Shown one piece after another: positions 1 to 64,000 of a stretch of DNA of 64,000 nucleotides. Both the position numbers and the translations under genes were made by a program. Position 1 is the stretch's first letter, and every line of letters starts with the position of its first letter. The stretch comes from Spirosoma validum (lineage in GTDB: Bacteria > Bacteroidota > Bacteroidia > Cytophagales > Spirosomataceae): positions 310,001-374,000 of the forward strand of contig NZ_JACXAA010000002.1 of the NCBI RefSeq assembly GCF_014699035.1, read 5' to 3'. The notes under the pieces were generated by a model. That model saw nothing but the letters and a program-made list of their open reading frames with translations, ran no database searches and was not told the DNA's origin.

Positions 1-1410
1 GAATTGCCCGTTGCGTTCTTCAACCAGAACAAAGCCGGCGATCTGATCTCCCGGATTAACAATGACACTGATAAACTGAATCAGTTTTTTTCGCAGTCGC
101 TGATGCAGTTTGTGGGCAGCCTATTTACCATGACCGGAGCTGGGTTGTTTCTCCTGTTTATTGACCTTCCTCTTGGAGCTGCGGCCCTATCACCGTCTAT
201 CTTTATCTGGCTGTTCACGAAAGCTACGTCGGCCTGGGTAAAACGAAAGAATGCCGTTAACCTGAAAAGCGTGGGCGGCCTGAGTGCTGAAATTCAGGAA
301 AACCTGAATAATTTCAAGGTGATCATTGCCTTTAATCGGCGCGATTATTTTCGGAAACGTTTTGCTGAAGCCAACCAGCAGAACTACAGAACGGCTGTTG
401 AAGCAGGTATCGCCAATAACGTTTTCATCCCCGTTTATGGACTGGCCGCCAGTGTGGGCCAACTGATCGTACTGACATTTGGGATTTACCTAATTTCGAC
501 GGGCCATTTCTCGATTGGATTGCTGCTTAGCTTTTTGTCGTACGTAACGAATTTTTACAACCCGCTTCGGCAGTTAGCGGCTCTCTGGGCTAATTTCCAG
601 GTGGCGCTGGCAGGCTGGGACCGTATTTCGCACATGCTGGCGTTACAATCCGATCTGCAAATTCTTGAAAATCCGTTAACCGTACCCACGTCGTCGCTGC
701 TGTCGTTTCAGAATGTATCCTTCAGTTATCCGAACGGGCATGAAGTGCTGCATAACATCAGTTTTACGCTGGAACGTGGCAAAACCTATGCGCTGGTAGG
801 CCCGACCGGAGGGGGCAAAACCACAACAGCCTCCCTGATTGCCCGTTTGTACGATCCCACGAGCGGAACCGTTTTACTGGATGGAAAGGATATTCGCACC
901 TACGGTTCCGAAGAACGTACCCGTAAAATTGGCTTTATTTTGCAGGAGCCGTTTTTGTTTACGGGCACGGTTCGCGAGAATATTCTATACGGCAACGAGC
1001 GTTATCAAAACTATTCCAACGAGCAACTGGCTCAAGTGATCCGGGAGGCTAATCTGGAAGGATTGCTGGATCACTTCGATGAAGGGCTGGATACGAACGT
1101 ACTGGCAACCGGCGATTCGATCAGTTTAGGACAGAAACAACTCATCGCGTTCATGCGGGCCGTGTTACGTAACCCTGACCTGCTGATTCTGGACGAAGCC
1201 ACCGCCAACATCGATACCGTTACGGAGCAACTACTGGAAGAAATTCTGCAAAATCTTCCTGAAACCACCACCCGCATTATCATTGCCCACCGACTGAACA
1301 CCATCGAAACCGCCGATGAGATTTTCTTTATCAACGCCGGGCAGGTTACCCGCGCTGGATCCTTCAACGAAGCCGTCGATATGTTGCTACAGGGCAAGCG
1401 TGTGAGTTAA
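1..1410 (+). CDS. ABC exporter, fused permease/ATPase (5' truncated by window)
   Basis: This is the 3' part of a half-size ABC exporter of the MsbA/MdlB type, an inner-membrane pump whose substrate cannot be read from sequence. The frame is open from base 1, so the gene begins outside the window. The first ~230 codons are the end of the transmembrane domain, with several hydrophobic helices. The nucleotide-binding domain follows: Walker A GPTGGGKTT near 800-826, Q-loop LQEP near 940, a signature reading SLGQK rather than LSGGQ near 1126, Walker B LLILDEAT near 1180 and the H-loop AHR near 1290. All catalytic elements are present, so it looks functional. The partner subunit, if any, is probably upstream of the window. 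Confidence 0.9.
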   Translation, partial: ELPVAFFNQNKAGDLISRINNDTDKLNQFFSQSLMQFVGSLFTMTGAGLFLLFIDLPLGAAALSPSIFIWLFTKATSAWVKRKNAVNLKSVGGLSAEIQENLNNFKVIIAFNRRDYFRKRFAEANQQNYRTAVEAGIANNVFIPVYGLAASVGQLIVLTFGIYLISTGHFSIGLLLSFLSYVTNFYNPLRQLAALWANFQVALAGWDRISHMLALQSDLQILENPLTVPTSSLLSFQNVSFSYPNGHEVLHNISFTLERGKTYALVGPTGGGKTTTASLIARLYDPTSGTVLLDGKDIRTYGSEERTRKIGFILQEPFLFTGTVRENILYGNERYQNYSNEQLAQVIREANLEGLLDHFDEGLDTNVLATGDSISLGQKQLIAFMRAVLRNPDLLILDEATANIDTVTEQLLEEILQNLPETTTRIIIAHRLNTIETADEIFFINAGQVTRAGSFNEAVDMLLQGKRVS

Positions 1411-1468
1411 GAAAAAGGTGTAACTTATCGGAACTTTACGTAAGTCTATTTCCTAACTTCCTTTAGTC

Positions 1469-2680
1469 ATGAAACCTTATTTATGCATCTTGATGATCTG
1501 CCTGATTTACGCACAGGCCTGGTCACAGGCTGATGTCCAGAAACGCTATCAGACAAAACTGATTATGGCCGAGGACGGCAGCACGATTGATCTCGATCAG
1601 GGGACGTTTACCTTCACCAGTACATTATCGTTACAGGATAAAAAGCGCATTGTAATTCGGGGGAAAGGCGTCGATAAAACTGTATTGAGTTTCAAAGGTC
1701 AAACCGACGGGGCTGAGGGTCTGCGCGTGTCGAATGGCGAAAACATCGTTATCGAAAACCTGACGGTTCAGGACAGCAAAGGTGATGGCATCAAAACCAT
1801 GAACGTCAAAGGCATTACGTTCCGAAACGTCAAGGTAGAGTGGACGGGTGGCCCCAAAGCCGAAAACGGAGGGTACGGACTGTATCCGGTGCAGTGCGAC
1901 AACGTAGTGATTGATCAATGTACGGCCATTGGCGCTTCCGACGCGGGCATCTATGTCGGGCAGTCGCGCGGGATTGTCGTGAAGAACAGCAAAGCACATC
2001 ATAACGTAGCGGGCATCGAAATCGAGAACTCAAAAAACGCTGATGTTTTCGACAACGAAGCGTACGAAAATACGGGGGGCATTCTGGTCTTCGATTTGCC
2101 CGATCTGGTCCAGAAACAGGGTGGAAACGTGCGGGTTTTTAATAATTACGTTCACGATAACAACCTGCCGAATTTCGCCCCCGCCGGAAACATTGTCGCC
2201 AGCGTATCAGACGGTACGGGTCTGTTGATTTTGGCTGCGAACGGTGTAGAGGTATTTAACAACCGGTTTATTCACAACCAAAGCGTTAACACAGGCATTA
2301 TCAGTTATCTGCTGACCGAACTGCCTATCAAAGACAAAGCCTATTATCCGTTTTCAACGGCAGTGTCTATTCATGATAATGTCTACGAACGGAAGCCCGG
2401 CCCGGCGAGTCAGCGTGGCCGCTACGGCAAACTCTTTGAACAAATTCTGAAAGGAGGGCAGGAAGTGCCGAATATTATCTACGACGGCATCGCTGACCCC
2501 GCTACGTTCGATAAAGACGGAAAACCGCTAGCCGACAAGCGTATCTGCATTCGTAACAACAAGAATCAGAGTTTAGTAAATCTCGACGCGGGCCGTGGAT
2601 TCAAAAATGTGTCGCTCGATGCAGCTGCTTTCGATTGCCAGCTTGCGCCACTTAAAGCAACAGCGGTCAATGCTCGCTAA
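1469..2680 (+). CDS. Secreted parallel beta-helix repeat protein (TIGR03805-like)
   Basis: A 403-aa exported protein with an N-terminal signal peptide (hydrophobic run ending near AWSQA). From about residue 35 it consists of short repeats of the VxNSKxxGIxIxNS type that stack into a right-handed beta-helix, the fold of pectate lyases and carbohydrate epimerases. The TIGR03805 family regularly occurs as a two-gene pair with the TIGR03806 cytochrome family, and exactly that gene follows here, starting a few bases after this stop. The two products probably act together in the periplasm. The substrate is unknown, and I see no lyase catalytic motif that I could name. Start ATG is directly followed by the signal peptide. 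Confidence 0.8.
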   Translation: MKPYLCILMICLIYAQAWSQADVQKRYQTKLIMAEDGSTIDLDQGTFTFTSTLSLQDKKRIVIRGKGVDKTVLSFKGQTDGAEGLRVSNGENIVIENLTVQDSKGDGIKTMNVKGITFRNVKVEWTGGPKAENGGYGLYPVQCDNVVIDQCTAIGASDAGIYVGQSRGIVVKNSKAHHNVAGIEIENSKNADVFDNEAYENTGGILVFDLPDLVQKQGGNVRVFNNYVHDNNLPNFAPAGNIVASVSDGTGLLILAANGVEVFNNRFIHNQSVNTGIISYLLTELPIKDKAYYPFSTAVSIHDNVYERKPGPASQRGRYGKLFEQILKGGQEVPNIIYDGIADPATFDKDGKPLADKRICIRNNKNQSLVNLDAGRGFKNVSLDAAAFDCQLAPLKATAVNAR

Positions 2681-2684
2681 CGGA

Positions 2685-3719
2685 ATGCGTACCTATCTGT
2701 TCGGGAGTTTGTCCGTACTCGTTGCCTGGTTGACGTTGGTTAGCTGGCGGACGGCGGCTGTGCCCGAGAAATTATCTGAGTACGGTTTCTTTACCGGAAA
2801 GCTGGCTGATCAACAACCGGCGGCCGGGGTAGTGCCCTATACGCTCAATACGCCTTTGTTTTCGGATTACGCCGAGAAGCTACGGTTCGTCAAACTGCCT
2901 GCCGGACAAGCGGTTGCTTACAACGATACGTCGGTCCTGAATTTTCCAGTCGGCACAACCCTGATTAAAACCTTCTATTTTTCTAATGATTTTCGCAATC
3001 CGGCTAAAGGGCGACGGCTGATGGAAACGCGGTTACTGGTTCACCAGGCCGAGGGTTGGAAGGCGTTCGATTACGTCTGGAACGACGAACAAACCGACGC
3101 CGTGCTGGAAGTGGCGGGGGATACCAAAATGGTACGGTACATCGATGCGAAAGGCGAAAACCGCCAGCATGCGTATATGATTCCAAACCTGAACCAGTGT
3201 AAAGGATGCCACAACCGAAATGAAGTGATGGTGCCCATTGGCCCGTCGATACGTCAGCTCAATGGTGATTTGGCGTATACTGGAAAGAAAGAAAATCAAT
3301 TAGCGCACTGGCAACGTAGCGGTATGCTAACAGGTTTGCCCGCTTTGTCGACATGCCCGAAAACACCCGTCTGGAACAAACCTGAAACCGGTTCCCTCAA
3401 CGACCGCGCCCGCGCCTGGCTCGACATCAACTGCGCGCATTGCCACAATCCTAACGGTCCAGCGATGACGTCGGGGCTGAATCTGAGAATTTCTGAAACC
3501 GACCCCACCGCGTTGGGTATTCTAAAACCACCCGTTGCAGCCGGACGCGGTTCAGGTGGTCATCAGTTCGACATCGTACCCGGCAAACCTGACGAGTCCA
3601 TCCTGATCTACCGCCTGCATTCGACCGATCCCGGCGAAATGATGCCCGAACTCGGCCGTAAAACCGTTCATACGGAAAGCCTGGCCTTGCTGCGGGAGTG
3701 GATCAACGCCATGAAGTAA
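2685..3719 (+). CDS. Diheme c-type cytochrome, SO2930/TIGR03806 family
   Basis: An exported protein with two covalent-haem motifs: CKGCH (near base 3198) and CAHCH (near base 3431). The N-terminus has a signal-anchor-like hydrophobic stretch. The frame is open upstream of the previous stop codon, but the signal sequence starts cleanly at ATG 2685 (MRTYLFGS), five bases after that stop. ATG 2670 is a possible alternative that overlaps the beta-helix gene by 11 bases. It pairs with the upstream beta-helix gene, a conserved arrangement for these families. The role is inferred to be periplasmic electron transfer; the donor and acceptor are not known. Confidence 0.82.
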   Translation: MRTYLFGSLSVLVAWLTLVSWRTAAVPEKLSEYGFFTGKLADQQPAAGVVPYTLNTPLFSDYAEKLRFVKLPAGQAVAYNDTSVLNFPVGTTLIKTFYFSNDFRNPAKGRRLMETRLLVHQAEGWKAFDYVWNDEQTDAVLEVAGDTKMVRYIDAKGENRQHAYMIPNLNQCKGCHNRNEVMVPIGPSIRQLNGDLAYTGKKENQLAHWQRSGMLTGLPALSTCPKTPVWNKPETGSLNDRARAWLDINCAHCHNPNGPAMTSGLNLRISETDPTALGILKPPVAAGRGSGGHQFDIVPGKPDESILIYRLHSTDPGEMMPELGRKTVHTESLALLREWINAMK

Positions 3720-3839
3720 CGTAGCGTGGACGGCCACGTCCGCGTAACCGCCAGGCTAATAGCCCCACGCTAAATTGGAAATACCGGTTTGCCAGATTTT
3801 TAGCCTGACGGCTGCGCGGACTGAAGATCCACGCTACGT
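3719..3839. repeat. 121-bp imperfect palindrome (REP/MITE-like element)
   Basis: The outer 12-bp arms are exact reverse complements: ACGTAGCGTGGA (3719-3730) and TCCACGCTACGT (3828-3839). Inside them lie a second matching pair, GTCCGCG (3738-3744) with CGCGGAC (3815-3821), and a third, CCGCCAGGCTA (3748-3758) with TAGCCTGACGG (3801-3811, one mismatch). The element fills most of the gap between the cytochrome gene and the serine hydrolase gene and carries no ORF. Such nested palindromes are typical of REP elements or non-autonomous transposons. It could also end transcription of the upstream gene, although there is no T-run. Confidence 0.7.
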
Positions 3840-3900
3840 ATTCTATTCGGTTATTTGTTAAGTTAGCAGCACTGATACAACCTCCACTTCGCGCATCTCT

Positions 3901-5490
3901 ATGAAATTGCTTTTGCCAGCCCTTGCCCTAGCGGCCTCCTCTGTTTTTGCCCAACAAACTACGTCAAGCCGTACGGTTGCCCACGTAACAACGTACCAAC
4001 CGCCGGTTTTTGCCGATGCTGACCGAGCGAAGAAATTAGAAGAGGCTTTCCCCATCATCGAAAAAATATATAAAGATGCCGCCGAAAAACGGCATTTTCC
4101 GGGCGTAGCGTTCGGTATTGTTCTGGATGGAAAGCTGGTGTATTCGGGCGGGGTAGGGTATACCGACGTAGCGAAAAAGATACCGGCAACACCCAAATCC
4201 TTATTTCGAATTGCCTCAATGACCAAGAGTTTTACGACGATGGCCATTCTGAAGCTTCGTGACGAAGGCAAACTCCGGCTCGACGATCCCGCTGAAAACT
4301 ACATTCCGGAACTGAAAAACCACAAATACCTGACAGCTGATGCCCCTAAAATAACGGTCCGTAATCTGATGACGCATTCGGCTGGTTTTCCCGAAGATAA
4401 TCCCTGGGGCGACCGCCAACTGGCCGATACGGATGCAGATCTAACGACGCTGATCAAAGGGGGAATCTCCAATTCTAATGTACCAGGTTTTGCGTATGAA
4501 TATAGTAATCTGGCGTTTGCCATGCTGGGACGTATCATCAAGGTTGTATCGGGTAAGCCCTACCAGCAGTACATCACCGAATCCATTCTGAAGCCGCTCG
4601 GTATGAACGATACGCAGTGGGAATATACCCGCGTTCCGGCGGAAAAGCTGGCGCACGGCTATCGCTGGCAGGATGAAACATGGCTGGAAGAGCCGCTACT
4701 GCACGACGGATCGCACGCAGCAATGGGTGGTCTGATTACGTCCATTGAGGATTTTAGCCAATACGTAGCGTTGCATCAGGCTGCCTGGCCCCCACGTTCC
4801 GACGACGATAACGGCCGGAATGTCCCGGCGGGGAACCGCGTACCACCGGTCAAACGCAGTTCAATTCGGGAGATGCACCAACCCTGGACGTTTTCGAGTT
4901 TATTGGCGCAGGCTAAAAATTCGGCGGGACAATTATGTCCTGAAGTAACGGGCTATGGATACGGAATCCGCTGGGGACAGAACTGCAAAGGGCAAACCGG
5001 CATCGGCCATACGGGTGGATTACCCGGCTTCGGGAGCCAGTGGCGTATTCTGACGGAATACGGGATTGGGGTCATCGCCTACGCCAATCTGACCTATGCC
5101 GGAATGGGGGCTGTTAACGCAGCTGTGCTCGATACGTTGGTGAGTATCGGGCAACTGAAACCTCGACAACTGCCCGTATCGCCGATTCTGGCGCAACGTA
5201 AAGCCGAGTTAGTGAAGCTACTTCCTGACTGGACAAACGCTGAGAAAAGCGGCATTTTCGCAGAAAACTTTTTTCCTGACAAATCCGTCGCGATTCGCCG
5301 AAAAGTTGTGCAGGATTTATACGCCAAAGTGGGTAAAATTCAGCGTGTGGGTGAACTCATGCCCGAAAATCAACTTCGCGGTCGCTTTCAGCTAGAGGGC
5401 TCAACAGGTACTATCGACGTATTTTTCACACTGACTCCTGAGAATCCGGCGTTAATTCAGCAACTCGATTTTCGGGAAGTGGTACGATAA
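3901..5490 (+). CDS. Serine hydrolase, beta-lactamase class C family
   Basis: A 529-aa exported protein: signal peptide about 1-17 (cleavage after FAQ), then a penicillin-binding-protein/class C beta-lactamase domain. The catalytic motifs are visible: SMTK at 106-109 (nucleophile Ser106 and Lys109), YSN at 201-203 and HTGG at 370-373, which takes the place of KTG. HTGG is common in esterases and peptidases of this superfamily, so a D-peptidase or esterase role is more likely than antibiotic resistance. The last ~100 residues form an extra C-terminal domain. It is preceded by the palindromic repeat and probably has its own promoter. Confidence 0.87.
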   Translation: MKLLLPALALAASSVFAQQTTSSRTVAHVTTYQPPVFADADRAKKLEEAFPIIEKIYKDAAEKRHFPGVAFGIVLDGKLVYSGGVGYTDVAKKIPATPKSLFRIASMTKSFTTMAILKLRDEGKLRLDDPAENYIPELKNHKYLTADAPKITVRNLMTHSAGFPEDNPWGDRQLADTDADLTTLIKGGISNSNVPGFAYEYSNLAFAMLGRIIKVVSGKPYQQYITESILKPLGMNDTQWEYTRVPAEKLAHGYRWQDETWLEEPLLHDGSHAAMGGLITSIEDFSQYVALHQAAWPPRSDDDNGRNVPAGNRVPPVKRSSIREMHQPWTFSSLLAQAKNSAGQLCPEVTGYGYGIRWGQNCKGQTGIGHTGGLPGFGSQWRILTEYGIGVIAYANLTYAGMGAVNAAVLDTLVSIGQLKPRQLPVSPILAQRKAELVKLLPDWTNAEKSGIFAENFFPDKSVAIRRKVVQDLYAKVGKIQRVGELMPENQLRGRFQLEGSTGTIDVFFTLTPENPALIQQLDFREVVR

Positions 5491-5543
5491 ACGACTCCCG
5501 GTATCTCGGCATAACAATGTCTTTTATAAATTCTTAGAAATTA

Positions 5544-6059
5544 ATGACAACCGACTCCATTTCAGTTGCTACCGAACAGGATGTACCACGCTTAAATAGG
5601 TTAGTAAACAGTGCTTATCGGGGCGAAAGCTCAAAAAAAGGCTGGACCTCGGAAGCGGATTTGCTGGATGGTATTCGTACTGACGAGGAAGGGCTGCGAA
5701 TCATGTTACGAAATCCAGACGTAACGATTTTGACATACGAAGAAAATGGGCAATTGCTGGGATGTGTGGCTCTGGAGACGAAAGGGCAGGACCTATATCT
5801 GGGAATGCTGACCGTTTCGCCAGAGGCACAGACCAGTGGTATTGGTAAGAAAATAGTAGCTTCTGCCGAACAAATCGCTCGGGAGCAGGACTACCGAGCG
5901 ATTACGATGACGGTCATTGCGGTACGTCATGAACTGATTGCCTGGTACGAACGACGCGGTTATCAGGCCACCGGAGAGAAACGACCCTTTCCAGATGATC
6001 CGCGCTTTGGACTTCCTAAACAACCCCTGGAATTTATTGTCATGGAAAAATTGATGTAA
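5544..6059 (+). CDS. GNAT family N-acetyltransferase
   Basis: A 171-aa single-domain acetyltransferase. The core strand and acetyl-CoA loop read LGMLTVSPEAQTSGIGKKI, which contains the Q/RxxGxG/A-type pyrophosphate-binding motif. The later IAWYERRGYQATGE is the typical motif B region with the Y-x-R-x-G-F/Y signature. The substrate cannot be predicted. It lies 53 bp behind the serine hydrolase and could be co-transcribed with it. Confidence 0.85.
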   Translation: MTTDSISVATEQDVPRLNRLVNSAYRGESSKKGWTSEADLLDGIRTDEEGLRIMLRNPDVTILTYEENGQLLGCVALETKGQDLYLGMLTVSPEAQTSGIGKKIVASAEQIAREQDYRAITMTVIAVRHELIAWYERRGYQATGEKRPFPDDPRFGLPKQPLEFIVMEKLM

Positions 6060-6287
6060 AATCAGCTTGCCCGTAGATAAGCTGTAATGTTGATCAGAAC
6101 AGTGGCAGAACTCGGGTTGACCAAGAACTAGTTGATCAGAGAATTTTCTGGTTAAGCCTACTAAATCGCTCTAGACATTCGAGTAAAAAGAAAGCGTTAA
6201 CCGTTTTTGACAAAAATGCTCTTTTGCGTTTGCCGATTTAACTGCTAATTTCACCACCATAAAACGAAACACGATCTTTCAAGCCCT

Positions 6288-6668
6288 ATGTCAGCTTCCA
6301 AACGCGTCCTGATTGCCGAAGATAGCTCCGTTATCCAGAATCTGGCCCGCAAAATTCTTGAGTTTCAGAATTACGACATTACAGCCGTCAAAAATGGTGA
6401 GCAAGTGTTGCAGATTCTGGAAAAAGAAGACTTCAGTATCCTCCTGTTAGATATCAATATGCCCTTGATGGACGGTATGGAGTGTGTTCGGCGTGTTCGG
6501 GCTTTACCAGACAAGGAAAAGGCCGAGGTGCCTATCGTCGCCATTACAGGTAACGCTAAAAATTACACAGAAGAAGAGTTCAAAACCGCCGGTTTTAACG
6601 ACGTACTCGTAAAGCCACTCAACTTTGATCGGCTGGTAGAAGTGGTCAATCAACTAACGGATAAATAA
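6288..6668 (+). CDS. Single-domain response regulator (CheY-like)
   Basis: A 126-aa stand-alone receiver domain. It has the acidic pocket E11-D12, the phospho-acceptor D55 in LLLDINMP, T87 in VAITG and K109 in VLVKP. There is no output domain, so signalling must be through protein contact, either with a histidine kinase in a phosphorelay or with a target protein. No kinase gene is adjacent. The 228 bp upstream hold no gene that I can see. Confidence 0.9.
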   Translation: MSASKRVLIAEDSSVIQNLARKILEFQNYDITAVKNGEQVLQILEKEDFSILLLDINMPLMDGMECVRRVRALPDKEKAEVPIVAITGNAKNYTEEEFKTAGFNDVLVKPLNFDRLVEVVNQLTDK

Positions 6669-6669
6669 A

Positions 6670-6746
6670 AAGGAGTAAAGGGAGGGGAGGGAAGAAAGAG
6701 AGTAAAGGGTTCGTATTACCAACTCCCTCTCCTCCCTTTACTCCTT
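6670..6746. repeat. Inverted repeat of purine-rich arms, possible terminator
   Basis: The left arm 6670-6691 starts AAGGAGTAAAGGGAGG and pairs with 6725-6746 (ending CCTCCCTTTACTCCTT), with one mismatch in 22 positions and a 33-base loop. It sits directly between the response regulator stop and the next start. It may end transcription of the response regulator, but there is no T-run on either strand. The arms are almost pure purine and pure pyrimidine. Confidence 0.6.
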
Positions 6747-6762
6747 CTTCCCCTTCCTCCTT

Positions 6763-7524
6763 ATGCTTATTACGCTGCTGGGTACGGGAACGTCATCGGG
6801 TGTACCGCTGATCGGGTGTACATGCGAGGTGTGCCGCTCAGTCGACTTTCGGGATAAACGATTGCGTTCGTCGGTTCATATAGCCGTAGACGGCCATAGT
6901 TTCGTCATCGATACGGGTCCAGACTTCCGCCAGCAGGTCCTTCGATTGAATCTACAGCAGCTCGATGCCGTTTTATTTACGCATGAACACAAAGACCATA
7001 CGGCAGGTCTGGATGAAGTCAGAGCGTATAATTTCCGGTCAGGGCAGGACATGCCTGTTTATGGCCGCCCAACAGTACTAGCGCAACTTCAGCGCGAATT
7101 CGCTTACATTTTTGCCGAACACAAGTACCCCGGTATTCCCCGTATTCGGCTTCACGAGATCAGTAACCAGCCTTTCGACGTATTATCGGTACCGGTTACC
7201 CCAATCGAAGCCATGCACCATAAGTTGCCCGTATTTGGCTATCGTATTGGCGATTTTACGTATCTCACGGACCTCAATTACATTTCGGACGAGGAGCTGG
7301 AGAAGGTTTACGGGACTAAAATACTTGTCCTTGATGCGCTCCAGCGTCAGGAGCATATCTCTCATTTCACTCTCGATCAGGCCGTAGCTTTGGCGCAACG
7401 GGTAGGCGCTAACCGAACGTATTTCATCCACATTAGTCATAAGCTTGGCCTGCACAGTGAGGTCGAAAAAGAATTGCCGTCTACTATCCGACTGGGATAC
7501 GATGGTTTACAGATTCGCCTGTAA
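6763..7524 (+). CDS. MBL-fold metallohydrolase (PhnP-like)
   Basis: A 253-aa cytoplasmic metallo-beta-lactamase-fold protein. The metal-binding motif THEHKDH (H74, H76, D78, H79) is complete, and further ligands are likely at H152-H153 (MHHK) and in the C-terminal HISHK. An early CTCEVC (residues 19-24) matches the extra zinc-binding cysteines of PhnP-type phosphodiesterases and related proteins, which start with a GTGTSSGVP motif as here. It probably cleaves a cyclic phosphodiester or a similar small substrate. No phosphonate genes are nearby, so the symbol phnP is not justified. Confidence 0.82.
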   Translation: MLITLLGTGTSSGVPLIGCTCEVCRSVDFRDKRLRSSVHIAVDGHSFVIDTGPDFRQQVLRLNLQQLDAVLFTHEHKDHTAGLDEVRAYNFRSGQDMPVYGRPTVLAQLQREFAYIFAEHKYPGIPRIRLHEISNQPFDVLSVPVTPIEAMHHKLPVFGYRIGDFTYLTDLNYISDEELEKVYGTKILVLDALQRQEHISHFTLDQAVALAQRVGANRTYFIHISHKLGLHSEVEKELPSTIRLGYDGLQIRL

Positions 7525-7595
7525 GGCTGGGACAGTGGTGGTACAAACCAATTCGTTCTACGTATCGTTACCCGGAGGTATATGACAACGATACG

Positions 7596-8606
7596 ATGCC
7601 AACATTAATAAAACCTTCCCGCGTTTTTTCTGACGAACTACTACAGACGTATCGGCAGCAGGGAGATTCTTCAGCCGACGCAGTTATTACCAGTATTGTT
7701 GAGGCTGAGGGCCCAACGGGCTTGCGGTCATTGATGCATTGGCTGGCTAATCCGAACGATATAGCTATATCCGGTCAACCTCAGACAGTTCAGGATTTCT
7801 TTAGTCAATATGCCCATTTGCCAACCTGGGCTGATCCGGTAAAGATGAAACGAGGGATGGTTTTTTTTAAAAAACATGCCAATCAGATTGGTCTAACGCT
7901 CGGGTTCTTTTCACTTCCTTATTCTTATCTGGGCGCTAATGGGGCACAGGTACTCTGGTTAACCGAACGTATCAAAAACGATACCAGTCGCCGATTGCAG
8001 GAAACTGGAGAATGGGTATTTGCGGTCAACAACCCCAAAGAGTGGTTAACGGGAAGGGCTATCCGTAAAACCCTGAAAGTCCGGCTGATCCATGCCGGCG
8101 CCCGTTGGTTCTCATTGCACTCAAACCGATGGACTATGGAATGGGGACATCCGATCAATCAGGAGGATATGGCCGGGACAAACCTAACATTCTCGTATGT
8201 CGTATTAATGGGCCTGCGCAAGTTGGGCATACAAGCAACAGAGCAGGAAGAGGAGGATTATCTGCATCACATTAACGTAGTGGATTATCTGAATGGCGTC
8301 GCTGAAGAACTTCTTCCGAAAAATTTACGTGAAGCCTATATGCTCGGTCAGGCCATTGCCAAACGGCAATTTGCGCCTTCCGAAGCCGGTATCGGGTTGA
8401 CTCGTTCATTGCTTGATGCAGTAGCCCGTCAGCTTGGTTCTGCCAACCCCGAAACAGCCCGGAACCTCGCAGCCGGTGAAATGCGTTTCTTTCTGGGTGA
8501 TCACTACGCCGATTGGTTGGGAATACCAAACGTACCGGTCGAGAAACGACTGGCGGGCCTGTTCGGTCGATTGCCTATTTTTTCGGCTCAGTTATCTAGT
8601 TTATAG
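7596..8606 (+). CDS. MpaB-like oxygenase (DUF2236 family)
   Basis: A 336-aa protein resembling the ER-bound oxygenase MpaB/latex-clearing-protein superfamily (DUF2236), whose members bind haem b. Supporting features are the helical architecture, the conserved DPVKMKRG segment near residue 79, the histidine-rich motif LHHINVVDYLNGV near 223 and GEMRFFLGDHYADWLG near 291. There is no signal peptide. The substrate is unknown; family members oxidise hydrophobic compounds. The gene stands alone between the MBL hydrolase and mnmE. Confidence 0.72.
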   Translation: MPTLIKPSRVFSDELLQTYRQQGDSSADAVITSIVEAEGPTGLRSLMHWLANPNDIAISGQPQTVQDFFSQYAHLPTWADPVKMKRGMVFFKKHANQIGLTLGFFSLPYSYLGANGAQVLWLTERIKNDTSRRLQETGEWVFAVNNPKEWLTGRAIRKTLKVRLIHAGARWFSLHSNRWTMEWGHPINQEDMAGTNLTFSYVVLMGLRKLGIQATEQEEEDYLHHINVVDYLNGVAEELLPKNLREAYMLGQAIAKRQFAPSEAGIGLTRSLLDAVARQLGSANPETARNLAAGEMRFFLGDHYADWLGIPNVPVEKRLAGLFGRLPIFSAQLSSL

Positions 8607-8682
8607 TGCGGAATTGAAACGGATACGCTATGTATGGTATCAGCTTCAAACGTCGGGCTGCTAAACGCAAAAACGCAAAAAC

Positions 8683-10059
8683 TTGTACCAGTTAGAACCT
8701 ATTGCTGCGCTGGCTACTGCGCCGGGCATCGGTGCTATTGCCGTTGTTCGCGTGTCGGGCGAAAGCGCCATTGACATTACAAACCGGATTTTTTACGGGA
8801 AAGACCTGACCCGCCAAGCGTCACATACCGCCCATTTTGGTACGTTACGTAATACGGATGGCAGTCTGATCGACGAAGTAGTGGCAACCGTATTTCGTGC
8901 GCCAAAGTCGTTTACGAAAGAGGATGTCGTTGAGATTTCATGCCATGGTTCGGAGTTTATTATTCAGCAACTGTTACGTCGGCTGACAGCCGAAGGTGTA
9001 CGATTGGCCCGACCAGGCGAGTTTACGCAACGCGCTTTTCTGAATGGTCAGTTTGATTTAGTACAGGCTGAAGCCGTTGCCGATCTGATTGCTTCGGATT
9101 CGGATGCCAGTCACCGAGCCGCCCTGACACAACTGCGCGGAGGCTTTTCGAAGCAACTCAAGACGCTTCGCCAGCAACTGATCGATTTTGTCGCCCTGGT
9201 CGAACTGGAACTGGATTTCGGCGAAGAAGATGTTGAGTTTGCCCACCGCGAACAACTCCGGCAACTCATGCTCGATATTCGGCGTGTTCTGCATCCATTA
9301 ATAGAGTCATTTTCGGCTGGTAATGCGATAAAAAACGGCGTTCCGACCGTTATCGTTGGTAAGCCCAATGCGGGTAAGTCGACTCTTCTGAATGCACTGT
9401 TGAATGAAGAAAAAGCCATTGTGTCCGATATTCCTGGCACAACCCGAGATGTCATCGAAGACGAATTATTTATTGACGGCCTTCGCTTTCGATTAATCGA
9501 TACAGCCGGTCTGCGTCAGGCGACTGATCAGATCGAAGCCATCGGTATTGAACGGACGCAACAGAAAATGCGGGATGCTGCTCTGGTTGTGTATCTGTTC
9601 GATGGAAAAAATATAACGCCGGACGAATTGCAATCAGCGATTCAGGAAATCCGTTTGTCGGGAAAGCCCTATATATTGGTAGGAAACAAGCTCGATGCGC
9701 TGACCGATGAGAAAAAACAAGCCTTAGAGAACGTTGCCGGAGAGAAGGTTGCCTGGATTTCGGCTGCTCAGCAAACTCATTTAGACGAATTGAAAGCTGT
9801 GTTGTCGAGCCGGGTACGTACCGATACGGCTGTACAAACGGGTAGTGCTGTGGTGACGAACGCTCGACATTACGAACACCTCACGGGAACGGATGATGCG
9901 TTGGCGCGTGCTATTTCAGGACTGGATGCAAGCGTGACACCTGACTGGCTGGCCATGGATTTACGAGTGGCCTTACGACATCTTGGCGAACTTACGGGTG
10001 AGATAACAACAGATGATTTATTGGATTCAATTTTCAGTAAGTTCTGTATCGGAAAGTAA
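8683..10059 (+). CDS. mnmE: tRNA uridine-5-carboxymethylaminomethyl modification GTPase
   Basis: MnmE, with MnmG, modifies the wobble uridine of certain tRNAs. Its 458 residues show the N-terminal folate-binding domain, then the GTPase domain with G1 GKPNAGKS (226-233), G2/DIPGTTRD, G3 DTAGL, G4 NKLD and G5 SA, and the invariant C-terminal CIGK (455-458). A stop codon lies seven codons upstream with no ATG between, so TTG at 8683 is the only sensible start; no clear ribosome-binding site is visible. The final 18 bases, which encode FCIGK and the stop, are also the attachment core of the island that follows. Confidence 0.95.
   Translation: MYQLEPIAALATAPGIGAIAVVRVSGESAIDITNRIFYGKDLTRQASHTAHFGTLRNTDGSLIDEVVATVFRAPKSFTKEDVVEISCHGSEFIIQQLLRRLTAEGVRLARPGEFTQRAFLNGQFDLVQAEAVADLIASDSDASHRAALTQLRGGFSKQLKTLRQQLIDFVALVELELDFGEEDVEFAHREQLRQLMLDIRRVLHPLIESFSAGNAIKNGVPTVIVGKPNAGKSTLLNALLNEEKAIVSDIPGTTRDVIEDELFIDGLRFRLIDTAGLRQATDQIEAIGIERTQQKMRDAALVVYLFDGKNITPDELQSAIQEIRLSGKPYILVGNKLDALTDEKKQALENVAGEKVAWISAAQQTHLDELKAVLSSRVRTDTAVQTGSAVVTNARHYEHLTGTDDALARAISGLDASVTPDWLAMDLRVALRHLGELTGEITTDDLLDSIFSKFCIGK
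10042..10059 (+). other. attL-like core at the mnmE 3' end
   Basis: TTCTGTATCGGAAAGTAA encodes FCIGK-stop of mnmE. It recurs at 57137-57154 as TTCTGTATCGGGAAGTAA, with one mismatch. Similarity starts exactly at the first T of the core and continues to the right of both copies (10060-10110 with 57155-57205, 36 of 51 positions by eye, no gaps). SGI1 and related islands integrate at the same 18-bp mnmE (trmE/thdF) 3' sequence. Confidence 0.75.
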
Positions 10060-10103
10060 ACGCACCTACTGAATTAGTATCATTATCATTATAAATCGCA
10101 ATG

Positions 10104-10127
10104 AAAGCCCTTTAAAGGGGCTTTTTT
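10104..10127 (+). terminator. Intrinsic terminator after mnmE
   Basis: The stem AAAGCCC (10104-10110) pairs with GGGCTTT (10118-10124) around a 7-base loop and runs straight into six Ts (10122-10127). It lies 45 bp after the mnmE stop, on the island side of the attachment core. Confidence 0.8.
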
Positions 10128-10160
10128 GTTACTGTTACCACCCGTTTATTCAGTGATAAT

Positions 10161-10184
10161 AAATGTATATTCATCATACATTTG
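10161..10184 (+). promoter_or_regulatory. Candidate promoter with inverted repeat for the integration module
   Basis: TACATTTG at 10177-10184 matches the Bacteroidota -7 consensus TAnnTTTG. It overlaps an inverted repeat, AAATGTAT (10161-10168) with ATACATTT (10176-10183), which could bind a repressor. It lies about 118 bp upstream of the HTH protein start. I did not find a convincing -33 element. Confidence 0.4.
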
Positions 10185-10254
10185 TACCTTCGTTGTATCT
10201 CAATTTGCGGGTTTTGTATAATGCCCGTTTTTTAGGCGAAAAGATGGCACAAAC

Positions 10255-10300
10255 TGACACATACATGCACATTATGACACTTATCTGCATCTCCTGACAC
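10255..10300 (+). repeat. 20-bp iterons TGACAC-N5-TGCA before the HTH/integrase genes
   Basis: TGACAC occurs at 10255, 10275 and 10295, exactly 20 bp apart. In the first two units it is followed after five bases by TGCA (10266-10269 and 10286-10289). The array ends two bases before the start codon of the HTH protein and lies 195-240 bp from the attachment core. Such phased repeats are typical binding sites of recombination directionality factors, integrase arms or autorepressors. Confidence 0.65.
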
Positions 10301-10301
10301 A

Positions 10302-10868
10302 ATGAGCACTAACATTCGAATCTTACGTATTTGCCAGCACTGCGGAAAGGAATTTGAAGCCCGTACGACGGTAACGAAAACCTGTAGTGACACCTGCGCG
10401 AAAAGGGCGTATAAAGCCCGTCAAAGGGCGGCAAAAGTTGAGATGAGTAATCAGCAGACTCAGCAGATCAAAACGCAGCCTATCGAAGATTTGAAGGCTC
10501 AGGAATTTCTTACTGTTGATGAATCGGCAAAGCTCATCCGTATCAGCCGCCGTAGTTTATACAGACTCAATGAGCGAGGAGAGTTGCCTTTCGTCAAGCT
10601 CAACCGTCGTACGGTTATACGTCGTTCTGATATTGATCTACTGTTTGATCGGCCAGCCCAACTATTAGAGCAAAGCCGTCCAGCTCCGGTACTACTGTCG
10701 GAATGTTACACCATGAAAGAAGTTATGCAGAGATATGGTATTTCTGAAAAAGCGCTGTATGAACTAATCAAGCGCAATGATATTCCTAAGCAGTACAGTG
10801 GTATTTACGCGTACGTGCCAAAGACCCGGATTGATGAGCTATTATCTTATACACCTATTCAATCATGA
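10302..10868 (+). CDS. Zinc-finger and double helix-turn-helix protein (excisionase-like)
   Basis: A 188-aa DNA-binding protein. The N-terminus has a putative zinc site, CQHC ... CSDTC (residues 11-33), similar to the small zinc ribbons in integrase-associated proteins. Two excisionase/MerR-like winged HTH units (HTH_17 type) follow: FLTVDESAKLIRISRRSLYRL (about 65-85) and CYTMKEVMQRYGISEKALYEL (about 136-156). The stop overlaps the integrase start (ATGA), so the two genes are translationally coupled. It probably acts as a directionality factor or regulator of the integrase, and the 20-bp iterons directly upstream are plausible targets. Confidence 0.72.
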   Translation: MSTNIRILRICQHCGKEFEARTTVTKTCSDTCAKRAYKARQRAAKVEMSNQQTQQIKTQPIEDLKAQEFLTVDESAKLIRISRRSLYRLNERGELPFVKLNRRTVIRRSDIDLLFDRPAQLLEQSRPAPVLLSECYTMKEVMQRYGISEKALYELIKRNDIPKQYSGIYAYVPKTRIDELLSYTPIQS

Positions 10869-11986
10869 TTAAGGTTCATTTACGTAAGAAGCCGATTAGT
10901 AACGGACGCACCAGTCTGTATTTAGATTACTACCCGGCAATTCCTCATCCTGACACGGGTAAACCTACCCGGCGTGAGTTTTTAGGGATGTATTTATTCA
11001 ATCGACCAAAGACGCCAGCTGATAAAGAACAGAATGCTGAAGCGTTAGCTCTAGCCGAAACCATCCGAGCCAAACGGCAGATTGATGTGCAAATGGGTGC
11101 CTATGGATTTCTTTCCAAGCGGCAACGGATGGCCTGCTTTGTCGAATATTTTGAGCAGTTAGCCGCAAAGCGTAAAGGCAGTAATGCCGATAACTGGACA
11201 AGTGCTCTGTATTATCTGCAAGATTTTACTGGTGGAACGCTACGGTTCTCAGACCTGACGCCTTATAAATGCGAATCTTTTAAAAGTTTTCTCCTAACAG
11301 CACAAAACCGGCGAAATGGTGATGCATTAGCAACAAATTCAGCCGTTGCTTACTTTGGGAAATTCAAAGCAGCATTGAAGCAGGCTTTTAAAGAAGGCTT
11401 ATTGGCAATTGACTTAAGTACTAGAGTAGAGGGCATCAGGCCAGATGAGACCTATCGCGAATACTTAACACTAGAAGAACTGCAAGCTCTGGCCCGTACT
11501 GATTGTCCAGCCATGCCTCAACTTAAACAAGCTGGCTTATTCTCAGCATTAACGGGTTTACGATACTCGGACATTGAAGCTTTGACTTGGGGACAGATTC
11601 GACATGATGCCGTGAATGGATATGTTATCCACTTTACCCAGCAAAAGACCAAAGGCGTCGAAGTAATACCCATTTCGGAACAGGCCGTTCTAGTTCTAGG
11701 CGCACGTTTAAGCGATGATCAGCCTATTTTATCAGGGCTACAGTACTCTGCTACGCTCAATAAAGTCCTACGTCGGTGGGCAGCTGAAGCTGGAATTAAA
11801 GGGAAGCACTTATCTTTTCACTGCTTCCGGCACACTTATGCCACATTACAACTCTCACTTGGAACAGACATTTATACTGTTTCAAAAATGCTTGGGCATC
11901 GCGAATTGAAGACAACGCAGATTTACACCAAAATTGTGGATCAGGCGAAACGGGATGCTGCGGACAAAATTAAAATTAGCTTATAA
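10865..11986 (+). CDS. Tyrosine recombinase/integrase of the island
   Basis: A 373-aa site-specific recombinase. The N-terminal part (about 1-200) contains the arm-binding and SAM-like core-binding regions. The catalytic domain shows all expected residues: R in TGLRYSD (near 232), a K in the beta-hairpin QQKTKG, HCFRH (HxxR near 318), GHREL (near 341) and the nucleophile Y in TTQIYTK (near 353). Its position about 800 bp from the left attachment core and its coupling to the HTH protein fit integration at mnmE. It belongs to the phage-integrase group common in Bacteroidota mobile elements. Confidence 0.9.
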   Translation: MIKVHLRKKPISNGRTSLYLDYYPAIPHPDTGKPTRREFLGMYLFNRPKTPADKEQNAEALALAETIRAKRQIDVQMGAYGFLSKRQRMACFVEYFEQLAAKRKGSNADNWTSALYYLQDFTGGTLRFSDLTPYKCESFKSFLLTAQNRRNGDALATNSAVAYFGKFKAALKQAFKEGLLAIDLSTRVEGIRPDETYREYLTLEELQALARTDCPAMPQLKQAGLFSALTGLRYSDIEALTWGQIRHDAVNGYVIHFTQQKTKGVEVIPISEQAVLVLGARLSDDQPILSGLQYSATLNKVLRRWAAEAGIKGKHLSFHCFRHTYATLQLSLGTDIYTVSKMLGHRELKTTQIYTKIVDQAKRDAADKIKISL

Positions 11987-11997
11987 CCGTTTTAAAA

Positions 11998-12867
11998 ATG
12001 ACACCTGAACAAATTAAACTTGAATTTCAAAGATTATTCCTTGTATTATTAAGAGGAGGCAGCGTCGAAAAAATACGGCTAGAGTTAGAACCGCTTTATA
12101 GAACTTCAAAAGGGATGGCAGCGATTAATTTGCTGACAGATTGGGTTGAGAAAGGTAAAAAAGAGATAGACGACAGAAATCAAAACGTGTCTTATACTGA
12201 AGAAGATATTCGCGAGAGAATAGAATATCCCGTAAGCGAGATTTTTGAGTCAATCAGTTCTGATGTATTAGATTCTGTGACGAAGAAATCATTTTATGAG
12301 TTTTATAAAAGCTTTAATAAAGCAATATATCTTTTATATGAAGCGAAGCAGAATGAATTAACTTATGCACGTTTTGAGGAGCTATTTACCGGAAAACCTG
12401 CAAGGGTAGAGAGTATGGATTTATTGTATGCTGAACTGGATAAAAATTTTACTCGAATTCTAACATCTAATTCAAACGATATATTCTCATCCTCAAATGA
12501 AAATATATCGTTTGAATTAGATGTTAGCGTTCCTTCAGTAAAGGCTTTTAATGATCTTTTTGATAATGCTGAAGATTTAGATAAGTATGTGGGAATACTA
12601 AGAAATTTTAGGTCTGATAAACCAGTAATTAATAGCGATAATGAATGGCTGGGCGGCCGGAAAGATGGTAGCAAAAAAATTCTTATTGCTTGGATAGACC
12701 GATTGAAATATTGCAAAAAAATTCCTAATCATTTGGATAAGAGGCAGTTGGCAAGATTGTTGGAGGATTTTTTTCAAGGTTTAAAATTCGGTGAACATTT
12801 AAGGTATTTTGACAACAGTATAGATCCAGATATACAAGAAAAGTTCAGAAAGCTTATGCCCTTATAG
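11998..12867 (+). CDS. Unknown protein downstream of the integrase
   Basis: A 289-aa predicted cytoplasmic protein that I do not recognise, starting 11 bp after the integrase stop. It is rich in charged residues and probably mostly helical, and its DNA is visibly more AT-rich than the chromosomal genes on the left, which suggests separate ancestry. The unusual feature is a 31-bp inverted repeat inside the gene (12460-12527), so residues around 155-177 read LTSNSNDIFS then ENISFELDVS, encoded by both arms. Its position suggests an accessory role in the mobile module, but there is no direct evidence of function. Confidence 0.6.
   Translation: MTPEQIKLEFQRLFLVLLRGGSVEKIRLELEPLYRTSKGMAAINLLTDWVEKGKKEIDDRNQNVSYTEEDIRERIEYPVSEIFESISSDVLDSVTKKSFYEFYKSFNKAIYLLYEAKQNELTYARFEELFTGKPARVESMDLLYAELDKNFTRILTSNSNDIFSSSNENISFELDVSVPSVKAFNDLFDNAEDLDKYVGILRNFRSDKPVINSDNEWLGGRKDGSKKILIAWIDRLKYCKKIPNHLDKRQLARLLEDFFQGLKFGEHLRYFDNSIDPDIQEKFRKLMPL
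12460..12527. repeat. 31-bp inverted repeat inside a coding region
   Basis: The arms are 12460-12490 and 12497-12527, with one mismatch in 31 and a loop of only six bases (CCTCAA). The outer 26 bp are perfect, beginning CTAACATCTAATTCAAACG. The frame stays open across the repeat on both strands. Such a stable cruciform or hairpin inside a gene is rare and would also form in the mRNA. Confidence 0.85.
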
Positions 12868-12893
12868 TGCATTTGGTGCATTTAGTGCATTTG
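12867..12893 (+). repeat. Three 9-bp tandem repeats GTGCATTTR
   Basis: GTGCATTTG, GTGCATTTA and GTGCATTTG follow each other without a gap, starting at the last base of the upstream stop codon. A partial fourth copy (AGTGCAA) follows at about 12900. They lie 63 bp before the start of an HTH gene and could be its operator or a replication-type iteron array. Confidence 0.6.
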
Positions 12894-12955
12894 ATTCTAA
12901 GTGCAATATTGAGCTTTCCATTTTTGTGCCATGTTTCATAAAAAAAATATTGAAC

Positions 12956-13309
12956 ATGGATAATGAATTCATTGTAGTACCCCGTACGCAATTCAAAGTA
13001 TTAGTGTTTGAAGCTTGTATCGATGCGCTTAAGTCGCTCCAAGTACCCACTGTATTACAGTCTGGAGCGGATAGATGGATGACGATCGAAGAACTGAGCG
13101 ATTATTTACCTGGCAAACCAGCAGTGACGACACTGTACGGTAAAGTACAACGTCGTGAATTGCCTTTTAAACGACTAGGCCGTCGATTGACCTTTCTACA
13201 ATCAGAGATAGATCAATACCTAAAGGGACAGTCGTGTATGTCTCATATTGAGATCAATGCTGTTGCAGATCAGTATGTAAAAACTAAGAAAAGGGGGCGC
13301 AGACAATGA
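12956..13309 (+). CDS. Helix-turn-helix DNA-binding protein (excisionase/MerR-like)
   Basis: Using ATG 12956 (MDNEFIVVPRTQF) gives 117 residues; ATG 12926 is in frame but would add ten residues of unlikely sequence. The N-terminal part is helical. Residues about 40-85 form an HTH_17-like unit (WMTIEELSDYLPGKPAVTTLYGKVQRRELPFKRLGRRLTFLQSEIDQYL), the fold of excisionases and plasmid regulators. The C-terminus is basic. This arrangement, a short N-terminal helix then HTH_17, is common in the mobile DNA of Bacteroidota. It is a probable regulator of the replication-like genes to its right. Confidence 0.65.
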   Translation: MDNEFIVVPRTQFKVLVFEACIDALKSLQVPTVLQSGADRWMTIEELSDYLPGKPAVTTLYGKVQRRELPFKRLGRRLTFLQSEIDQYLKGQSCMSHIEINAVADQYVKTKKRGRRQ

Positions 13310-13437
13310 TGTCCGAAACATCCGCAGAATTATTCTAGAAAAGCTTCTTGATAAATCTCGACATCAAGAAAAGAACATCCCCAGAATAAATCAGTGCATT
13401 CATTGCGCTACAATGTCAGTAAAGAATGAGACTGTCT

Positions 13438-13503
13438 TTATCTAAGCAGTCCTTGATTTGATTCTTCCACTATTCTGTCAATGAATTTTTCTGAGTCACT
13501 CAT
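13438..13503 (-). CDS. Possible 21-aa small protein
   Basis: Reading leftwards, AGGAG lies about 6 bases before ATG 13503. The frame encodes 21 residues, MSDSEKFIDRIVEESNQGLLR, and stops at 13438. The ribosome-binding site is better than those of most genes here, and the peptide is an amphipathic helix in character. It is opposite in direction to its neighbours and has no known homologue that I can name, so it could be chance. Confidence 0.22.
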   Translation of the reverse strand: MSDSEKFIDRIVEESNQGLLR

Positions 13504-13541
13504 AGTGGCTCCTCAGGACGTATGTGCCAAATCTTAATCTT

Positions 13542-13853
13542 ATGACAAAACAAACCACTTTTTCGCTGACACAAGCTGCCGATCTGTTACACTTCTCAGG
13601 TGGGGTACAGAACTTTATTTTCACCTTACGCACACAACGGTACCTGGACAAAGATTTACGGCCCTACCAATTTTGTATTAATGCAGGCTGGTTTGTGGGC
13701 GATATGCACTCACTGCCAGATCCGAGAAATTTTAAACGGTTTACATTGATCCCCTCCCTGACGATCAGAGGACTCAACTACTTTGACAAGAAGTTCAACG
13801 GCAACGAACGTATCATTCCTGACTTGACCGATTTAAACGATCTTCCGTACTAA
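13542..13853 (+). CDS. KilAC-like small protein, copy 1
   Basis: A 103-aa protein starting at ATG 13542 (a GTG 18 bases upstream is less likely). It is a paralogue of the next gene: both begin TTFSL-x-QAAD, share a GG-x-Q-x-FI segment and end in a motif of the type T-x-(R/K)-G-x-x-YF-x-KK-(F/I). This pattern resembles the winged-helix KilAC domain of phage antirepressors (AA-x-x-L ... T-x-K-G-x-x-Y). It is probably DNA-binding and involved in regulation of the element. The domain call is by pattern only. Confidence 0.5.
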   Translation: MTKQTTFSLTQAADLLHFSGGVQNFIFTLRTQRYLDKDLRPYQFCINAGWFVGDMHSLPDPRNFKRFTLIPSLTIRGLNYFDKKFNGNERIIPDLTDLNDLPY

Positions 13854-13855
13854 CC

Positions 13856-14188
13856 ATGAACCAAAATCCAACAACATTTTCACTGGCACAAGCTGCTGAT
13901 ATCATCCAAATGACTGGTGGTGCTCAGGCATTCATCGACTGGCTGTATTGCCAGGAATACTTAACGGATGATTTGCTGCCCAGCCGAGCTGCCATTAACT
14001 CTCGACTAATTATCAGTCGGTATTTATCTATGCCGAATGGAGAAAATAGACCCGAGTTGCACATTACTGTCAAGGGAATTGCCTACTTCTGTAAGAAGAT
14101 TAATCATGGTAATTATTTAGCTCGTAACTGGTTTATCTCAGATAATGTACACTCCACTAAGTATGCTCGACGTAAAACGATCATTTAA
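13856..14188 (+). CDS. KilAC-like small protein, copy 2
   Basis: A 110-aa protein two bases after the stop of its paralogue, so the two are surely co-transcribed. It shares with it TTFSLAQAAD, TGGAQAFI and the C-terminal TVKGIAYFCKKI. The middle segments differ strongly, which suggests that the copies have diverged in function. Its 3' end overlaps the beginning of the DUF3987 gene by about 44 bases if that gene starts at 14145. It is a candidate antirepressor or DNA-binding subunit of the replication module. Confidence 0.5.
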   Translation: MNQNPTTFSLAQAADIIQMTGGAQAFIDWLYCQEYLTDDLLPSRAAINSRLIISRYLSMPNGENRPELHITVKGIAYFCKKINHGNYLARNWFISDNVHSTKYARRKTII

Positions 14189-15572
14189 TTGTATTGACGA
14201 GACTGCCGATACGGATCTGTCAGTTCTGAAAGCCAGCTTGCCAACCGCCTTACAACGACTGATGGACTGCCATGACGAAGATAGTGAATACTTGACAGCG
14301 TTGATGACCACTCTGGTGGTAGGGGGGAGTATCATTCCCGAAGTCAGTGCTATCTATGATCGACGACGGATATATCCAAACCTGATGCTTTTTATCGTCT
14401 GTCCACCGGCTGGCGGTAAAGGAGTGGTTAGTTTGGGTACTAAGCTACTCCAGCGTATTAATCGCCATTTGAGTGAGAGCTATCAGAGCGCTCTGGCAAG
14501 TTATCAGCAGCAGATGGATCAATATCGATCCTCCCTGAAGACCGACCAGCCGGATAAGATACCAACCAGGCCCAAACGGGCACAATTGCTGGTGCCAGGC
14601 AATATAACCACGGCTAAGTTCATTCAGCAGATGGCAGATAACCAATCCCTGCCGCTGATTATGGTTGAGACAGAAGCCGATGTTATAGCAGGTTCCTTCA
14701 AAAGCGATCATGGCAGTCAATTAAGCACGCTGTTCCGTCAGGCCTATCATCATGAGCGGGTAGGGCTATCAAGGAAAACCAATAATGAACTAATTGAAAT
14801 TGAAAAGCCTAAGTTATCCGTGGTTATCGCTGGGACAGATAATCAGATTTTATCGATCTTCAAAGGTAATCAGGATGGTTTGTATTCCCGATTCCTGTTT
14901 TTGCGCGGTGTGAGCAGCATGCAATGGCGTAGCCTAAGGCCGAGCGCTGGGTCAAGTTCGTTAGATGACCATTATACCGAGTGGTCAGAATGGTTTTACA
15001 GGGTATGGCTGCAAACCCAAACATTACGGGTTGAAGTTAGCTTCACCGACAAACAATGGGACCTGCTTGATGAGCGTGGTCAACAGCAGCAGGCAACCGC
15101 TCATTTCGTTGGTGGAGATTACTCGGTCAGTATTGCCCGGCGTCATGGGTTGATGGTCATACGACTGGCAATGACACTTTCCTTTTTTCGTCGGGTCGAT
15201 CCCGTCACTGGAAATGTAGATGGATTTATAAATAGTTGGGTCTGTGATGATGTAGATTTTGAACTGGCGTTGATGCTGGCAAATATTTCATTTCAGAAAA
15301 GTCTTAACCTCTACAGGACGATGCCGCAGCACCCGAGTATCCATATCGCTACTGGGAAACGGATGACCTTTTTTAATGCTCTTCCTGCGCATTTTGAGAT
15401 GAAGACCGTTAATGCCATTGCTAGTGGACAGGGTGTTGCAGAACGAACAAAAACCCGCTGGCTTAGTAGCTTTTGTGAGACGGGAATGTTAGTGCAAATA
15501 GATCGGGGGGAGTATAAAAAAACAGCAATGGCGGCTGTGGCCGAAGAAGCCGTAGACCAGATTGACGCCTAA
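14145..15572 (+). CDS. DUF3987 protein (primase/helicase-associated, mobile element)
   Basis: A 475-aa protein of the DUF3987 type, found in integrative elements of Bacteroidota, often fused or adjacent to primases. It contains the P-loop-like IVCPPAGGKG (about 84-93), the typical segment LPLIMVETEADVI, KPKLSVVIAGTDNQI and the C-terminal region. I see no separate primase domain, so this is either the ATPase half of a replication protein or a stand-alone relative. A later ATG at 14163 (MLDVKRSF) is an alternative start. It is the last gene of the mobility module and is followed by a strong terminator. Confidence 0.72.
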   Translation: MYTPLSMLDVKRSFNCIDETADTDLSVLKASLPTALQRLMDCHDEDSEYLTALMTTLVVGGSIIPEVSAIYDRRRIYPNLMLFIVCPPAGGKGVVSLGTKLLQRINRHLSESYQSALASYQQQMDQYRSSLKTDQPDKIPTRPKRAQLLVPGNITTAKFIQQMADNQSLPLIMVETEADVIAGSFKSDHGSQLSTLFRQAYHHERVGLSRKTNNELIEIEKPKLSVVIAGTDNQILSIFKGNQDGLYSRFLFLRGVSSMQWRSLRPSAGSSSLDDHYTEWSEWFYRVWLQTQTLRVEVSFTDKQWDLLDERGQQQQATAHFVGGDYSVSIARRHGLMVIRLAMTLSFFRRVDPVTGNVDGFINSWVCDDVDFELALMLANISFQKSLNLYRTMPQHPSIHIATGKRMTFFNALPAHFEMKTVNAIASGQGVAERTKTRWLSSFCETGMLVQIDRGEYKKTAMAAVAEEAVDQIDA

Positions 15573-15711
15573 TGTAGCTTGTCACGCAACTGACATGCCG
15601 ATAACTGAATTGATAAATCCTAGGCCATTTATCCCCAGATACCGCCATAAAGCCATAGCGCCACTTCGGCCACGATACTATTTTCGAAGATTCGCCAGTG
15701 ATATGGTCGGT

Positions 15712-15756
15712 AAAAGACGCCCATTGAGTTCTTGCTCATGTGGGCGTCTTTTCTTT
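15712..15756 (+). terminator. Strong intrinsic terminator closing the mobility module
   Basis: A perfect 12-bp stem, AAAAGACGCCCA (15712-15723) with TGGGCGTCTTTT (15741-15752), a 17-base loop and further Ts to 15755. It lies 140 bp after the DUF3987 gene. Because the stem ends are A-rich and T-rich it can also work on the minus strand, where it would terminate the LacI-family gene. Confidence 0.85.
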
Positions 15757-15842
15757 GTGACTTGCTGTAAAAGTTATTCGGACATCAAATGACACTATTT
15801 ATAAAGGAATGATAGATGGGCAGTGATGCAGATTTTCAGCAC

Positions 15843-16865
15843 TTAGCTGCTTCGTACTGATGATGTACGGATAATAAGTTGCGTATCAAATACAATAGTT
15901 TCACTATTTACTTCATCCTTACTTTCAATCTGACGCAATAATAAGCGGACTGTTTCAGCTGCCATCTCTGTAATCGGTTGATTTATACTACTTAGAGTAG
16001 GTGAAAAAAAGGCCGATACTGGTTCGTTATTGAAGCTAACGATGGCTATATCCTTCGGTATAACCAATCCTTTCTGTTGCATCGCGTACAGCGCTGGATA
16101 AGCAATCCGATCACTTATAGTAACGACCCCATCGGGTGGATTGGGCAAACTCATCAGCGCCAGAGTTTGTAAGATCGTGTTTTCATTGGTGTAATCACAG
16201 TGCCGTACGTATTGACCGCCAGCCGTTACGTTATGTTGGGCAGCAGCTGCTAAATACCCTTCAATTCGTTGGCTGCTTAAGGATAACTGGGGCGGTCCCG
16301 CCAAAAATCCAATCCGACGACAACCCTGTTCAATCAAATGCTCGGTTGCTTTAAAAGCAGCTGCCCGATTATCGACCATTACTTTGGACACTGATGTAAT
16401 ATCGGCTGTACGGTCAACTAATACGATTGGTATTCCTTTTTTGACTAATCGCTCAACATGATCAAAGGTAGAGGTATCACGGGAAAGCGAAAGAACAAGC
16501 CCCTCTACCTGGCTGCGCAGCAGGTTTTGGATACTGATGGTTTCGCGTACGTACGACTCATTAGTTTGGGCCACCAAGACGCTATAACCCGCCTGCATAA
16601 AGGCTTCTTCCAGGCTGTTTAGCATAGCCGAGAAATAATGGTATGATAAGTTAGGGAAAATAATGCCGATTGTTTTGGTACGGCTTTTTACCAGATTTTT
16701 CGCCAATTGATTAGGCTGATAATCCAGTTCCTCCGCCAATCGTATCACGGCCTTACGTGTATCGGGATGAATCTCCGGCATATCACGTAGTGCCCGTGAA
16801 ACGGTTGAAATAGATATATTCAATTTGCGGGCGATGTCTTTGATCGTTACAGGTGTGTTTTTCAT
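15843..16865 (-). CDS. LacI family transcriptional regulator
   Basis: A 340-aa regulator starting at ATG 16865 (MKNTPVTIKDIARK); ATG 16877 is in frame four codons upstream but less typical. The N-terminal LacI HTH reads TIKDIARKLNISISTVSRAL, then the hinge helix NQLAKNLVKSRTKTIG, then a periplasmic-binding-protein-like sensor domain with the typical GIIFPNLSYHYF, DGVVTISD and SINQPI motifs. It is divergent from the sigma/FecR/SusC operon and separated by 432 bp that contain two LacI-type palindromes, so it probably represses or autoregulates in response to a sugar acid released by the locus. Confidence 0.9.
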   Translation of the reverse strand: MKNTPVTIKDIARKLNISISTVSRALRDMPEIHPDTRKAVIRLAEELDYQPNQLAKNLVKSRTKTIGIIFPNLSYHYFSAMLNSLEEAFMQAGYSVLVAQTNESYVRETISIQNLLRSQVEGLVLSLSRDTSTFDHVERLVKKGIPIVLVDRTADITSVSKVMVDNRAAAFKATEHLIEQGCRRIGFLAGPPQLSLSSQRIEGYLAAAAQHNVTAGGQYVRHCDYTNENTILQTLALMSLPNPPDGVVTISDRIAYPALYAMQQKGLVIPKDIAIVSFNNEPVSAFFSPTLSSINQPITEMAAETVRLLLRQIESKDEVNSETIVFDTQLIIRTSSVRSS

Positions 16866-16918
16866 AAAGTGCAGCAATCGCTGAAATATTACTTTTTCAA
16901 TAAAGAGCTCTCGGGGAA

Positions 16919-16930
16919 TTAAACGTTTAA
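16919..16930. promoter_or_regulatory. LacI-type half-operator palindrome TTAAACGTTTAA
   Basis: A perfect 12-bp palindrome with the AACGTT core found in LacI-family operators, 54 bp upstream of the LacI-family start. It shares the AAACGTTT core with the larger palindrome at 17003, which suggests that both bind the same regulator and form an autoregulatory pair. Confidence 0.5.
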
Positions 16931-17002
16931 GTGATAAGACACACGTCGTGTGAGCAATTGTACACGGAAAATTTTAATCTTTTTTGGTCATAATTCCATA
17001 AT

Positions 17003-17026
17003 GCAAACGTTTCCGGAAACGTTTGC
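17003..17026. promoter_or_regulatory. 24-bp perfect palindrome, LacI-family operator
   Basis: The half-site is GCAAACGTTTCC, followed exactly by its reverse complement. Each half itself contains AAACGTTT. It lies in the divergent intergenic region, 138 bp upstream of the LacI-family start and 272 bp upstream of the sigma factor gene. The remaining ~400 bp here hold no gene that I can see. Confidence 0.75.
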
Positions 17027-17297
17027 AAAAAAATATACGGTTTAAGACTCGTTTTTTTGCATGAAATAGCTTGCTGTCTTGTACTTATGGAGTATTTTAG
17101 TAGAATATATTCAAGAAACAGATCATAGAGGATTTTGAATAAACATTTATCAAGTTTCCTTACTTTACTAGGTGAATTGTATTTTGCCGCGATATTGTGC
17201 TTTTGAATATACGTATCGGTAAGACTTTCATTAATGTCGCTTGTTTAAATTGCGTCAGAATTGTACAACATTAACTTAAAGTATTTACCAATTAATC

Positions 17298-17891
17298 ATG
17301 GCTAACTCGGTGTCAATTCCTGCGGATGAACAAACCATGGCACAATTGTGGGCTCGGTTTCGAGCGGATGATGAGAAAGCCTTTGATCAACTGGTGGAAG
17401 CTAGGTACCGGGTATTATTTAATTACGCCACCCGGTTTACCAAAGACAGGGATTTGATTAAGGATTGTATTCAGGATTTATTTCTGGAGCTCTGGAATCG
17501 ACGCAAGGCGATTGTCGATACACCTTATGTGACTATTTATCTAATCAAGGCGCTACGGAACAATCTGCTGCGAAAACTCCGTCGGGAACGGGATTGGGCT
17601 CTTGCAGTTAAAGAAGATCCAGAAAATGACATTTACCATATAGACGAGCTTACTGCCGAAGTTACCTGGATTGCTGGAGAAACACAGCTCAGTACCGAGC
17701 AAAATTTACGAGAAGCTGTTTCTCATTTACCGAAACGGCAGCAGGAAGTTGTGTTCCTGAAATTTTACGAAGGACTTTCCAATGACGATATTGCCCAAGT
17801 GATGGATGTTGAAAAACAAACCGTCGCTAATTTTCTCTACCGGGCAATGACTCAGCTTCGCAATTCCTTGCCTATCCGTCTTTTCTCATAG
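17298..17891 (+). CDS. ECF sigma factor, FecI-like
   Basis: A 197-aa RNA polymerase sigma-70 factor with region 2 (about 27-95, including LFNYATRFTKDRDLIKDCIQDLFLELW) and region 4 (about 135-190, including VVFLKFYEGLSNDDIAQVMDVEKQTVANFLYRAM). It has the length and layout of Bacteroidota FecI-type sigma factors that, with a FecR anti-sigma factor and a SusC-like receptor, form a surface-signalling chain. The FecR and SusC genes follow directly. It likely directs transcription of susC and the downstream PUL genes when substrate binds the receptor. Confidence 0.93.
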   Translation: MANSVSIPADEQTMAQLWARFRADDEKAFDQLVEARYRVLFNYATRFTKDRDLIKDCIQDLFLELWNRRKAIVDTPYVTIYLIKALRNNLLRKLRRERDWALAVKEDPENDIYHIDELTAEVTWIAGETQLSTEQNLREAVSHLPKRQQEVVFLKFYEGLSNDDIAQVMDVEKQTVANFLYRAMTQLRNSLPIRLFS

Positions 17892-17918
17892 CAGACGCAT
17901 CCATTAAGCTCATATTTC

Positions 17919-17961
17919 TGCCCCTGTTTAAAGCTTAGCACTTTGAGCAGGGGCATTTTCT
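17919..17961 (+). terminator. Hairpin between sigma factor and FecR genes
   Basis: TGCCCCTGTTTAAAG (17919-17933) pairs with CTTTGAGCAGGGGCA (17941-17955), with two mismatches in 15 and a 7-base loop; the outer 8 bp are perfect. TTTTC follows directly. It ends or attenuates transcription after the sigma gene, separating it from fecR by 214 bp. Confidence 0.7.
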
Positions 17962-18104
17962 TGTCGTTCATTCGAATAAATAAAAGCTACTTGACCGCGT
18001 CATCATTCTCTTCAAAAATTTTATGAAAAAAATCTGTGAAAAAGAGTATGATCAGAAATCATTTGTCTACTTCCTACTAAACAGGGAAATTGCCAGCCGC
18101 ATCC

Positions 18105-19229
18105 ATGCCTGATTATACCAAGTACACGTTCGATGACTTTGTGCTGGATAGCCGCTTTCGACAGTGGGTACTAACCAACTCACCTGCCGAACAGGCTTTC
18201 TGGAATCAATGGCTACAGACCAATCCCGACAAAGTGGATATGGTACTGGCCGCTCGTCATTACGTCACTCAGTTGCAGCAGGCGCAGGAAGAGCTATCGG
18301 ATGAGGAACTGGCCACGGAGGTAAGCCGTATTCGGATCAACCGGCAGAAAGCTCAGGATCTGAACGAATTAGAATTGGTACCAGAGTGGCAACCGAGACC
18401 CAGCCGATTTTCAGGCTGGTTGCGTATCGCAGCCGCTGTTCTGCTGGTTGGTTTTGGAACGTTAGCTTTTTTTTACTGGCGCACACCCGATACGCCCATA
18501 GCTGTTTATCAGCAAGTCATTGAGAAGAAGGTTGGTACGTTACAGGAAGTTCGGAACAGCACAAATGCCAGTCAGTTAGTTCGTCTGCCCGATGGAAGCA
18601 AGGTAACCCTCTACCGGGGTAGCCAGATCAGTTTTCCACGCACGTTTACGGCTCGACAACGTGAAGTGTTTCTAGTTGGGGAAGCGTTTTTTGAAGTAAT
18701 ACGTCGCCCAAAGCAACCCTTTATGGTATATACAAACCAGCTAACGACGCAGGTTCTAGGCACTAGCTTTACCGTACGGGCCTATCCCAACGATAAGGAA
18801 GCCAAAGTGATCGTTCGAACGGGAAAAGTATCGGTTTTTAAGACCCCACTCACCGGAAATCTGGGCAACGTAGCTCCAAACGAACCGGCGCTGATTCTAA
18901 CCCCAAACCAACAGGTAACGTTTCAGGCGAAGGATCAGCAATTGGAACGGTCATTAGTGGCCATGCCGGAGCCTGTCGCAACGCTACCCGGCCAGCCTCA
19001 GTCGCTGATGTTCGAGCATACGCCGGTCGTTACGGTGTTTAAAAAGTTGGAAGCCACATATGGTATCGTCATTAATTACGACACTGACCTGCTGGCGGGT
19101 TGCGAGCTGACCGCCGAATTTGGGGCTGAATCATTGTTTGAGAAGCTGGATCTCATTTGTCGGGCAACCGATTCGCATTATGAGGTAATTGATGCGCAGA
19201 TTGTTGTCTATAGCAAAGGGTGCCGGTGA
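18105..19229 (+). CDS. FecR-family anti-sigma factor
   Basis: A 374-aa inner-membrane protein. ATG 18105 (MPDYTKYTFDDFV) is the better start, since the frame upstream offers only TTG 18090. An N-terminal cytoplasmic anti-sigma region (about 1-105) precedes a single transmembrane helix (LRIAAAVLLVGFGTLAFFYW). The periplasmic FecR domain follows, with LPDGSKVTLYRGSQISFP and VLGTSFTVRAY, and a C-terminal STN-like segment (about 300-374). It should bind the upstream sigma factor and release it on a signal from the SusC receptor, whose N-terminal STN domain it would contact. Confidence 0.9.
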   Translation: MPDYTKYTFDDFVLDSRFRQWVLTNSPAEQAFWNQWLQTNPDKVDMVLAARHYVTQLQQAQEELSDEELATEVSRIRINRQKAQDLNELELVPEWQPRPSRFSGWLRIAAAVLLVGFGTLAFFYWRTPDTPIAVYQQVIEKKVGTLQEVRNSTNASQLVRLPDGSKVTLYRGSQISFPRTFTARQREVFLVGEAFFEVIRRPKQPFMVYTNQLTTQVLGTSFTVRAYPNDKEAKVIVRTGKVSVFKTPLTGNLGNVAPNEPALILTPNQQVTFQAKDQQLERSLVAMPEPVATLPGQPQSLMFEHTPVVTVFKKLEATYGIVINYDTDLLAGCELTAEFGAESLFEKLDLICRATDSHYEVIDAQIVVYSKGCR

Positions 19230-19378
19230 GGTGGATCTGGTCAGCCAAATTAATATAACTACTCTAAACCTACAGAATCCTATGAACCTGTCTAATTTTT
19301 TGCTGCTCCTACACTAGCCTGCGCGCTCAGTGCCTATAGGCTACGACTGTCTAATCAACCCAGTTTCCTTTTTTAACT

Positions 19379-19449
19379 CCCCAGTCCAATACAACGGTTT
19401 AAATCCAGACACTCCGCATCTGCGGTCCGACTGGGTAAGGGGATTTTTT
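19379..19449 (+). promoter_or_regulatory. Terminator/attenuator-like hairpin in the susC leader
   Basis: CCCAGTC (19380-19386) pairs with GACTGGG (19429-19435). A smaller hairpin, CCGCA-TC-TGCGG, lies inside at 19414-19425, and GGGGATTTTTT follows at 19438-19449. It stands 36 bp before the SusC start. It could end transcription from fecR or act as a leader attenuator. The 255 bp between fecR and susC hold no gene. Confidence 0.4.
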
Positions 19450-19484
19450 GTGCCAAACGTAAACGAGTATATTTCCTTACTTCT

Positions 19485-22400
19485 ATGCGAATCAATACAA
19501 AACCACGGGTGATTTTCGAAAAAATCATGCGAACAGCGTTTTATCAGGTCTTCATTCTAGTCTGGTGTTCCAGTCTGGTGCTGGCCTTCGATGGTAGGGG
19601 ACAGGAGGTCTTAAACCGACCTATTTCTGTATCCATTGAAAACCTGCAAATTGAGCAGGCTGTCAAAAAAATCGGCAAGCTGGCGTCAGTCAGGTTTATT
19701 TACAGTCCACAGGTCATCCGCTCTGACCGAAAGGTGAGCTTGTCGGTGCAGAATCAGCCGCTTTCTGAGGTTCTCAATTCGCTACTCACACCGCTTCACG
19801 TTACCTACGAAGTGGTTGGTTCGCAGATCATTTTACGGAATGTGGAACCACGTAGCGCCGTGCCGTCTACGGAGACGCCAGCTACCGCAGCCGACGAAAC
19901 CATTACCGGTACCGTAACCGACGAAAACAACGCTCCCTTACCAGGTGTAACAATTGCCGTAAAAGGAACGTCTCGCGGTACAACAACCGATGCTCAGGGC
20001 CAGTTTTCGCTCAGTGTCCCCAGCCCGGACGTAACGTTGGTGTTTTCATTCGTTGGCTATGTAAATCAGGAGGTGAGCGCCGGTAACCGGACTCAATTAG
20101 CCATCAAATTAGCCCCGGATACGAAAAGCTTACAAGAGGTTGTGGTGGTTGGTTACGGGACGCAGAAGAAAGCAACCTTAACCGGGGCTATCGCTACGGT
20201 AGATGCCAAGACGTTTCAGGACAGAGGCCCAATTGCCAGTCCACTGGCCGCTTTGCAGGGACAGGTGCCGGGCGTAGCGGTCACCCGAAGTTCGTCGCAG
20301 CCAGGTCGCGAAGGCTGGAGCTTTTTAATCCGGGGCAACTCATCCGTCAATTCGACAGAACCGCTGATTATCGTCGATGGCTTACCGATTCCGAGTGCCA
20401 GTGCGCTGAACTCATTCAACCCCGCTGACATTGACAATATTTCCTTTTTGAAAGACGCAGCGGCTGCTATTTATGGAGCTCGTGCCGCTGGTGGTGTTGT
20501 ACTTATTACGACCAAACGGGCTAAATTAGGTAAGGCCATCATCGAATATAACGGATCAGTTTCGCGAAAAGTAATTGGCTTACAGCCTAAACTGGTTGAT
20601 GTAAACGGCTGGGGACCCATGATTAAAGAAGCGCGGGAGGCTGATGCTTTCGCTCCTACAGATATCTGGATAAATCTGGCGAACGCAGCCATCTATGCCA
20701 AAAAGAACGGTATCAACAACCTAACCTACGCACAGTGGACAGCCGCTGGTTACACTGGCTTTACGGATGTCAAAGACTTTTCGTTTTTCGACGGCACCAT
20801 GCAGGATATATTGTGGGGAAATGCTACGTCGCAGGAACATCAGTTGAGTGTTTCATCTCGATCTGATAAAGCGGGTTACCGTATTTCACTAGGCTATCTC
20901 AATGATGGCAGTTTACTTCGGTGGGGTAATAACTCTAACCAACGATATAACCTGCGCCTAGTGAACGATTATCAGGTATCGCCTAAACTCAAGATCGAAT
21001 CAAATATCTCGCTGGAAAAAAATGACATCATCCAGCCATCTAACATCGGAGCCGTTTTGAACAACGGTATCCAGCCCGGATTACCGACCTCAACCATCGA
21101 TGGCAAAGCATACGTATGGGGGTCAGGAATTGCCAACGCGGCTCCTAACAACATCGCACAGTTTGGAGGTGACGCCAAAGAATATAACACTAGATTAAAT
21201 ACGAACTTTAGTGCTACGTATACCTTTACCCAAAAGCTTAAAGCCGTAGCTACGGCTGGATACTATTTTCACAATGCCGACTACCGGACCAATGAAGATC
21301 TGATTCCATTTTACGACTACAGTGGCACCCAGCTTATTTCGACCTTAACGCCGTCAGGTGCCAACCGAAGTTTTTACCAACGGGCAGCCCGTCGGGAAGC
21401 GTACTATAATCTCAACGCTTATCTGGATTACGGAACCTCTTTCGGCAACGACCATAGCCTTAATCTAACGGCGGGCGCTCAGTATGAGCGTGACGAAGTT
21501 AACAGCTTTCTGACCCGTACGCAGGACATCCTGGCGGGCGTACCGACTTCTCTGGCGCTGGGAACGGGCGATGCGGCTTCACGTACGAACACAGAAGCGC
21601 AAAACCACTACGCTCTTGCAGGCTACTTTGGTCGGGCCAACTACACTTTTCGGAATAAATATCTCCTGGAAGGCAACTTCCGTTACGATGGCTCCTCAAA
21701 GTTCAGCGCAGAAAATCGCTGGAAACTTTTTGGTGGGGTGCTTGCAGCTTGGCGAATCTCGCAGGAAGAATTCATGAAAAATATTCCATTCATCAATGAA
21801 CTGAAGCTACGGGCATCGGTCGGCACTACAGGGAATCAAAGTGGTATCGGTCTGTATGATTACATCCAGTTACTCAATTTAAGCTCATCGCCGGGCGGTA
21901 CGAATTCCGGATACCCAATTCTGGGTACGTCACCCGCTGTTCGCGTAGCGCCGGGTGGTCTGGTTGCGTTAGACAGAACCTGGGAGCGTGTCAGAACAAC
22001 TAACTTCGGACTGGACTTTTCAGTACTGAAAAACCGCCTGTCAGGTGCAGCTGAGTATTTTATCAAGAACAACGATAACATGCTCATTGCCCGCACCTAC
22101 CCGACTGTTCTAGGCTCAACGGCACCAGCCGGTAATAACGGTAATCTGGTAACGAAAGGCTGGGAAGTATCGCTCAACTGGCGGGGCAGCGTCGGCCAGC
22201 TAAACTACCGGTTTGGTGGAAATGTCTCTGACTTCACGAACAAATTGGTTGATTTTGGTGGACAGACACTATTCAATAGCAATAACCGTGGCCTGAACAG
22301 CGCCGTGGAGGGTTACCCGATCAATTCGTATTTCGGCCTGGAATATGCCGGACGTATCCAGACGCAGGAGCAACTGGAAGCCTATAAAAAGCTGATTCCT

Positions 22401-23063
22401 GGCAATAACATCGGTATTCCCAGTGGAACGGCCCGTAACGCGTCGCTTCAACTGGGCGACAACATGTTCAGAGACCTCAACGGCGATGGTAAGCTTACGT
22501 TCGAAGGCGACGCAAAATACCTGGGTACCGACAATCCACGAATGATCTATGGTATCAATGGTGGACTCGATTACAAAGGATTTGACTTCAATTTTATTTT
22601 CCAGGGTGTTGGCGAACGGACCATCATTCGGGATGGAAACTGGCGGATTCCGGCAGCTGTTCTTTTCCAGGCCCAAAATTCGGCTTATTTGAATCAGTGG
22701 TGGACACCCGAACGGACGGACGCCCGCCTGCCCCGTATCTCGTCAACCGGAACGATCAATAACTACAACTACATCCCGTCGGATTGGGTAGCCGAAAATG
22801 GTGCTTACCTCCGGCTGAAGAATCTGGTCTTTGGATACACACTTCCCCAGAAACTAACCCAGAAAGCTCGTATTCAGCGACTACGGTTGTATTACTCAGG
22901 TAACGATTTATGGGAGATCTCAAAGATCACCGACGGTTGGGACCCCGAGGCTTCACGCACCGTATCAAACACGGGCGATACGAATAACAACAACCAAAGT
23001 ACATTCAGCCAGCGATTTCCCTTCTACCGATTTCACACGGTCGGCATCAACCTGACTTTTTAA
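19485..23063 (+). CDS. SusC/RagA family TonB-dependent outer-membrane receptor with STN domain
   Basis: A 1192-aa receptor that imports oligosaccharides across the outer membrane together with its SusD partner. After a signal peptide (~residues 15-38) comes an STN domain (about 42-115), the part that signals to FecR. A carboxypeptidase-D-like/CNA-B domain follows (about 135-215, ITGTVTDENNAPLPGVTI). Next are the TonB-box/plug region starting LQEVVVVGYGTQKKATLTGAI and the SusC-type plug, and then the 22-strand barrel ending in FHTVGINLTF with a terminal aromatic residue. The STN domain and the neighbouring sigma/FecR pair show that this is a transducing receptor. Start: ATG 19485, or ATG 19527, which would begin MRTAFYQVF. 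Confidence 0.95.
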   Translation: MRINTKPRVIFEKIMRTAFYQVFILVWCSSLVLAFDGRGQEVLNRPISVSIENLQIEQAVKKIGKLASVRFIYSPQVIRSDRKVSLSVQNQPLSEVLNSLLTPLHVTYEVVGSQIILRNVEPRSAVPSTETPATAADETITGTVTDENNAPLPGVTIAVKGTSRGTTTDAQGQFSLSVPSPDVTLVFSFVGYVNQEVSAGNRTQLAIKLAPDTKSLQEVVVVGYGTQKKATLTGAIATVDAKTFQDRGPIASPLAALQGQVPGVAVTRSSSQPGREGWSFLIRGNSSVNSTEPLIIVDGLPIPSASALNSFNPADIDNISFLKDAAAAIYGARAAGGVVLITTKRAKLGKAIIEYNGSVSRKVIGLQPKLVDVNGWGPMIKEAREADAFAPTDIWINLANAAIYAKKNGINNLTYAQWTAAGYTGFTDVKDFSFFDGTMQDILWGNATSQEHQLSVSSRSDKAGYRISLGYLNDGSLLRWGNNSNQRYNLRLVNDYQVSPKLKIESNISLEKNDIIQPSNIGAVLNNGIQPGLPTSTIDGKAYVWGSGIANAAPNNIAQFGGDAKEYNTRLNTNFSATYTFTQKLKAVATAGYYFHNADYRTNEDLIPFYDYSGTQLISTLTPSGANRSFYQRAARREAYYNLNAYLDYGTSFGNDHSLNLTAGAQYERDEVNSFLTRTQDILAGVPTSLALGTGDAASRTNTEAQNHYALAGYFGRANYTFRNKYLLEGNFRYDGSSKFSAENRWKLFGGVLAAWRISQEEFMKNIPFINELKLRASVGTTGNQSGIGLYDYIQLLNLSSSPGGTNSGYPILGTSPAVRVAPGGLVALDRTWERVRTTNFGLDFSVLKNRLSGAAEYFIKNNDNMLIARTYPTVLGSTAPAGNNGNLVTKGWEVSLNWRGSVGQLNYRFGGNVSDFTNKLVDFGGQTLFNSNNRGLNSAVEGYPINSYFGLEYAGRIQTQEQLEAYKKLIPGNNIGIPSGTARNASLQLGDNMFRDLNGDGKLTFEGDAKYLGTDNPRMIYGINGGLDYKGFDFNFIFQGVGERTIIRDGNWRIPAAVLFQAQNSAYLNQWWTPERTDARLPRISSTGTINNYNYIPSDWVAENGAYLRLKNLVFGYTLPQKLTQKARIQRLRLYYSGNDLWEISKITDGWDPEASRTVSNTGDTNNNNQSTFSQRFPFYRFHTVGINLTF

Positions 23064-23082
23064 CCCGCAGCACGGCAGCAAC

Positions 23083-24846
23083 ATGAAAAATACACGAATA
23101 AAACCCATCACGCTGATTGCGGGAATCCTGGTATTCCTCCAGTTCAGTTGCAACAAGCTGGTAGACCTGAAACCCATCAACGAAATTTCAGATGCCAGTT
23201 ACTGGAATACACCTGATCAGTTCAAACTGGCCGCAAATGAGTTTTATACCTACCTGACCAGTTTTGCTCAGGTGCTTTATGATCCAACGCCAACCGCCAG
23301 CGTAGCCGGTAGCCCGCACTCTGACATCCGCGCTGATTTTGTCGGGCAACGCACGCCCTATAGCAATGGTAGCTATTCATTACTGGCCACGGATGTCAAC
23401 TGGAACAATAGTTATTCGCGGCTCCGAGCGATCAATTATCTTCTTGAAAAAGCTGCTACGTATCCGGGTCAGGCTGATATTACTCAATATGTAGCCGAGG
23501 CTAAGTTTTTCCGGGCCTATGTTTACTTCGATCTATTGCAGCAGTTTGGCGGTGTACCCATCGTCACCAAATCATTGTCAGTCGATTCGCCCGAATTGCA
23601 GACTCCCCGTAACAGCCGTGATGAAGTGGTCGATTTAATTGTGAAAGACCTGGAAGAAGCCATTGCTGCTCTACCCCTGGAAAGCGCTATTACGGCAGCA
23701 AACAAAGGTCGCGTGAGCAAAGGAGCTGCTCAGTCTTTTTTAGCGCGTGTAGGCTTGTATGAGGGTACGTGGCAAAAGTATCGCAACAACAGCGCCCGGG
23801 CGAATCCGCTCCTCGATAAAGCAATTGCCAATAGCAACACGGTTATCACCAGTGCGCAGTATGAATTATTTGCACCGGTAGCTCTGGGCGATTCAGCGCT
23901 GAAGTACCTGTTCATTCTGGAAAATGAAAAATCGAACCCGGCAAGCATTGGTAAGTCGGCCAACCGTGAATACATTCTGTCTAACCGCTACGATTACACC
24001 CTACGGCAAATTCGCCAGAACGTAACGCATACTTGGTTTGGCAGTAGCCTGACCCGCAAGTTTGCTAATCAATTTCTGAGTCAGGACGGCCTACCCATCG
24101 AGAAATCGCCACTCTTCAGAGGTTACGGCACCACCCGTTCGGAATACCAGAATCGGGACAATCGGATGCGGTACACCATGGCTATTGACAGCAGTTATTA
24201 CTGGGATAATGAAAACCCCGGTGCCCGGTCAACGTGGTTAAGTGATGCCGCTGATCGGGCTAGCGGACGTGGGCGGTTCAATAGCACGGTCAATACCGTT
24301 ACGGGTTATGCGAATCAGAAGTGGGGTACCGAACGGCGTTTGAACGACAATGAAGAAGGCTACGACTGGCCCGTGATCCGGCTTGCCGAAGTCTATTTGA
24401 TTTATGCCGAAGCTACCTATGAACGGAACGGTTCCATCAGTGATGCCGACCTGGACAAATCGCTGAACCGGGTTCGAAATCGGGTAAATAAAACCATGCC
24501 TAAACTAAGCAATGCGTTTGCCACAGCGAATGGCCTGGATATACGGACTGAAATCCGCCGGGAACGGAATGTTGAATTATTTCTGGAAGGGTTCCGGATT
24601 GATGACCTCAAACGCTGGAAAACCGCCGAAGTTGAAATGCCACAACCGCTGTTGGGTATCCGCTGGAAAGGTACTCCCTTCGAGCGAAGATGGGTTGTAA
24701 ACGGTACGTCTCCGTATCCGCTTGATGCCGAAGGTAATTTGATTTTTGAAAGTGGTCGGCAGTGGTCGGAAAAAAACTACCTGCTTCCCATTCCTACACA
24801 GCAGATCCAACTGAATCCACAGCTCACCCAGAACTCCGGCTGGTAG
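23083..24846 (+). CDS. SusD/RagB family surface glycan-binding lipoprotein
   Basis: A 587-aa lipoprotein 20 bp after the SusC stop. The signal peptide ends in the lipobox FSC, with Cys23 as lipidation site. The tetratricopeptide-like fold of SusD is supported by the conserved segments YWNTPDQFKLAANEFY, NYLLEKA, AKFFRAYVYFDLLQQFGGVPIVT, RGAAQSFLARVGLY-like repeats, GYDWPVIRLAEVYLIYAEA and LFLEGFRIDDLKRW. It caps the SusC barrel and binds the polysaccharide. The sequence length is normal for the family. Confidence 0.95.
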   Translation: MKNTRIKPITLIAGILVFLQFSCNKLVDLKPINEISDASYWNTPDQFKLAANEFYTYLTSFAQVLYDPTPTASVAGSPHSDIRADFVGQRTPYSNGSYSLLATDVNWNNSYSRLRAINYLLEKAATYPGQADITQYVAEAKFFRAYVYFDLLQQFGGVPIVTKSLSVDSPELQTPRNSRDEVVDLIVKDLEEAIAALPLESAITAANKGRVSKGAAQSFLARVGLYEGTWQKYRNNSARANPLLDKAIANSNTVITSAQYELFAPVALGDSALKYLFILENEKSNPASIGKSANREYILSNRYDYTLRQIRQNVTHTWFGSSLTRKFANQFLSQDGLPIEKSPLFRGYGTTRSEYQNRDNRMRYTMAIDSSYYWDNENPGARSTWLSDAADRASGRGRFNSTVNTVTGYANQKWGTERRLNDNEEGYDWPVIRLAEVYLIYAEATYERNGSISDADLDKSLNRVRNRVNKTMPKLSNAFATANGLDIRTEIRRERNVELFLEGFRIDDLKRWKTAEVEMPQPLLGIRWKGTPFERRWVVNGTSPYPLDAEGNLIFESGRQWSEKNYLLPIPTQQIQLNPQLTQNSGW

Positions 24847-24877
24847 TCAACCCATCACTACGTGCATTCTTTAGGTT

Positions 24878-24905
24878 AGGATTCCCTCTCAAGGGAGGGA
24901 ATCCT
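24878..24905 (+). terminator. Intercistronic hairpin after susD
   Basis: A perfect 11-bp stem, AGGATTCCCTC (24878-24888) with GAGGGAATCCT (24895-24905), and a 6-base loop. The T-rich part starts only about 15 bp later, so this may be an mRNA-stabilising hairpin that favours susCD over downstream genes rather than a true terminator. Confidence 0.5.
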
Positions 24906-24952
24906 TGCTACGCCTTTGCCTTTTGTTTTTACTACGTTTCTCTAAAACCAGT

Positions 24953-27900
24953 ATGAGATCGATTCTATTTAATGCTCAGGAAAGTAGCCGTCCCAAAGGC
25001 CTCCGATTTCTTTTGTTTATAATCCTGTTCTTCAGCGCTACCGTGTTGCTTCGGGCGCAGCCATTTGTTCATCCAGGATTGCTCCATAAACAAACTGATT
25101 TCGATCGAATAAAAAGTAGAGTAGATGCCAATGCCCAACCCTGGAAAGCCAGTTGGGATATTCTGGTAGCTAATTCGCACTCCTCGCTGACGCGATCCTT
25201 TACCAACCCGGTTCCAACAGTCGTCTACCGGGGCTTTAACGGCACAAACCCCGAGAATTATGCGTCAATTTTCCGCGATGCAGCCTCAGCTTATCAGACA
25301 GCTCTACGATGGAAAATTTCAAACGATGATGCCTACGCCGAGAAATCAATTGCTATTCTGAATGCTTGGTCAGCTACTATGACGAGCATCAACGGTACAT
25401 CTGATAAATTTCTTCTGGCGGGTATTCAGGGCTATCAACTGGCTAATGCTGCCGAGATTATGCGTACCTACAGCGGTTGGGCACCCGCTGATTTTGCGCG
25501 GTTTCAGAACTGGATGCTGACCGTATGGTATTCGATGAACCATGATTTTCTAGTCAATCACAATGGGGCTTGTATCAGTAACTACTATGCAAACTGGGAC
25601 CTTTGCAACATGGCCTCTATGCTGAGTATTGGCGTACTCTGTGACCGTCGGGATATCTACAACGAAGCAGTCGACTATTTTAAGAACGGGGCAGGGATGG
25701 GCTCTGTGAAGAACGCGGTACCCTATGTGTTTGGCGATTTAGGCCAGTGGCAGGAAAGTGGTCGCGATCAGGGCCATACAGTGCTGGGGGTGGCATTGGC
25801 GGGCTCCTTTTGCGAAATGGCCTGGAATCAGGGTGAAGATCTGTATGGATACGATGATAACCGGCTCCTGAAAGGTTTTGAATACATTGCTAAATATAAC
25901 TTGGGCTATGAGGTGCCCTATACCACGTATAGCAACTGCATTGGCGTTGTGCAGCCAATTATATCGGAGGATCAGCGTGGTAATCTTCGTCCGGTTTGGG
26001 AGATGGTCTATAATCACTATGTGAACCGTAAAGGGCTATCGGCCCCTTATATGACCCGCTTCGCTCAGATTGTACGACCCGAGGGAGGAGGGGGGAATTA
26101 TGGACCGAATAGTGGCGGTTACGATCAGTTAGGATATGGCACGTTGACCTTTTCGCTTGACGAACCCGTAAGGCCTGCCAATCAAACAATCGCCTTCCCT
26201 GCAATGCCTAACAAAGAGTTTGGAGCTGCCGATTTTGCACCGGGTGCAACGGCCAGTTCAGGACTGCCGGTTGTGTATTCCAGCTCGAACCCGGTTATTG
26301 CGTCCATCAATGCCGACGGTACGATTCATGTGTCGAAACCGGGTACAACCACGATCATTGCCCAGCAGATGGGCGATAACCAATACAACATAGCACCAAT
26401 AGCCTACCAGACGCTTACGGTAAATCAAATTCCGGGGGTTACTGATGGCACCTGGACCAACACAGCAGGCATTACCACTACAACTATTTCGTCAACCGCT
26501 GGTAATGTCAATTTAACCTGGCCGGGTCAGACATTCGAGGTGGGTAATCTGGTGCGATTAACGGGCACTGTTCCGGGTGGTTTTATTGCCAACACCAACT
26601 ATTCTGTTGTGGCAGTTAATGGCTCAATGATTCAGCTTTCGCAACGACCAGGTGGCACGGCTGTAGCCGCTACTACATCAATTACAAACGGAACTGGTAA
26701 CCGGTTTCTGAAATGGTCGACGGCAACTAACTGGAGTAATTCGGTAGTGCCAGGTGGGGTTCAATCTAACGCTACCTTTGGCTCAACCAACTTTTCCAAT
26801 ATTGGCGGAGTAACATTAGATGGTAACATTACGATTGGAACCTTAACGTATGCCGCCAACGGTACATCGGAACTGACGCTGGCCAGCGGATCAAATGGGG
26901 GTACACTAACGTTTCAGACACTGTCGGGTACGCCTACCATTAACATGATTAATACAGGAGCCCGGAAGCTGTTTCTAGGCAACTCCAATAACAATTCGCG
27001 CGTTCCATTAAAAATTGCCGGTACGCAGGGTCTCAAAATCACAACGCCCATCTATGGTAGCAGTAGTTCATACGCAGGGCTACGCATACAGGCCGCTATG
27101 GACTGGAGTGGTTTGCAAGGTGGCATCAATCTGGCACAGGGTACGATTGAACTCCACAATACGACGAACAGTCTTACTGATGCGAACAACGTGCTGCTGC
27201 CCCCTACGCGATTGATGATGGGGACTGACGCAACGGCCGTCCTGGTTTATAATGGCGCGAATCTGTACGCCAACAAGCAGACCATCGGTGCCCTTGACGG
27301 TACGTCCGACGCTTACATTATCTCTCGAAACACCCTGACGAACGGAGCCTCTACCTTAGCAGTAGGTGCTGACAATCAGAATGGGACATTTGAGGGGACG
27401 ATTGGTTCCGGCCCAACTGCCGACGCGGTCGATAAAGGGCGTGTTAATCTTGAAAAGGTCGGCACGGGTACGCAGACTATGACGGGGCAGATCAAAAACG
27501 GTACGACGATCATTAGCGGTACACCTTTTTACTCGTCAGTGACAGTAAATGATGGTAAACTGGTACTAAATGGCGAAAACGAGTACCTGGGAGTAACACT
27601 AGTAAACAGCGGAACATTAGCCGTTAATGGGTCTCTGGCCAGCCCAATCAACGTTACTGGCGGGACACTGTCTGGTACAGGTCAATCAAGCGCTTCTATT
27701 TCAATTGGCAACGGAGGCTTTGTAGCACCCGGCAATTCAGTCGGTACGTTTACTACTTCGGCAGTGTTAAGCCTGACTGGTGGGGCAACATATCAAGTCG
27801 AATTGAACACCAGCGACAACAAGGCTGACAAACTCATTGCTAACGGCGTAATGGTCAATGGAGCAAATTTGGTGATCACCGATTTAGGTAATGCGTCTGG

Positions 27901-28744
27901 CTTGTCGGTTGGAACCAGCTATACAGTTATTGACAATACCTCCGATACACCCGTTGCCGGAACGTTCAATGGTATGCCCGAAGGGAGTACTATTGCGGTG
28001 GGCACCAACCGCTTTCAGATCACATACCTTGGCGGAACTGGAAACGATGTTGTGCTGATCGTGCCGAAACAGTCTCAAGCGATTACGTTTAATGTCTTAC
28101 CTACAAAACAAGTGGGCGATGTGGATTTTGATCCAGGCGCAACGACTAGTTCAGGTTTGGTGATCAGTTATAGCAGTTCAAATACGGCGGTTGCCACGAT
28201 TGTGAATGGCAAAATCCATATTGCTGGAGAAGGCTCCACGATCATAACGGCGTCACAGGACGGTAATATAGCTTATAGCGCTGCCAGTCCGGTAAGTCAA
28301 ACCTTAACGATTGTACCACTGACTTCCGACGTAACACCAATTATGTACACGTCGCCAACAATATCGTATGGAGCAGGCAATTTTAGCGTGGTGGTCGATG
28401 TCGTTGAATTGAATTCGATACCGACAAATGACACTATCACCGTCAGAATCACGAAAGATGCCAAACTGAAATTGACTTTTGACAATCAAACGACTTCGTT
28501 TGGAAGCCGATCTGTACAGAACAGTGCATGGACATTCGACGACTCGCAGCCCAATTATTATATACTGACAACGACTCAGGCGATTGCCGGAGGGGAAAAA
28601 CTGTCAATGGGTCTAAAAGGAGCCCTGACACCGGGAAGTACTACAGGAGTGATAAGCCTTAGTGCAGTTATCCAGGCTGCTAGTGGTGGTGAGGTGAAAT
28701 CAGTTAACAACATCGATTCCGATAAACTGGAGTATTTCCCCTAA
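24953..28744 (+). CDS. Large secreted alginate-lyase-superfamily protein with Ig-like and autotransporter-type repeats
   Basis: A 1263-aa exported protein from ATG 24953; the frame continues upstream but only to TTG 24905. Signal peptide ends about residue 38. Residues about 40-400 match the alginate-lyase-type (alpha/alpha) toroid: FVHPGLLHKQTDFDRIKSRV at the start, NWDLCNMASMLSIGV and ESGRDQGHTVLGVALAGSFCEMAW in the middle. A Big-type Ig-like repeat (about 405-490) follows, then a glycine/threonine-rich beta-solenoid (about 580-1035) like the passenger repeats of autotransporters (KLVLNGENEYLG, GTLSGTG), then a second Ig-like repeat (about 1038-1122). No type IX sorting domain is evident. 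It probably cleaves a uronate-containing glycan, but the family number cannot be fixed. Confidence 0.72.
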   Translation: MRSILFNAQESSRPKGLRFLLFIILFFSATVLLRAQPFVHPGLLHKQTDFDRIKSRVDANAQPWKASWDILVANSHSSLTRSFTNPVPTVVYRGFNGTNPENYASIFRDAASAYQTALRWKISNDDAYAEKSIAILNAWSATMTSINGTSDKFLLAGIQGYQLANAAEIMRTYSGWAPADFARFQNWMLTVWYSMNHDFLVNHNGACISNYYANWDLCNMASMLSIGVLCDRRDIYNEAVDYFKNGAGMGSVKNAVPYVFGDLGQWQESGRDQGHTVLGVALAGSFCEMAWNQGEDLYGYDDNRLLKGFEYIAKYNLGYEVPYTTYSNCIGVVQPIISEDQRGNLRPVWEMVYNHYVNRKGLSAPYMTRFAQIVRPEGGGGNYGPNSGGYDQLGYGTLTFSLDEPVRPANQTIAFPAMPNKEFGAADFAPGATASSGLPVVYSSSNPVIASINADGTIHVSKPGTTTIIAQQMGDNQYNIAPIAYQTLTVNQIPGVTDGTWTNTAGITTTTISSTAGNVNLTWPGQTFEVGNLVRLTGTVPGGFIANTNYSVVAVNGSMIQLSQRPGGTAVAATTSITNGTGNRFLKWSTATNWSNSVVPGGVQSNATFGSTNFSNIGGVTLDGNITIGTLTYAANGTSELTLASGSNGGTLTFQTLSGTPTINMINTGARKLFLGNSNNNSRVPLKIAGTQGLKITTPIYGSSSSYAGLRIQAAMDWSGLQGGINLAQGTIELHNTTNSLTDANNVLLPPTRLMMGTDATAVLVYNGANLYANKQTIGALDGTSDAYIISRNTLTNGASTLAVGADNQNGTFEGTIGSGPTADAVDKGRVNLEKVGTGTQTMTGQIKNGTTIISGTPFYSSVTVNDGKLVLNGENEYLGVTLVNSGTLAVNGSLASPINVTGGTLSGTGQSSASISIGNGGFVAPGNSVGTFTTSAVLSLTGGATYQVELNTSDNKADKLIANGVMVNGANLVITDLGNASGLSVGTSYTVIDNTSDTPVAGTFNGMPEGSTIAVGTNRFQITYLGGTGNDVVLIVPKQSQAITFNVLPTKQVGDVDFDPGATTSSGLVISYSSSNTAVATIVNGKIHIAGEGSTIITASQDGNIAYSAASPVSQTLTIVPLTSDVTPIMYTSPTISYGAGNFSVVVDVVELNSIPTNDTITVRITKDAKLKLTFDNQTTSFGSRSVQNSAWTFDDSQPNYYILTTTQAIAGGEKLSMGLKGALTPGSTTGVISLSAVIQAASGGEVKSVNNIDSDKLEYFP

Positions 28745-29004
28745 TCGCGCTTTGCCATAGTTCGTAGCAGAGTCAGATCAGTAACGATTCCACTGTGCAG
28801 AGGGTAGCACTGTTTTGTCGTGGTCAAATAGCCGCCAGGACAAGATAATTATGCAAACAGTGAGGGGCTTAGTTGCTCCCTCTACCTTACCTGTTACCTG
28901 AAAAACAGGCAAGCAATTTATAGGTGAAAAAGAGTATGAGTGTTAGATGATGCACTATTTCATAGCAGAAGCTACACCTGCATAAGTACGCCCAATAAAT
29001 CGTT

Positions 29005-30966
29005 ATGACTCAATTTGGTAGATCACGAAAAGTCTGTTGGTGGCTAGGACTTATAGCTTCTAGCCTTGTCAGCCAATCCTTTCTGGCCCAAGCTCAATAT
29101 CCTGGTCAGGCGTCCGATAAAATGAGTGTGTCGGTCAAAGTGCCGATTAAAGCGTATAGCTTCAATCTACAGGATATTCGCCTGACTAAAGGCCTATTCA
29201 AAGAAAACCTGGAGCGCGAGGGTAAATGGCTATTATCGCTGCCGGTTGAGCGGATGGTTCATAGCTTTCGGGTGAATGCAGGCATGAATACCCCAAAAAC
29301 CGGAAGTCTGACTAAAATGCCCAAGCCACTTGGCGGTTGGGAAGGATTGGATATGGAACTACGGGGCCACAGCATTGGGCATATGTTGTCAGGACTGGCA
29401 TTACAATACGCATCTACCGGCAACGAAGTCTTCCGTAAAAAAGGTGATAGTCTGGTAACGGCGCTGGGCGAGGTGCAGCGGGTTTTGAATCAGGATGGCT
29501 ATTTGAGTGCTTATCCACAACAGTATATTGATCGGAATATTGCTGCTAGCTCCGTTTGGGCCCCCTGGTACACGCTGCACAAATTATTTGCTGGGCTAAC
29601 AGACCAATATACTTACGCAGGTAATCAACAGGCGCTCGACATTGAGACTAAAATGGCACAGTGGGCATCTAAAAAGCTTGCGCCTTTATCGCAGGAGCAA
29701 CTCCAGAAGATGTTACGGAATGAATTTGGCGGGATGAACGATGCTTTTTTCAACCTATATGCTGTAACAAATAATCCTGAACATCTGAAACTCGCTCAAC
29801 TTTTTTACCACAAAGCTGCGCTCGAACCGCTGGAAGCAGGCAAGGATAATCTCAACAAAGCCCATGCGAATACATTCATCCCCAAGCTGGTTGGTGAAGC
29901 ACGGGATTACGAACTTACGGGCAACGAGAAAGCCAAAACAGCCGCTACGTTTTTCTGGAATACGGTTGTTCAGCACCATACCTACGCCCACGGAGGTAAC
30001 AGCGATAAAGAGCATTTCTTTGAACCGGACAAAATCTCGGAACACTTGACGGGCAACACTAGTGAGACCTGCAATACGTATAATATGCTCAAATTAACCC
30101 GGCATTTATTTACCTGGTCAGCCGAGGAAAAGTACGCGGAGTATTATGAGCAGGCGTTGTACAATCACATTCTGGGTCAGCAGGACCCTGAGTCGGGCAT
30201 GGTGTGTTACTTCACGCCTATGAAAGCTGGTGCGTATCGGCTCTACAGTACGCCCGATCAATCGTTCTGGTGCTGCGTCGGGTCTGGTTTTGAGAGCCAG
30301 TCCAAATACGGTGAAGCTATCTATTATCACGATGATAAGGGGATTTTCGTCAACCTGTTCATCCCTTCACAATTGACATGGCGGGAAAAAGGTGTTACGC
30401 TTATTCAGGATACAAATTATCCTGAAGAAACAACCACTCGCCTGACCATTCAGACCACCAATTCGGTGAAGATGCAGCTATATCTGCGTTATCCGGCTTG
30501 GGCAAAAACGGGCGTTACGTTGAAAGTCAATGGCAAAGCCGTATCGGTGAAACAGCAGCCAGGCAGTTATATTACCGTCGAACGAAGCTGGAATAACGGC
30601 GATCTGATTGAGTTGACGTATCCGATGACGCTTCGGCTGATACCCACCAACGATAATCCGAATGTTGCGGCTATTGCTTATGGGCCTATTGTGCTGGCGG
30701 GAGAAGTAGGAAAGAGCAACATGAAAGGAACAGCCCCGTTTCATGATCCAGTCGATCCGTATCAATATTATGGCTATGACTATTCTATTCCCGACAACAT
30801 TCCCCATATACTCAACATACAAGGAAAACCGGTTACGGATTGGGTAAAGCCGGTCTCTGGAAATCCTTTAGCCTTTGAAACCGTATCCGCAGGCAAGTCT
30901 ATAAAACTGGAGCCTTATTATAAAGTCCATCAGCAGCGCTACGTGGTTTATTGGAATTTGAACTAA
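29005..30966 (+). CDS. GH127-type beta-L-arabinofuranosidase (DUF1680)
   Basis: A 653-aa secreted protein with a signal peptide (about 1-30). The DUF1680 (alpha/alpha) toroid is clear. The zinc/catalytic set of the characterised enzyme HypBA1 (Glu338, Cys340, Cys417, Cys418) has counterparts here: E354-T-C356 in SETCNTYN and C423-C424 in WCCVGSG. Upstream signatures are GGWEGLDMELRGHSIGHMLSG (about 110-130) and APWYTLHKLFAGL (about 185-197). The expected reaction is release of beta-L-arabinofuranose from polysaccharide side chains; GH146 is a close alternative with the same residues. It starts the second half of the PUL, 260 bp after the big lyase, and that gap holds no clear gene. Confidence 0.87.
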   Translation: MTQFGRSRKVCWWLGLIASSLVSQSFLAQAQYPGQASDKMSVSVKVPIKAYSFNLQDIRLTKGLFKENLEREGKWLLSLPVERMVHSFRVNAGMNTPKTGSLTKMPKPLGGWEGLDMELRGHSIGHMLSGLALQYASTGNEVFRKKGDSLVTALGEVQRVLNQDGYLSAYPQQYIDRNIAASSVWAPWYTLHKLFAGLTDQYTYAGNQQALDIETKMAQWASKKLAPLSQEQLQKMLRNEFGGMNDAFFNLYAVTNNPEHLKLAQLFYHKAALEPLEAGKDNLNKAHANTFIPKLVGEARDYELTGNEKAKTAATFFWNTVVQHHTYAHGGNSDKEHFFEPDKISEHLTGNTSETCNTYNMLKLTRHLFTWSAEEKYAEYYEQALYNHILGQQDPESGMVCYFTPMKAGAYRLYSTPDQSFWCCVGSGFESQSKYGEAIYYHDDKGIFVNLFIPSQLTWREKGVTLIQDTNYPEETTTRLTIQTTNSVKMQLYLRYPAWAKTGVTLKVNGKAVSVKQQPGSYITVERSWNNGDLIELTYPMTLRLIPTNDNPNVAAIAYGPIVLAGEVGKSNMKGTAPFHDPVDPYQYYGYDYSIPDNIPHILNIQGKPVTDWVKPVSGNPLAFETVSAGKSIKLEPYYKVHQQRYVVYWNLN

Positions 30967-30987
30967 GCAGTGGTAGGGATAATCCTT

Positions 30988-32838
30988 ATGTTAATCAGAC
31001 TGGCACATTATCAGATTTTGATGTTTCTGTTACTATCCGTTGGGTCAGTCAAAGCAGCGCCAAAACTTAAAATTTATCAGGCAATATCGCCCGACACAAA
31101 GACACGTATAGCCATATCCGTTAGCGATCAAAAAACACTGATGTATCGGATGTGGCAAGCTGATGAGCCAGTGCTAAACTGGTCTGCATTAGGTTTTGAA
31201 TTAAACGGAGTGCACGTAGGGCAGAATGCAGTAATTAAAAAGCAGAGTCCTCACTCACACAAGGAACAGTTTGCGTGGCCACTGGGCGAAAACGATATCA
31301 TTCTGAACAATTACAATGAGTTAATACTTGATTGTCAGTCTGGAACCACAGCCTTTCAGGTCATAGCCCGCGTATTTGATGGGAGTGTGGCATTTCGATA
31401 CGTATTGCTAAACCAGAAAGGTCTGGAAACTGGATTGATCCGACAGGAACATACCACCTTCGCACCGACGGGTAATTACACAATCTACCAATACAACGAA
31501 GAGTCTGTTTTTACCCCGACCGCCCTTACTGATCTGCAAAAGACCTGTGATTTTCCGGCGACGCTGACCAATGGTCGTTTCTTTCTGTCGATTGGTGAGG
31601 CCGATAATCAGCGTTATACGAAGGCCGTGTTGACAAAAGGAACGGAGCCTAATTCGCTGGCGGTTGCTTTTCACAAGGATTCGGTTAAAACGACTGCTGA
31701 TTTTCAAACGCCCTGGCGTACCATTAGTGTGGCTACATCGCCAATAGGGTTGCATCAGTTTAGCGACCTTCCCCTGCGGCTCTGCACGCCAATGGCGCAA
31801 TCTATTCCAAGCTGGATTAAACCAGGTAAACTGATCCGCTCATCACTAACCACGCAAGGTGGCCTCAACTGTATTGACTTTGCTGCCAAGCATGACCTTC
31901 AATACATTATGTTCGATGCAGGCTGGTACGGGGCTGAGTTTCGAACCACATCTGATCCTACCCAAGTTATTACGGCCATTGATATGCCGAAAGTGATCCA
32001 ATACGGACAGGAAAAGGGAATTGGTGTGATTTTATACGTAAACCGGGTTGCGTTACGGGCCAGACTAGACGAGATTTTGCCTCTCTATAAAAAATGGGGT
32101 GTAGCCGGACTGAAATTTGGCTTCGTAGATGGGCTGACCCAGGAAGGGATTACGTGGCTGGCTGGAGCAGTTAAAAAAGTATACGACTACGGTTTTGTAC
32201 TTGATATTCACGATAATTATAAACCAACGGGCCTAAGTCGAACATTTCCTAATCTGCTTACCCAGGAAGGAATTCGGGGGAATGAGAACAATCCGGATGC
32301 ATTTCATAATACCGTTTTGCCGTTTACCCGATTCCTGGCTGGGGCTGCTGATTATACCTTTTGTTACCCCAACGCCAATCGTTACTTTACCGACAATTTG
32401 TACAAGACTAAGTTGCAGGTGAGCAAAGGGCAGCAGTTGGCGCTCTCGGTTGTGTATTTCAGTCCGCTGCAAGCCATCTTCTGGTACGGTAATCCGACAG
32501 ACTACAGTGACGAAGGGGAGATCGAGTTCTTCAAACGGGTTCCCACCGTATGGAACGAAACACATTATCTGGCTGGTGAAATCGGTAAGTATATCAGCGT
32601 TGCCCGGCGGAAGGGTAAAACGTGGTACATCGGCACGGTGGCAGGTTTAACGGATTGGAGTGGCTCACTACCGCTTCAATTTCTGGTAGCCGGAAAGCAA
32701 TATCAGGCTACCATTTACGAAGACGACGCTACTGGTAGTATTCAGAAACGGGTCATTGACATAAAGCAGGCTGATGCACTTCCGGTCAGTGTTAAGGCAA
32801 AAGGTGGTCAGGCGATCATCATTGAAGAAAAAAACTGA
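30988..32838 (+). CDS. Glycoside hydrolase family 97 (first copy)
   Basis: A 616-aa secreted enzyme; start ATG 30988 gives a clean signal peptide, while GTG 30970 would add six residues. The N-terminal beta-sandwich of GH97 comes first, then a TIM barrel with YIMFDAGWYG, GVILYVNRVALRARLDEILPLYKKWGVAGLKFGFVDG, DIHDNYKPTG and TQEGIRGNE, all typical of GH97. Members are alpha-glucosidases or alpha-galactosidases. The second GH97 of the locus (36973-38874) is a paralogue. The short linker to the GH127 gene (21 bp) indicates one transcript. Which sugar is cleaved cannot be read from sequence. Confidence 0.85.
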   Translation: MLIRLAHYQILMFLLLSVGSVKAAPKLKIYQAISPDTKTRIAISVSDQKTLMYRMWQADEPVLNWSALGFELNGVHVGQNAVIKKQSPHSHKEQFAWPLGENDIILNNYNELILDCQSGTTAFQVIARVFDGSVAFRYVLLNQKGLETGLIRQEHTTFAPTGNYTIYQYNEESVFTPTALTDLQKTCDFPATLTNGRFFLSIGEADNQRYTKAVLTKGTEPNSLAVAFHKDSVKTTADFQTPWRTISVATSPIGLHQFSDLPLRLCTPMAQSIPSWIKPGKLIRSSLTTQGGLNCIDFAAKHDLQYIMFDAGWYGAEFRTTSDPTQVITAIDMPKVIQYGQEKGIGVILYVNRVALRARLDEILPLYKKWGVAGLKFGFVDGLTQEGITWLAGAVKKVYDYGFVLDIHDNYKPTGLSRTFPNLLTQEGIRGNENNPDAFHNTVLPFTRFLAGAADYTFCYPNANRYFTDNLYKTKLQVSKGQQLALSVVYFSPLQAIFWYGNPTDYSDEGEIEFFKRVPTVWNETHYLAGEIGKYISVARRKGKTWYIGTVAGLTDWSGSLPLQFLVAGKQYQATIYEDDATGSIQKRVIDIKQADALPVSVKAKGGQAIIIEEKN

Positions 32839-32980
32839 TATGGCTGGTCATATCCTGATCTATTGTAAGGGTATGCGTTCGCGTTACGTGTCTATTTCCT
32901 GATAGAACGCCCGCTAGTAAGCGGTTATGTTGAATGGATTCTTCTGGAGCATTTACGAAACGCACAGCACGTAGTGGAAT

Positions 32981-34612
32981 ATGAGTGTCAGAAACATAAT
33001 AGTCGGCTACCTAGGATTATCGCTAGGCTTGCTGAATCCGGTTTTGGGGCAGGTCTGGCAATGGTCAGTACCGGTTGAATCCGTAATCTCACCAGAGACA
33101 AACAATCATCCGCAGGCTTTTTTATGGATTCCTGACAACTGTAAATATGTGCGGGCAATTGTGGTTGGTCAGCACAACATGCTCGAAGAAGGGATTTTTG
33201 AACATCCCGATTTTCGGAAAACCATGACTAAGCTGGGCTTTGCCATCGTCTGGGTAACGCCCATGTTTAACCAAACTTTCGATTGGAATCCAACCCGTTC
33301 CTCGAAAGGGGCCGGTGTCGCGTTCACCGATATGATAGCCCGGCTGGCAGACGTATCGGGTTATACTGAACTGAAAATTGCCCCCATCGTGCCAATTGGG
33401 CATTCAGCCTTAGCCAGTTATCCATGGAATTTTGCTGCGTGGAGTCCTGGCCGAACCCTGGCTATTCTATCCGTACATGGTGATGCTCCACTAACCAGTC
33501 TAACCGGCAGCGGACGACCTAATCCAGACTGGGCTGGACGTACTATTGATAGCGTACCGGGGTTAATGATTATGGGTGAATACGAGTGGTGGGAAGATAG
33601 ACTGAGCCCGGCTTTTGCGTATGTAGCTAAGCATCCCAAAACACCATTCAGTCTGTTGGCCGATGCAGGTCGGGGCCACTTCGATAGTTCTGATGCTATG
33701 GTCCGGTTTCTGGCACTATATCTTGAAAAAGCCGCCAAATACCGATTACCCGAAACATCAGGGCAACAGGATACCGTCGTTCTAAAACCGGTTGATCCGC
33801 AAAAAGGGTGGCTGATGGATCGCTGGCGGAAAGATAGTTTACCCACGGCAAAACCGGCACAGTATGCCGCTTATACTGGTGACAAGCGAATGGCCACCTG
33901 GTGTTTCGATAAAGAAATGGCCGAAGCTACTGAAGCCATTTACTGCAAGTCCCGAGGTAAGAAAGCGCAACATCTGGGATTTAGCCAGAACGGTCAGTTG
34001 CTGAAACCGACGAAGGCACACGCCAACTACCAATTACAGTTTCGACCCGATACTGACGGCATTACGTTCCGTCTGAAAAGTACGTTTACCGACACTTCTC
34101 GTATATATCCGACGACGGAACACGCTCGTACGTCAATCTCCATCGACCGCATCTGTGGCCCCATACGCAAAGTGAATGATACCACCTTTCAGCTTAGCTT
34201 CTACCGGATTGGCTTTACTAACCCTAAACGCTCGAATGATATCTGGCTACTAGCGTCTAATGAAGGCGATCAAACCTATAAAAGCATTGTGCAGCAGGCT
34301 GATATGCGTTTCCCTATCAGCAATAAGGAAGGCATCCCACAGAATATTACATTCCCTGCTATAGAGAATCAGAAAGTTGGTATGAAAAGGTTATCATTGA
34401 ATGCCGTCTCGGACGTTCAGTTGCCGGTGCATTATTATGTAAAAGAAGGACCTGCAATGATTGATGAAAATCGAATCGTTTTTACACCCATTCCCCCCCG
34501 TAGTAAGATGCCTATGAAAGTAACAATTGTCGCGTGGCAATACGGCACTAGCGTAGGGCAGAAAGTGCAGTCGGCTACCCCCGTCGAACAGTCATTTTTT
34601 CTAGAATTATGA
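32981..34612 (+). CDS. Secreted alpha/beta-hydrolase-like protein, putative polysaccharide esterase
   Basis: A 543-aa secreted protein with a signal peptide ending near VLGQV. The N-terminal ~250 residues look like an alpha/beta hydrolase: a nucleophile elbow GHSALASYPW (near residue 144), an acidic residue near MIMGEYEWW and a histidine in AGRGHFD. The remaining ~290 residues are a beta-rich domain with no name that I can give, containing Ig-like features (FPAIENQKVGMKRLSLNAVSD). Overlap of the stop with the next start (ATGA) shows tight coupling to the heparinase-like lyase. Removal of acetyl or methyl groups from the substrate is a reasonable guess from context only. Confidence 0.55.
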   Translation: MSVRNIIVGYLGLSLGLLNPVLGQVWQWSVPVESVISPETNNHPQAFLWIPDNCKYVRAIVVGQHNMLEEGIFEHPDFRKTMTKLGFAIVWVTPMFNQTFDWNPTRSSKGAGVAFTDMIARLADVSGYTELKIAPIVPIGHSALASYPWNFAAWSPGRTLAILSVHGDAPLTSLTGSGRPNPDWAGRTIDSVPGLMIMGEYEWWEDRLSPAFAYVAKHPKTPFSLLADAGRGHFDSSDAMVRFLALYLEKAAKYRLPETSGQQDTVVLKPVDPQKGWLMDRWRKDSLPTAKPAQYAAYTGDKRMATWCFDKEMAEATEAIYCKSRGKKAQHLGFSQNGQLLKPTKAHANYQLQFRPDTDGITFRLKSTFTDTSRIYPTTEHARTSISIDRICGPIRKVNDTTFQLSFYRIGFTNPKRSNDIWLLASNEGDQTYKSIVQQADMRFPISNKEGIPQNITFPAIENQKVGMKRLSLNAVSDVQLPVHYYVKEGPAMIDENRIVFTPIPPRSKMPMKVTIVAWQYGTSVGQKVQSATPVEQSFFLEL

Positions 34613-36948
34613 GAAAGTTTACCCTGATCCTGTTCTTCCTGCTTTACACAGACTTTGTCGTACAGGCTCAAAAAGCACACCCGTATCTGTTATATACCCC
34701 GCAGCGAACTGAGCGGCTGAAAGAGCGCATCAAGACCGACACGTTGCTGGCTAATCGTTGGAATGCCATTCGGCAACGGTGCGATAAGTGGCTGACGGAG
34801 ACTAAAGGTGGGAATATGGAGCAACTGGCATTAGCCTACACCATGACGGGTGACAAACGCTATGCCGAACGGGCAAAGACTTCGCTTAAGGAATTAGTGG
34901 ACCGTGCGTTCTGGGACGGTATGGATGACCGTACTCCGCGTTGGAACGCAGGGCTGGCTACCAGTCATAACAATTGGATAGCTTCCGTGACGTTCGATGC
35001 CATCTACAATACACTCACCAACAACGAGCGTAAGGAAATTGCGAGTAAGATCGTAAAGCTTGGTATTGAGCCGTCTATTGCCGATTGGGTATCGAAAGAT
35101 AAGCGGATTCAGTCGCTCAACAACATGGGGCATAACTGGTGGGCCGCCATCGTCTTTGAAGCAGGCGTTGCCTCATTGGCTGTGATGAATGAAATTCCAC
35201 AGTCCAGACAATGGGCAACCAGCATTATGCAGGACAGTCGACAATGGTTTGCTTTTGCTGGCAGCGTGCTGGAAAACAAGCCTTCTAATTTTGATTCTGC
35301 CGGAGGCTTTTATGAAAGTGTGAGCTATGCCAATTACGGCGTATCGGAATACTTGCTGTTTCGGCTGGCGTATACCAATGCATTAGGGGCCATCAAAACT
35401 CCCTATGATGCGCTGTTGCAAAAAACTGTCGATTGGTTTATCAACGTATCGTATCCCCGAGCTGCCAACAAACCCTTGATGTCCCTAAATTTTGGTGACA
35501 GCAATGACCTGGCTAACGGTGATCGTCCGGCCAAACTGCTGATTGCATTAGGATTGGGGAAAGATGATTATTACTGGTATTTACAACATACGTACCGCAA
35601 TCAATTCCGGGAAGACTTAGGCGTCAGCACGCCAATGGGGCTTCTGTATCATCCAGAAAACAAGCTTGCTCCTGCGACGCCTTCCTTACCTACGTCGGCG
35701 CTATATGAGTCGATGGGATGGGGAATGCTACGTTCATCGTGGCAACCCGACGCTACGTTGCTGGGTGTGAAATGTGGCTTTACCTGGAATCATGCCCACG
35801 CAGATGCCGGTTCGTTTGTGCTCTATCACAAAGGCGAATACCTGCTGATCGACGGTGGGGATGTAGGCTATGGTAATCCCGAATACAGCAGTTATTTCGT
35901 GACAAGCCGGGCTCACAATGTACTTACATTCAATGGCGAAGCGCAGGACCCGCGCGACCAGTACAATGCTGTCAAAAATTCCGGTCATCTGTATAGCCTG
36001 ATCGATGGGGGAAACCTGAAATACGTGCTGGCTGATGCGACCGGTCCAACGTCCCGTAACTTCCTGCGTAACTACCGCAATTTCCTATGGATCGGCAATG
36101 TCATTCTGGTTATTGACGATGTAAAGGCCTACGACATCGGCAAGTTCGATTATCTACTGCACTACGCCGATAAAGCTGTCAAACGTGGCCCTGATTTTGA
36201 GATTACCAGAGACAGCGCAGCTATCCTGTTTCGACCCCTATATCCCGAAATGCTCCCGCTGGGCTATCCACACGATCTGCCTGAAAAGATGAAGTTTCGT
36301 ACAGAGTACGGTCTGAAAGATCGAACCACGAACGTACAGATTCCGTATTACGTGCTGTCCCCTCCGGAGAAAACCGATCGAACCAAGTTTGTCAATGCCA
36401 TTCTGTTGCTGGACGGAACTAATAAACCGATCCAAACCGCGACAGGCTCATCGGGAGCCAGTGGAGCCGCCGGGCGAAGTAATCTGCCCGTTATCGAAAA
36501 GTTTGAAGGCACCAATTACATCGGAGTACGTATCACGCAAAACGGGCAAGTCACCGAAGTGTATATCAACCTGCTGGCTGATGGCCGATTAATGCACCGT
36601 AATGCCAATGCTATAATGAATGGCTGGGAAACGGACGCCTACATTTCGACAGTATCTTTTCCAGAAGGAGTTGACCGCCAAGATGCGGCCCAACTCTCCT
36701 CAGTTTTCATCAGCAATGGGAGTTATCTGCGCCGGAATGATAAACCATTGCTAAGCTCGCTCTCCAAAGTGTTTATGTACGCGGCAAAAAGAGGTAATCA
36801 ACTCGATGTACAGCTAAAGGGACAGCCGTTGATTGAGGCATCACTGGGATTTGAAAAGGTCAACAAACTAACGGTCAATAATAAAACGGTTTCTCCGCAA
36901 TACGATCCAGATAAGATGTTGCGAATTGAGATCGATGAAACCAGATAA
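34609..36948 (+). CDS. Heparinase II/III-like polysaccharide lyase
   Basis: A 779-aa exported protein with a signal peptide ending near VVQAQ. The N-terminal half is an alpha-toroid (NNWIASVTFDAIYNTLT, HNWWAAIVFEAGVASLA, ESVSYANYGVSEYLLFRLAY). The C-terminal half is a beta-sandwich with the Heparinase II/III signature HAHADAGSFVLYHKGEYLLIDGGDVGYG (about 395-423), which includes the conserved His residues. The fold cleaves uronic-acid-containing glycans by beta-elimination, leaving an unsaturated uronate end that the GH88 enzyme encoded downstream can remove. It is one of two predicted lyases in this locus, and its exact PL family is not determined here. Confidence 0.85.
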   Translation: MRKFTLILFFLLYTDFVVQAQKAHPYLLYTPQRTERLKERIKTDTLLANRWNAIRQRCDKWLTETKGGNMEQLALAYTMTGDKRYAERAKTSLKELVDRAFWDGMDDRTPRWNAGLATSHNNWIASVTFDAIYNTLTNNERKEIASKIVKLGIEPSIADWVSKDKRIQSLNNMGHNWWAAIVFEAGVASLAVMNEIPQSRQWATSIMQDSRQWFAFAGSVLENKPSNFDSAGGFYESVSYANYGVSEYLLFRLAYTNALGAIKTPYDALLQKTVDWFINVSYPRAANKPLMSLNFGDSNDLANGDRPAKLLIALGLGKDDYYWYLQHTYRNQFREDLGVSTPMGLLYHPENKLAPATPSLPTSALYESMGWGMLRSSWQPDATLLGVKCGFTWNHAHADAGSFVLYHKGEYLLIDGGDVGYGNPEYSSYFVTSRAHNVLTFNGEAQDPRDQYNAVKNSGHLYSLIDGGNLKYVLADATGPTSRNFLRNYRNFLWIGNVILVIDDVKAYDIGKFDYLLHYADKAVKRGPDFEITRDSAAILFRPLYPEMLPLGYPHDLPEKMKFRTEYGLKDRTTNVQIPYYVLSPPEKTDRTKFVNAILLLDGTNKPIQTATGSSGASGAAGRSNLPVIEKFEGTNYIGVRITQNGQVTEVYINLLADGRLMHRNANAIMNGWETDAYISTVSFPEGVDRQDAAQLSSVFISNGSYLRRNDKPLLSSLSKVFMYAAKRGNQLDVQLKGQPLIEASLGFEKVNKLTVNNKTVSPQYDPDKMLRIEIDETR

Positions 36949-36972
36949 TTACGTCCTTACTGACGGATACGC

Positions 36973-38874
36973 ATGATACGTTTTTATTCGCTACTCTTCT
37001 GGGTTTTGCTTAGCCAGATTTCCTTTGGTCAAACCACAGAACACCGCCTGCAATCGCCCGATGGAAAGCTGGAAATTATTTTTTCGCAGAAGAATAGCAC
37101 GTCGGAAAAACGGCCAATGACTTATAAGGTCAATTATCAGGGAAGGCCAGTTATCCTTGAATCAGCGCTGGGAATTCAGATCGATAACCATGTTTTCGAG
37201 CACTCAATGGCGCATAAAGTAACGACGCCACCCGGAACGCTGGGAGTGAACTGGTGTGATAATCTGGTTATTAAAAATGTCGTCAAGACCTCCGAAGACA
37301 CTACTTGGAATCCTGTTTACGGCGAACGAAGTCAGATTCGGGATCAGTACAATCAACTCGTGATCCAGCTTCAAAAAGAAAATAGTCCTGATTATGGTCT
37401 CCATGTCATTTTCAGAGCCTACAATTCCGGGATCGCTTTTCGGTACTTTTTTCCCGAACATCCGAACGGTCTGTATTACCGCGTGATGGCCGAAAACAGT
37501 GAGTTCACATTGCCTGCTGATACCAGGGCCTGGTACACCGCCTGGGCGCAGGGGGCATACCAGGCGCTACCCCTCACCAACTGGCCCGAAACGGCTGAAC
37601 GTCCCTTGACGCTTTCATTGCCTAATGGCTTATATGCCGCTCTTGCCGAAGCACAGTTGACCGATTACGCTATGACGAAGTTTAAGCTTTCGACCAGTAA
37701 GCCCAACACGGTGGTTACGTCGATGTACGAGAGTGCTGATCTAATGTCGGATGTGGGTACACCCTGGCGCGTAGTGATGGTAGCTGAACGACCGGGTAAG
37801 CTGCTTGAAAACAATGATATTTTGTTGAATCTGAATCCACCGACAACCACAGTTAATACCGATTGGATTAAGCCAGGGAAGATGATGCGGGAAGTGACGC
37901 TAACGACCGAAGGAGCCGTGTCGTGTATCGATTTTGCCGCGGCTCACAATCTGCAATATATCCTATTCGATTGGAAATGGTACGGTCCCGCCTTTACGTT
38001 CAACTCCGATGCAAGGCAGGTTGTGGCACCAATTGACATGCCTAAAGTTATTGCCTACGGAAAATCAAAAAATGTGGGCGTTATTCTCTACGTCAATCTT
38101 CAGGCATTGTATAAACAGATGGACGAAATTTTTCCGCTGTATAAAAAATGGGGGGTTAAGGGGGTAAAGTTTGGATTTGTAGAAGTGGGTTCCCACCGCT
38201 GGATGACCTGGCTGACCGAAGCCAAACGAAAAGCACTGGAAAATAATCTGATGGTCAATATCCACGATGAGTATCGTCCAACCGGTACCAGTCGCACGTA
38301 TCCGAACGTCATGACGCAGGAGGGTATTCGGGGTAACGAAGAATTCCCTGATGCGACGCACAATACCATTCTTCCGTTTACGCGCTATGTGGCCGGAGCC
38401 GGTGACTATACGATCTGTTATTACGATAAGCGGCTGAAAAATACCCATGCCCATCAACTGGCGATGAACGTGATTTCCTACAGTCCATTGCAATCGGTGT
38501 TCTGGTATGACAAGCCTGCGTTTTATGGGGGAGAACCTGAAATCGAGTTTTTTGCCAAAGTGCCCACCGTCTGGGACGATACTAAAGTAATTCACGATGC
38601 TATTGGTGAATACGTCACTATTGCTCGCCGTAGTGGAACTGATTGGTTCGTGGGCACTATCACCAATAATGATGGACGTGCGTTGAAGCTTTCATTGGAT
38701 TTTCTGCCAAAAGGCAAAAGCTATACCGCCCACATTTATACCGACGATCCGACTGTGCAAACAAAAACACAGGTCCGTGTGACGACGAAAACTTTGAAAG
38801 CCGGACAAACCTTAGATATGACTCTTTTACCCCGAGGTGGGCAGGCCGTTTGGCTGACACCAGCTACTAACTAA
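36973..38874 (+). CDS. Glycoside hydrolase family 97 (second copy)
   Basis: A 633-aa secreted protein, paralogous to the GH97 encoded at 30988-32838. Signal peptide 1-19 (SQISFGQ). Typical segments are YILFDWKWYGPAFTFNSD, GVILYVNLQALYKQMDEIFPLYKKWGVKGVKFGFVEVG, NIHDEYRPTGTSRTYPNVMTQEGIRGNEEFPD and LPFTRYVAGAGDYT. The gene is 24 bp after the lyase and 7 bp before GH88, so it is part of one operon. The paralogues differ at the position after KFGFV (D in copy 1, E in copy 2), which may mean different linkages are cut. Substrate is unknown; alpha-galactoside and alpha-glucoside are both possible. Confidence 0.85.
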   Translation: MIRFYSLLFWVLLSQISFGQTTEHRLQSPDGKLEIIFSQKNSTSEKRPMTYKVNYQGRPVILESALGIQIDNHVFEHSMAHKVTTPPGTLGVNWCDNLVIKNVVKTSEDTTWNPVYGERSQIRDQYNQLVIQLQKENSPDYGLHVIFRAYNSGIAFRYFFPEHPNGLYYRVMAENSEFTLPADTRAWYTAWAQGAYQALPLTNWPETAERPLTLSLPNGLYAALAEAQLTDYAMTKFKLSTSKPNTVVTSMYESADLMSDVGTPWRVVMVAERPGKLLENNDILLNLNPPTTTVNTDWIKPGKMMREVTLTTEGAVSCIDFAAAHNLQYILFDWKWYGPAFTFNSDARQVVAPIDMPKVIAYGKSKNVGVILYVNLQALYKQMDEIFPLYKKWGVKGVKFGFVEVGSHRWMTWLTEAKRKALENNLMVNIHDEYRPTGTSRTYPNVMTQEGIRGNEEFPDATHNTILPFTRYVAGAGDYTICYYDKRLKNTHAHQLAMNVISYSPLQSVFWYDKPAFYGGEPEIEFFAKVPTVWDDTKVIHDAIGEYVTIARRSGTDWFVGTITNNDGRALKLSLDFLPKGKSYTAHIYTDDPTVQTKTQVRVTTKTLKAGQTLDMTLLPRGGQAVWLTPATN

Positions 38875-38881
38875 CCCGCTT

Positions 38882-40105
38882 ATGCAAACCACGCGAATTT
38901 ATTTTCTGGCAATTTTGCTGCTGGCGTTTGTGCCGAAGGCGTCTCTGGATATTGATGCACAAATTGGTTACTGCGTCCGGCAGGCAGCTAAAACAGCTGC
39001 TTCCATCCCCACCGCACAGCCCAATCTGCCACGTAATATTCTGAAAAATAAAGCCACCTGGAATTACGTCGGTTACAAGGACTGGACAAGCGGCTTCTGG
39101 CCAGGTACGTTGTGGTACATATATGAGCATACCAAAGACCCTAAGTGGAAAGCCAAAGCCGACACCTTTACACGGGAGTTGACGCCGTTAGCCTACCAGA
39201 AAGCAATCGATCATGATCTGGGTTTTCAGATGTATTGCAGCTTTGGAAATGGACTACGACTGACCGGTAATCTTGAATACAAAAAGATTCTGCTGGCTAC
39301 TGCGGATACGCTGGCGACACTGTTCAATCCAAAAGTAGGTACGATTCTGTCATGGCCACGGTCCGTGCCCAATATGGAATGGCCACAGCACAACACAATC
39401 ATGGACAATATGATCAACCTTGAACTGCTGTTCTGGGCTTCCAAAAACGGTGGGAGTAAGCGGCTCTACGATATCGCCGTTTCGCACGCAACCACAACCA
39501 TGAAAAATCATTTTCGACCCGATTATACGTCATACCATGTAGTCGTTTACGATCGTGAAACCGGTAAAAAGATCAAGGGTGTTACGCACCAGGGTTATGC
39601 TGATAATTCGATGTGGGCAAGGGGTCAAAGCTGGGCCATTTATGGCTATACCATGACCTACCGGGAAACCAAAGACCCGAAGTTTCTGGACTTTGCTCAG
39701 AAGGTATCCGATGTCTATCTGGAGCGTTTACCTAAGGATCTAATCCCGTACTGGGATTTCAGTGCACCAGATATACCAAACGCGCCAAGAGATGCGTCAG
39801 CGGCAGCCGTTACGGCTTCGGCCTTGCTGGAGCTTTCAACGCTGTTGAAGGATAAAACAAAAGCCAGTCTGTATCGCACAAAAGCCGAACAAATGTTGGA
39901 AACCCTATCCTCTGATCGATACCAGAGCCGCAACGTGAATAGCGCGTTTCTGCTGCACAGCACGGGACACAAACCCAACAATAGTGAAATTGACGCATCG
40001 ATCAATTATGCTGACTATTACTACATCGAAGCTTTACTGCGATTGAAGAAAGTAAAAGCGGGGAAAAGCGTACAAGCCTCGTTAAAAGCCAGCTTCAGGA
40101 ACTGA
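38882..40105 (+). CDS. GH88 unsaturated glucuronyl hydrolase
   Basis: A 407-aa (alpha/alpha)6-barrel enzyme that removes the unsaturated uronic acid left by polysaccharide lyases. Both catalytic aspartates of the family are visible: D112 in DHDLGF and D175 in IMDNMINLELL, corresponding to the paired Asp residues of the Bacillus enzyme. Other family segments are YKDWTSGFWPG, VTHQGYADNSMWARGQSWAIYGY and IPYWDF. Its presence next to two lyases supports a pathway of lyase, oligosaccharide import and removal of the terminal uronate. The product would enter the KduD-type pathway whose gene lies 1.3 kb downstream. Confidence 0.93.
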   Translation: MQTTRIYFLAILLLAFVPKASLDIDAQIGYCVRQAAKTAASIPTAQPNLPRNILKNKATWNYVGYKDWTSGFWPGTLWYIYEHTKDPKWKAKADTFTRELTPLAYQKAIDHDLGFQMYCSFGNGLRLTGNLEYKKILLATADTLATLFNPKVGTILSWPRSVPNMEWPQHNTIMDNMINLELLFWASKNGGSKRLYDIAVSHATTTMKNHFRPDYTSYHVVVYDRETGKKIKGVTHQGYADNSMWARGQSWAIYGYTMTYRETKDPKFLDFAQKVSDVYLERLPKDLIPYWDFSAPDIPNAPRDASAAAVTASALLELSTLLKDKTKASLYRTKAEQMLETLSSDRYQSRNVNSAFLLHSTGHKPNNSEIDASINYADYYYIEALLRLKKVKAGKSVQASLKASFRN

Positions 40106-40140
40106 CAAATGGCCTTCTCCTATCATAGGTTGGTTTAGTA

Positions 40141-40167
40141 AAGGTCTCTGACACTGTTGGAGACCTT
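40141..40167 (+). repeat. Hairpin after the GH88 gene
   Basis: AAGGTCTC (40141-40148) and GAGACCTT (40160-40167) form an 8-bp stem with an 11-base loop, with no T-run. It is probably an mRNA hairpin rather than a terminator. Confidence 0.4.
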
Positions 40168-40261
40168 ACTGGTAGGCCCTATTCGAAGTTATACAACGTC
40201 ATCCAACGGACGATCAGGAAATGGTATTAAAACCACTGAGTTGAAGTTAATCGAGGAAGAT

Positions 40262-41389
40262 ATGCGATTTTTATTAATTCTGCTTTTGTGGACAGGGCTG
40301 AGCGGGCACTTAACAGCTCAACCGGCCACAATTGCCATTACCAACCCCAACACTACTTCTCTTATCCAATCCGTAGTCGAAATTCCCTGGGCAACAGTTT
40401 TAAAGGTTTACCCACAGGTCGACACGGCTCAGCTACAAGTGTTACTGGCTACCAGCGGAAAAGAGGTAGCTTATCAGTTTGAACACAAAGGTCAGAAAGA
40501 CATTCAAAATCTGTTGGTTCAGGTATCATTGGGGCCAAAACAATCGGTTCGTGTAATGTTACGTCGAGGCCATTCCGCACAGATAGCCTCTAAAACCTAT
40601 TGCCGTTATGTGCCAGAACGATACGACGACTTTGCCTGGGAAAATGACAGGGTGGCGTTTCGGATCTACGGGGCGTCTCTGAACGGTCGCTCGGATAATG
40701 CCTATGGATCAGATATCTGGGCAAAACGCACACCCACGATGATTCTGGACAAGTGGTATAAACAGAATGATTACCATAAGGATCACGGCGAAGGATTGGA
40801 TTACTACCATGTTGGGCTGACGCTGGGTGCAGGTGATATTGGCGTTTTTCTGAACGACTCCATCCAGTTTATTCATAACTACCGCTCCTGGGAAATTTTG
40901 GACAACGGTCCACTCCGCTCTACGTTTCGCGTCAAATTCGATCCTTATACATTCAAAGGCATTACAGTAAATGAAACCAGGACCGTATCGCTGGATGCAG
41001 GTTCCCAGTTAAGTAAAATACAGGTCAGCTTTACGCATACGTCCTCAGGAGAATTACCTGTGGTGGTTGGGATTACCCTGCGGCAGCAGGAAAGTCCACT
41101 ACTGATGGATGAGAAAGAAGCTATTCTCGGGTACTGGGAGCCTAGACATGGTGAAGATGGTACTATTGGTATAGGCTGTGTTTTTCCTAGGCAGTATGTT
41201 ACGATGCTTCGAAAATATGAGCACGGTCTGGCTAAAGTGAGCGCCAAATCAGGAGAAACACTGACGTACTACGCAGGGGGAGCCTGGGACAAAGCCGGAT
41301 TAATTACTTCCAGTGATAGCTGGTTTGCCTACTTACGACAGTACGCCAGCCAACTGAAACATCCGCCAGTTGTGAAAATTAATCCTTAA
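40262..41389 (+). CDS. DUF4861 secreted protein
   Basis: A 375-aa exported protein from ATG 40262 (MRFLLILLLWTGLSG); upstream codons are in frame but the signal peptide starts here. It matches the DUF4861 pattern: SLIQSVVEIPWATVLK, YVPERYDDFAWENDRVAFRIYG, HGEGLDYYHVGLTLGAGDIG and YYAGGAWDKAGL near the end. The family occurs in polysaccharide utilisation loci for uronate-rich glycans and is predicted to have a beta-sandwich fold; an enzymatic role is likely but not demonstrated in what I can see. Confidence 0.78.
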   Translation: MRFLLILLLWTGLSGHLTAQPATIAITNPNTTSLIQSVVEIPWATVLKVYPQVDTAQLQVLLATSGKEVAYQFEHKGQKDIQNLLVQVSLGPKQSVRVMLRRGHSAQIASKTYCRYVPERYDDFAWENDRVAFRIYGASLNGRSDNAYGSDIWAKRTPTMILDKWYKQNDYHKDHGEGLDYYHVGLTLGAGDIGVFLNDSIQFIHNYRSWEILDNGPLRSTFRVKFDPYTFKGITVNETRTVSLDAGSQLSKIQVSFTHTSSGELPVVVGITLRQQESPLLMDEKEAILGYWEPRHGEDGTIGIGCVFPRQYVTMLRKYEHGLAKVSAKSGETLTYYAGGAWDKAGLITSSDSWFAYLRQYASQLKHPPVVKINP

Positions 41390-41441
41390 GCTCATTCTCC
41401 TACCAGATACAGACTAAACGCTTGAAAATTCTTTTTGGCAT

Positions 41442-42215
41442 ATGAGTTCGGTATTAAGTACGTTTTCACTGGTTGGTAAGCGAGCGCTGGTTACAGGTTG
41501 TAAACGCGGCATTGGTAGGGCCATGGCTGAGGCTTTAGCAGAAGCGGGTGCCGATATTATTGGCGTATCGGCCAATCTGGAGCTGGAAGGCAGCGAAGTG
41601 GCTAAAGCCGTCGAAGCGATGGGTCGGCAATTCTTTGCTTACCAGGCCGATTTTGGGAAACGAGACTCGCTGTATGCCTTTATAAATCAGGTTAAGCAAG
41701 ATCATCCGGTTATCGATATTCTTGTGAACAACGCTGGAACGATTCAGCGCCAGCCAGCTGTAGTGCACTCCGATGTCTATTGGGACGAAGTGATTGCCAT
41801 CAATCAGACCGCTCAGTTCCTGCTGACCCGTGAAATTGGTAAGGAGATGGTGGCCCGCAGAAGTGGAAAAATCGTCTTTACGGCTTCGCTGTTAACGTTC
41901 CAGGGTGGTAACAACGTGCCCAGCTACGCAGCCAGCAAAGGAGCGATTGGCAGCTTGGTAAAAGCCTTTGCCAACGAGTGGTCTGGCCAGGGTGTCAATG
42001 TTAATGCCATTGCACCAGGTTATATCTCGACCGATAACACCGATGCTTTACGCAACGACCAAGTGCGCAGCCAATCCATTCTAAACCGTATTCCGGCAGG
42101 GCGTTGGGGGGAGCCAGATGATTTCAAAGGCCCCATTGTATTCTTGGCGTCCGATGCAGCTCGTTACGTTCATGGAACCATTTTAACGGTCGACGGTGGA
42201 TGGATGGGTCGTTAG
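41442..42215 (+). CDS. kduD: SDR dehydrogenase, KduD-like (2-dehydro-3-deoxy-gluconate 5-dehydrogenase)
   Basis: A 257-aa cytoplasmic short-chain dehydrogenase. The nucleotide-binding TGCKRGIG (18-25), NNAG (about 94-97), catalytic S and YAASK (Y160-K164) are all present, and NNAGTIQRQPA is typical of the KduD branch. It would use NAD(H) to interconvert 2,5-diketo-3-deoxygluconate, the product from unsaturated uronates, with 2-keto-3-deoxygluconate. It is the last gene of the PUL, and no kduI isomerase gene is nearby. Related SDRs such as gluconate dehydrogenase are possible alternatives. Confidence 0.75.
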   Translation: MSSVLSTFSLVGKRALVTGCKRGIGRAMAEALAEAGADIIGVSANLELEGSEVAKAVEAMGRQFFAYQADFGKRDSLYAFINQVKQDHPVIDILVNNAGTIQRQPAVVHSDVYWDEVIAINQTAQFLLTREIGKEMVARRSGKIVFTASLLTFQGGNNVPSYAASKGAIGSLVKAFANEWSGQGVNVNAIAPGYISTDNTDALRNDQVRSQSILNRIPAGRWGEPDDFKGPIVFLASDAARYVHGTILTVDGGWMGR

Positions 42216-42420
42216 TAGGCTACACTTATTTATTTAATTGTTTTTGAACATTGATAGTAACATAAAACGGTCAGACAAACGCATTTTTTATAGTTGAAAT
42301 TGACTTTATTGCCAGATTCAGGGTTCTCTAAACCTGACATATTTTATGTATTGTCAAACGTATTAAAATCTGTTGGCAAAGTAATGCCAGGGAGACGATT
42401 GTACTTGATCAGGTCAGTTG

Positions 42421-42480
42421 GAGTTAAAGCCATTATAACCATGGCGGCTATGGCCGAAGTGGCTGTAATGGCTTTAACTC
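42421..42480. repeat. 60-bp inverted repeat
   Basis: GAGTTAAAGCCATTA (42421-42435) is the exact reverse complement of TAATGGCTTTAACTC (42466-42480), with a 30-base spacer that can form a further weak stem. It lies 206 bp after the KduD-like gene. There is no T-run, so it is not a standard terminator. Confidence 0.65.
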
Positions 42481-43553
42481 ATCGAATATTGCCGTAGAAA
42501 TGATTGAACATACTCTTCATCCATGATAAGGAGCCGTCACATGAATAGGCGCGCATAAGGTGGTACTTAACGAGTCCGTTTTTAAAGTATCTGAATATAA
42601 TTGATTTTCCGACAGAACCCTTTGGTCTACTTATGATGGTTATGATTTCAGCGTTGAGTCACGACGATAATGTCACCACGCTGAATTTGCTGTATAGCTT
42701 AGTGAATTTTGGTCTGCTACAAACCCACCGTGTGGTCACAATCTAATATCTCCGCCTGTATTTTTCAATCTTATCCCATGCTCGACCTTAACCTAACCGG
42801 GGTTAACTAAATCCAATTTAACCCGAATCGATTTTAGTCCGATATAGACTCTGAGCTCACTATACTTCACTTAAGGTCAACAGATAAAATGTTACATTGA
42901 CCCCGCGGCTATTTATGACCTAACGGCAGGCAGTAAGCATCTGTTTGGAAAACGTTCAATGGACTTTTGACTCATTCGAGTTTTTTCAATTAGTTTTAGA
43001 TTTTGCCAGATGACCCTCTTTCCTGTAATCCCTATGATTTTAAAAATGAATCCAGACAGGTAATCGTTTTACTGGTCAGTTTAGACCGAAAATAGTCTGA
43101 GTGATAACCGCAACCGCAGGATGTAGTGTCTTAATCAATAAAAAAGTTTACCTACCTCCGCATAAATTGCTCTGCTAAAAAATTATGTATTACCATACTG
43201 CTGGAAAAGCCCGGAAACAGCTACATTCCTAAGACCTCAGCTCAGTCAAAAGCAGATAGTGGTGAAATATATTGTGTGCGTGCGAGTGTGAGAGGTTACT
43301 AAGTATCGGGTCTTTTTCAGCTTTTCCTGCTTTCCTCCTTTCGTATGTCCCTATTTGTCTTTCCTGAATAATCACTATGATTTTCTCAGCATATCATAAA
43401 AAAGACGGACTCATCATACAACTTTCATTGAGGGGTCACCATAAAATTTTATAAAATTTTTATGCATTTCGGAAAATAGATGAGCCGTCGAGAGCCAGTA
43501 CCTACCCCCGTACCCTCCCCCGGTGCTTTTAAGGTTTACCCTCACCCCCCATG

Positions 43554-43601
43554 TTTTCAGTTAACTTTTTCACGGTTAAACAGAAATCAGTTAACTGAAA
43601 A
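43554..43601. repeat. Paired 13-bp inverted repeat with AGTTAACT cores before DUF3871
   Basis: TTTTCAGTTAACT (43554-43566) and AGTTAACTGAAAA (43589-43601) are exact reverse complements. Each contains the palindrome AGTTAACT. The pair lies 105 bp upstream of the start used for the DUF3871 gene. It is a plausible dimer-of-dimers operator or initiator binding site. Confidence 0.55.
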
Positions 43602-43705
43602 TACTTGCAGACAAATTGCGCGTCACTAACATAAGGAGGCTCGTTCCTCGCCTGGGACTAACACAGTCCACTTGGGTTCAGCAAACTGTCAAACCCAAAG
43701 AAAAC

Positions 43706-44692
43706 ATGGAACACATACCCGTTAAAATCGACCTGTTGCCCTCATCATTAGCCTATGAAGTGGAGCCGCAATCCTCCGCTCGTGCCTTTATCGAAGCCAA
43801 TACCCTCGTCGCTACCGTCGATGAAGTAAGACACCAACACCTGATCCCTGTCTTCGTCAAGGATAATGAACCCCTCATCAGTCACGGTGACTTTATCAAT
43901 GCCACCTTGGACGCGATGAGCGATGTATTTCGGGGGGAACGTATCCTGTTACCCCAGGTTCGAGTATCGCATCCCATCAAAGGCCGTATTCCAGATGCCA
44001 AAGATAAACCGGCCAGTCAGCTTCAGGAGTGGGAAAAAACGATCTATTACGAACGGCTCATCTTTGCGGTGGAAGTGGCCTCTATCCGGGACATGGTGGG
44101 AGGGAATACCCTTTCGCTGACCGTCGGGGGCGTCAAAGCCTACAATCTGGATAACCTCTACCAAAAGAAAGGGGCAGATGAGCATTTTAAAGTGTTCGTT
44201 GGCTTTCAGAACAAGGTCTGCACCAACATGTGCGTGTGGACTGATGGCTATCTGAATGATCTGCGGGTGAAGAACCTGGACCAATTGCGAATGGCCATCT
44301 ACAGGATGCTCCAGATGTACAGTCAAGATAACCTGCTGCACCGTGTGCGGTCTTTACCCGAATATACCCTTTCGGAACAGCAGTTCGCCCTGCTTTTGGG
44401 CCGGTGTCGGATGTATGGGCATTTACCTGCTAACGCCAGAAAGTATATCCCTCCTTTACTGTTTGGTGATACCCAACTGGGAGCAGTCTGCAAAGACTAT
44501 TACCGGGATGAGAGTTTCTGCCGACAAGATGATGGTAGTATCAACCTGTGGCGGCTCTACAACCTGTTCACGGGCGTTAACAAGTCCAGTTACATTGACA
44601 CATTTCTAGATCGTTCGGTGAATGCCTTGGAGTTCGTGGAGCAGGTACGATCGGGTTTAGATGGGCAAGGGACAAACTGGTATCTTCAGTAA
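43706..44692 (+). CDS. DUF3871 family protein (mobile element associated)
   Basis: A 328-aa cytoplasmic protein from ATG 43706 (MEHIPVKIDLLPSS); the frame is open about 30 codons further but the extension looks non-coding. It matches DUF3871 proteins of Bacteroidota integrative elements and phages: ARAFIEANTLVATVDEVRHQHLIPVFVKDNEPLISHGDFI, RVSHPIKGRIPDAK, LSLTVGGVKAYNLDNLY and FKVFVGFQNKVCTNMCVWTDG. The function is unknown; similarity in layout to phage proteins suggests a DNA-related role. It starts the right arm of the island and is followed by a strong terminator. Confidence 0.8.
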   Translation: MEHIPVKIDLLPSSLAYEVEPQSSARAFIEANTLVATVDEVRHQHLIPVFVKDNEPLISHGDFINATLDAMSDVFRGERILLPQVRVSHPIKGRIPDAKDKPASQLQEWEKTIYYERLIFAVEVASIRDMVGGNTLSLTVGGVKAYNLDNLYQKKGADEHFKVFVGFQNKVCTNMCVWTDGYLNDLRVKNLDQLRMAIYRMLQMYSQDNLLHRVRSLPEYTLSEQQFALLLGRCRMYGHLPANARKYIPPLLFGDTQLGAVCKDYYRDESFCRQDDGSINLWRLYNLFTGVNKSSYIDTFLDRSVNALEFVEQVRSGLDGQGTNWYLQ

Positions 44693-44716
44693 TCTATCAA
44701 CGATATAATCAGGAAG

Positions 44717-44744
44717 GCAGGAGTCGATTGGCTCCTGCTTTTTT
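44717..44744 (+). terminator. Intrinsic terminator after DUF3871
   Basis: The stem GCAGGAG (44717-44723) and CTCCTGC (44732-44738) has an 8-base loop and six Ts (44739-44744). It is 25 bp after the stop codon. Confidence 0.85.
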
Positions 44745-44767
44745 ATAGGTGAGGGTTATGCTGCATT

Positions 44768-45157
44768 TTGCTGGCCACGGCTTTTGAGACGGTCTCCGCA
44801 CAAAAACCACTGAAAACGGATGTGGCATTTTTAAATCGTTTTGTTAGAATTCTAACCCCTTCCACCATGGTCGGTTTTATCATTTTTATTCTCATTTGGT
44901 TCTTTGTACTTGTACCGTTATACAAAGCTATCCGAAAGCAACAAGCCGCTAAAAGACTCAATTTAGAACTTGATAGGTTGGGCCAGATTTATCAGTACAG
45001 TATGGCTACGTATAATTTCACCTTGGCGGAGTCGTGTTTAGATCAGGCACGAGAGGCTATACAAGCGTTTACGACTGATGTTCGATTTACCCCAGAGGAG
45101 TTGGTCCAAGTTGCACCATCAGTTGCAAGGTTCCCAAACTGGCACACTTGGTTATAA
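44768..45157 (+). CDS. Small membrane protein of unknown function
   Basis: The frame gives 129 aa with a TTG start at 44768; ATG 44867 (MVGFIIFILIWFFVLV) would give 96 aa and begins right at the membrane segment. One hydrophobic helix (VGFIIFILIWFFVLVPLY) is followed by a charged helical part, AIRKQQAAKRLNLELDRLGQIYQYSMATYNF, that may form a coiled coil. No family is recognised. It lies between DUF3871 and the next unknown gene, in the same direction, and follows a terminator, so it needs its own promoter. Confidence 0.4.
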   Translation: MLATAFETVSAQKPLKTDVAFLNRFVRILTPSTMVGFIIFILIWFFVLVPLYKAIRKQQAAKRLNLELDRLGQIYQYSMATYNFTLAESCLDQAREAIQAFTTDVRFTPEELVQVAPSVARFPNWHTWL

Positions 45158-45308
45158 GTATTCCAGTTTGGAATGCATAAACATTCTTAAGCCATTGTCT
45201 ATAAGCTTTAATGGTCAGTAGGAGGGTTATCGGCTATCTTACTGACCATACTATATTAAAATTTACTATAATTGACCAGTAAAAGGAGCGCTTATTTCGC
45301 CGGAGCTT

Positions 45309-46067
45309 GTGAAATGGAAACCGATAGATTATAGACAATCCGAAGTAAAACCAGCAAATATGCCTTCCATCTCTACACATGACATCCTAATGGAAATTGG
45401 CTTTAAGACAATTTCAAATTCTAGAACAACGGCTTATAATGGCAACGCAGGGTTTGAATTTGATTTCGGGAATTTCAAATTGGAGGTCATTGAGTCAATG
45501 AACAGGCACTTCGTCGAAATACTACAGTGCTCTGGTATAAATAGAACTGCCCGGAAATTAACCTTGATTGACTTTGAACTTCCATTGGAAGTCGAATCTT
45601 TTGAACAGGGGGTCGCTTTTATATCATTTGGGTTAGGCAATCGATTCGACGCTAAAATCGTACCGGCCTGGTATGATCAGGGTTTAATCTGGAAACATCT
45701 TTTGCCTTGGGAAAAAGAAAAGGTTGCTTATAACAATAAACCTTCCGCAACGATCGAGCACGAATATTTTAGATTGATGATTCGACGAATGAGAAAGTTA
45801 TCCTTGCTAGCTAACGAGGAGGATGTCACAACGTTTTCGTTCGATGGCGAAATAGTTAGGATTGTTTGTGCGGATGAAAAAATCGTTGCACCGGCTACTG
45901 GCATTCCCTGGCAAGGTAGCGTTTCTGTAAGAACAAAGTTATTAGTCAATCTACCGGAACGCGTCAGAAACGGATTTGGGCACATTTTTCTTTGGGAGGA
46001 AAGACTGTATATAGCTAGTAGTGTCTTCCTTCTTGTAAACTCGTCAAGTTCTGATTTATTAACTTAA
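45309..46067 (+). CDS. Unknown 252-aa protein
   Basis: A cytoplasmic protein with no family that I recognise. The frame starts with GTG 45309; ATG 45360 (MPSISTHDILMEIG) would shorten it to 235 residues. The DNA is AT-richer than the PUL, as for the neighbouring defence genes. It faces the end of the minus-strand defence cassette, convergently, with 35 bp between stops. Confidence 0.5.
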   Translation: MKWKPIDYRQSEVKPANMPSISTHDILMEIGFKTISNSRTTAYNGNAGFEFDFGNFKLEVIESMNRHFVEILQCSGINRTARKLTLIDFELPLEVESFEQGVAFISFGLGNRFDAKIVPAWYDQGLIWKHLLPWEKEKVAYNNKPSATIEHEYFRLMIRRMRKLSLLANEEDVTTFSFDGEIVRIVCADEKIVAPATGIPWQGSVSVRTKLLVNLPERVRNGFGHIFLWEERLYIASSVFLLVNSSSSDLLT

Positions 46068-46102
46068 TATATCATCAGAATCACTCACTGACGAACGAAC
46101 TG

Positions 46103-46666
46103 TTAAATTGGGAGTATATTGTGGTGAACGTTTAACAGCGTGTATCCCTCTCTCCTATAGGATTCAATCAGTTGCCTTTCAATGGATTTATTTATGTCTT
46201 TCATCCCGGGCTTGTCCAGTGGGTCTGTTAAAGCTGTATTAGAATATAGTTCAAAAGGAACAAACGAGATAAAAACGTTTCCTTTCAGGTAGATAGAATA
46301 AGGTTCAAGCTCAGTCTGAACAGTTTCTATGTCCATCCAACTTTTAATCCAATGCTGATGGTTCTGGTCATCGTAACGTATTGTCCCCAGTAAATGATGA
46401 GCTAATGTTCCTAAATGATAGGCGTGTTGTTTTTTCCACCGTCCTCCAGCTTGAAACGATTTCCCGACGTAATAAAATCTTTCTTTCAGGTCTGTATAGG
46501 CAACGTATAGATGGGGTCGGTTTTTCACCAATGCATATTTCTCTGATGCTTCTTTGGAGAACGAAAATCCCTGTTTATCAAAGATTGCTTTTAAAGGCAC
46601 CTGGCTATCGCATTCGAAGAGTGGTACTGAATTCGAATGAACGTAGTTTTTGATACTTTCAATCAT
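46103..46666 (-). CDS. GIY-YIG-like nuclease domain protein
   Basis: A 187-aa protein whose second half resembles the GIY-YIG endonuclease fold: HLYVAYT (52-58) as the first strand, then YYVGKSFQAGGRWKKQH (65-81) with Y66-V67-G68 and conserved R76 and H81, then E163 in ERQLIESY and N179 in LLNVHHN as metal- and backbone-contact residues. The first strand reads LYV, not GIY, which is common in divergent members. The gene begins 5 bp after the stop of the upstream minus-strand gene, so they form one unit at the end of the restriction cassette. A restriction or defence nuclease is likely, by motif and context only. Confidence 0.5.
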   Translation of the reverse strand: MIESIKNYVHSNSVPLFECDSQVPLKAIFDKQGFSFSKEASEKYALVKNRPHLYVAYTDLKERFYYVGKSFQAGGRWKKQHAYHLGTLAHHLLGTIRYDDQNHQHWIKSWMDIETVQTELEPYSIYLKGNVFISFVPFELYSNTALTDPLDKPGMKDINKSIERQLIESYRREGYTLLNVHHNILPI

Positions 46667-46671
46667 AAAAT

Positions 46672-47217
46672 CTAATCGCAGAGTACGTTGTTAAGTTGAT
46701 GATTTAGCCAAATACCTTTCTGAACACCACGATCCGTAAAGCGCACAGTTGGCACTGTTGCTACTGCAAGACCATTCTCATTTACGGCTTTGCGATACAG
46801 CTGTGACAGTAAGTCGATATCACCAGGACTTACAACTTCCTGAAGAACATTCATTTCTTGCCACACACGCCAGATAAGTTGCTTCTTTTCCCCTTTTCGA
46901 GCATCCATTTTCAAATCGTAATAGGGGATCAAATCGGTATGCTTAATCCACCCAAAAAGAGCCGATATGATGTTTATGTCGACACAAGGTTTTTTCCAGT
47001 TAGCCTCAGCTATCTGCGGATACAGTTTACTTCTTTTTCCAGAGTACAATTCCCAGGCAGGAAGCGTGTAATTCCAATCAAGATCGATGTCTGCTAATTT
47101 GATTAGCTGAGTTCTTGCTACAAATAACGTACCATGAAAAGCCAGTCGGTCAAGCTGGCTCGGATTTTTTACCACTGGTTTTGTCTTGCAATTTGCACAA
47201 GTGATCAAGTATGCCAT
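46672..47217 (-). CDS. Unknown protein with CxxC motif, partner of the GIY-YIG-like protein
   Basis: A 181-aa protein with CANC (residues 7-10), a possible half zinc site, and a C-terminal part that may be a winged helix (VPTVRFTDRGVQKGIWLNHQLNNVL). I do not recognise the family. It lies 161 bp after the vWA fusion gene and 5 bp before the GIY-YIG-like gene in the same direction. The position suggests a specificity or regulatory subunit for a nuclease, but this is inference. Confidence 0.45.
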   Translation of the reverse strand: MAYLITCANCKTKPVVKNPSQLDRLAFHGTLFVARTQLIKLADIDLDWNYTLPAWELYSGKRSKLYPQIAEANWKKPCVDINIISALFGWIKHTDLIPYYDLKMDARKGEKKQLIWRVWQEMNVLQEVVSPGDIDLLSQLYRKAVNENGLAVATVPTVRFTDRGVQKGIWLNHQLNNVLCD

Positions 47218-47378
47218 TGATTGACTGATTTAGTATAATTCGGCAGAATGTGATGGCGTACATAATAAAGGCAACTGATGAATGGGGCTCATACCCTGGT
47301 TAGTAGTTCTCATTATGGGCCTCCATTTCCCTTTGGCCTTGATTATGTTATTGATCCAAAAATGTCTGCAAACCTGAG

Positions 47379-49211
47379 TTACTTAATACAAACGCAAATT
47401 TTAAGTTCTTTCGGTGCGTATTTTTGGTATTCGTGAGTAACCACATTTAAACCGTTAAGGGTCTCCAAGCCTTCAGTATCTGTCACTATAATAATGATTG
47501 AATTATCAATTAACAATGTTTGGACTGCCCTTTTCAAATCTGTATAGCCTCCTCCTGATTTAAGCAAATCTGCGAAGCCTGCCTCTGAAACTGGAAAATT
47601 TCCTACAAGTCTGTAATCGACAGCTACTAGGTTTTGTAATTGGTCAATTCCCAAAATAGAGGATTTGAGTTCGTCTGCTGCTGAAGAATTTAGAAGAGTA
47701 TTCATAGAGGCTGAGACATCGAACACTACGGTTTTTACCACACCTTGGTTTTTTACCAACATTACCTTTTGTGGTTCACCAATGCACTTACGTACAGCAA
47801 CGGCAAATTTTTCACGAGCCTCTGTATTTAAGGGCGTTAAGTGCTGAATTGGGTGACATCGGTTAGCCAAATTTGTTGAAATAGACTTAACGCCTTCAAT
47901 AACCTTTCCAGTCGGTCCATGATTTACTAGGTATACTTCTGCTAGACAAAAAGCACGTGCATAGTCAACGAAGAGATCAACAAAATTTTTCTTTGATGAT
48001 TTTTTGTAATGTTTGACTTCAATAACCATTGCACAATCTTCTTGACCTTTTCTTGTTTTCCATAAGCCATAATCAGGCTGAACAGCACTTGAACGCCCTT
48101 TGCCTATTGGATCAAATAGTGGCGATCGGCGTTCACTGACAAGTATAAATGGATCTTTTGCTGAGTGAACAGTTGCAATTAATGTCTCGTGAAAGGCAAA
48201 AGCAATTCGGCCCTTATCATGGTGTAATTCGATATTATGCCCATGAAGTGCTTTTATAATCTCCGTTGCAATCCAAACCGAATATAGCTCATAACGCTTT
48301 TTCCAGATTGGTAAAGAAAGGATAGAGTCAAAATCACTGAGATGAATTTCCATCTCTAATGGCACCTTTGGATACTTATCGATGAAAGTGTTCAGTTCTA
48401 CGGACAGTTCTGCCAATTCAACAGGTTTAAGAAGGGTACCACAAGACGATAGGGCAATAACTAATGATCGTAATAAATAATCCGTTTCACGATGAACAAT
48501 TGCCCAAAAGTCGATTGAATTCATGGATTCCCCTTGCGGATATGCCTGTTTGACCAATGTCTGCCTAAGTTCCCCTTGGGTCATTTTAGAATTTATTAGT
48601 ATAGAGGCAATTGCCTGAGCAATCGAGACGCTCTCACGCAATTCACCTGGAAAGTCAGGTGAGGACAGTGATTTTGGGAGGGGTAAATACTTTCCACTGT
48701 TATATGCTCTTGTCCACTCTTGAACATCTTGAGGAAGACTTAACAACTCATTTCTTAAAGATAGCTGTAACTGCTTTTCAACAACATTAGGTTTACGTAA
48801 AATCCCCAATAATTCCCCGGTATCCTGAAAAACAAGCGCAGAAACTTCCTGCTTTACATTCTCTATTTTTGACCAGGTTTCTATCCAATCTCGAAAGTGC
48901 TCAAGGCTTACGTCTACATTATCAACTTGTAGCATCCATTGCGCCTGACCTTTAGTGGCATCTGCATTTTCAAAAAAGTCGAGTATATCCCTAAAAATCA
49001 GGATAAATGGGTGGATTCCTGCAAAAAATGCCGAAAGAAACTCATTCATGGTTGCTCCAGATAGAGCGTCTTCTAATGACCGAGATGAAGGGTTAAGGGC
49101 TAAATGTATCTTTTTATCAAGGCCTTCGTCCCTTCCATCGAGTTCTATTCCACCAGCACTACACAAGTGTTTCCAGGCGGATAGCGGGTTCTGGTGTAAA
49201 ACGTTTTGCAT
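47379..49211 (-). CDS. PD-(D/E)XK nuclease fused to a von Willebrand A domain
   Basis: A 610-aa cytoplasmic protein. The N-terminal ~300 residues are helical and unassigned. Residues about 305-430 look like a restriction-endonuclease fold: an early acidic helix (E308 in YELYSVW), D380 in QPDYGLW and E398-V-K400 (IEVKHYKKSSKK), the ExK of the PD-(D/E)XK superfamily. Residues about 490-610 form a vWA domain with a near-complete MIDAS: D498, S500 and S502 in DVSAS, T557 in GGGYTD and D578 in VTDTEG. A nuclease tied to a metal-dependent protein-interaction domain is unusual. It lies directly after hsdS on the same strand and is probably part of the defence cassette; the function is not known. Confidence 0.6.
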   Translation of the reverse strand: MQNVLHQNPLSAWKHLCSAGGIELDGRDEGLDKKIHLALNPSSRSLEDALSGATMNEFLSAFFAGIHPFILIFRDILDFFENADATKGQAQWMLQVDNVDVSLEHFRDWIETWSKIENVKQEVSALVFQDTGELLGILRKPNVVEKQLQLSLRNELLSLPQDVQEWTRAYNSGKYLPLPKSLSSPDFPGELRESVSIAQAIASILINSKMTQGELRQTLVKQAYPQGESMNSIDFWAIVHRETDYLLRSLVIALSSCGTLLKPVELAELSVELNTFIDKYPKVPLEMEIHLSDFDSILSLPIWKKRYELYSVWIATEIIKALHGHNIELHHDKGRIAFAFHETLIATVHSAKDPFILVSERRSPLFDPIGKGRSSAVQPDYGLWKTRKGQEDCAMVIEVKHYKKSSKKNFVDLFVDYARAFCLAEVYLVNHGPTGKVIEGVKSISTNLANRCHPIQHLTPLNTEAREKFAVAVRKCIGEPQKVMLVKNQGVVKTVVFDVSASMNTLLNSSAADELKSSILGIDQLQNLVAVDYRLVGNFPVSEAGFADLLKSGGGYTDLKRAVQTLLIDNSIIIIVTDTEGLETLNGLNVVTHEYQKYAPKELKICVCIK

Positions 49212-49265
49212 TGGAACTGCTATGACAAGTCTTTTAACCTTTTTTACTAGAGTACAACTAGTGTT

Positions 49266-51077
49266 TTACTTTTTCCCTTTGGCCTTCTTCATTTCCTTCC
49301 CAAAGCCGTTTGGAATGATATTATTTGTGTGTAGCCACTGCAATCCTTTTTGTAATTGTTCGGGTGTGTACAGCAGCTTACGGTCACTCCAATTGTAGAA
49401 GTCTTGGATTAGTAGTTCTTCGGCCACAGGCTGATTCAGGACAATTCGGTTGTTCCAGACCGCATACAACGTAGCAATTATTTCGGCTTCGATGTCCGTT
49501 ACATCGGCTAACAACGTAAATAGGTTATCAAGGCGGTTTACAACAGGCTGAAAAAAGCTTTGGTAATAGCCGTCAATCTGTCCCTTTTTTTCGAGTGGGG
49601 TAAACTTATTCTCCTCTTTTGCAAACCAGTTCGAGGCTTTAAACTTTTCCGAAATGGTGTGCATATAGACGTTATCGTATGGACCAGCAGCCTGATAGTA
49701 ATAATTCCAGTTCAAATCGACTTCGGCTACGTGCTCAGCTAAGTATTGAATTTTCTGAAACTTGATATTTGTAAAATGAGGATCGTTCTGAAACAGGGAG
49801 ACGATTTTTCCCCCTAACACCTGCTTGGCAAATGCTTTCTTGTTGTCGGCAATGAATAGATCTTCCTGCTTTATTACGTTCAAATCTTGCTCTTCAAGCT
49901 GATTAATACTGTTTACCGTTACCTGACCATTCATCAGCATTGGCAGCAGCCAGTCGCGAAGCGTAGAAAGGCGTTGGTTTTCTTTTTTAGTGCTGAGGAT
50001 TTTTTCGTAGAAGCTTCCAGTAATAGAATCAAACTTTTTAATAATATCAACCGGCGGTATTGAGATTGACGTTAACTTAAAATCATTAGAAACAATTGCG
50101 TCAAAAACAGAGCCATTTGCTTTAGATTTCAACTGCCTTACAACATCACAGACACATAAGTGCAGAAAATAATAATTGATATCTGGTTTTGCCTGTAAGG
50201 CATAGCAGGATTGGTTCATGGCCATATCCTGTGCTGCAATATTTACATTTCCAACAGTTCCGCGTGCAGTAACAAATATTGTTCCTTTTGGAAATAACCT
50301 TGTGCTACAATTTTTTAATCCTTTTTCGGTAATAGATTGTAGTGTAGAAACTACGAAAATAGAATCCTCTACATCTTTGGGCGTAAAAAAAGGAATATTA
50401 CCTGACCAGTAAGATGGTTCTTTTGTATTAGGTGTGCCACCACCTAATAAATCACCGACTCTCAAAATATTTCCAGCCTCCCAATCTTCCGGTATTTCCC
50501 GTTTCAGTTCTTCATTCCAAACCATCTTGCCACCGTTGCTTTTATAGGGTTTACCGTTGGCATCGGGGAAATCAAACTGCACGAACCAATAGTCGTACAA
50601 GGTTTTAGCCATTGCTTCTAGCTCAGCATTGATGCGGTTGTTAAGCTCAATTTTGGCATCTAAAGCGGAAAGGACAGATGCTATAGGAATCTGGTATTTT
50701 CTTTCAACGTAAGGGACTTTTAGCTCATGTAAATCATTTCTGTTAATACCTGGTACTGCGCTTTTATCTGACTGACTTAAACTATTTAAACTCTTTAGTA
50801 GATAATAAACATACTTAGGGTAGTTTCCTTTAAAATCAATGACGTACAGTGCTGTATTATGTGGCCAGTATCGGCCATTTATATAATACATCTCTCCAAG
50901 AGTACCATATCGACCTGTTACTAAACCCTCACCTTCAGCTTTGTACTCATTATGATATCCTGTGATACCTGCTGAACTCAATATTGGATATTTCCCGTCC
51001 GCTCGCAAACGCGAAGGCAAATCATATCCTCTTTTAAAATTTACAATCTGCCCAATTTTTTTCCAATCACTCATCAC
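49266..51077 (-). CDS. hsdS: Type I restriction specificity subunit HsdS with extra C-terminal domain
   Basis: A 603-aa S subunit that chooses the DNA target for HsdM and HsdR. Two target-recognition domains are visible (about 1-135 and 200-350), each followed by a helical spacer (ELNNRINAELEAMAKTLYDYWF at ~144-165 and STKKENQRLSTLRDWLLPMLMNGQV at ~362-386). Residues about 410-603 are extra and do not belong to a normal HsdS. Their FTNIKFQKIQYLAEHV and YYQAAGPYDNVY resemble the Panacea/SocA (DUF4065) antitoxin fold. The gene is 9 bp after the YhcG-type gene and 54 bp before the vWA gene. The tail assignment is by pattern only. Confidence 0.85.
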   Translation of the reverse strand: MMSDWKKIGQIVNFKRGYDLPSRLRADGKYPILSSAGITGYHNEYKAEGEGLVTGRYGTLGEMYYINGRYWPHNTALYVIDFKGNYPKYVYYLLKSLNSLSQSDKSAVPGINRNDLHELKVPYVERKYQIPIASVLSALDAKIELNNRINAELEAMAKTLYDYWFVQFDFPDANGKPYKSNGGKMVWNEELKREIPEDWEAGNILRVGDLLGGGTPNTKEPSYWSGNIPFFTPKDVEDSIFVVSTLQSITEKGLKNCSTRLFPKGTIFVTARGTVGNVNIAAQDMAMNQSCYALQAKPDINYYFLHLCVCDVVRQLKSKANGSVFDAIVSNDFKLTSISIPPVDIIKKFDSITGSFYEKILSTKKENQRLSTLRDWLLPMLMNGQVTVNSINQLEEQDLNVIKQEDLFIADNKKAFAKQVLGGKIVSLFQNDPHFTNIKFQKIQYLAEHVAEVDLNWNYYYQAAGPYDNVYMHTISEKFKASNWFAKEENKFTPLEKKGQIDGYYQSFFQPVVNRLDNLFTLLADVTDIEAEIIATLYAVWNNRIVLNQPVAEELLIQDFYNWSDRKLLYTPEQLQKGLQWLHTNNIIPNGFGKEMKKAKGKK

Positions 51078-51086
51078 TCCTCAAAA

Positions 51087-52118
51087 CTAGTTAGTATCAA
51101 ACTCCTCTGTCCATTCAATTAATTTCTGCTGTAACAACTGCTTGTCAGGTAGATAAAGCTTGTACTCCGATGCGTAGATGTTGGCCTCTTTGGGCAACGT
51201 TAACTCTACAAGTGCGTCGTTTTTTTGCTTACATAACAAAATTCCAAGTGTTGGCTTTTCGTGATCGAGCTTTACATAACGGTCGTAGTAGTTCACATAC
51301 ATCTGCATCTGCCCAAGATCCTGATGCACGAGCTTATCGGTCTTCAGGTCAATTAACACGTAACATTGCAGTAGTCGGTTATAAAAGACCAGATCGACAA
51401 AGAAATGGTCTTCGTTGAACGTGAACCGTTTCTGTCGTGCTTCAAATAAAAAGCCTTTACCCAGTTCGAGCAGAAAATGCTGCATCTGATCAATAATCCG
51501 GGTTTCCAGTTGCGATTCAGAATAGGCCGTTTCGGCGTTCAGTCCCAGAAATTCCAGCACATACGGATTCTTAATCACGTCCTGCGGTGCTACTACCCGT
51601 TGTCCTTCCTGAGCCAGTTTCTGTACCTGGTCTTTATCCCGACTCAGCGCCAGGCGTTCGTACAGACTCGAATTATACTGGCGTTGCAATTCCCGTAAAC
51701 TCCAGTTATTGGCCACGCACTCCAGTTCATAGAACCGACGCTGATCGGGGTTGTCAATCCTCATCAGAATCAGGTAATGCGACCAGGATAGCTGAAAACT
51801 AGGTTGTTGCAATTCAGCAGACACTGTCTGCTGAATTGAGTACGTCTCATAAAAGGCGCGCATCTGGCGCAGATTGACCTCCGAAAAGCCTTTGCCAAAC
51901 GTATTAGTCAAGCGAACCGATAGCTCTTTCAATACCTGCTTTCCATAGCCCGCGCGTCCCATACCTTGCTGTTCGTCGTCAACAATCATACGGCCAATTT
52001 CGAAATAGGTATGCACCATGGCTAGATTAACGGCCGTCACAACCTGCTTCCGGGCGATTTCGATCAACACAGCTATTCTACCAAACAGCCGCGTATCATC
52101 GGGCAAATTAGTGTTCAT
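51087..52118 (-). CDS. YhcG/DUF1016 PD-(D/E)XK nuclease family protein
   Basis: A 343-aa protein of the YhcG type (DUF1016). The N-terminal half is helical (VVTAVNLAMVHTYFEIGRMIVDDEQ, GFSEVNLRQMRAFYETY). The nuclease half has E205, D242 (VDLVFY) and D257-L-K259 (IDLKTD), a complete D-x(n)-(D/E)xK set. It overlaps the hsdM stop by 11 bp and precedes hsdS, so it is inserted inside a type I operon. Members often occur beside type I systems, where they may modify restriction, but this role is not settled. Confidence 0.85.
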   Translation of the reverse strand: MNTNLPDDTRLFGRIAVLIEIARKQVVTAVNLAMVHTYFEIGRMIVDDEQQGMGRAGYGKQVLKELSVRLTNTFGKGFSEVNLRQMRAFYETYSIQQTVSAELQQPSFQLSWSHYLILMRIDNPDQRRFYELECVANNWSLRELQRQYNSSLYERLALSRDKDQVQKLAQEGQRVVAPQDVIKNPYVLEFLGLNAETAYSESQLETRIIDQMQHFLLELGKGFLFEARQKRFTFNEDHFFVDLVFYNRLLQCYVLIDLKTDKLVHQDLGQMQMYVNYYDRYVKLDHEKPTLGILLCKQKNDALVELTLPKEANIYASEYKLYLPDKQLLQQKLIEWTEEFDTN

Positions 52119-53736
52119 AGCGTAACCCGGCTAACTGAGCTTTAATCTCGTCTTCCAGCGTTCGGGATTCGGCAAAAAGAGCGTTGAGATTCTGTGTGAA
52201 GCCGTTCATTTTGGCCAGAAACTCGTCGGGCGTAATGTCGGTATAGTCGATTTTTACGTCGAAGTACTGCCCAGCGCTGAACGAATAGTTTTTGTCACGG
52301 ATCTGCTCATACGAGAGCACCACCGAGAAATCTTCAACGGCTTCGTGACGATTGAACGCATTGATAATCTGCTGCTCTTCATCATGGGAAAGCAGAGTTT
52401 TCTGGTTTTTACCTTCTTTAATGATCTTGCCCAGTTTAGCGGCATCCATCAGCACAATATCACCTTTGGTATTGGCTTTGTCGATAAACAGTATCGATAC
52501 ATTGGTACCAGTAGTCGCGAAAATATTGGACGGCATTGACACCACCCCCCGCAACATGCGCTCATCGACGAGTTTCTGCCGGATCTTCTTTTCGATACCA
52601 CTCTGCGCCGTAATAAATCCAGTTGGTACCACAACAGCCGCCCGACCCTTCGGTGACAAGGAATGGATAATGTGCTGAATAAAGAGCAGGTAAATCGACA
52701 TTTTATCCTTGTCTTTATTGGGGATATTGGGTATACCAGCAAAAAATCGTTCGTTGTTTCGTTTGGTGTCGAGTTCGGGGTAATAGTCGCTAAAATCGAG
52801 TTTGAAGGGCGGATTCGATACGATATAATCGAAGGTCATCAGTGCATCACCCGTTTTGTGATATGGCGACAGCATCGTATTCCCCTGAACAATGTTCGGA
52901 ATCGAATGGACGAGGTTATTCAGAATCAGGTTCAGTCGTAGCATCCCTGATGATTTTTGCGAAATATCCTGAGAGTAAATAGTACAGCGATCTTCGCCAA
53001 TGGCATGGGCAAGATTCATGAGAAGCGTCCCCGAGCCCGCCGATGGATCGTAACAGGTCACGTCGTATACGGGCGTATCGACCAGAATAGACGCCATGAT
53101 CTTTGCAACAGCGTGGGGCGTATAATATTCAGCATATTTGCCGCCCCCGTCTTTGTTGTAATCCTTGATCAGGTACTCGAAAATGGTCGAGAAGAAGTCG
53201 AATTTCTGATCGAAAATTTGCTCGAAGCTAAAGTTAACTAACTGGTTGATCAGAGCTCGGCAGAAGTTGTCGCGTTGCGAAGGATCGGAGATATATTGGC
53301 TCAGTTCATCGAACAGCCTGATACGGGAGCCGGAATTAGTTTTAACCGAAAAAATATCGTTGTTCGTAATGGCGATATCGCGCAGCGTATCATCGAAAAA
53401 CTTGGCAAATTCTTCCTGCGTTTGTTTGCCAAACAGATACGAGATGTAATGCTGGCGCTTGAGCCGGGCACTATTGGGACTCATGCCCAGCAGCAGCATC
53501 TCATAAGCATCGTCTGAGTATCCAGCGATAGCTTCTTCCCACTTTTCAGCGTTTTTAAGGGTTGAATCTAGTTGTTTGACTTCATAGCCAAACTTATCAT
53601 TCATGAATTTGTACAGAAAAACCTGCGTGATGATTTTAAATTCATTACCATCATTACCCAGTCCGTAAGACGTACAAACGCCCTTCAGGTTGTCAATCAG
53701 TTCTTTCGTCTTTGCTGTAAAGTCTTGTACTACCAT
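52108..53736 (-). CDS. hsdM: Type I restriction-modification methyltransferase HsdM
   Basis: A 542-aa N6-adenine methyltransferase subunit. The AdoMet-binding motif DPSAGSG lies at 230-236 and the catalytic NPPF at 308-311. The helical N-terminal domain (about 1-180) includes FKIITQVFLYKFMNDKF. HsdM with HsdS methylates the host DNA and with HsdR forms the restriction complex in the cytoplasm. It overlaps the end of hsdR by 7 bp and the YhcG-type gene by 11 bp, which indicates translation coupling. Confidence 0.95.
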   Translation of the reverse strand: MVVQDFTAKTKELIDNLKGVCTSYGLGNDGNEFKIITQVFLYKFMNDKFGYEVKQLDSTLKNAEKWEEAIAGYSDDAYEMLLLGMSPNSARLKRQHYISYLFGKQTQEEFAKFFDDTLRDIAITNNDIFSVKTNSGSRIRLFDELSQYISDPSQRDNFCRALINQLVNFSFEQIFDQKFDFFSTIFEYLIKDYNKDGGGKYAEYYTPHAVAKIMASILVDTPVYDVTCYDPSAGSGTLLMNLAHAIGEDRCTIYSQDISQKSSGMLRLNLILNNLVHSIPNIVQGNTMLSPYHKTGDALMTFDYIVSNPPFKLDFSDYYPELDTKRNNERFFAGIPNIPNKDKDKMSIYLLFIQHIIHSLSPKGRAAVVVPTGFITAQSGIEKKIRQKLVDERMLRGVVSMPSNIFATTGTNVSILFIDKANTKGDIVLMDAAKLGKIIKEGKNQKTLLSHDEEQQIINAFNRHEAVEDFSVVLSYEQIRDKNYSFSAGQYFDVKIDYTDITPDEFLAKMNGFTQNLNALFAESRTLEDEIKAQLAGLRYEH

Positions 53737-56700
53737 CTATAATTACCCTGATATTCGTTTACGTACTCCCGCACCACCAGACCATTGATATAGCGAGCGG
53801 AGTCAGGTGCTAATTTAACGCTTGTCTGCTGAAAACCCTTAACAACTTCCTGCTGCATCATTTGGGTAAAAAAGCCCTCATTATTCAGCAATCGGGAGTT
53901 TTTTAATACCTGATCGTCGGTCTGCTGTTTGATAATCAAGAGCGTTTCATGGATTTCACTTTCGCGTTTGGTGATGTCGCCCCGCTCCAAAATCCGCTTA
54001 TGAACACGGGCATATTTCGTGTCATTTTCGTATTTAGCCCGTAAGAGATTGTTTTTTCGGTTCAGTTCGTTCACCCGCTCATAGATCACGCGCAGTGACC
54101 CGATGTTCTGAATCATGTCGGCCTGCGTAATCTCGTCGAGGTTCTTCTTTTTGAAAAGCCGTTTCAACTCCTCATACAACGTAATAAAATCCGGGTCGTC
54201 CTGGTCGAAGTTGCTACGTAGGGCTTCGCGGGTTTTACGGAGAGTATCTTTCAACTGATCGGCCAACACCAGTTCATTTTCCGACACCTTCGTGAACATA
54301 AACAGTACATTTTCCAGGGCTATGTTAAGCAGGTTGGTGGTGTCGGTACTATTCTGTAGTGACAGCTTCTGATTCACCAGATCCAGATGATCGGCAGCTA
54401 CCCGGAAAAGCTCATTCAGCTTTTTAAAGTCGATTTTGGCCAGCAGCTCTACATGATCGAACTGTCGAATGAGGTTATACAGATTTCGGGCGTTGGCGAG
54501 CACCTTTTTAATGGCCAACATCGTACTACGATCTTCGATCTCACTGATTTGCTGTGAGAAAATTTCTGAATTGCGCAGATCATAGGGAAACAGAGTTTCT
54601 TTAATGTCCTTGATTTCGGCCTCGATCTCCTCTTTGGTTTTAAAGAGATTCGAATAGGTCTGCATCTCATCGCCGAGTTCTTGCTGAAGCTCGTCAAAGT
54701 AATCTTTATTGGTCTTATCGAACTCATTCCGAATGTCGGCAAAGTCGACTACGTAGCCGTATTGAAAACTTTTGTAGGGTCGATTTACACGCGTGAGGGT
54801 TTGCAGCAGATTATGATCTTTGACAACCCGCCCGAGGTATAGCTTTTTCAGGCGTTTGGCGTCGAATCCCGTCAGGAGCATATTGTACACAAACAGCAGA
54901 TCAATTCGACCCTCCTTAAACTCCTCTACCTGCTGCCGTCGATCGTCTTTTGTACCGGCATCATGCAGAATCAGCGCAGCCGAAAGGGCTTTTTTGGATT
55001 TAGCCGTGGTTGTATAAATGCCCTGTTGGTCAGCAGCAAGCGCAATACTAGATGAAGTACTAAGCGGAACAACGGTAGCCGTAGCCACGTATTTCGATTG
55101 AAAGAGTTCGTACAGTTTTTCAGCCTGATCAGCGCTATCGCACACCACCATACCCCCAATGGTTTGATCGCCCAGCCGCTTTCGGCTTTCGGTGAAATCC
55201 AGAATTATATAGTCGAGCATAGGCTCAACAAAGGTAGGGTGCGCGTAAATTAGCCGTCGATCCACATCGCCTTTCAGAATTTCGACTTCTTTCAAGGCCT
55301 GTTCCAACTGAATTTTATAATTTGTTTCGATGCCTTCTCGAATCAGTTTCAGCGTATAGCCATCGGCAATGGAAGCGTTGTAATAATATTTATGAATATA
55401 GTCGCCGAAAATATCCTTCGAACGAGCGTCTTTACCAATTAGGGGTGTACCGGTCAGCGCGATGACAATTGCTTTTCGATCAGACGTAGACAGGTTGGCC
55501 AGAAAACTCCCTTCCAGTTTGTAACCCCGGTGTGCTTCGTCAACAAAATAAACCCGCTGAATATCGATGGCATAATCACTGCTTTTCAGGACGCTGGTTT
55601 CTTCCTTAAACTTCTGAATATTGACGACCGTGATTTCAGGCTGTCCTGTCAGATTATGAATCGCTTTGGGCGTTCGGTAATCGCTGACCAGTTCCTCTTT
55701 TGAATTCACGGTATGAACGACCAGTCCCCGGCTGGAAAACTCGCGTTTAGCCTGGTTCATCAAATCAATCCGATCGACGATAAAATAGAATTTCGGAATG
55801 ACCCCTTTGCGCTGAAAATAATCCGTCAGGTAGGCGACATTATAAAAAGAGAGTGCCGTTTTTCCACTCCCCTGCGTGTGCCAAATAATTCCTTTCCGTT
55901 TGCCCTCGTCAATGGTTTTTTCAATGGCTTTCGTCGCAAATAACTGCGGGTAGCGCATTACATGCTTCTCAAGCCCTTTTTCTTCATGCACATAAACAAT
56001 GCCGTATTTCAGGATCATCTTTAACCGCTCCTGGCTAAAAAGTGATGTCAGGATGCGATTGGTCGGGTTATTGGGGTTTTTATTGGTAATGAATTCAGGC
56101 GAGTGCTTGATGGCTGCCAGGTTGTTGTCCTTCAGAATAACGTTTTCCAGCGTATCATCTTCAAGGGCCAGCTGGTGGGCTAGCTCGTTGGATAACTCTT
56201 CTCGAAAGCAGTTGAAGTTGACCTGCTGCGTGGACGTGGTAGCGTAAAATGCACCCTGAATGGGAACAATAGACTCGGTGTCGTACTCCATATTATTGGA
56301 GAAGACCAGAAGCTGGGAAATATTAATAAACCGTTTGAACTTCGGGTTGCTGAACCGCTTGTTGATCCGATCCCGTTCGGCCAGAACGCCCTCCCGATTA
56401 TTTGGCTTTTTCACTTCGATAAACGCCAACGGCATTCCATTGATCAGTAACGTAATATCAGGGCGGAACTCATCGTCCCCGTTTTTGCACGTCAGTTCTG
56501 TAACTACACGGAAGTCATTCGTGTCAAAATTTTTAAAGTCAACTAGTTTGATGTCCGACGTGGCCAGCAGCATTTTATAAAACTCCTGCCCTAAATCATC
56601 GTTGTCTAACGCAAGTTTTATTTTTTCGAGTAAGCGACTTACATCTTGGGCATCAACGCCAGGGTTGATTTGGTAAAGGCTTTCGTGAAAAATGTCGGTA

Positions 56701-56816
56701 AAGATATTGGTGCTTTCATCGTGGTTGGCATTCGACAAGGAGAGGTACCGATAGCCTAATCGATTAAGGTGCAGAATTGCAGGAATTTTTACACGCGTAT
56801 TCTCATTAAACGCCAT
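53730..56816 (-). CDS. hsdR: Type I restriction endonuclease HsdR
   Basis: A 1028-aa restriction subunit. The N-terminal nuclease domain has D120 (RPDITLL) and E134-V-K136 (FIEVKKPN), the catalytic PD-(D/E)XK pair. The SF2 translocase follows: Walker A HTQGSGKT near residue 313, DEAH in FVDEAHRGYK near 425, TGTPL and the helicase motif region VYNMLLTGFDAKRLK to LLQTLTRVNRPY near 690. The C-terminal ~300 residues are helical. It is the first gene of the minus-strand cassette, at the right edge of the island. Confidence 0.95.
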   Translation of the reverse strand: MAFNENTRVKIPAILHLNRLGYRYLSLSNANHDESTNIFTDIFHESLYQINPGVDAQDVSRLLEKIKLALDNDDLGQEFYKMLLATSDIKLVDFKNFDTNDFRVVTELTCKNGDDEFRPDITLLINGMPLAFIEVKKPNNREGVLAERDRINKRFSNPKFKRFINISQLLVFSNNMEYDTESIVPIQGAFYATTSTQQVNFNCFREELSNELAHQLALEDDTLENVILKDNNLAAIKHSPEFITNKNPNNPTNRILTSLFSQERLKMILKYGIVYVHEEKGLEKHVMRYPQLFATKAIEKTIDEGKRKGIIWHTQGSGKTALSFYNVAYLTDYFQRKGVIPKFYFIVDRIDLMNQAKREFSSRGLVVHTVNSKEELVSDYRTPKAIHNLTGQPEITVVNIQKFKEETSVLKSSDYAIDIQRVYFVDEAHRGYKLEGSFLANLSTSDRKAIVIALTGTPLIGKDARSKDIFGDYIHKYYYNASIADGYTLKLIREGIETNYKIQLEQALKEVEILKGDVDRRLIYAHPTFVEPMLDYIILDFTESRKRLGDQTIGGMVVCDSADQAEKLYELFQSKYVATATVVPLSTSSSIALAADQQGIYTTTAKSKKALSAALILHDAGTKDDRRQQVEEFKEGRIDLLFVYNMLLTGFDAKRLKKLYLGRVVKDHNLLQTLTRVNRPYKSFQYGYVVDFADIRNEFDKTNKDYFDELQQELGDEMQTYSNLFKTKEEIEAEIKDIKETLFPYDLRNSEIFSQQISEIEDRSTMLAIKKVLANARNLYNLIRQFDHVELLAKIDFKKLNELFRVAADHLDLVNQKLSLQNSTDTTNLLNIALENVLFMFTKVSENELVLADQLKDTLRKTREALRSNFDQDDPDFITLYEELKRLFKKKNLDEITQADMIQNIGSLRVIYERVNELNRKNNLLRAKYENDTKYARVHKRILERGDITKRESEIHETLLIIKQQTDDQVLKNSRLLNNEGFFTQMMQQEVVKGFQQTSVKLAPDSARYINGLVVREYVNEYQGNYRW

Positions 56817-57136
56817 TATTACTTTTTAAGCAGTTTGTAAAAGAAAGTGACAATATAAAGCCAAAACGCCTAGGTTGTTGACAATTCCTTTCTTTGTGTT
56901 AGAAGGTCATCATTATAGTATACATGAGCAGTAACGGAATAATTTATACTCAGGCTTGCTTACTATGTCTCCAGCAGCGTCCATATCCGAAAACGCTGAA
57001 CTGCTTACACTGATTAAACATAATAAATCCCACAAGCCCAATAAAGAAATTTACAATTTGTGTATTATTTGTACCTTAGAGTTTTTCTGTTAAGTGTATA
57101 TATCTAATTATAAGGAGCTTGGGCTTGTGCATTACT
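56817..57136. other. Right-end non-coding segment of the island
   Basis: About 320 bp between the hsdR start and the right attachment core. It must hold the promoter of the minus-strand cassette, but I find no clear Bacteroidota -7/-33 pair. It is AT-rich and has no ORF. Confidence 0.4.
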
Positions 57137-57154
57137 TTCTGTATCGGGAAGTAA
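57137..57154 (+). other. attR-like core (displaced copy of the mnmE 3' end)
   Basis: TTCTGTATCGGGAAGTAA, 17 of 18 identical to the mnmE 3' end at 10042-10059. It still reads FCIGK-stop, but there is no mnmE sequence before it. Similarity continues for 51 bp to the right, up to about 57205, as for the left copy. Confidence 0.7.
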
Positions 57155-57206
57155 ACACTACTACTAAAACAGCATTATTATTGTTATAAATCATACTGGA
57201 GGCCCA

Positions 57207-58022
57207 ACAGATCAACAAGGGAATGTCGAGGAAGGGGTCGACGCTACGGCCAGTTATCAATTGCCAGCCGGCAATTACACCTTTACGGTGAATCGAGCGC
57301 AGAAAGCAGGTCAATGGGAGGCCAGATGGCATACATTCCGGCTGATTGTCCAACCTCCTTTCTGGAAAACCGGCGGGTTTTTTGTGTTGCTGGGCCTGAC
57401 CCTTACCAGTGGTTTAGTACTGCTGTATCGATCGTTGCTCAGTCGGTATAAATTACGCCAACAGCTCGTCCATCGGCAGATGGAGGCCGAAAATCTCCGA
57501 CAGTTAGACGAGATGAAAAGCCGGTTCTTCGCCAACATCACCCACGAATTTCACACTCCCCTGACCCTGATTCTGGGTCCTCTCGAACAATTGTTACTGC
57601 AAAGACAGTCCACGCCTATACAGAGACAACTAACAGGGATCGAAACCCATGCCCGCCAGTTACTGAATCTGATCAACCAGTTAATGGACCTAACTAATCA
57701 AGCGCCCGATCCTTTTCTGGGCCAGCTTTACCATCTCCTGGATGCGCACCTAAGCGATCCGGATTTCGGTGTAGAAACGATGATGAGCCAGCTAAACCTG
57801 AGCCGCACGAATCTGTTTCGTAAAGTGAAAACGCTCACGGGTTTATCGGCCAATGACCTGCTGCGTCAATACCGTCTCAAACAGGCCACCTACTACCTAA
57901 GCGAAGGGCTGAGGGTCAGTGAGACAGCTTACCGGGTAGGCTTCGAGAGTCCGGCTTATTTCGCTAAATGTTTTCGGAAGTTGTATGGGCTAGCGCCCCG
58001 CGACTTTGTGTCCCAATCGTAA
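57207..58022 (+). pseudogene. Remnant of a hybrid two-component sensor (Y_Y_Y-HisKA-AraC)
   Basis: The frame is open from 57168 and reads as the C-terminal end of a Y_Y_Y domain (QLPAGNYTFTV), a transmembrane helix (FFVLLGLTLTSGLVLLY), and a HisKA segment (FFANITHEFHTPLTLILGPLEQLL) with the phospho-acceptor His. It then jumps after about 35 residues to an AraC-type HTH (LSRTNLFRKVKTLTGLSANDLLRQYRLKQA and AYRVGFESPAYFAKCFRKLYG). The ATPase and receiver domains of a normal hybrid sensor are missing, and the N-terminal sensor is cut at the island boundary. It is therefore a fragment that probably lost function. Such sensors usually control polysaccharide loci. Confidence 0.75.
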
Positions 58023-58353
58023 TTTTGCTGTTCATTTTTATAGATTGACTGCCATATTTCAGAACGTAAGAAAGCCGCCTTCGATCGCCGGACAGCATCC
58101 AGTTCGCTGTATTTGTTTTATAGGGAATAGTCAAAGAAGGTGACTAACTCTCTATAGTAGTATATGAATTATACAATTGGCATTACTCAGTTGAATTTGA
58201 GAGAGTAATTAGAACAACTACTAAAAGTACAAAAATGGCATTAATGTGTTTTCGTGGACGAAAACCCTTCGATCAGTGAATAGCTATCCGAAGCTAGGGG
58301 CAAATTTTAGGCAATAAATTATGAACCTGGAACACGAAAAGGTACGTTATCGC
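58023..58353. other. 331-bp gap without a gene
   Basis: I see no ORF, terminator or repeat worth naming between the sensor remnant and the DUF389 pseudogene. Confidence 0.5.
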
Positions 58354-59716
58354 TCACTCGACTAAGAGTTTAATTCGCTTACTTTTCGTCCGACTTTGTA
58401 GCCACTTCTCAATGCGTTGGTGTTCAGCCCAGGTATGTTGACGGGCGAATTTGGCATACACCAACATAACCGTATCGGGTTTTATAGTGGCCGCATTCAC
58501 TACCAGTGAACGGGCAGCAGTGAAGGTTTGCAGATCGGGCATCAGGGTTTTGAGTTCATTGCGCAAATCAGCCACGGGCAATCGGGAGGTTTGGGTTAGC
58601 TCGATATGCCGACGTAATGAATCAATGGTTTGATCCTTGCGGGCTTGATTACCTGGTCGGCTACCGTATTGGTAAGGGCATCAACGTCAATAGGCGCATC
58701 CTTGAAACTGCCCTGATGCACAATTAGTTGCGCATCGTTCAGGCCATACGTGGGCATTTTTGCCTTCAGCAGATTGATGGAGTCTGTGGGCAACGGCTCT
58801 CCAACCAGCGTAAGTTCGAGTCGGCTCTGGTGCTGATTGAAATGTGCATCATATTTTATGACTTGCCGGTAGTGAAAATCACACTCTCTGGCAACAAATC
58901 GCTTGGCCTCCTCTTCGAAAATAGTCTTACGAACAATTTGATAACCCAGATACGTGCTAGGTACAATGGCAATCAACACGGCCAGCCAAATCGTATTGCG
59001 CACACGCCGTTCAACTTCAGACGTTGGATATTCTTTTTGATGATAGCCCAGGAATCGTACAATCAAGAACGTAGCCAGACTAATACAGATCCCATTGATG
59101 AGAAATAGGTAAAACGCGCCCGCAAAGTAGTACAGATTACCGGTAGCGATGCCATAACCTGCTGTACACAGGGGAGGCATTAGAGCGGTAGCTATGGCCA
59201 CTCCTGGAATAACATTGGTGACCTTCTCTCGACGTGAGCCTGCTACAATGCCCGCCAGGCCACCAAAGCATCCCAAACGGTGGGCGATGTACGAGCTAAC
59301 AGTTCCGACTGAGCGAGGTGTAAAGGGCTCAGAACGAGATAGATCGTGGAGGTCAGCAGACTAATGAAAACCGCAATACTCAGGTTTTTCAGCACGCGGG
59401 TGATCATCGCCAAATCATTGATACCGACTCCCATGCCAATTCCCATTATAGGGCCCATTAGCGGGGAGATAAGAAACGCACCTGTGATAACCGCCGGGGA
59501 GTTGATATTTAATCCAATGGAGGCAATGAAAATCGCGAAAATTAACGTCCACAGATTTATGCCCCGAAATTCGATACCTCGGCTAACCGATTGGATAACC
59601 TCCGCTTCATCGTCCTTATCCTCTTCCAGACTGAATCGCTCTCGCAGAAACCGACCAAATCGGGCCAGTAAATCGGAACGCTTGGGATGGGGTGTATTCT
59701 CATGGTTTAGTAACAT
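58354..59716 (-). pseudogene. DUF389 family membrane protein, two frameshifts
   Basis: Three minus-strand frames join into one DUF389 (TIGR00341-like) protein. Piece 1 (59716 to about 59255) starts MLLNHENTPHPK and contains GLNINSPAVITGAFLISPLMGPIMGIGMG. Piece 2 (about 59276 to 58640) contains CFGGLAGIVAGSRREKVTNVIPGVAIATALMPPLCTAGYG. Piece 3 (about 58640 to 58354) reads NQARKDQTIDSLRRHIELTQTSRLPVADLRNELK. Around 59250 a few bases of the usual W-D-x-L-I-A-F/C-F-G-G run are missing. Near 58640 one base is missing between the frames. The protein would be an inner-membrane protein of unknown function. Either the gene is decayed or the assembly has indels here. Confidence 0.75.
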
Positions 59717-59946
59717 GACTGGACAACTGGACGAGAAAATAGAATGTTTTTTCTGTGGATCGACTTGGTGGATGCTTACAGTCGACGGGCAAACCTTTGA
59801 GATATCTATTTTGGGCTAAGGAGTCTTTTAAATTGATTATGTACCGCATAGTGTACAAATCTAGGTTTCAGCTACTCATAGAACGATATCGGATCGATCA
59901 GTGAAGCTGCTGGTAGGACTATTGAGGAAATCGTTAATGTCACTCC

Positions 59947-60600
59947 TTATTGATCAACGCTTAGGCCGACCCGATCGAGGGCGGTTCGGGTGGTCTGGTA
60001 ATCAACGTGACAAATGCCCTGAATGCCTAAGCTCGCGGCCACACTGACAAAGAGAGATCGATCATCCAGATACAGGATCTGATCAATCGGTGTTTGGGCC
60101 AAATCGATGGCCATTTTATAAATATCGGCGTTTGGCTTGCGTAAATGAACAAAGCTGGAGGAGACAAAAAAGTCGACAAATTCAGCTAAGCCAAAGGTCT
60201 CAATCCGGTGTCTGTTCAGCTCCCGACCTTCGTTACTGACGACGGCAATTTTTAGTTGGTAGGTTTGTTTCAACTGCCGAATCAGCTCGATCATGTCGGG
60301 ATAAGGCCTCGACTGGGCGAACATGAATTCTTTAAAACGGTCCATCGAGAAGGATCGGGCTTGATAAAAAACGATCCGATCCAGGTATTCGTCCAGGGTG
60401 AGCTTACCCGTTTCGTAGGTGTCAAAGGTCAGATGGTGTCGTTCTTCCAGATCAGCTAGATCCAGGGCAAACGTCTCGGCTGCCAACCTGCGGGCAGCCC
60501 GGTCCCAGCCATTAGAAAGGAGTACGCCCCCAATATCAATAAACAACGTGGTAATTGATGGCTTGTTAGTTAGTTGGTTTTCTGGTACACTCATCGTCAT
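59947..60600 (-). CDS. HAD-superfamily hydrolase (subclass IA, YihX-like)
   Basis: A 217-aa cytoplasmic phosphatase-like protein. Motif I reads FIDIGGVL: the nucleophile Asp is present, and the usual second Asp is replaced by Gly as in YihX-type enzymes. Motif II is VVSNEGRE, the Lys of motif III is in HLRKPNADIYK, and motif IV is LYLDDR. The cap is helical (about 20-85). The substrate is probably a small phosphorylated metabolite such as a sugar phosphate. Start ATG 60600 is used; the next in-frame Met is two codons downstream. Confidence 0.87.
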   Translation of the reverse strand: MTMSVPENQLTNKPSITTLFIDIGGVLLSNGWDRAARRLAAETFALDLADLEERHHLTFDTYETGKLTLDEYLDRIVFYQARSFSMDRFKEFMFAQSRPYPDMIELIRQLKQTYQLKIAVVSNEGRELNRHRIETFGLAEFVDFFVSSSFVHLRKPNADIYKMAIDLAQTPIDQILYLDDRSLFVSVAASLGIQGICHVDYQTTRTALDRVGLSVDQ

Positions 60601-60752
60601 TGAAAGGTTATATAACGCAGGAACATAGCTGGAACTATTTCCTGAGATAGCGCTGAACGGTCGGCTAATTCAGCACAGAGGGGTTAGACACTAAAATCAT
60701 TACGTAGCCCGTTTGTATCTGTCCGTTTGCGATGGACGATTGACACGGCCAA

Positions 60753-61610
60753 TTATCTGTCGAGATACGTAGTGGGATCGATTACCGTATAAGCAGGATC
60801 ATCCCGTAAAATGCTTTTGAGCGAACCAAGGTGAGCCGCGCCAATGAGTAACAGCACCCGTTTTGCCTTCGTTTTTAGTTGAGCCGTAACCATGTTCGAG
60901 TAGATTTTGTAATCTCTATTTTTAAAAACAGAAATCAGCTCAGCGCCAATATAGTTCGGATTGACAAAGGCCGTGTCAACCATCGCGTCTGGATTTTTAA
61001 ATGTTCCGTTTATCACTCGGGCTGGGGTAATGTAGCGCAAATGATAAATTTTGTTATAGGTCTCCGGCTGATTGATAAAAACCAGATAGTTTTTCAACGA
61101 CAACCTATTTTCCTGTAAGGCTTTCACTTTGTCAACGACCATCGATCGCAAGGCCATTCCTTCTTCTTTATACAAATGGATGTTCTCGCCGTTGTCCAGA
61201 ATGCTTTGCGAAGTTCCCCCTGGCGCATTGACACAATATATTTTGGCTAGTCCAAGCTGTTTCCCCATTCGAAAGGCTAACTGATAGACTTCACTTCGGC
61301 CATCTGCCAGTTGATCCAGTTTGAGGTTATCATGCATGTATAAGCTATACAAACTATCGATCATTTTTTGTTTTTCCGGCAACACCTCTACCATGATCAT
61401 GTTCGGCTGGTAAGGCAGAATGAGTTTGGTGAATGCGGCAAGCTCACCTTGTTGCCTGGGCAGCAAAACGTCCGTGTTTGGGTTATCGCTTTTATAGAGT
61501 TGGGCCAGGTGATCGGACCCCAACAGCATAATATCGGTCTTTTGCCCTTGTGCTGAAAAATTAAACAGGGAGGCAACGAGTAGGGTAAGGACTGTCGAGT
61601 TTACCTTCAT
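60753..61610 (-). CDS. DUF5694 secreted protein
   Basis: A 285-aa exported protein with a signal peptide ending at SAQGQ. It has DIMLLGSDHLAQLY near the start and LLLIGAAHLGSLKSIL near the end, matching the paired G-x-x-H motifs of DUF5694, a family related to TraB-like putative metal-dependent hydrolases. It lies about 150 bp from the HAD gene on the same strand. Function unknown. Confidence 0.75.
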   Translation of the reverse strand: MKVNSTVLTLLVASLFNFSAQGQKTDIMLLGSDHLAQLYKSDNPNTDVLLPRQQGELAAFTKLILPYQPNMIMVEVLPEKQKMIDSLYSLYMHDNLKLDQLADGRSEVYQLAFRMGKQLGLAKIYCVNAPGGTSQSILDNGENIHLYKEEGMALRSMVVDKVKALQENRLSLKNYLVFINQPETYNKIYHLRYITPARVINGTFKNPDAMVDTAFVNPNYIGAELISVFKNRDYKIYSNMVTAQLKTKAKRVLLLIGAAHLGSLKSILRDDPAYTVIDPTTYLDR

Positions 61611-61715
61611 TCGAGTTTACAGTGTATAATTAATAAGACTTTTACCTGATCAAGCCGCTATATTCGCTAAATCTAGGGGAATTAGTCGGTTCCCTACTGG
61701 TGTGGATAGATGCGG

Positions 61716-61746
61716 AAAGCCTGGCTGCGTTGTGACCAGGCTTTTT
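61716..61746 (+). terminator. Intrinsic terminator, + strand
   Basis: AAAGCCTGG (61716-61724) and CCAGGCTTT (61736-61744) make a perfect 9-bp stem with an 11-base loop and a T-run to 61746. No intact + strand gene lies directly before it, so it may be left over from a lost gene or insertion sequence. Confidence 0.7.
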
Positions 61747-61872
61747 TATCGTACCCATTACCCATTCTGGGTTTATGTCGAATAAATAGAGTCGATCTGA
61801 ATAGTTGCCAGGTACGCTTCCAAAACAATGAGACGATGAAATTTTGCGCAACGTATGCAAGTGGCCTACTAT

Positions 61873-62035
61873 CAGAACATTCATGTTGAGTCGTTCTGGG
61901 GGAGTTTCAAGGCAGAATTAGTAGAGACGGTTCAATTTCTGACCGGCAAGATGCGCATCATTAGCTTTTCAACTATATTGACCGAAGCGCGTGCAGTATA
62001 ATGTGCGCCGTTTGCACCCAAGTATCGACTACCGT
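61873..62035 (+). pseudogene. IS3-family transposase fragment
   Basis: The + strand reads QNIHVESFWGSFKAELVETVQFLTGK and, after a frameshift, QYNVRRLHPSIDYR. These match the end of the DDE domain of IS3-type OrfB transposases, normally (D/N)N-x-x-(A/V)ESF(W/F)-x-x-x-K-x-E and later YN-x-x-R-x-H-x-S-(L/I)-x-Y. Only this C-terminal bit survives. Confidence 0.6.
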
Positions 62036-62716
62036 TTTTCGATTGATGTTGAAAATCGGACCGTTGGTACTGTTGTGAGAAGCAAATTTTGAGATAGAAT
62101 TTTTTTCATATTTTTGAATTACAAATAGGACAACTCGGCTTCGGCCAGTTGATACTGTATAGTCCCCGACCGGCGGGACTATTTTTTTGTTCTTCTCGGC
62201 TCGGTTCGCTAAATACAAAAGGTCATACTTGATCTCATGAAGCCATAAGTCGTAGGCAATCAAAAGCAATCGCTTTTGAACAACCACATAGGCTTTCATC
62301 TTAATACGAGTTCGTTTGTAGACCCGATCATAAAGGGCTTTGCAACTGGGTTTATTGAACCGAACCGCATTAAAAGCAAACATATGCAGGATACAACGAA
62401 GCCGACCGCTCGGCTCGGGCGGCCCCGTGTTACCCTTTTGGAAGATGCGCATTTTGCCCGAGTGGTTACCCGACTGATTCTCTATGACGTTATACCTCGC
62501 ATAGCTAACTAAATGACGCTGGTTGTTGAAGCCTTCAAAACTGTTGGTTTCAGCGACGAGAATGGCCACCGACAGTAAAGCTAGCCCTTTGATGGATACC
62601 AGCCGCTCAACACGAGGTTTGAGAATAGGGTCTACGTCAATGAGTTCTTTGATAGCCGTTTTCAAAGCGACTATCTGTGCCTCATAGACGGACACCAATT
62701 TGGTATGACCGAACAC
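61973..62716 (-). pseudogene. IS110-family transposase remnant
   Basis: The 247-aa frame covers the C-terminal Transposase_20 half of an IS110/IS116/IS902 transposase: SIKGLALLSVAILVAETNSFEGFNNQRHLVSYARYNVIENQSG, then KMRIFQKGNT ... RLRCILHMFAFNAVRFN, with the KAYVVVQKRLLLIAYDLW ending. The N-terminal DEDD catalytic domain is absent, and a few conserved residues are changed. The last ~50 codons on the left run antisense over the IS3 fragment and the terminator at 62159 and are probably not native. It is not expected to be active. Confidence 0.7.
62159..62188 (+). terminator. Intrinsic terminator, + strand, between IS remnants
   Basis: ATAGTCCC (62159-62166) and GGGACTAT (62175-62182) form a perfect stem with an 8-base loop, with Ts at 62182-62188. 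It stands at the junction of the IS3 fragment and the IS110 remnant. Confidence 0.7.
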
Positions 62717-63248
62717 CCAGTCAACAAGAATCTTATTTTTTCACTACCGCAATGGCCGCCTGAAAAAATCTTCACTATACTGTTGCAAGTCCACTAGTGC
62801 CATTTATCCAGAATAAGTTTATCCGATAAAAACACCCTCTAACATAAACTTCACGACTACAACAGTATGTAACAGTATGAAACGTCTTATCAGCTGGTGA
62901 TCAGTTTTACTACGTACTATTGGGCGCCTGGCTCCGTCTGCACATGCTGGGAACCCACGGCATGAAAAAGTCAGCGTTGACACTGCTCGATCCCAGCGGC
63001 TAATCTTAACCGAATTTATTAGTAACTGCGTACGACGCAATTTCTGAAGAAATGATCAGGGAATTGTCCTTTAAAGAACTTATCAACACCCAAAAGAGAA
63101 GGGCCGATCAAAGCAATTACGGCTTCGGCTTGGCAGTAGTGATGTAAAAGATGCTGACGACGGAAGAAGCCTATGAACGGACTTAATTCAAGCAATTATG
63201 GCCCTAAAGCGATCAGTAGCTATGTGTATGAGTATAAATCAAATCTAT
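62717..63248. other. About 530 bp of decayed intergenic DNA before the xylanase
   Basis: Only short frames, no terminator or RNA gene recognised. The promoter of the xylanase gene must lie at its right end. The longest + frame here (63052, 31 codons) does not resemble anything I know. Confidence 0.4.
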
Positions 63249-64000
63249 ATGAAAAAAAGAATTTTGGAATTTGTAGGGCTGCTGGCCGTTGTATCCGCCT
63301 GTATGACCGATCATGAAGGCGTGGAACCCCCTGTAATGGGAACCGTGTCATTAAAATCGGTGGCTACTTTTCCGATTGCTGTGGCAGGTAGCAATGGGGC
63401 TTTCATAACCAATCCTACCTCATCGACTATCATCAAGCGGGACTTCAATGGCATTACGTTTGAAAATGAAATGAAAAACAATGCCCTGGTAACAAGTTCC
63501 GGGGGGTATAATTTCACGACAGCCGATGCCATGGTGGCAGCTGCACAAGCGGCTAATATGCAAGTTCATGGGCATGTTTTAGCCTGGCACTCACAAGCGC
63601 AAGGCACCTATTACCGAAGCATTTTAACGTCTGCCCGTCCGAGTGATACGAACTTAATACAAAATCCTGGTTTTGAAGACGGAGATGCGACCAGTTTTGC
63701 TCGGTTCACTGTGTTGAATACGGGCAACCCCGCTGGAACGGCTACCATAAGTGTAGGTTCCGGCGCGGCTGAAGTACGCTCCGGTAGCCGCTCTATGAAA
63801 GTGGTAAACCCGACCGCTTACACCACAGAGCAATGGCGCGTGCAGGTAGCTTCTGATCCTATTCCGCTTACGGTGGGCAAACAATACCAGGTTAGCTATT
63901 GGGTAAAAGCAGCCGCGGCCAATGGTTCTATAAGACTTTCAACTCAACCTTCTGCTTTGTACCAGGGCGATCAGACGATCGGTACTTCCTGGCAGCAGGT
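63249..64000 (+). CDS. GH10 endo-1,4-beta-xylanase lipoprotein with inserted carbohydrate-binding module (3' end outside window)
   Basis: Starts ATG 63249 and is open to the last base, 250 codons. The signal peptide ends in the lipobox VSAC (Cys18), so this is a lipoprotein. GH10 elements are FNGITFENEMKNNAL (about 74-88) and VHGHVLAWHSQ (about 116-126), the start of the barrel. At about residue 144 the barrel is interrupted by a CBM4/9 or CBM22-like module: NLIQNPGFEDG, GSRSMKVVNPTA, QWRVQVASDPIPLTVGKQYQVSYWVKA. In several Bacteroidota xylanases such a module is inserted in the same loop of GH10. The catalytic glutamates would lie beyond the window. It probably anchors on the cell surface and cuts xylan. 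Confidence 0.85.
   Translation, partial: MKKRILEFVGLLAVVSACMTDHEGVEPPVMGTVSLKSVATFPIAVAGSNGAFITNPTSSTIIKRDFNGITFENEMKNNALVTSSGGYNFTTADAMVAAAQAANMQVHGHVLAWHSQAQGTYYRSILTSARPSDTNLIQNPGFEDGDATSFARFTVLNTGNPAGTATISVGSGAAEVRSGSRSMKVVNPTAYTTEQWRVQVASDPIPLTVGKQYQVSYWVKAAAANGSIRLSTQPSALYQGDQTIGTSWQQ

What the first reader, a model, noticed from the sequence alone, without database searches (positions are those of the whole stretch)
10042..57205. A 47-kb island flanked by a duplicated mnmE 3' end carries a glycan-use locus and a defence cassette together
The 18-bp end of mnmE (10042-10059) recurs at 57137-57154 with one mismatch. Similarity starts sharply at the first base of the core and extends to the right by about 51 bp in both places. 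An integrase with an excisionase-like partner lies next to the left copy. SGI1-type islands use the same site in Gammaproteobacteria; a Bacteroidota element that uses it and moves a PUL with type I restriction would link niche and defence genes in one unit.
Basis: partly seen in the sequence, partly recalled or inferred. Interest (0 to 1): 0.85.

Follow-up and report, generated by a model that had tools for sequence, protein, structure and literature searches.

The report
mnmE-tail island with sugar and defence genes
A bacterium of the genus Spirosoma carries a 47-kb DNA island, apparently inserted by its own integrase at the very end of the tRNA-modification gene mnmE, that holds sugar-digestion genes and an anti-phage restriction system together; related islands sit at the same gene in many other Bacteroidota.

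Summary
The last 18 bases of mnmE (10042-10059) recur at 57137-57154 with one synonymous mismatch, and nowhere else in the genome (up to 2 mismatches). The interval looks like a site-specific integrative element with its own tyrosine integrase and excisionase-like gene. In 36 Spirosoma genomes, 5 of 5 integrase-bearing sites with enough contig (own included) have a second core 17.8-53.5 kb on, against 4 of 27 without this integrase. Beyond the genus, 58 of 63 relatives of the integrase lie directly after mnmE; 17 of 40 such genomes searched have a second same-strand core 17.6-49.8 kb downstream. So a Bacteroidota-wide integrase family uses this site; ten library searches listed no description of it. 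HsdM-like genes recur (10 of 23 intervals, window included). SusC/SusD occur in this element only (1 of 23); similar PULs lie elsewhere in nine other Spirosoma genomes (one not fully placed). The exact empty site could not be shown: 57155 onward matches no relative's mnmE flank. A sister element has a likely empty-site relative. Movement as one unit is inferred, and no relaxase was found in the element.

The parts
8683..10059 (+). mnmE (tRNA-modification GTPase); its last 18 bases are the left att core
   Evidence: Pfam MnmE_helical, TrmE_N; a match in 59 of 59 genomes searched, one of them a fragment
10042..10059 (+). left att core TTCTGTATCGGAAAGTAA (FCIGK*)
10060..10151 (+). left end of the element, with a terminator-like hairpin (about 10104-10128)
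   Evidence: Similar left ends in sister elements; hairpin read by eye, not folded
10302..10868 (+). excisionase-like protein with two HTH_17 stretches
   Evidence: homologue in 16 of 23 intervals, window included
10865..11986 (+). tyrosine integrase (Arm-DNA-bind_5, Phage_int_SAM_5, Phage_integrase)
   Evidence: homologue in 22 of 23 intervals, which were chosen for it, window included
11998..12867 (+). 289-aa protein of unknown kind in the slot after the integrase
   Evidence: no hit in Pfam, PADLOC or PHROGs
12926..13309 (+). HTH_17 protein, also in Spirosoma and Larkinella sister elements
13524..14188 (+). two small KilAC (phage antirepressor domain) proteins
   Evidence: the second is below Pfam's cut-off
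14145..15572 (+). DUF3987 protein (primase-linked in a sister)
   Evidence: homologues in 14 of 23 intervals, window included; with PriCT_2 and beside BT4734-like_N in sister G253
15843..42215 (.). PUL: LacI, ECF sigma, FecR, SusC, SusD, alginate-lyase-like, GH127, GH97, unknown 543 aa, heparinase II/III-like lyase, GH97, GH88, DUF4861, SDR
   Evidence: similar blocks, of varying completeness, in 9 of 9 other Spirosoma regions fetched
43616..44692 (+). DUF3871 protein
   Evidence: in 1 of 23 intervals, the window
46103..49211 (-). three proteins beside the R-M genes: 187 aa unknown, YaaA-like (H2O2_YaaD), 610 aa unknown
   Evidence: the 610-aa protein has a homologue in 1 other of 222 family genomes
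49266..56816 (-). type I restriction-modification cassette: HsdS, YhcG/PDC-S02 nuclease, HsdM, HsdR
57131..57136 (+). right end of the element, ATTACT just before the core
   Evidence: ATTACT before the right core in 6 of 22 integrase-bearing elements, all 5 Spirosoma ones among them
57137..57154 (+). right att core TTCTGTATCGGGAAGTAA, probably with the native last codons of mnmE
57155..57205 (+). chromosomal side of the right junction, partly like the element's left end

Best explanation
A 47,095-bp integrative element (10060-57154) put into the chromosome by its own tyrosine integrase. Int recombines the attP core with the last 18 bases of mnmE. Crossover falls inside the core, so the element supplies the last codons and stop of mnmE and the gene stays whole. 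The native codons end up at the right junction (GGG, against the element's GGA), which explains the single mismatch. With the double-HTH protein as excisionase it should leave as a circle joining 57136, one core copy and 10060. The DUF3987 gene probably serves replication. Cargo is a PUL, likely for a uronic-acid-containing polysaccharide, and a type I R-M cassette. SHOWN by sequence: the two cores, the integrase, ends alike among sister elements, flanks that differ. INFERRED: crossover position, excision, transfer, co-transfer of PUL and R-M, and what mobilises it (no relaxase found: a helper in trans, or a phage-satellite-like route).
For: Two cores in the genome. Of 36 Spirosoma genomes, 9 have two cores, the second downstream of mnmE on its strand; 5 of 5 integrase-bearing sites with enough contig, own included, against 4 of 27 without it, Fisher p 0.0006. 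Integrases of about 65% identity or more sit about 800 bp after mnmE in 8 of 8; six of 53% or less have no core within 1.5 kb. Relatives with named records: 58 of 63 directly after mnmE, 2 not, 3 with too little sequence. Second core on the same contig in 17 of 40 genomes; ends alike within groups, chromosome beyond different. In the 22 integrase-bearing core pairs mismatches fall only at positions 3, 9, 12, 15, 17, 18; polymorphic position 6 never differs within a pair, shuffle chance 0.0006. Likely empty site for a sister: G029's right flank, from base 187, matches G017 at 128-828 from the start of its mnmE core (74%). G004 and G027 share a right flank (93% over 1085 bp) behind inserts of 35 and 1.8 kb.
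Against: The island's own right flank matches no other genus mnmE downstream stretch held; a homologue of the flank gene at 60753 lies about 142 kb from mnmE in G006. Four Spirosoma genomes have two cores but not this integrase; one of them, G020, differs at core position 6 and was not in the 22 pairs. No sister interval has a SusC/SusD match (1 of 23, the window), and no second copy of this whole island is known, so joint movement is unproven. No PF03432 relaxase in the five Spirosoma elements; no conjugation gene among the 40 window proteins scanned with Pfam. In 23 of the 40 genomes the exact pattern gave no second same-strand core on the same contig. In the phylum draw 7 of 22 integrase loci showed no mnmE within the upstream DNA held, 1.3-1.5 kb.
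Confidence: 0.85

Rival explanations
1. Accretion: a smaller mnmE element (int, xis, DUF3987, perhaps R-M) integrated first, and the PUL was later inserted or moved into it by ordinary recombination in this lineage. PUL and R-M then sit in one att-bounded interval but have not yet travelled together.
For: Similar PUL blocks lie at other places in Spirosoma genomes, and the other 22 intervals show no SusC/SusD match. The window's genome has a single copy of the heparinase-like gene, in the island. GC is 46-50% in the PUL (18-42 kb) against 38-45% in the int/DUF3987 part and 39-46% in the R-M part.
Against: No transposase among the island proteins scanned; inner core-like sites with up to 5 mismatches number 2, against a mean of 4.6 by shuffling.
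Confidence: 0.35
2. Tandem composite: two or more elements stacked at mnmE, the inner att cores since lost.
For: Sphingobacterium lumbrici has three cores in a row, 31.9 and 17.8 kb apart. The 51-bp similarity right of both cores could be the left end of an older element.
Against: One integrase only among the proteins scanned; no inner core above chance. Some Spirosoma sites without the integrase have a similar CCGCACTTA or GGGCTTT stretch after mnmE, so it may be the native 3' region.
Confidence: 0.15
3. Chance or conserved duplicate: the second core is a fixed feature of the chromosome, unrelated to the integrase.
For: 4 of 27 Spirosoma genomes without this integrase also have two cores.
Against: In the nine two-core Spirosoma genomes both copies lie at mnmE, the intervals differ in length and content, and in the 17 other genomes the flanks beyond the right core differ.
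Confidence: 0.02

Closest known systems
SGI1 family and MGIVchHai6 (Gammaproteobacteria; PMC5704250, PMC5397120, PMC8409611, PMC6531882, passages seen)
   Same: Tyrosine integrase plus xis; integration at the 3' end of trmE (= mnmE), for SGI1 its terminal 18 bases. MGIVchHai6 is also 47 kb and carries type I R-M.
   Different: Other phylum. No SGI1-type mobilisation gene was recognised in the window's Pfam hits, though none was searched for by name; glycan cargo instead of an integron. The SGI1 integrase sequence was not obtained for comparison.
NBU1/NBU2, Tn4555 and CTnDOT of Bacteroides (PMC5704250 passages; PMC8138268 section 11 read)
   Same: Bacteroidota tyrosine-integrase elements.
   Different: Other sites in the review's table rows shown (tRNA genes for NBU1 and NBU2, two preferred sites for Tn4555); NBU1, NBU2 and Tn4555 are listed with MobP relaxases, and CTnDOT as a helper with its own transfer apparatus.
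PULs on gut mobile elements (ImmeDB; PMC6907783 passages)
   Same: 47 PULs with SusC and SusD reported on mobile elements; R-M systems enriched on mobile elements.
   Different: Gut Bacteroidetes; the passages seen do not mention mnmE sites.

Membership tests
Site-specific integrative element (tyrosine integrase type) | Intact integrase with catalytic residues, next to one end | tested here: met
   Pfam domains; R233, K261, H319, R322, H345 and Y354 invariant in 8 aligned integrases (residue roles recalled)
Site-specific integrative element (tyrosine integrase type) | Direct repeats of the att core at both ends | tested here: met
Site-specific integrative element (tyrosine integrase type) | Empty site in a relative | tested here: inconclusive
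   A likely one for sister G029 (G017), none for this island
Site-specific integrative element (tyrosine integrase type) | Excision as a circle | not testable with these tools
   needs reads or PCR
SGI1 family | Integration at the 3' end of trmE/mnmE | tested here: met
SGI1 family | SGI1 backbone (mpsAB, traN/G/H, AcaCD-responsive xis) | not tested
   None recognised in Pfam scans of 40 window proteins, but no direct search was made; filed as works-like, not member
SGI1 family | Integrase homologous to SGI1 Int | not tested
   No SGI1 Int sequence obtained
Integrative mobilizable element (canonical) | Own relaxase | tested here: not met
   No PF03432 hit in the element (other relaxase families not searched by name); three Flavobacteriaceae sisters have one (Pfam on one; the others by BLAST and clustering)
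Polysaccharide utilization locus | SusC/SusD pair with CAZymes and a regulator | tested here: met
Type I restriction-modification | HsdR, HsdM, HsdS together | tested here: met

The most novel reading that the evidence does not exclude
mnmE-specific integration is one old recombinase lineage of Bacteroidota, and SGI1's integrase, which makes the multidrug island of Salmonella target the same 18 bases, descends from it. PMC8138268 (section 11, read) places the SGI1 recombinase in the IntCTnDOT subgroup, whose other named members are from Bacteroidetes. Not tested here.
Probability: 0.3. Interest if true: 0.82.

Novelty: new variant of a known kind. Interest (0 to 1): 0.66.

Why it matters
A protein gene whose end is almost invariant (FCIGK*; its catalytic role in MnmE is recalled) acts as a landing site much as tRNA genes do, so one integrase lineage can work across a phylum. 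The site gives a fixed address at which to harvest cargo (R-M, Argonaute, metal efflux, hydrogenase, one PUL). In this element one excision would lose a diet trait and a phage-defence trait together, which makes a link between niche and defence testable in a cultivable genus.

Tried and rejected
An empty site for this very island: its right flank against the mnmE downstream stretches held for the genus gave no match. Horizontal origin of the PUL: G017 has the lowest mnmE identity to the window of the 19 others compared (83.2%) but the highest Hep identity (88.1%); mnmE rejects G000+G017 as a clade (p 1e-34), but the PUL data do not reject G017+G027+G020 as a clade without G000 (p 0.196), so inconclusive. 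A second core within 10 kb downstream of the integrase: 0 of 47 named loci; the whole-genome pattern search then found copies further out. Window 610-aa protein as an Argonaute: no match to a Piwi profile built here and no convincing PDB match. Finding an SGI1 integrase: the plasmid search gave Bacteroidota and three Alphaproteobacteria records, no Enterobacterales; five E. coli mnmE flanks showed another gene after mnmE, no integrase. Literature: the ten searches listed no paper on mnmE/trmE elements in Bacteroidota (open-licence PMC only, most listed papers not opened).
Full report
OBSERVATION. mnmE (8683-10059) ends with TTCTGTATCGGAAAGTAA. The motif extended to 20 bases is found at 10042 and 57137 only, in the window (chance expectation 0.01) and in the 8,221,062-base genome (up to 2 mismatches). 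Before the core 13 of 60 bases agree, about chance; after it 38 of 60 do, and the local score of 43 exceeds all 500 shuffles (maximum 35).

ANATOMY. From the left: core, element left end with a terminator-like hairpin, a two-HTH_17 protein (excisionase-like), a tyrosine integrase, a 289-aa unknown, HTH_17, two KilAC proteins, DUF3987. Then the PUL, 15843-42215: LacI, ECF sigma, FecR, SusC, SusD, alginate-lyase-like, GH127, GH97, unknown, heparinase II/III-like, GH97, GH88, DUF4861, SDR. The GH88 protein is close to solved unsaturated glucuronyl hydrolases (best E 1.8e-93) and the heparinase-like protein matches heparinase II/III structures weakly (best E 1e-9), so a polysaccharide containing uronic acid is the likely substrate (inference). 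Then DUF3871, and on the other strand type I R-M (HsdS, YhcG-type nuclease, HsdM, HsdR) with three further proteins. The genus is Spirosoma: same-genus contigs of G026, G029 and G034 have the lengths of S. fluviale, S. terrae and S. arboris records found with the same integrase.

WITHIN THE GENUS. Thirty-six genomes, own included, were searched for the core; 29 matched the exact pattern, so copies in the other 7 could be missed. Nine have two copies, the second downstream of mnmE on the same strand: 47.1 (own), 35.4, 9.7, 10.9, 53.5, 2.4, 1.8, 52.2 and 17.8 kb. The integrase at about 65% identity or more is in 8 genomes, in each about 800 bp after mnmE; a ninth (G033) has a partial copy at a contig end (L142). 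All five with enough contig have the second core, against 4 of 27 without the integrase (Fisher p 0.0006; G026, G034, G011 and G033 left out because their contigs end early). The four integrase-free intervals are G007, G009 (HipA-like and RND efflux genes in G007; G009 is its near copy), G020 and G027; they may be decayed or other elements. Six more distant integrases (53% or less, L080-L085) have no core within 1.5 kb.

EMPTY SITES. The right flank of G029's 52-kb element matches, from base 187, positions 128-828 counted from the start of the mnmE core in G017 (74%); G017 has no hit to the integrase at the cut-off used and one core. G004 and G027 share the same right flank from its first base (93% over 1085 bp) behind inserts of 35 and 1.8 kb. 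G035's right flank matches G010's mnmE downstream, but 8 kb out in one and 0.8 kb out in the other. The window's own right flank matches none. It begins with a truncated hybrid two-component gene (57199-58022: HisKA followed by an AraC-type HTH), so this side has been rearranged.

ACROSS THE PHYLUM. A scan of a collection of one genome for each of 84,980 species, with peptide patterns of the integrase that know nothing of mnmE, gave 63 loci; 58 lie within 1.3 kb after mnmE on its strand, 2 do not, 3 have too little upstream sequence. In a separate draw of 395 genomes of the phylum, 23 including our own had a match; of the other 22 loci, 15 lie within 1.3 kb after mnmE and 7 showed none in the 1.3-1.5 kb held. 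On a 78-row tree the label 'not mnmE' (8 rows) needs two changes; it is a quick tree with several long branches. Seventeen have a same-strand second copy on the same contig, 17.6-49.8 kb downstream, Sphingobacterium lumbrici two of them in tandem; in the other 23 a second copy was absent, elsewhere or on another contig. Among the 17, left ends are alike within groups, right ends fall into a few types, and the sequence beyond the right core differs. This is the signature of one integrase family at one site.

HOW THE CORE IS USED. In the 22 core pairs with integrase the two copies differ only at positions 3, 9, 12, 15, 17 and 18, third-codon or stop-codon bases; 5 of 22 are identical. Position 6, also a wobble base, is C in 3 pairs and T in 19 but never differs within a pair (shuffle chance 0.0006). 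The four integrase-free Spirosoma pairs were not in this count, and one of them, G020, does differ at position 6. Strand exchange most likely covers positions 4-8 (inference), and the bases after it at the left junction come from the element: AAAGTAA in 16 of 22 left cores, while right cores vary more. The window's single mismatch (GGA left, GGG right) fits this.

CARGO. Among 23 delimited intervals, window included (22 with integrase, plus the second Sphingobacterium interval), BLAST at 1e-6 with window proteins found: xis-like 16, DUF3987 14, HsdM-like 10, HsdR-like 8, and SusC, SusD and the heparinase-like lyase 1 each, the window alone. Distant R-M systems are undercounted, and sisters' cargo was only sampled by Pfam; G029 does carry two pectate-lyase-like proteins and an HSDR_N protein. 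The PUL lyase at 78% identity or more occurs in 14 other genomes of the family. Nine Spirosoma regions around it were fetched: the block recurs, but unevenly. Enzymes are mostly 69-90% identical, SusC only 37-59% and SusD 42-62%; GH127 was matched in two, DUF4861 and SDR in one each, and G025 and G034 have only parts. No xis, int, DUF3987, DUF3871 or HsdM match was seen in the 33.7-40 kb taken. Eight of the nine lie away from mnmE by contig or distance; in G034 the mnmE contig ends 2.1 kb after the gene, so its PUL is not fully placed. The window's genome has one copy of the lyase, in the island. The PUL is therefore probably captured genus cargo. Whether it came from another species is open.

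MOBILITY. No PF03432 relaxase lies in the five Spirosoma elements; the window's genome has one on another contig. Three Flavobacteriaceae relatives carry a relaxase. KilAC, DUF3987/primase-type genes, and a tape-measure protein in sister G035 leave a phage-satellite route open. Transfer is inferred, not shown.

KNOWN WORK. SGI1 and MGIVchHai6 use the same end of trmE in Gammaproteobacteria; MGIVchHai6 is 47 kb with type I R-M (PMC5397120, passages). In the IME review trmE occurs twice, for those two elements (PMC5704250, passages). PMC8138268 section 11 puts the SGI1 recombinase in the IntCTnDOT subgroup with Bacteroidetes integrases. Ten library searches listed no Bacteroidota element at mnmE. 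I file this as works-like SGI1, not as a member.

Noticed in passing
L191:12889-14988 (G253) and 12 other mnmE elements: A roughly 700-aa Piwi-domain protein (prokaryotic Argonaute; Pfam and PDB run on G253's only, best PDB match AF1318, E 4.8e-18) has homologues in all 13 elements that share the DUF6617, BT4734-like and DUF6266 gene clusters; none in the window proteins tested.
   Followed up: partly
L204 (G276, Allomuricauda profundi) and two relatives: Small mnmE elements (about 19 kb) with a MobA-type relaxase; the one scanned by Pfam also has a NiFe hydrogenase subunit and HypF as cargo.
   Followed up: partly
L212-L214 (Sphingobacterium lumbrici): Three mnmE cores in a row: a tandem array, the second interval with SNF2 helicase and DNA methylase genes.
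   Followed up: partly
L216:663-7776 (G262) and relatives: RND efflux pump and P-type ATPase genes, with homologues in four and five elements: metal-resistance-like cargo.
   Followed up: no
window 57199-58022: Broken hybrid two-component regulator (HisKA followed by AraC-type HTH, front part missing) directly beyond the right junction.
   Followed up: no
window 11998-12867: The gene slot right after the integrase holds a different protein in most Spirosoma elements compared, a possible cargo hot spot.
   Followed up: no
L277:3176-3202 (E. coli K-12): E. coli mnmE ends TTCTGTATTGGTAAGTAA and is followed by CCGCGCTTA, close to the CCGCACTTA after mnmE in several Spirosoma.
   Followed up: no
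L133, L149: mnmE-integrase contigs binned as Planktophila and Rickettsiales group tightly with Bacteroidota integrases: probably misbinned contigs.
   Followed up: no
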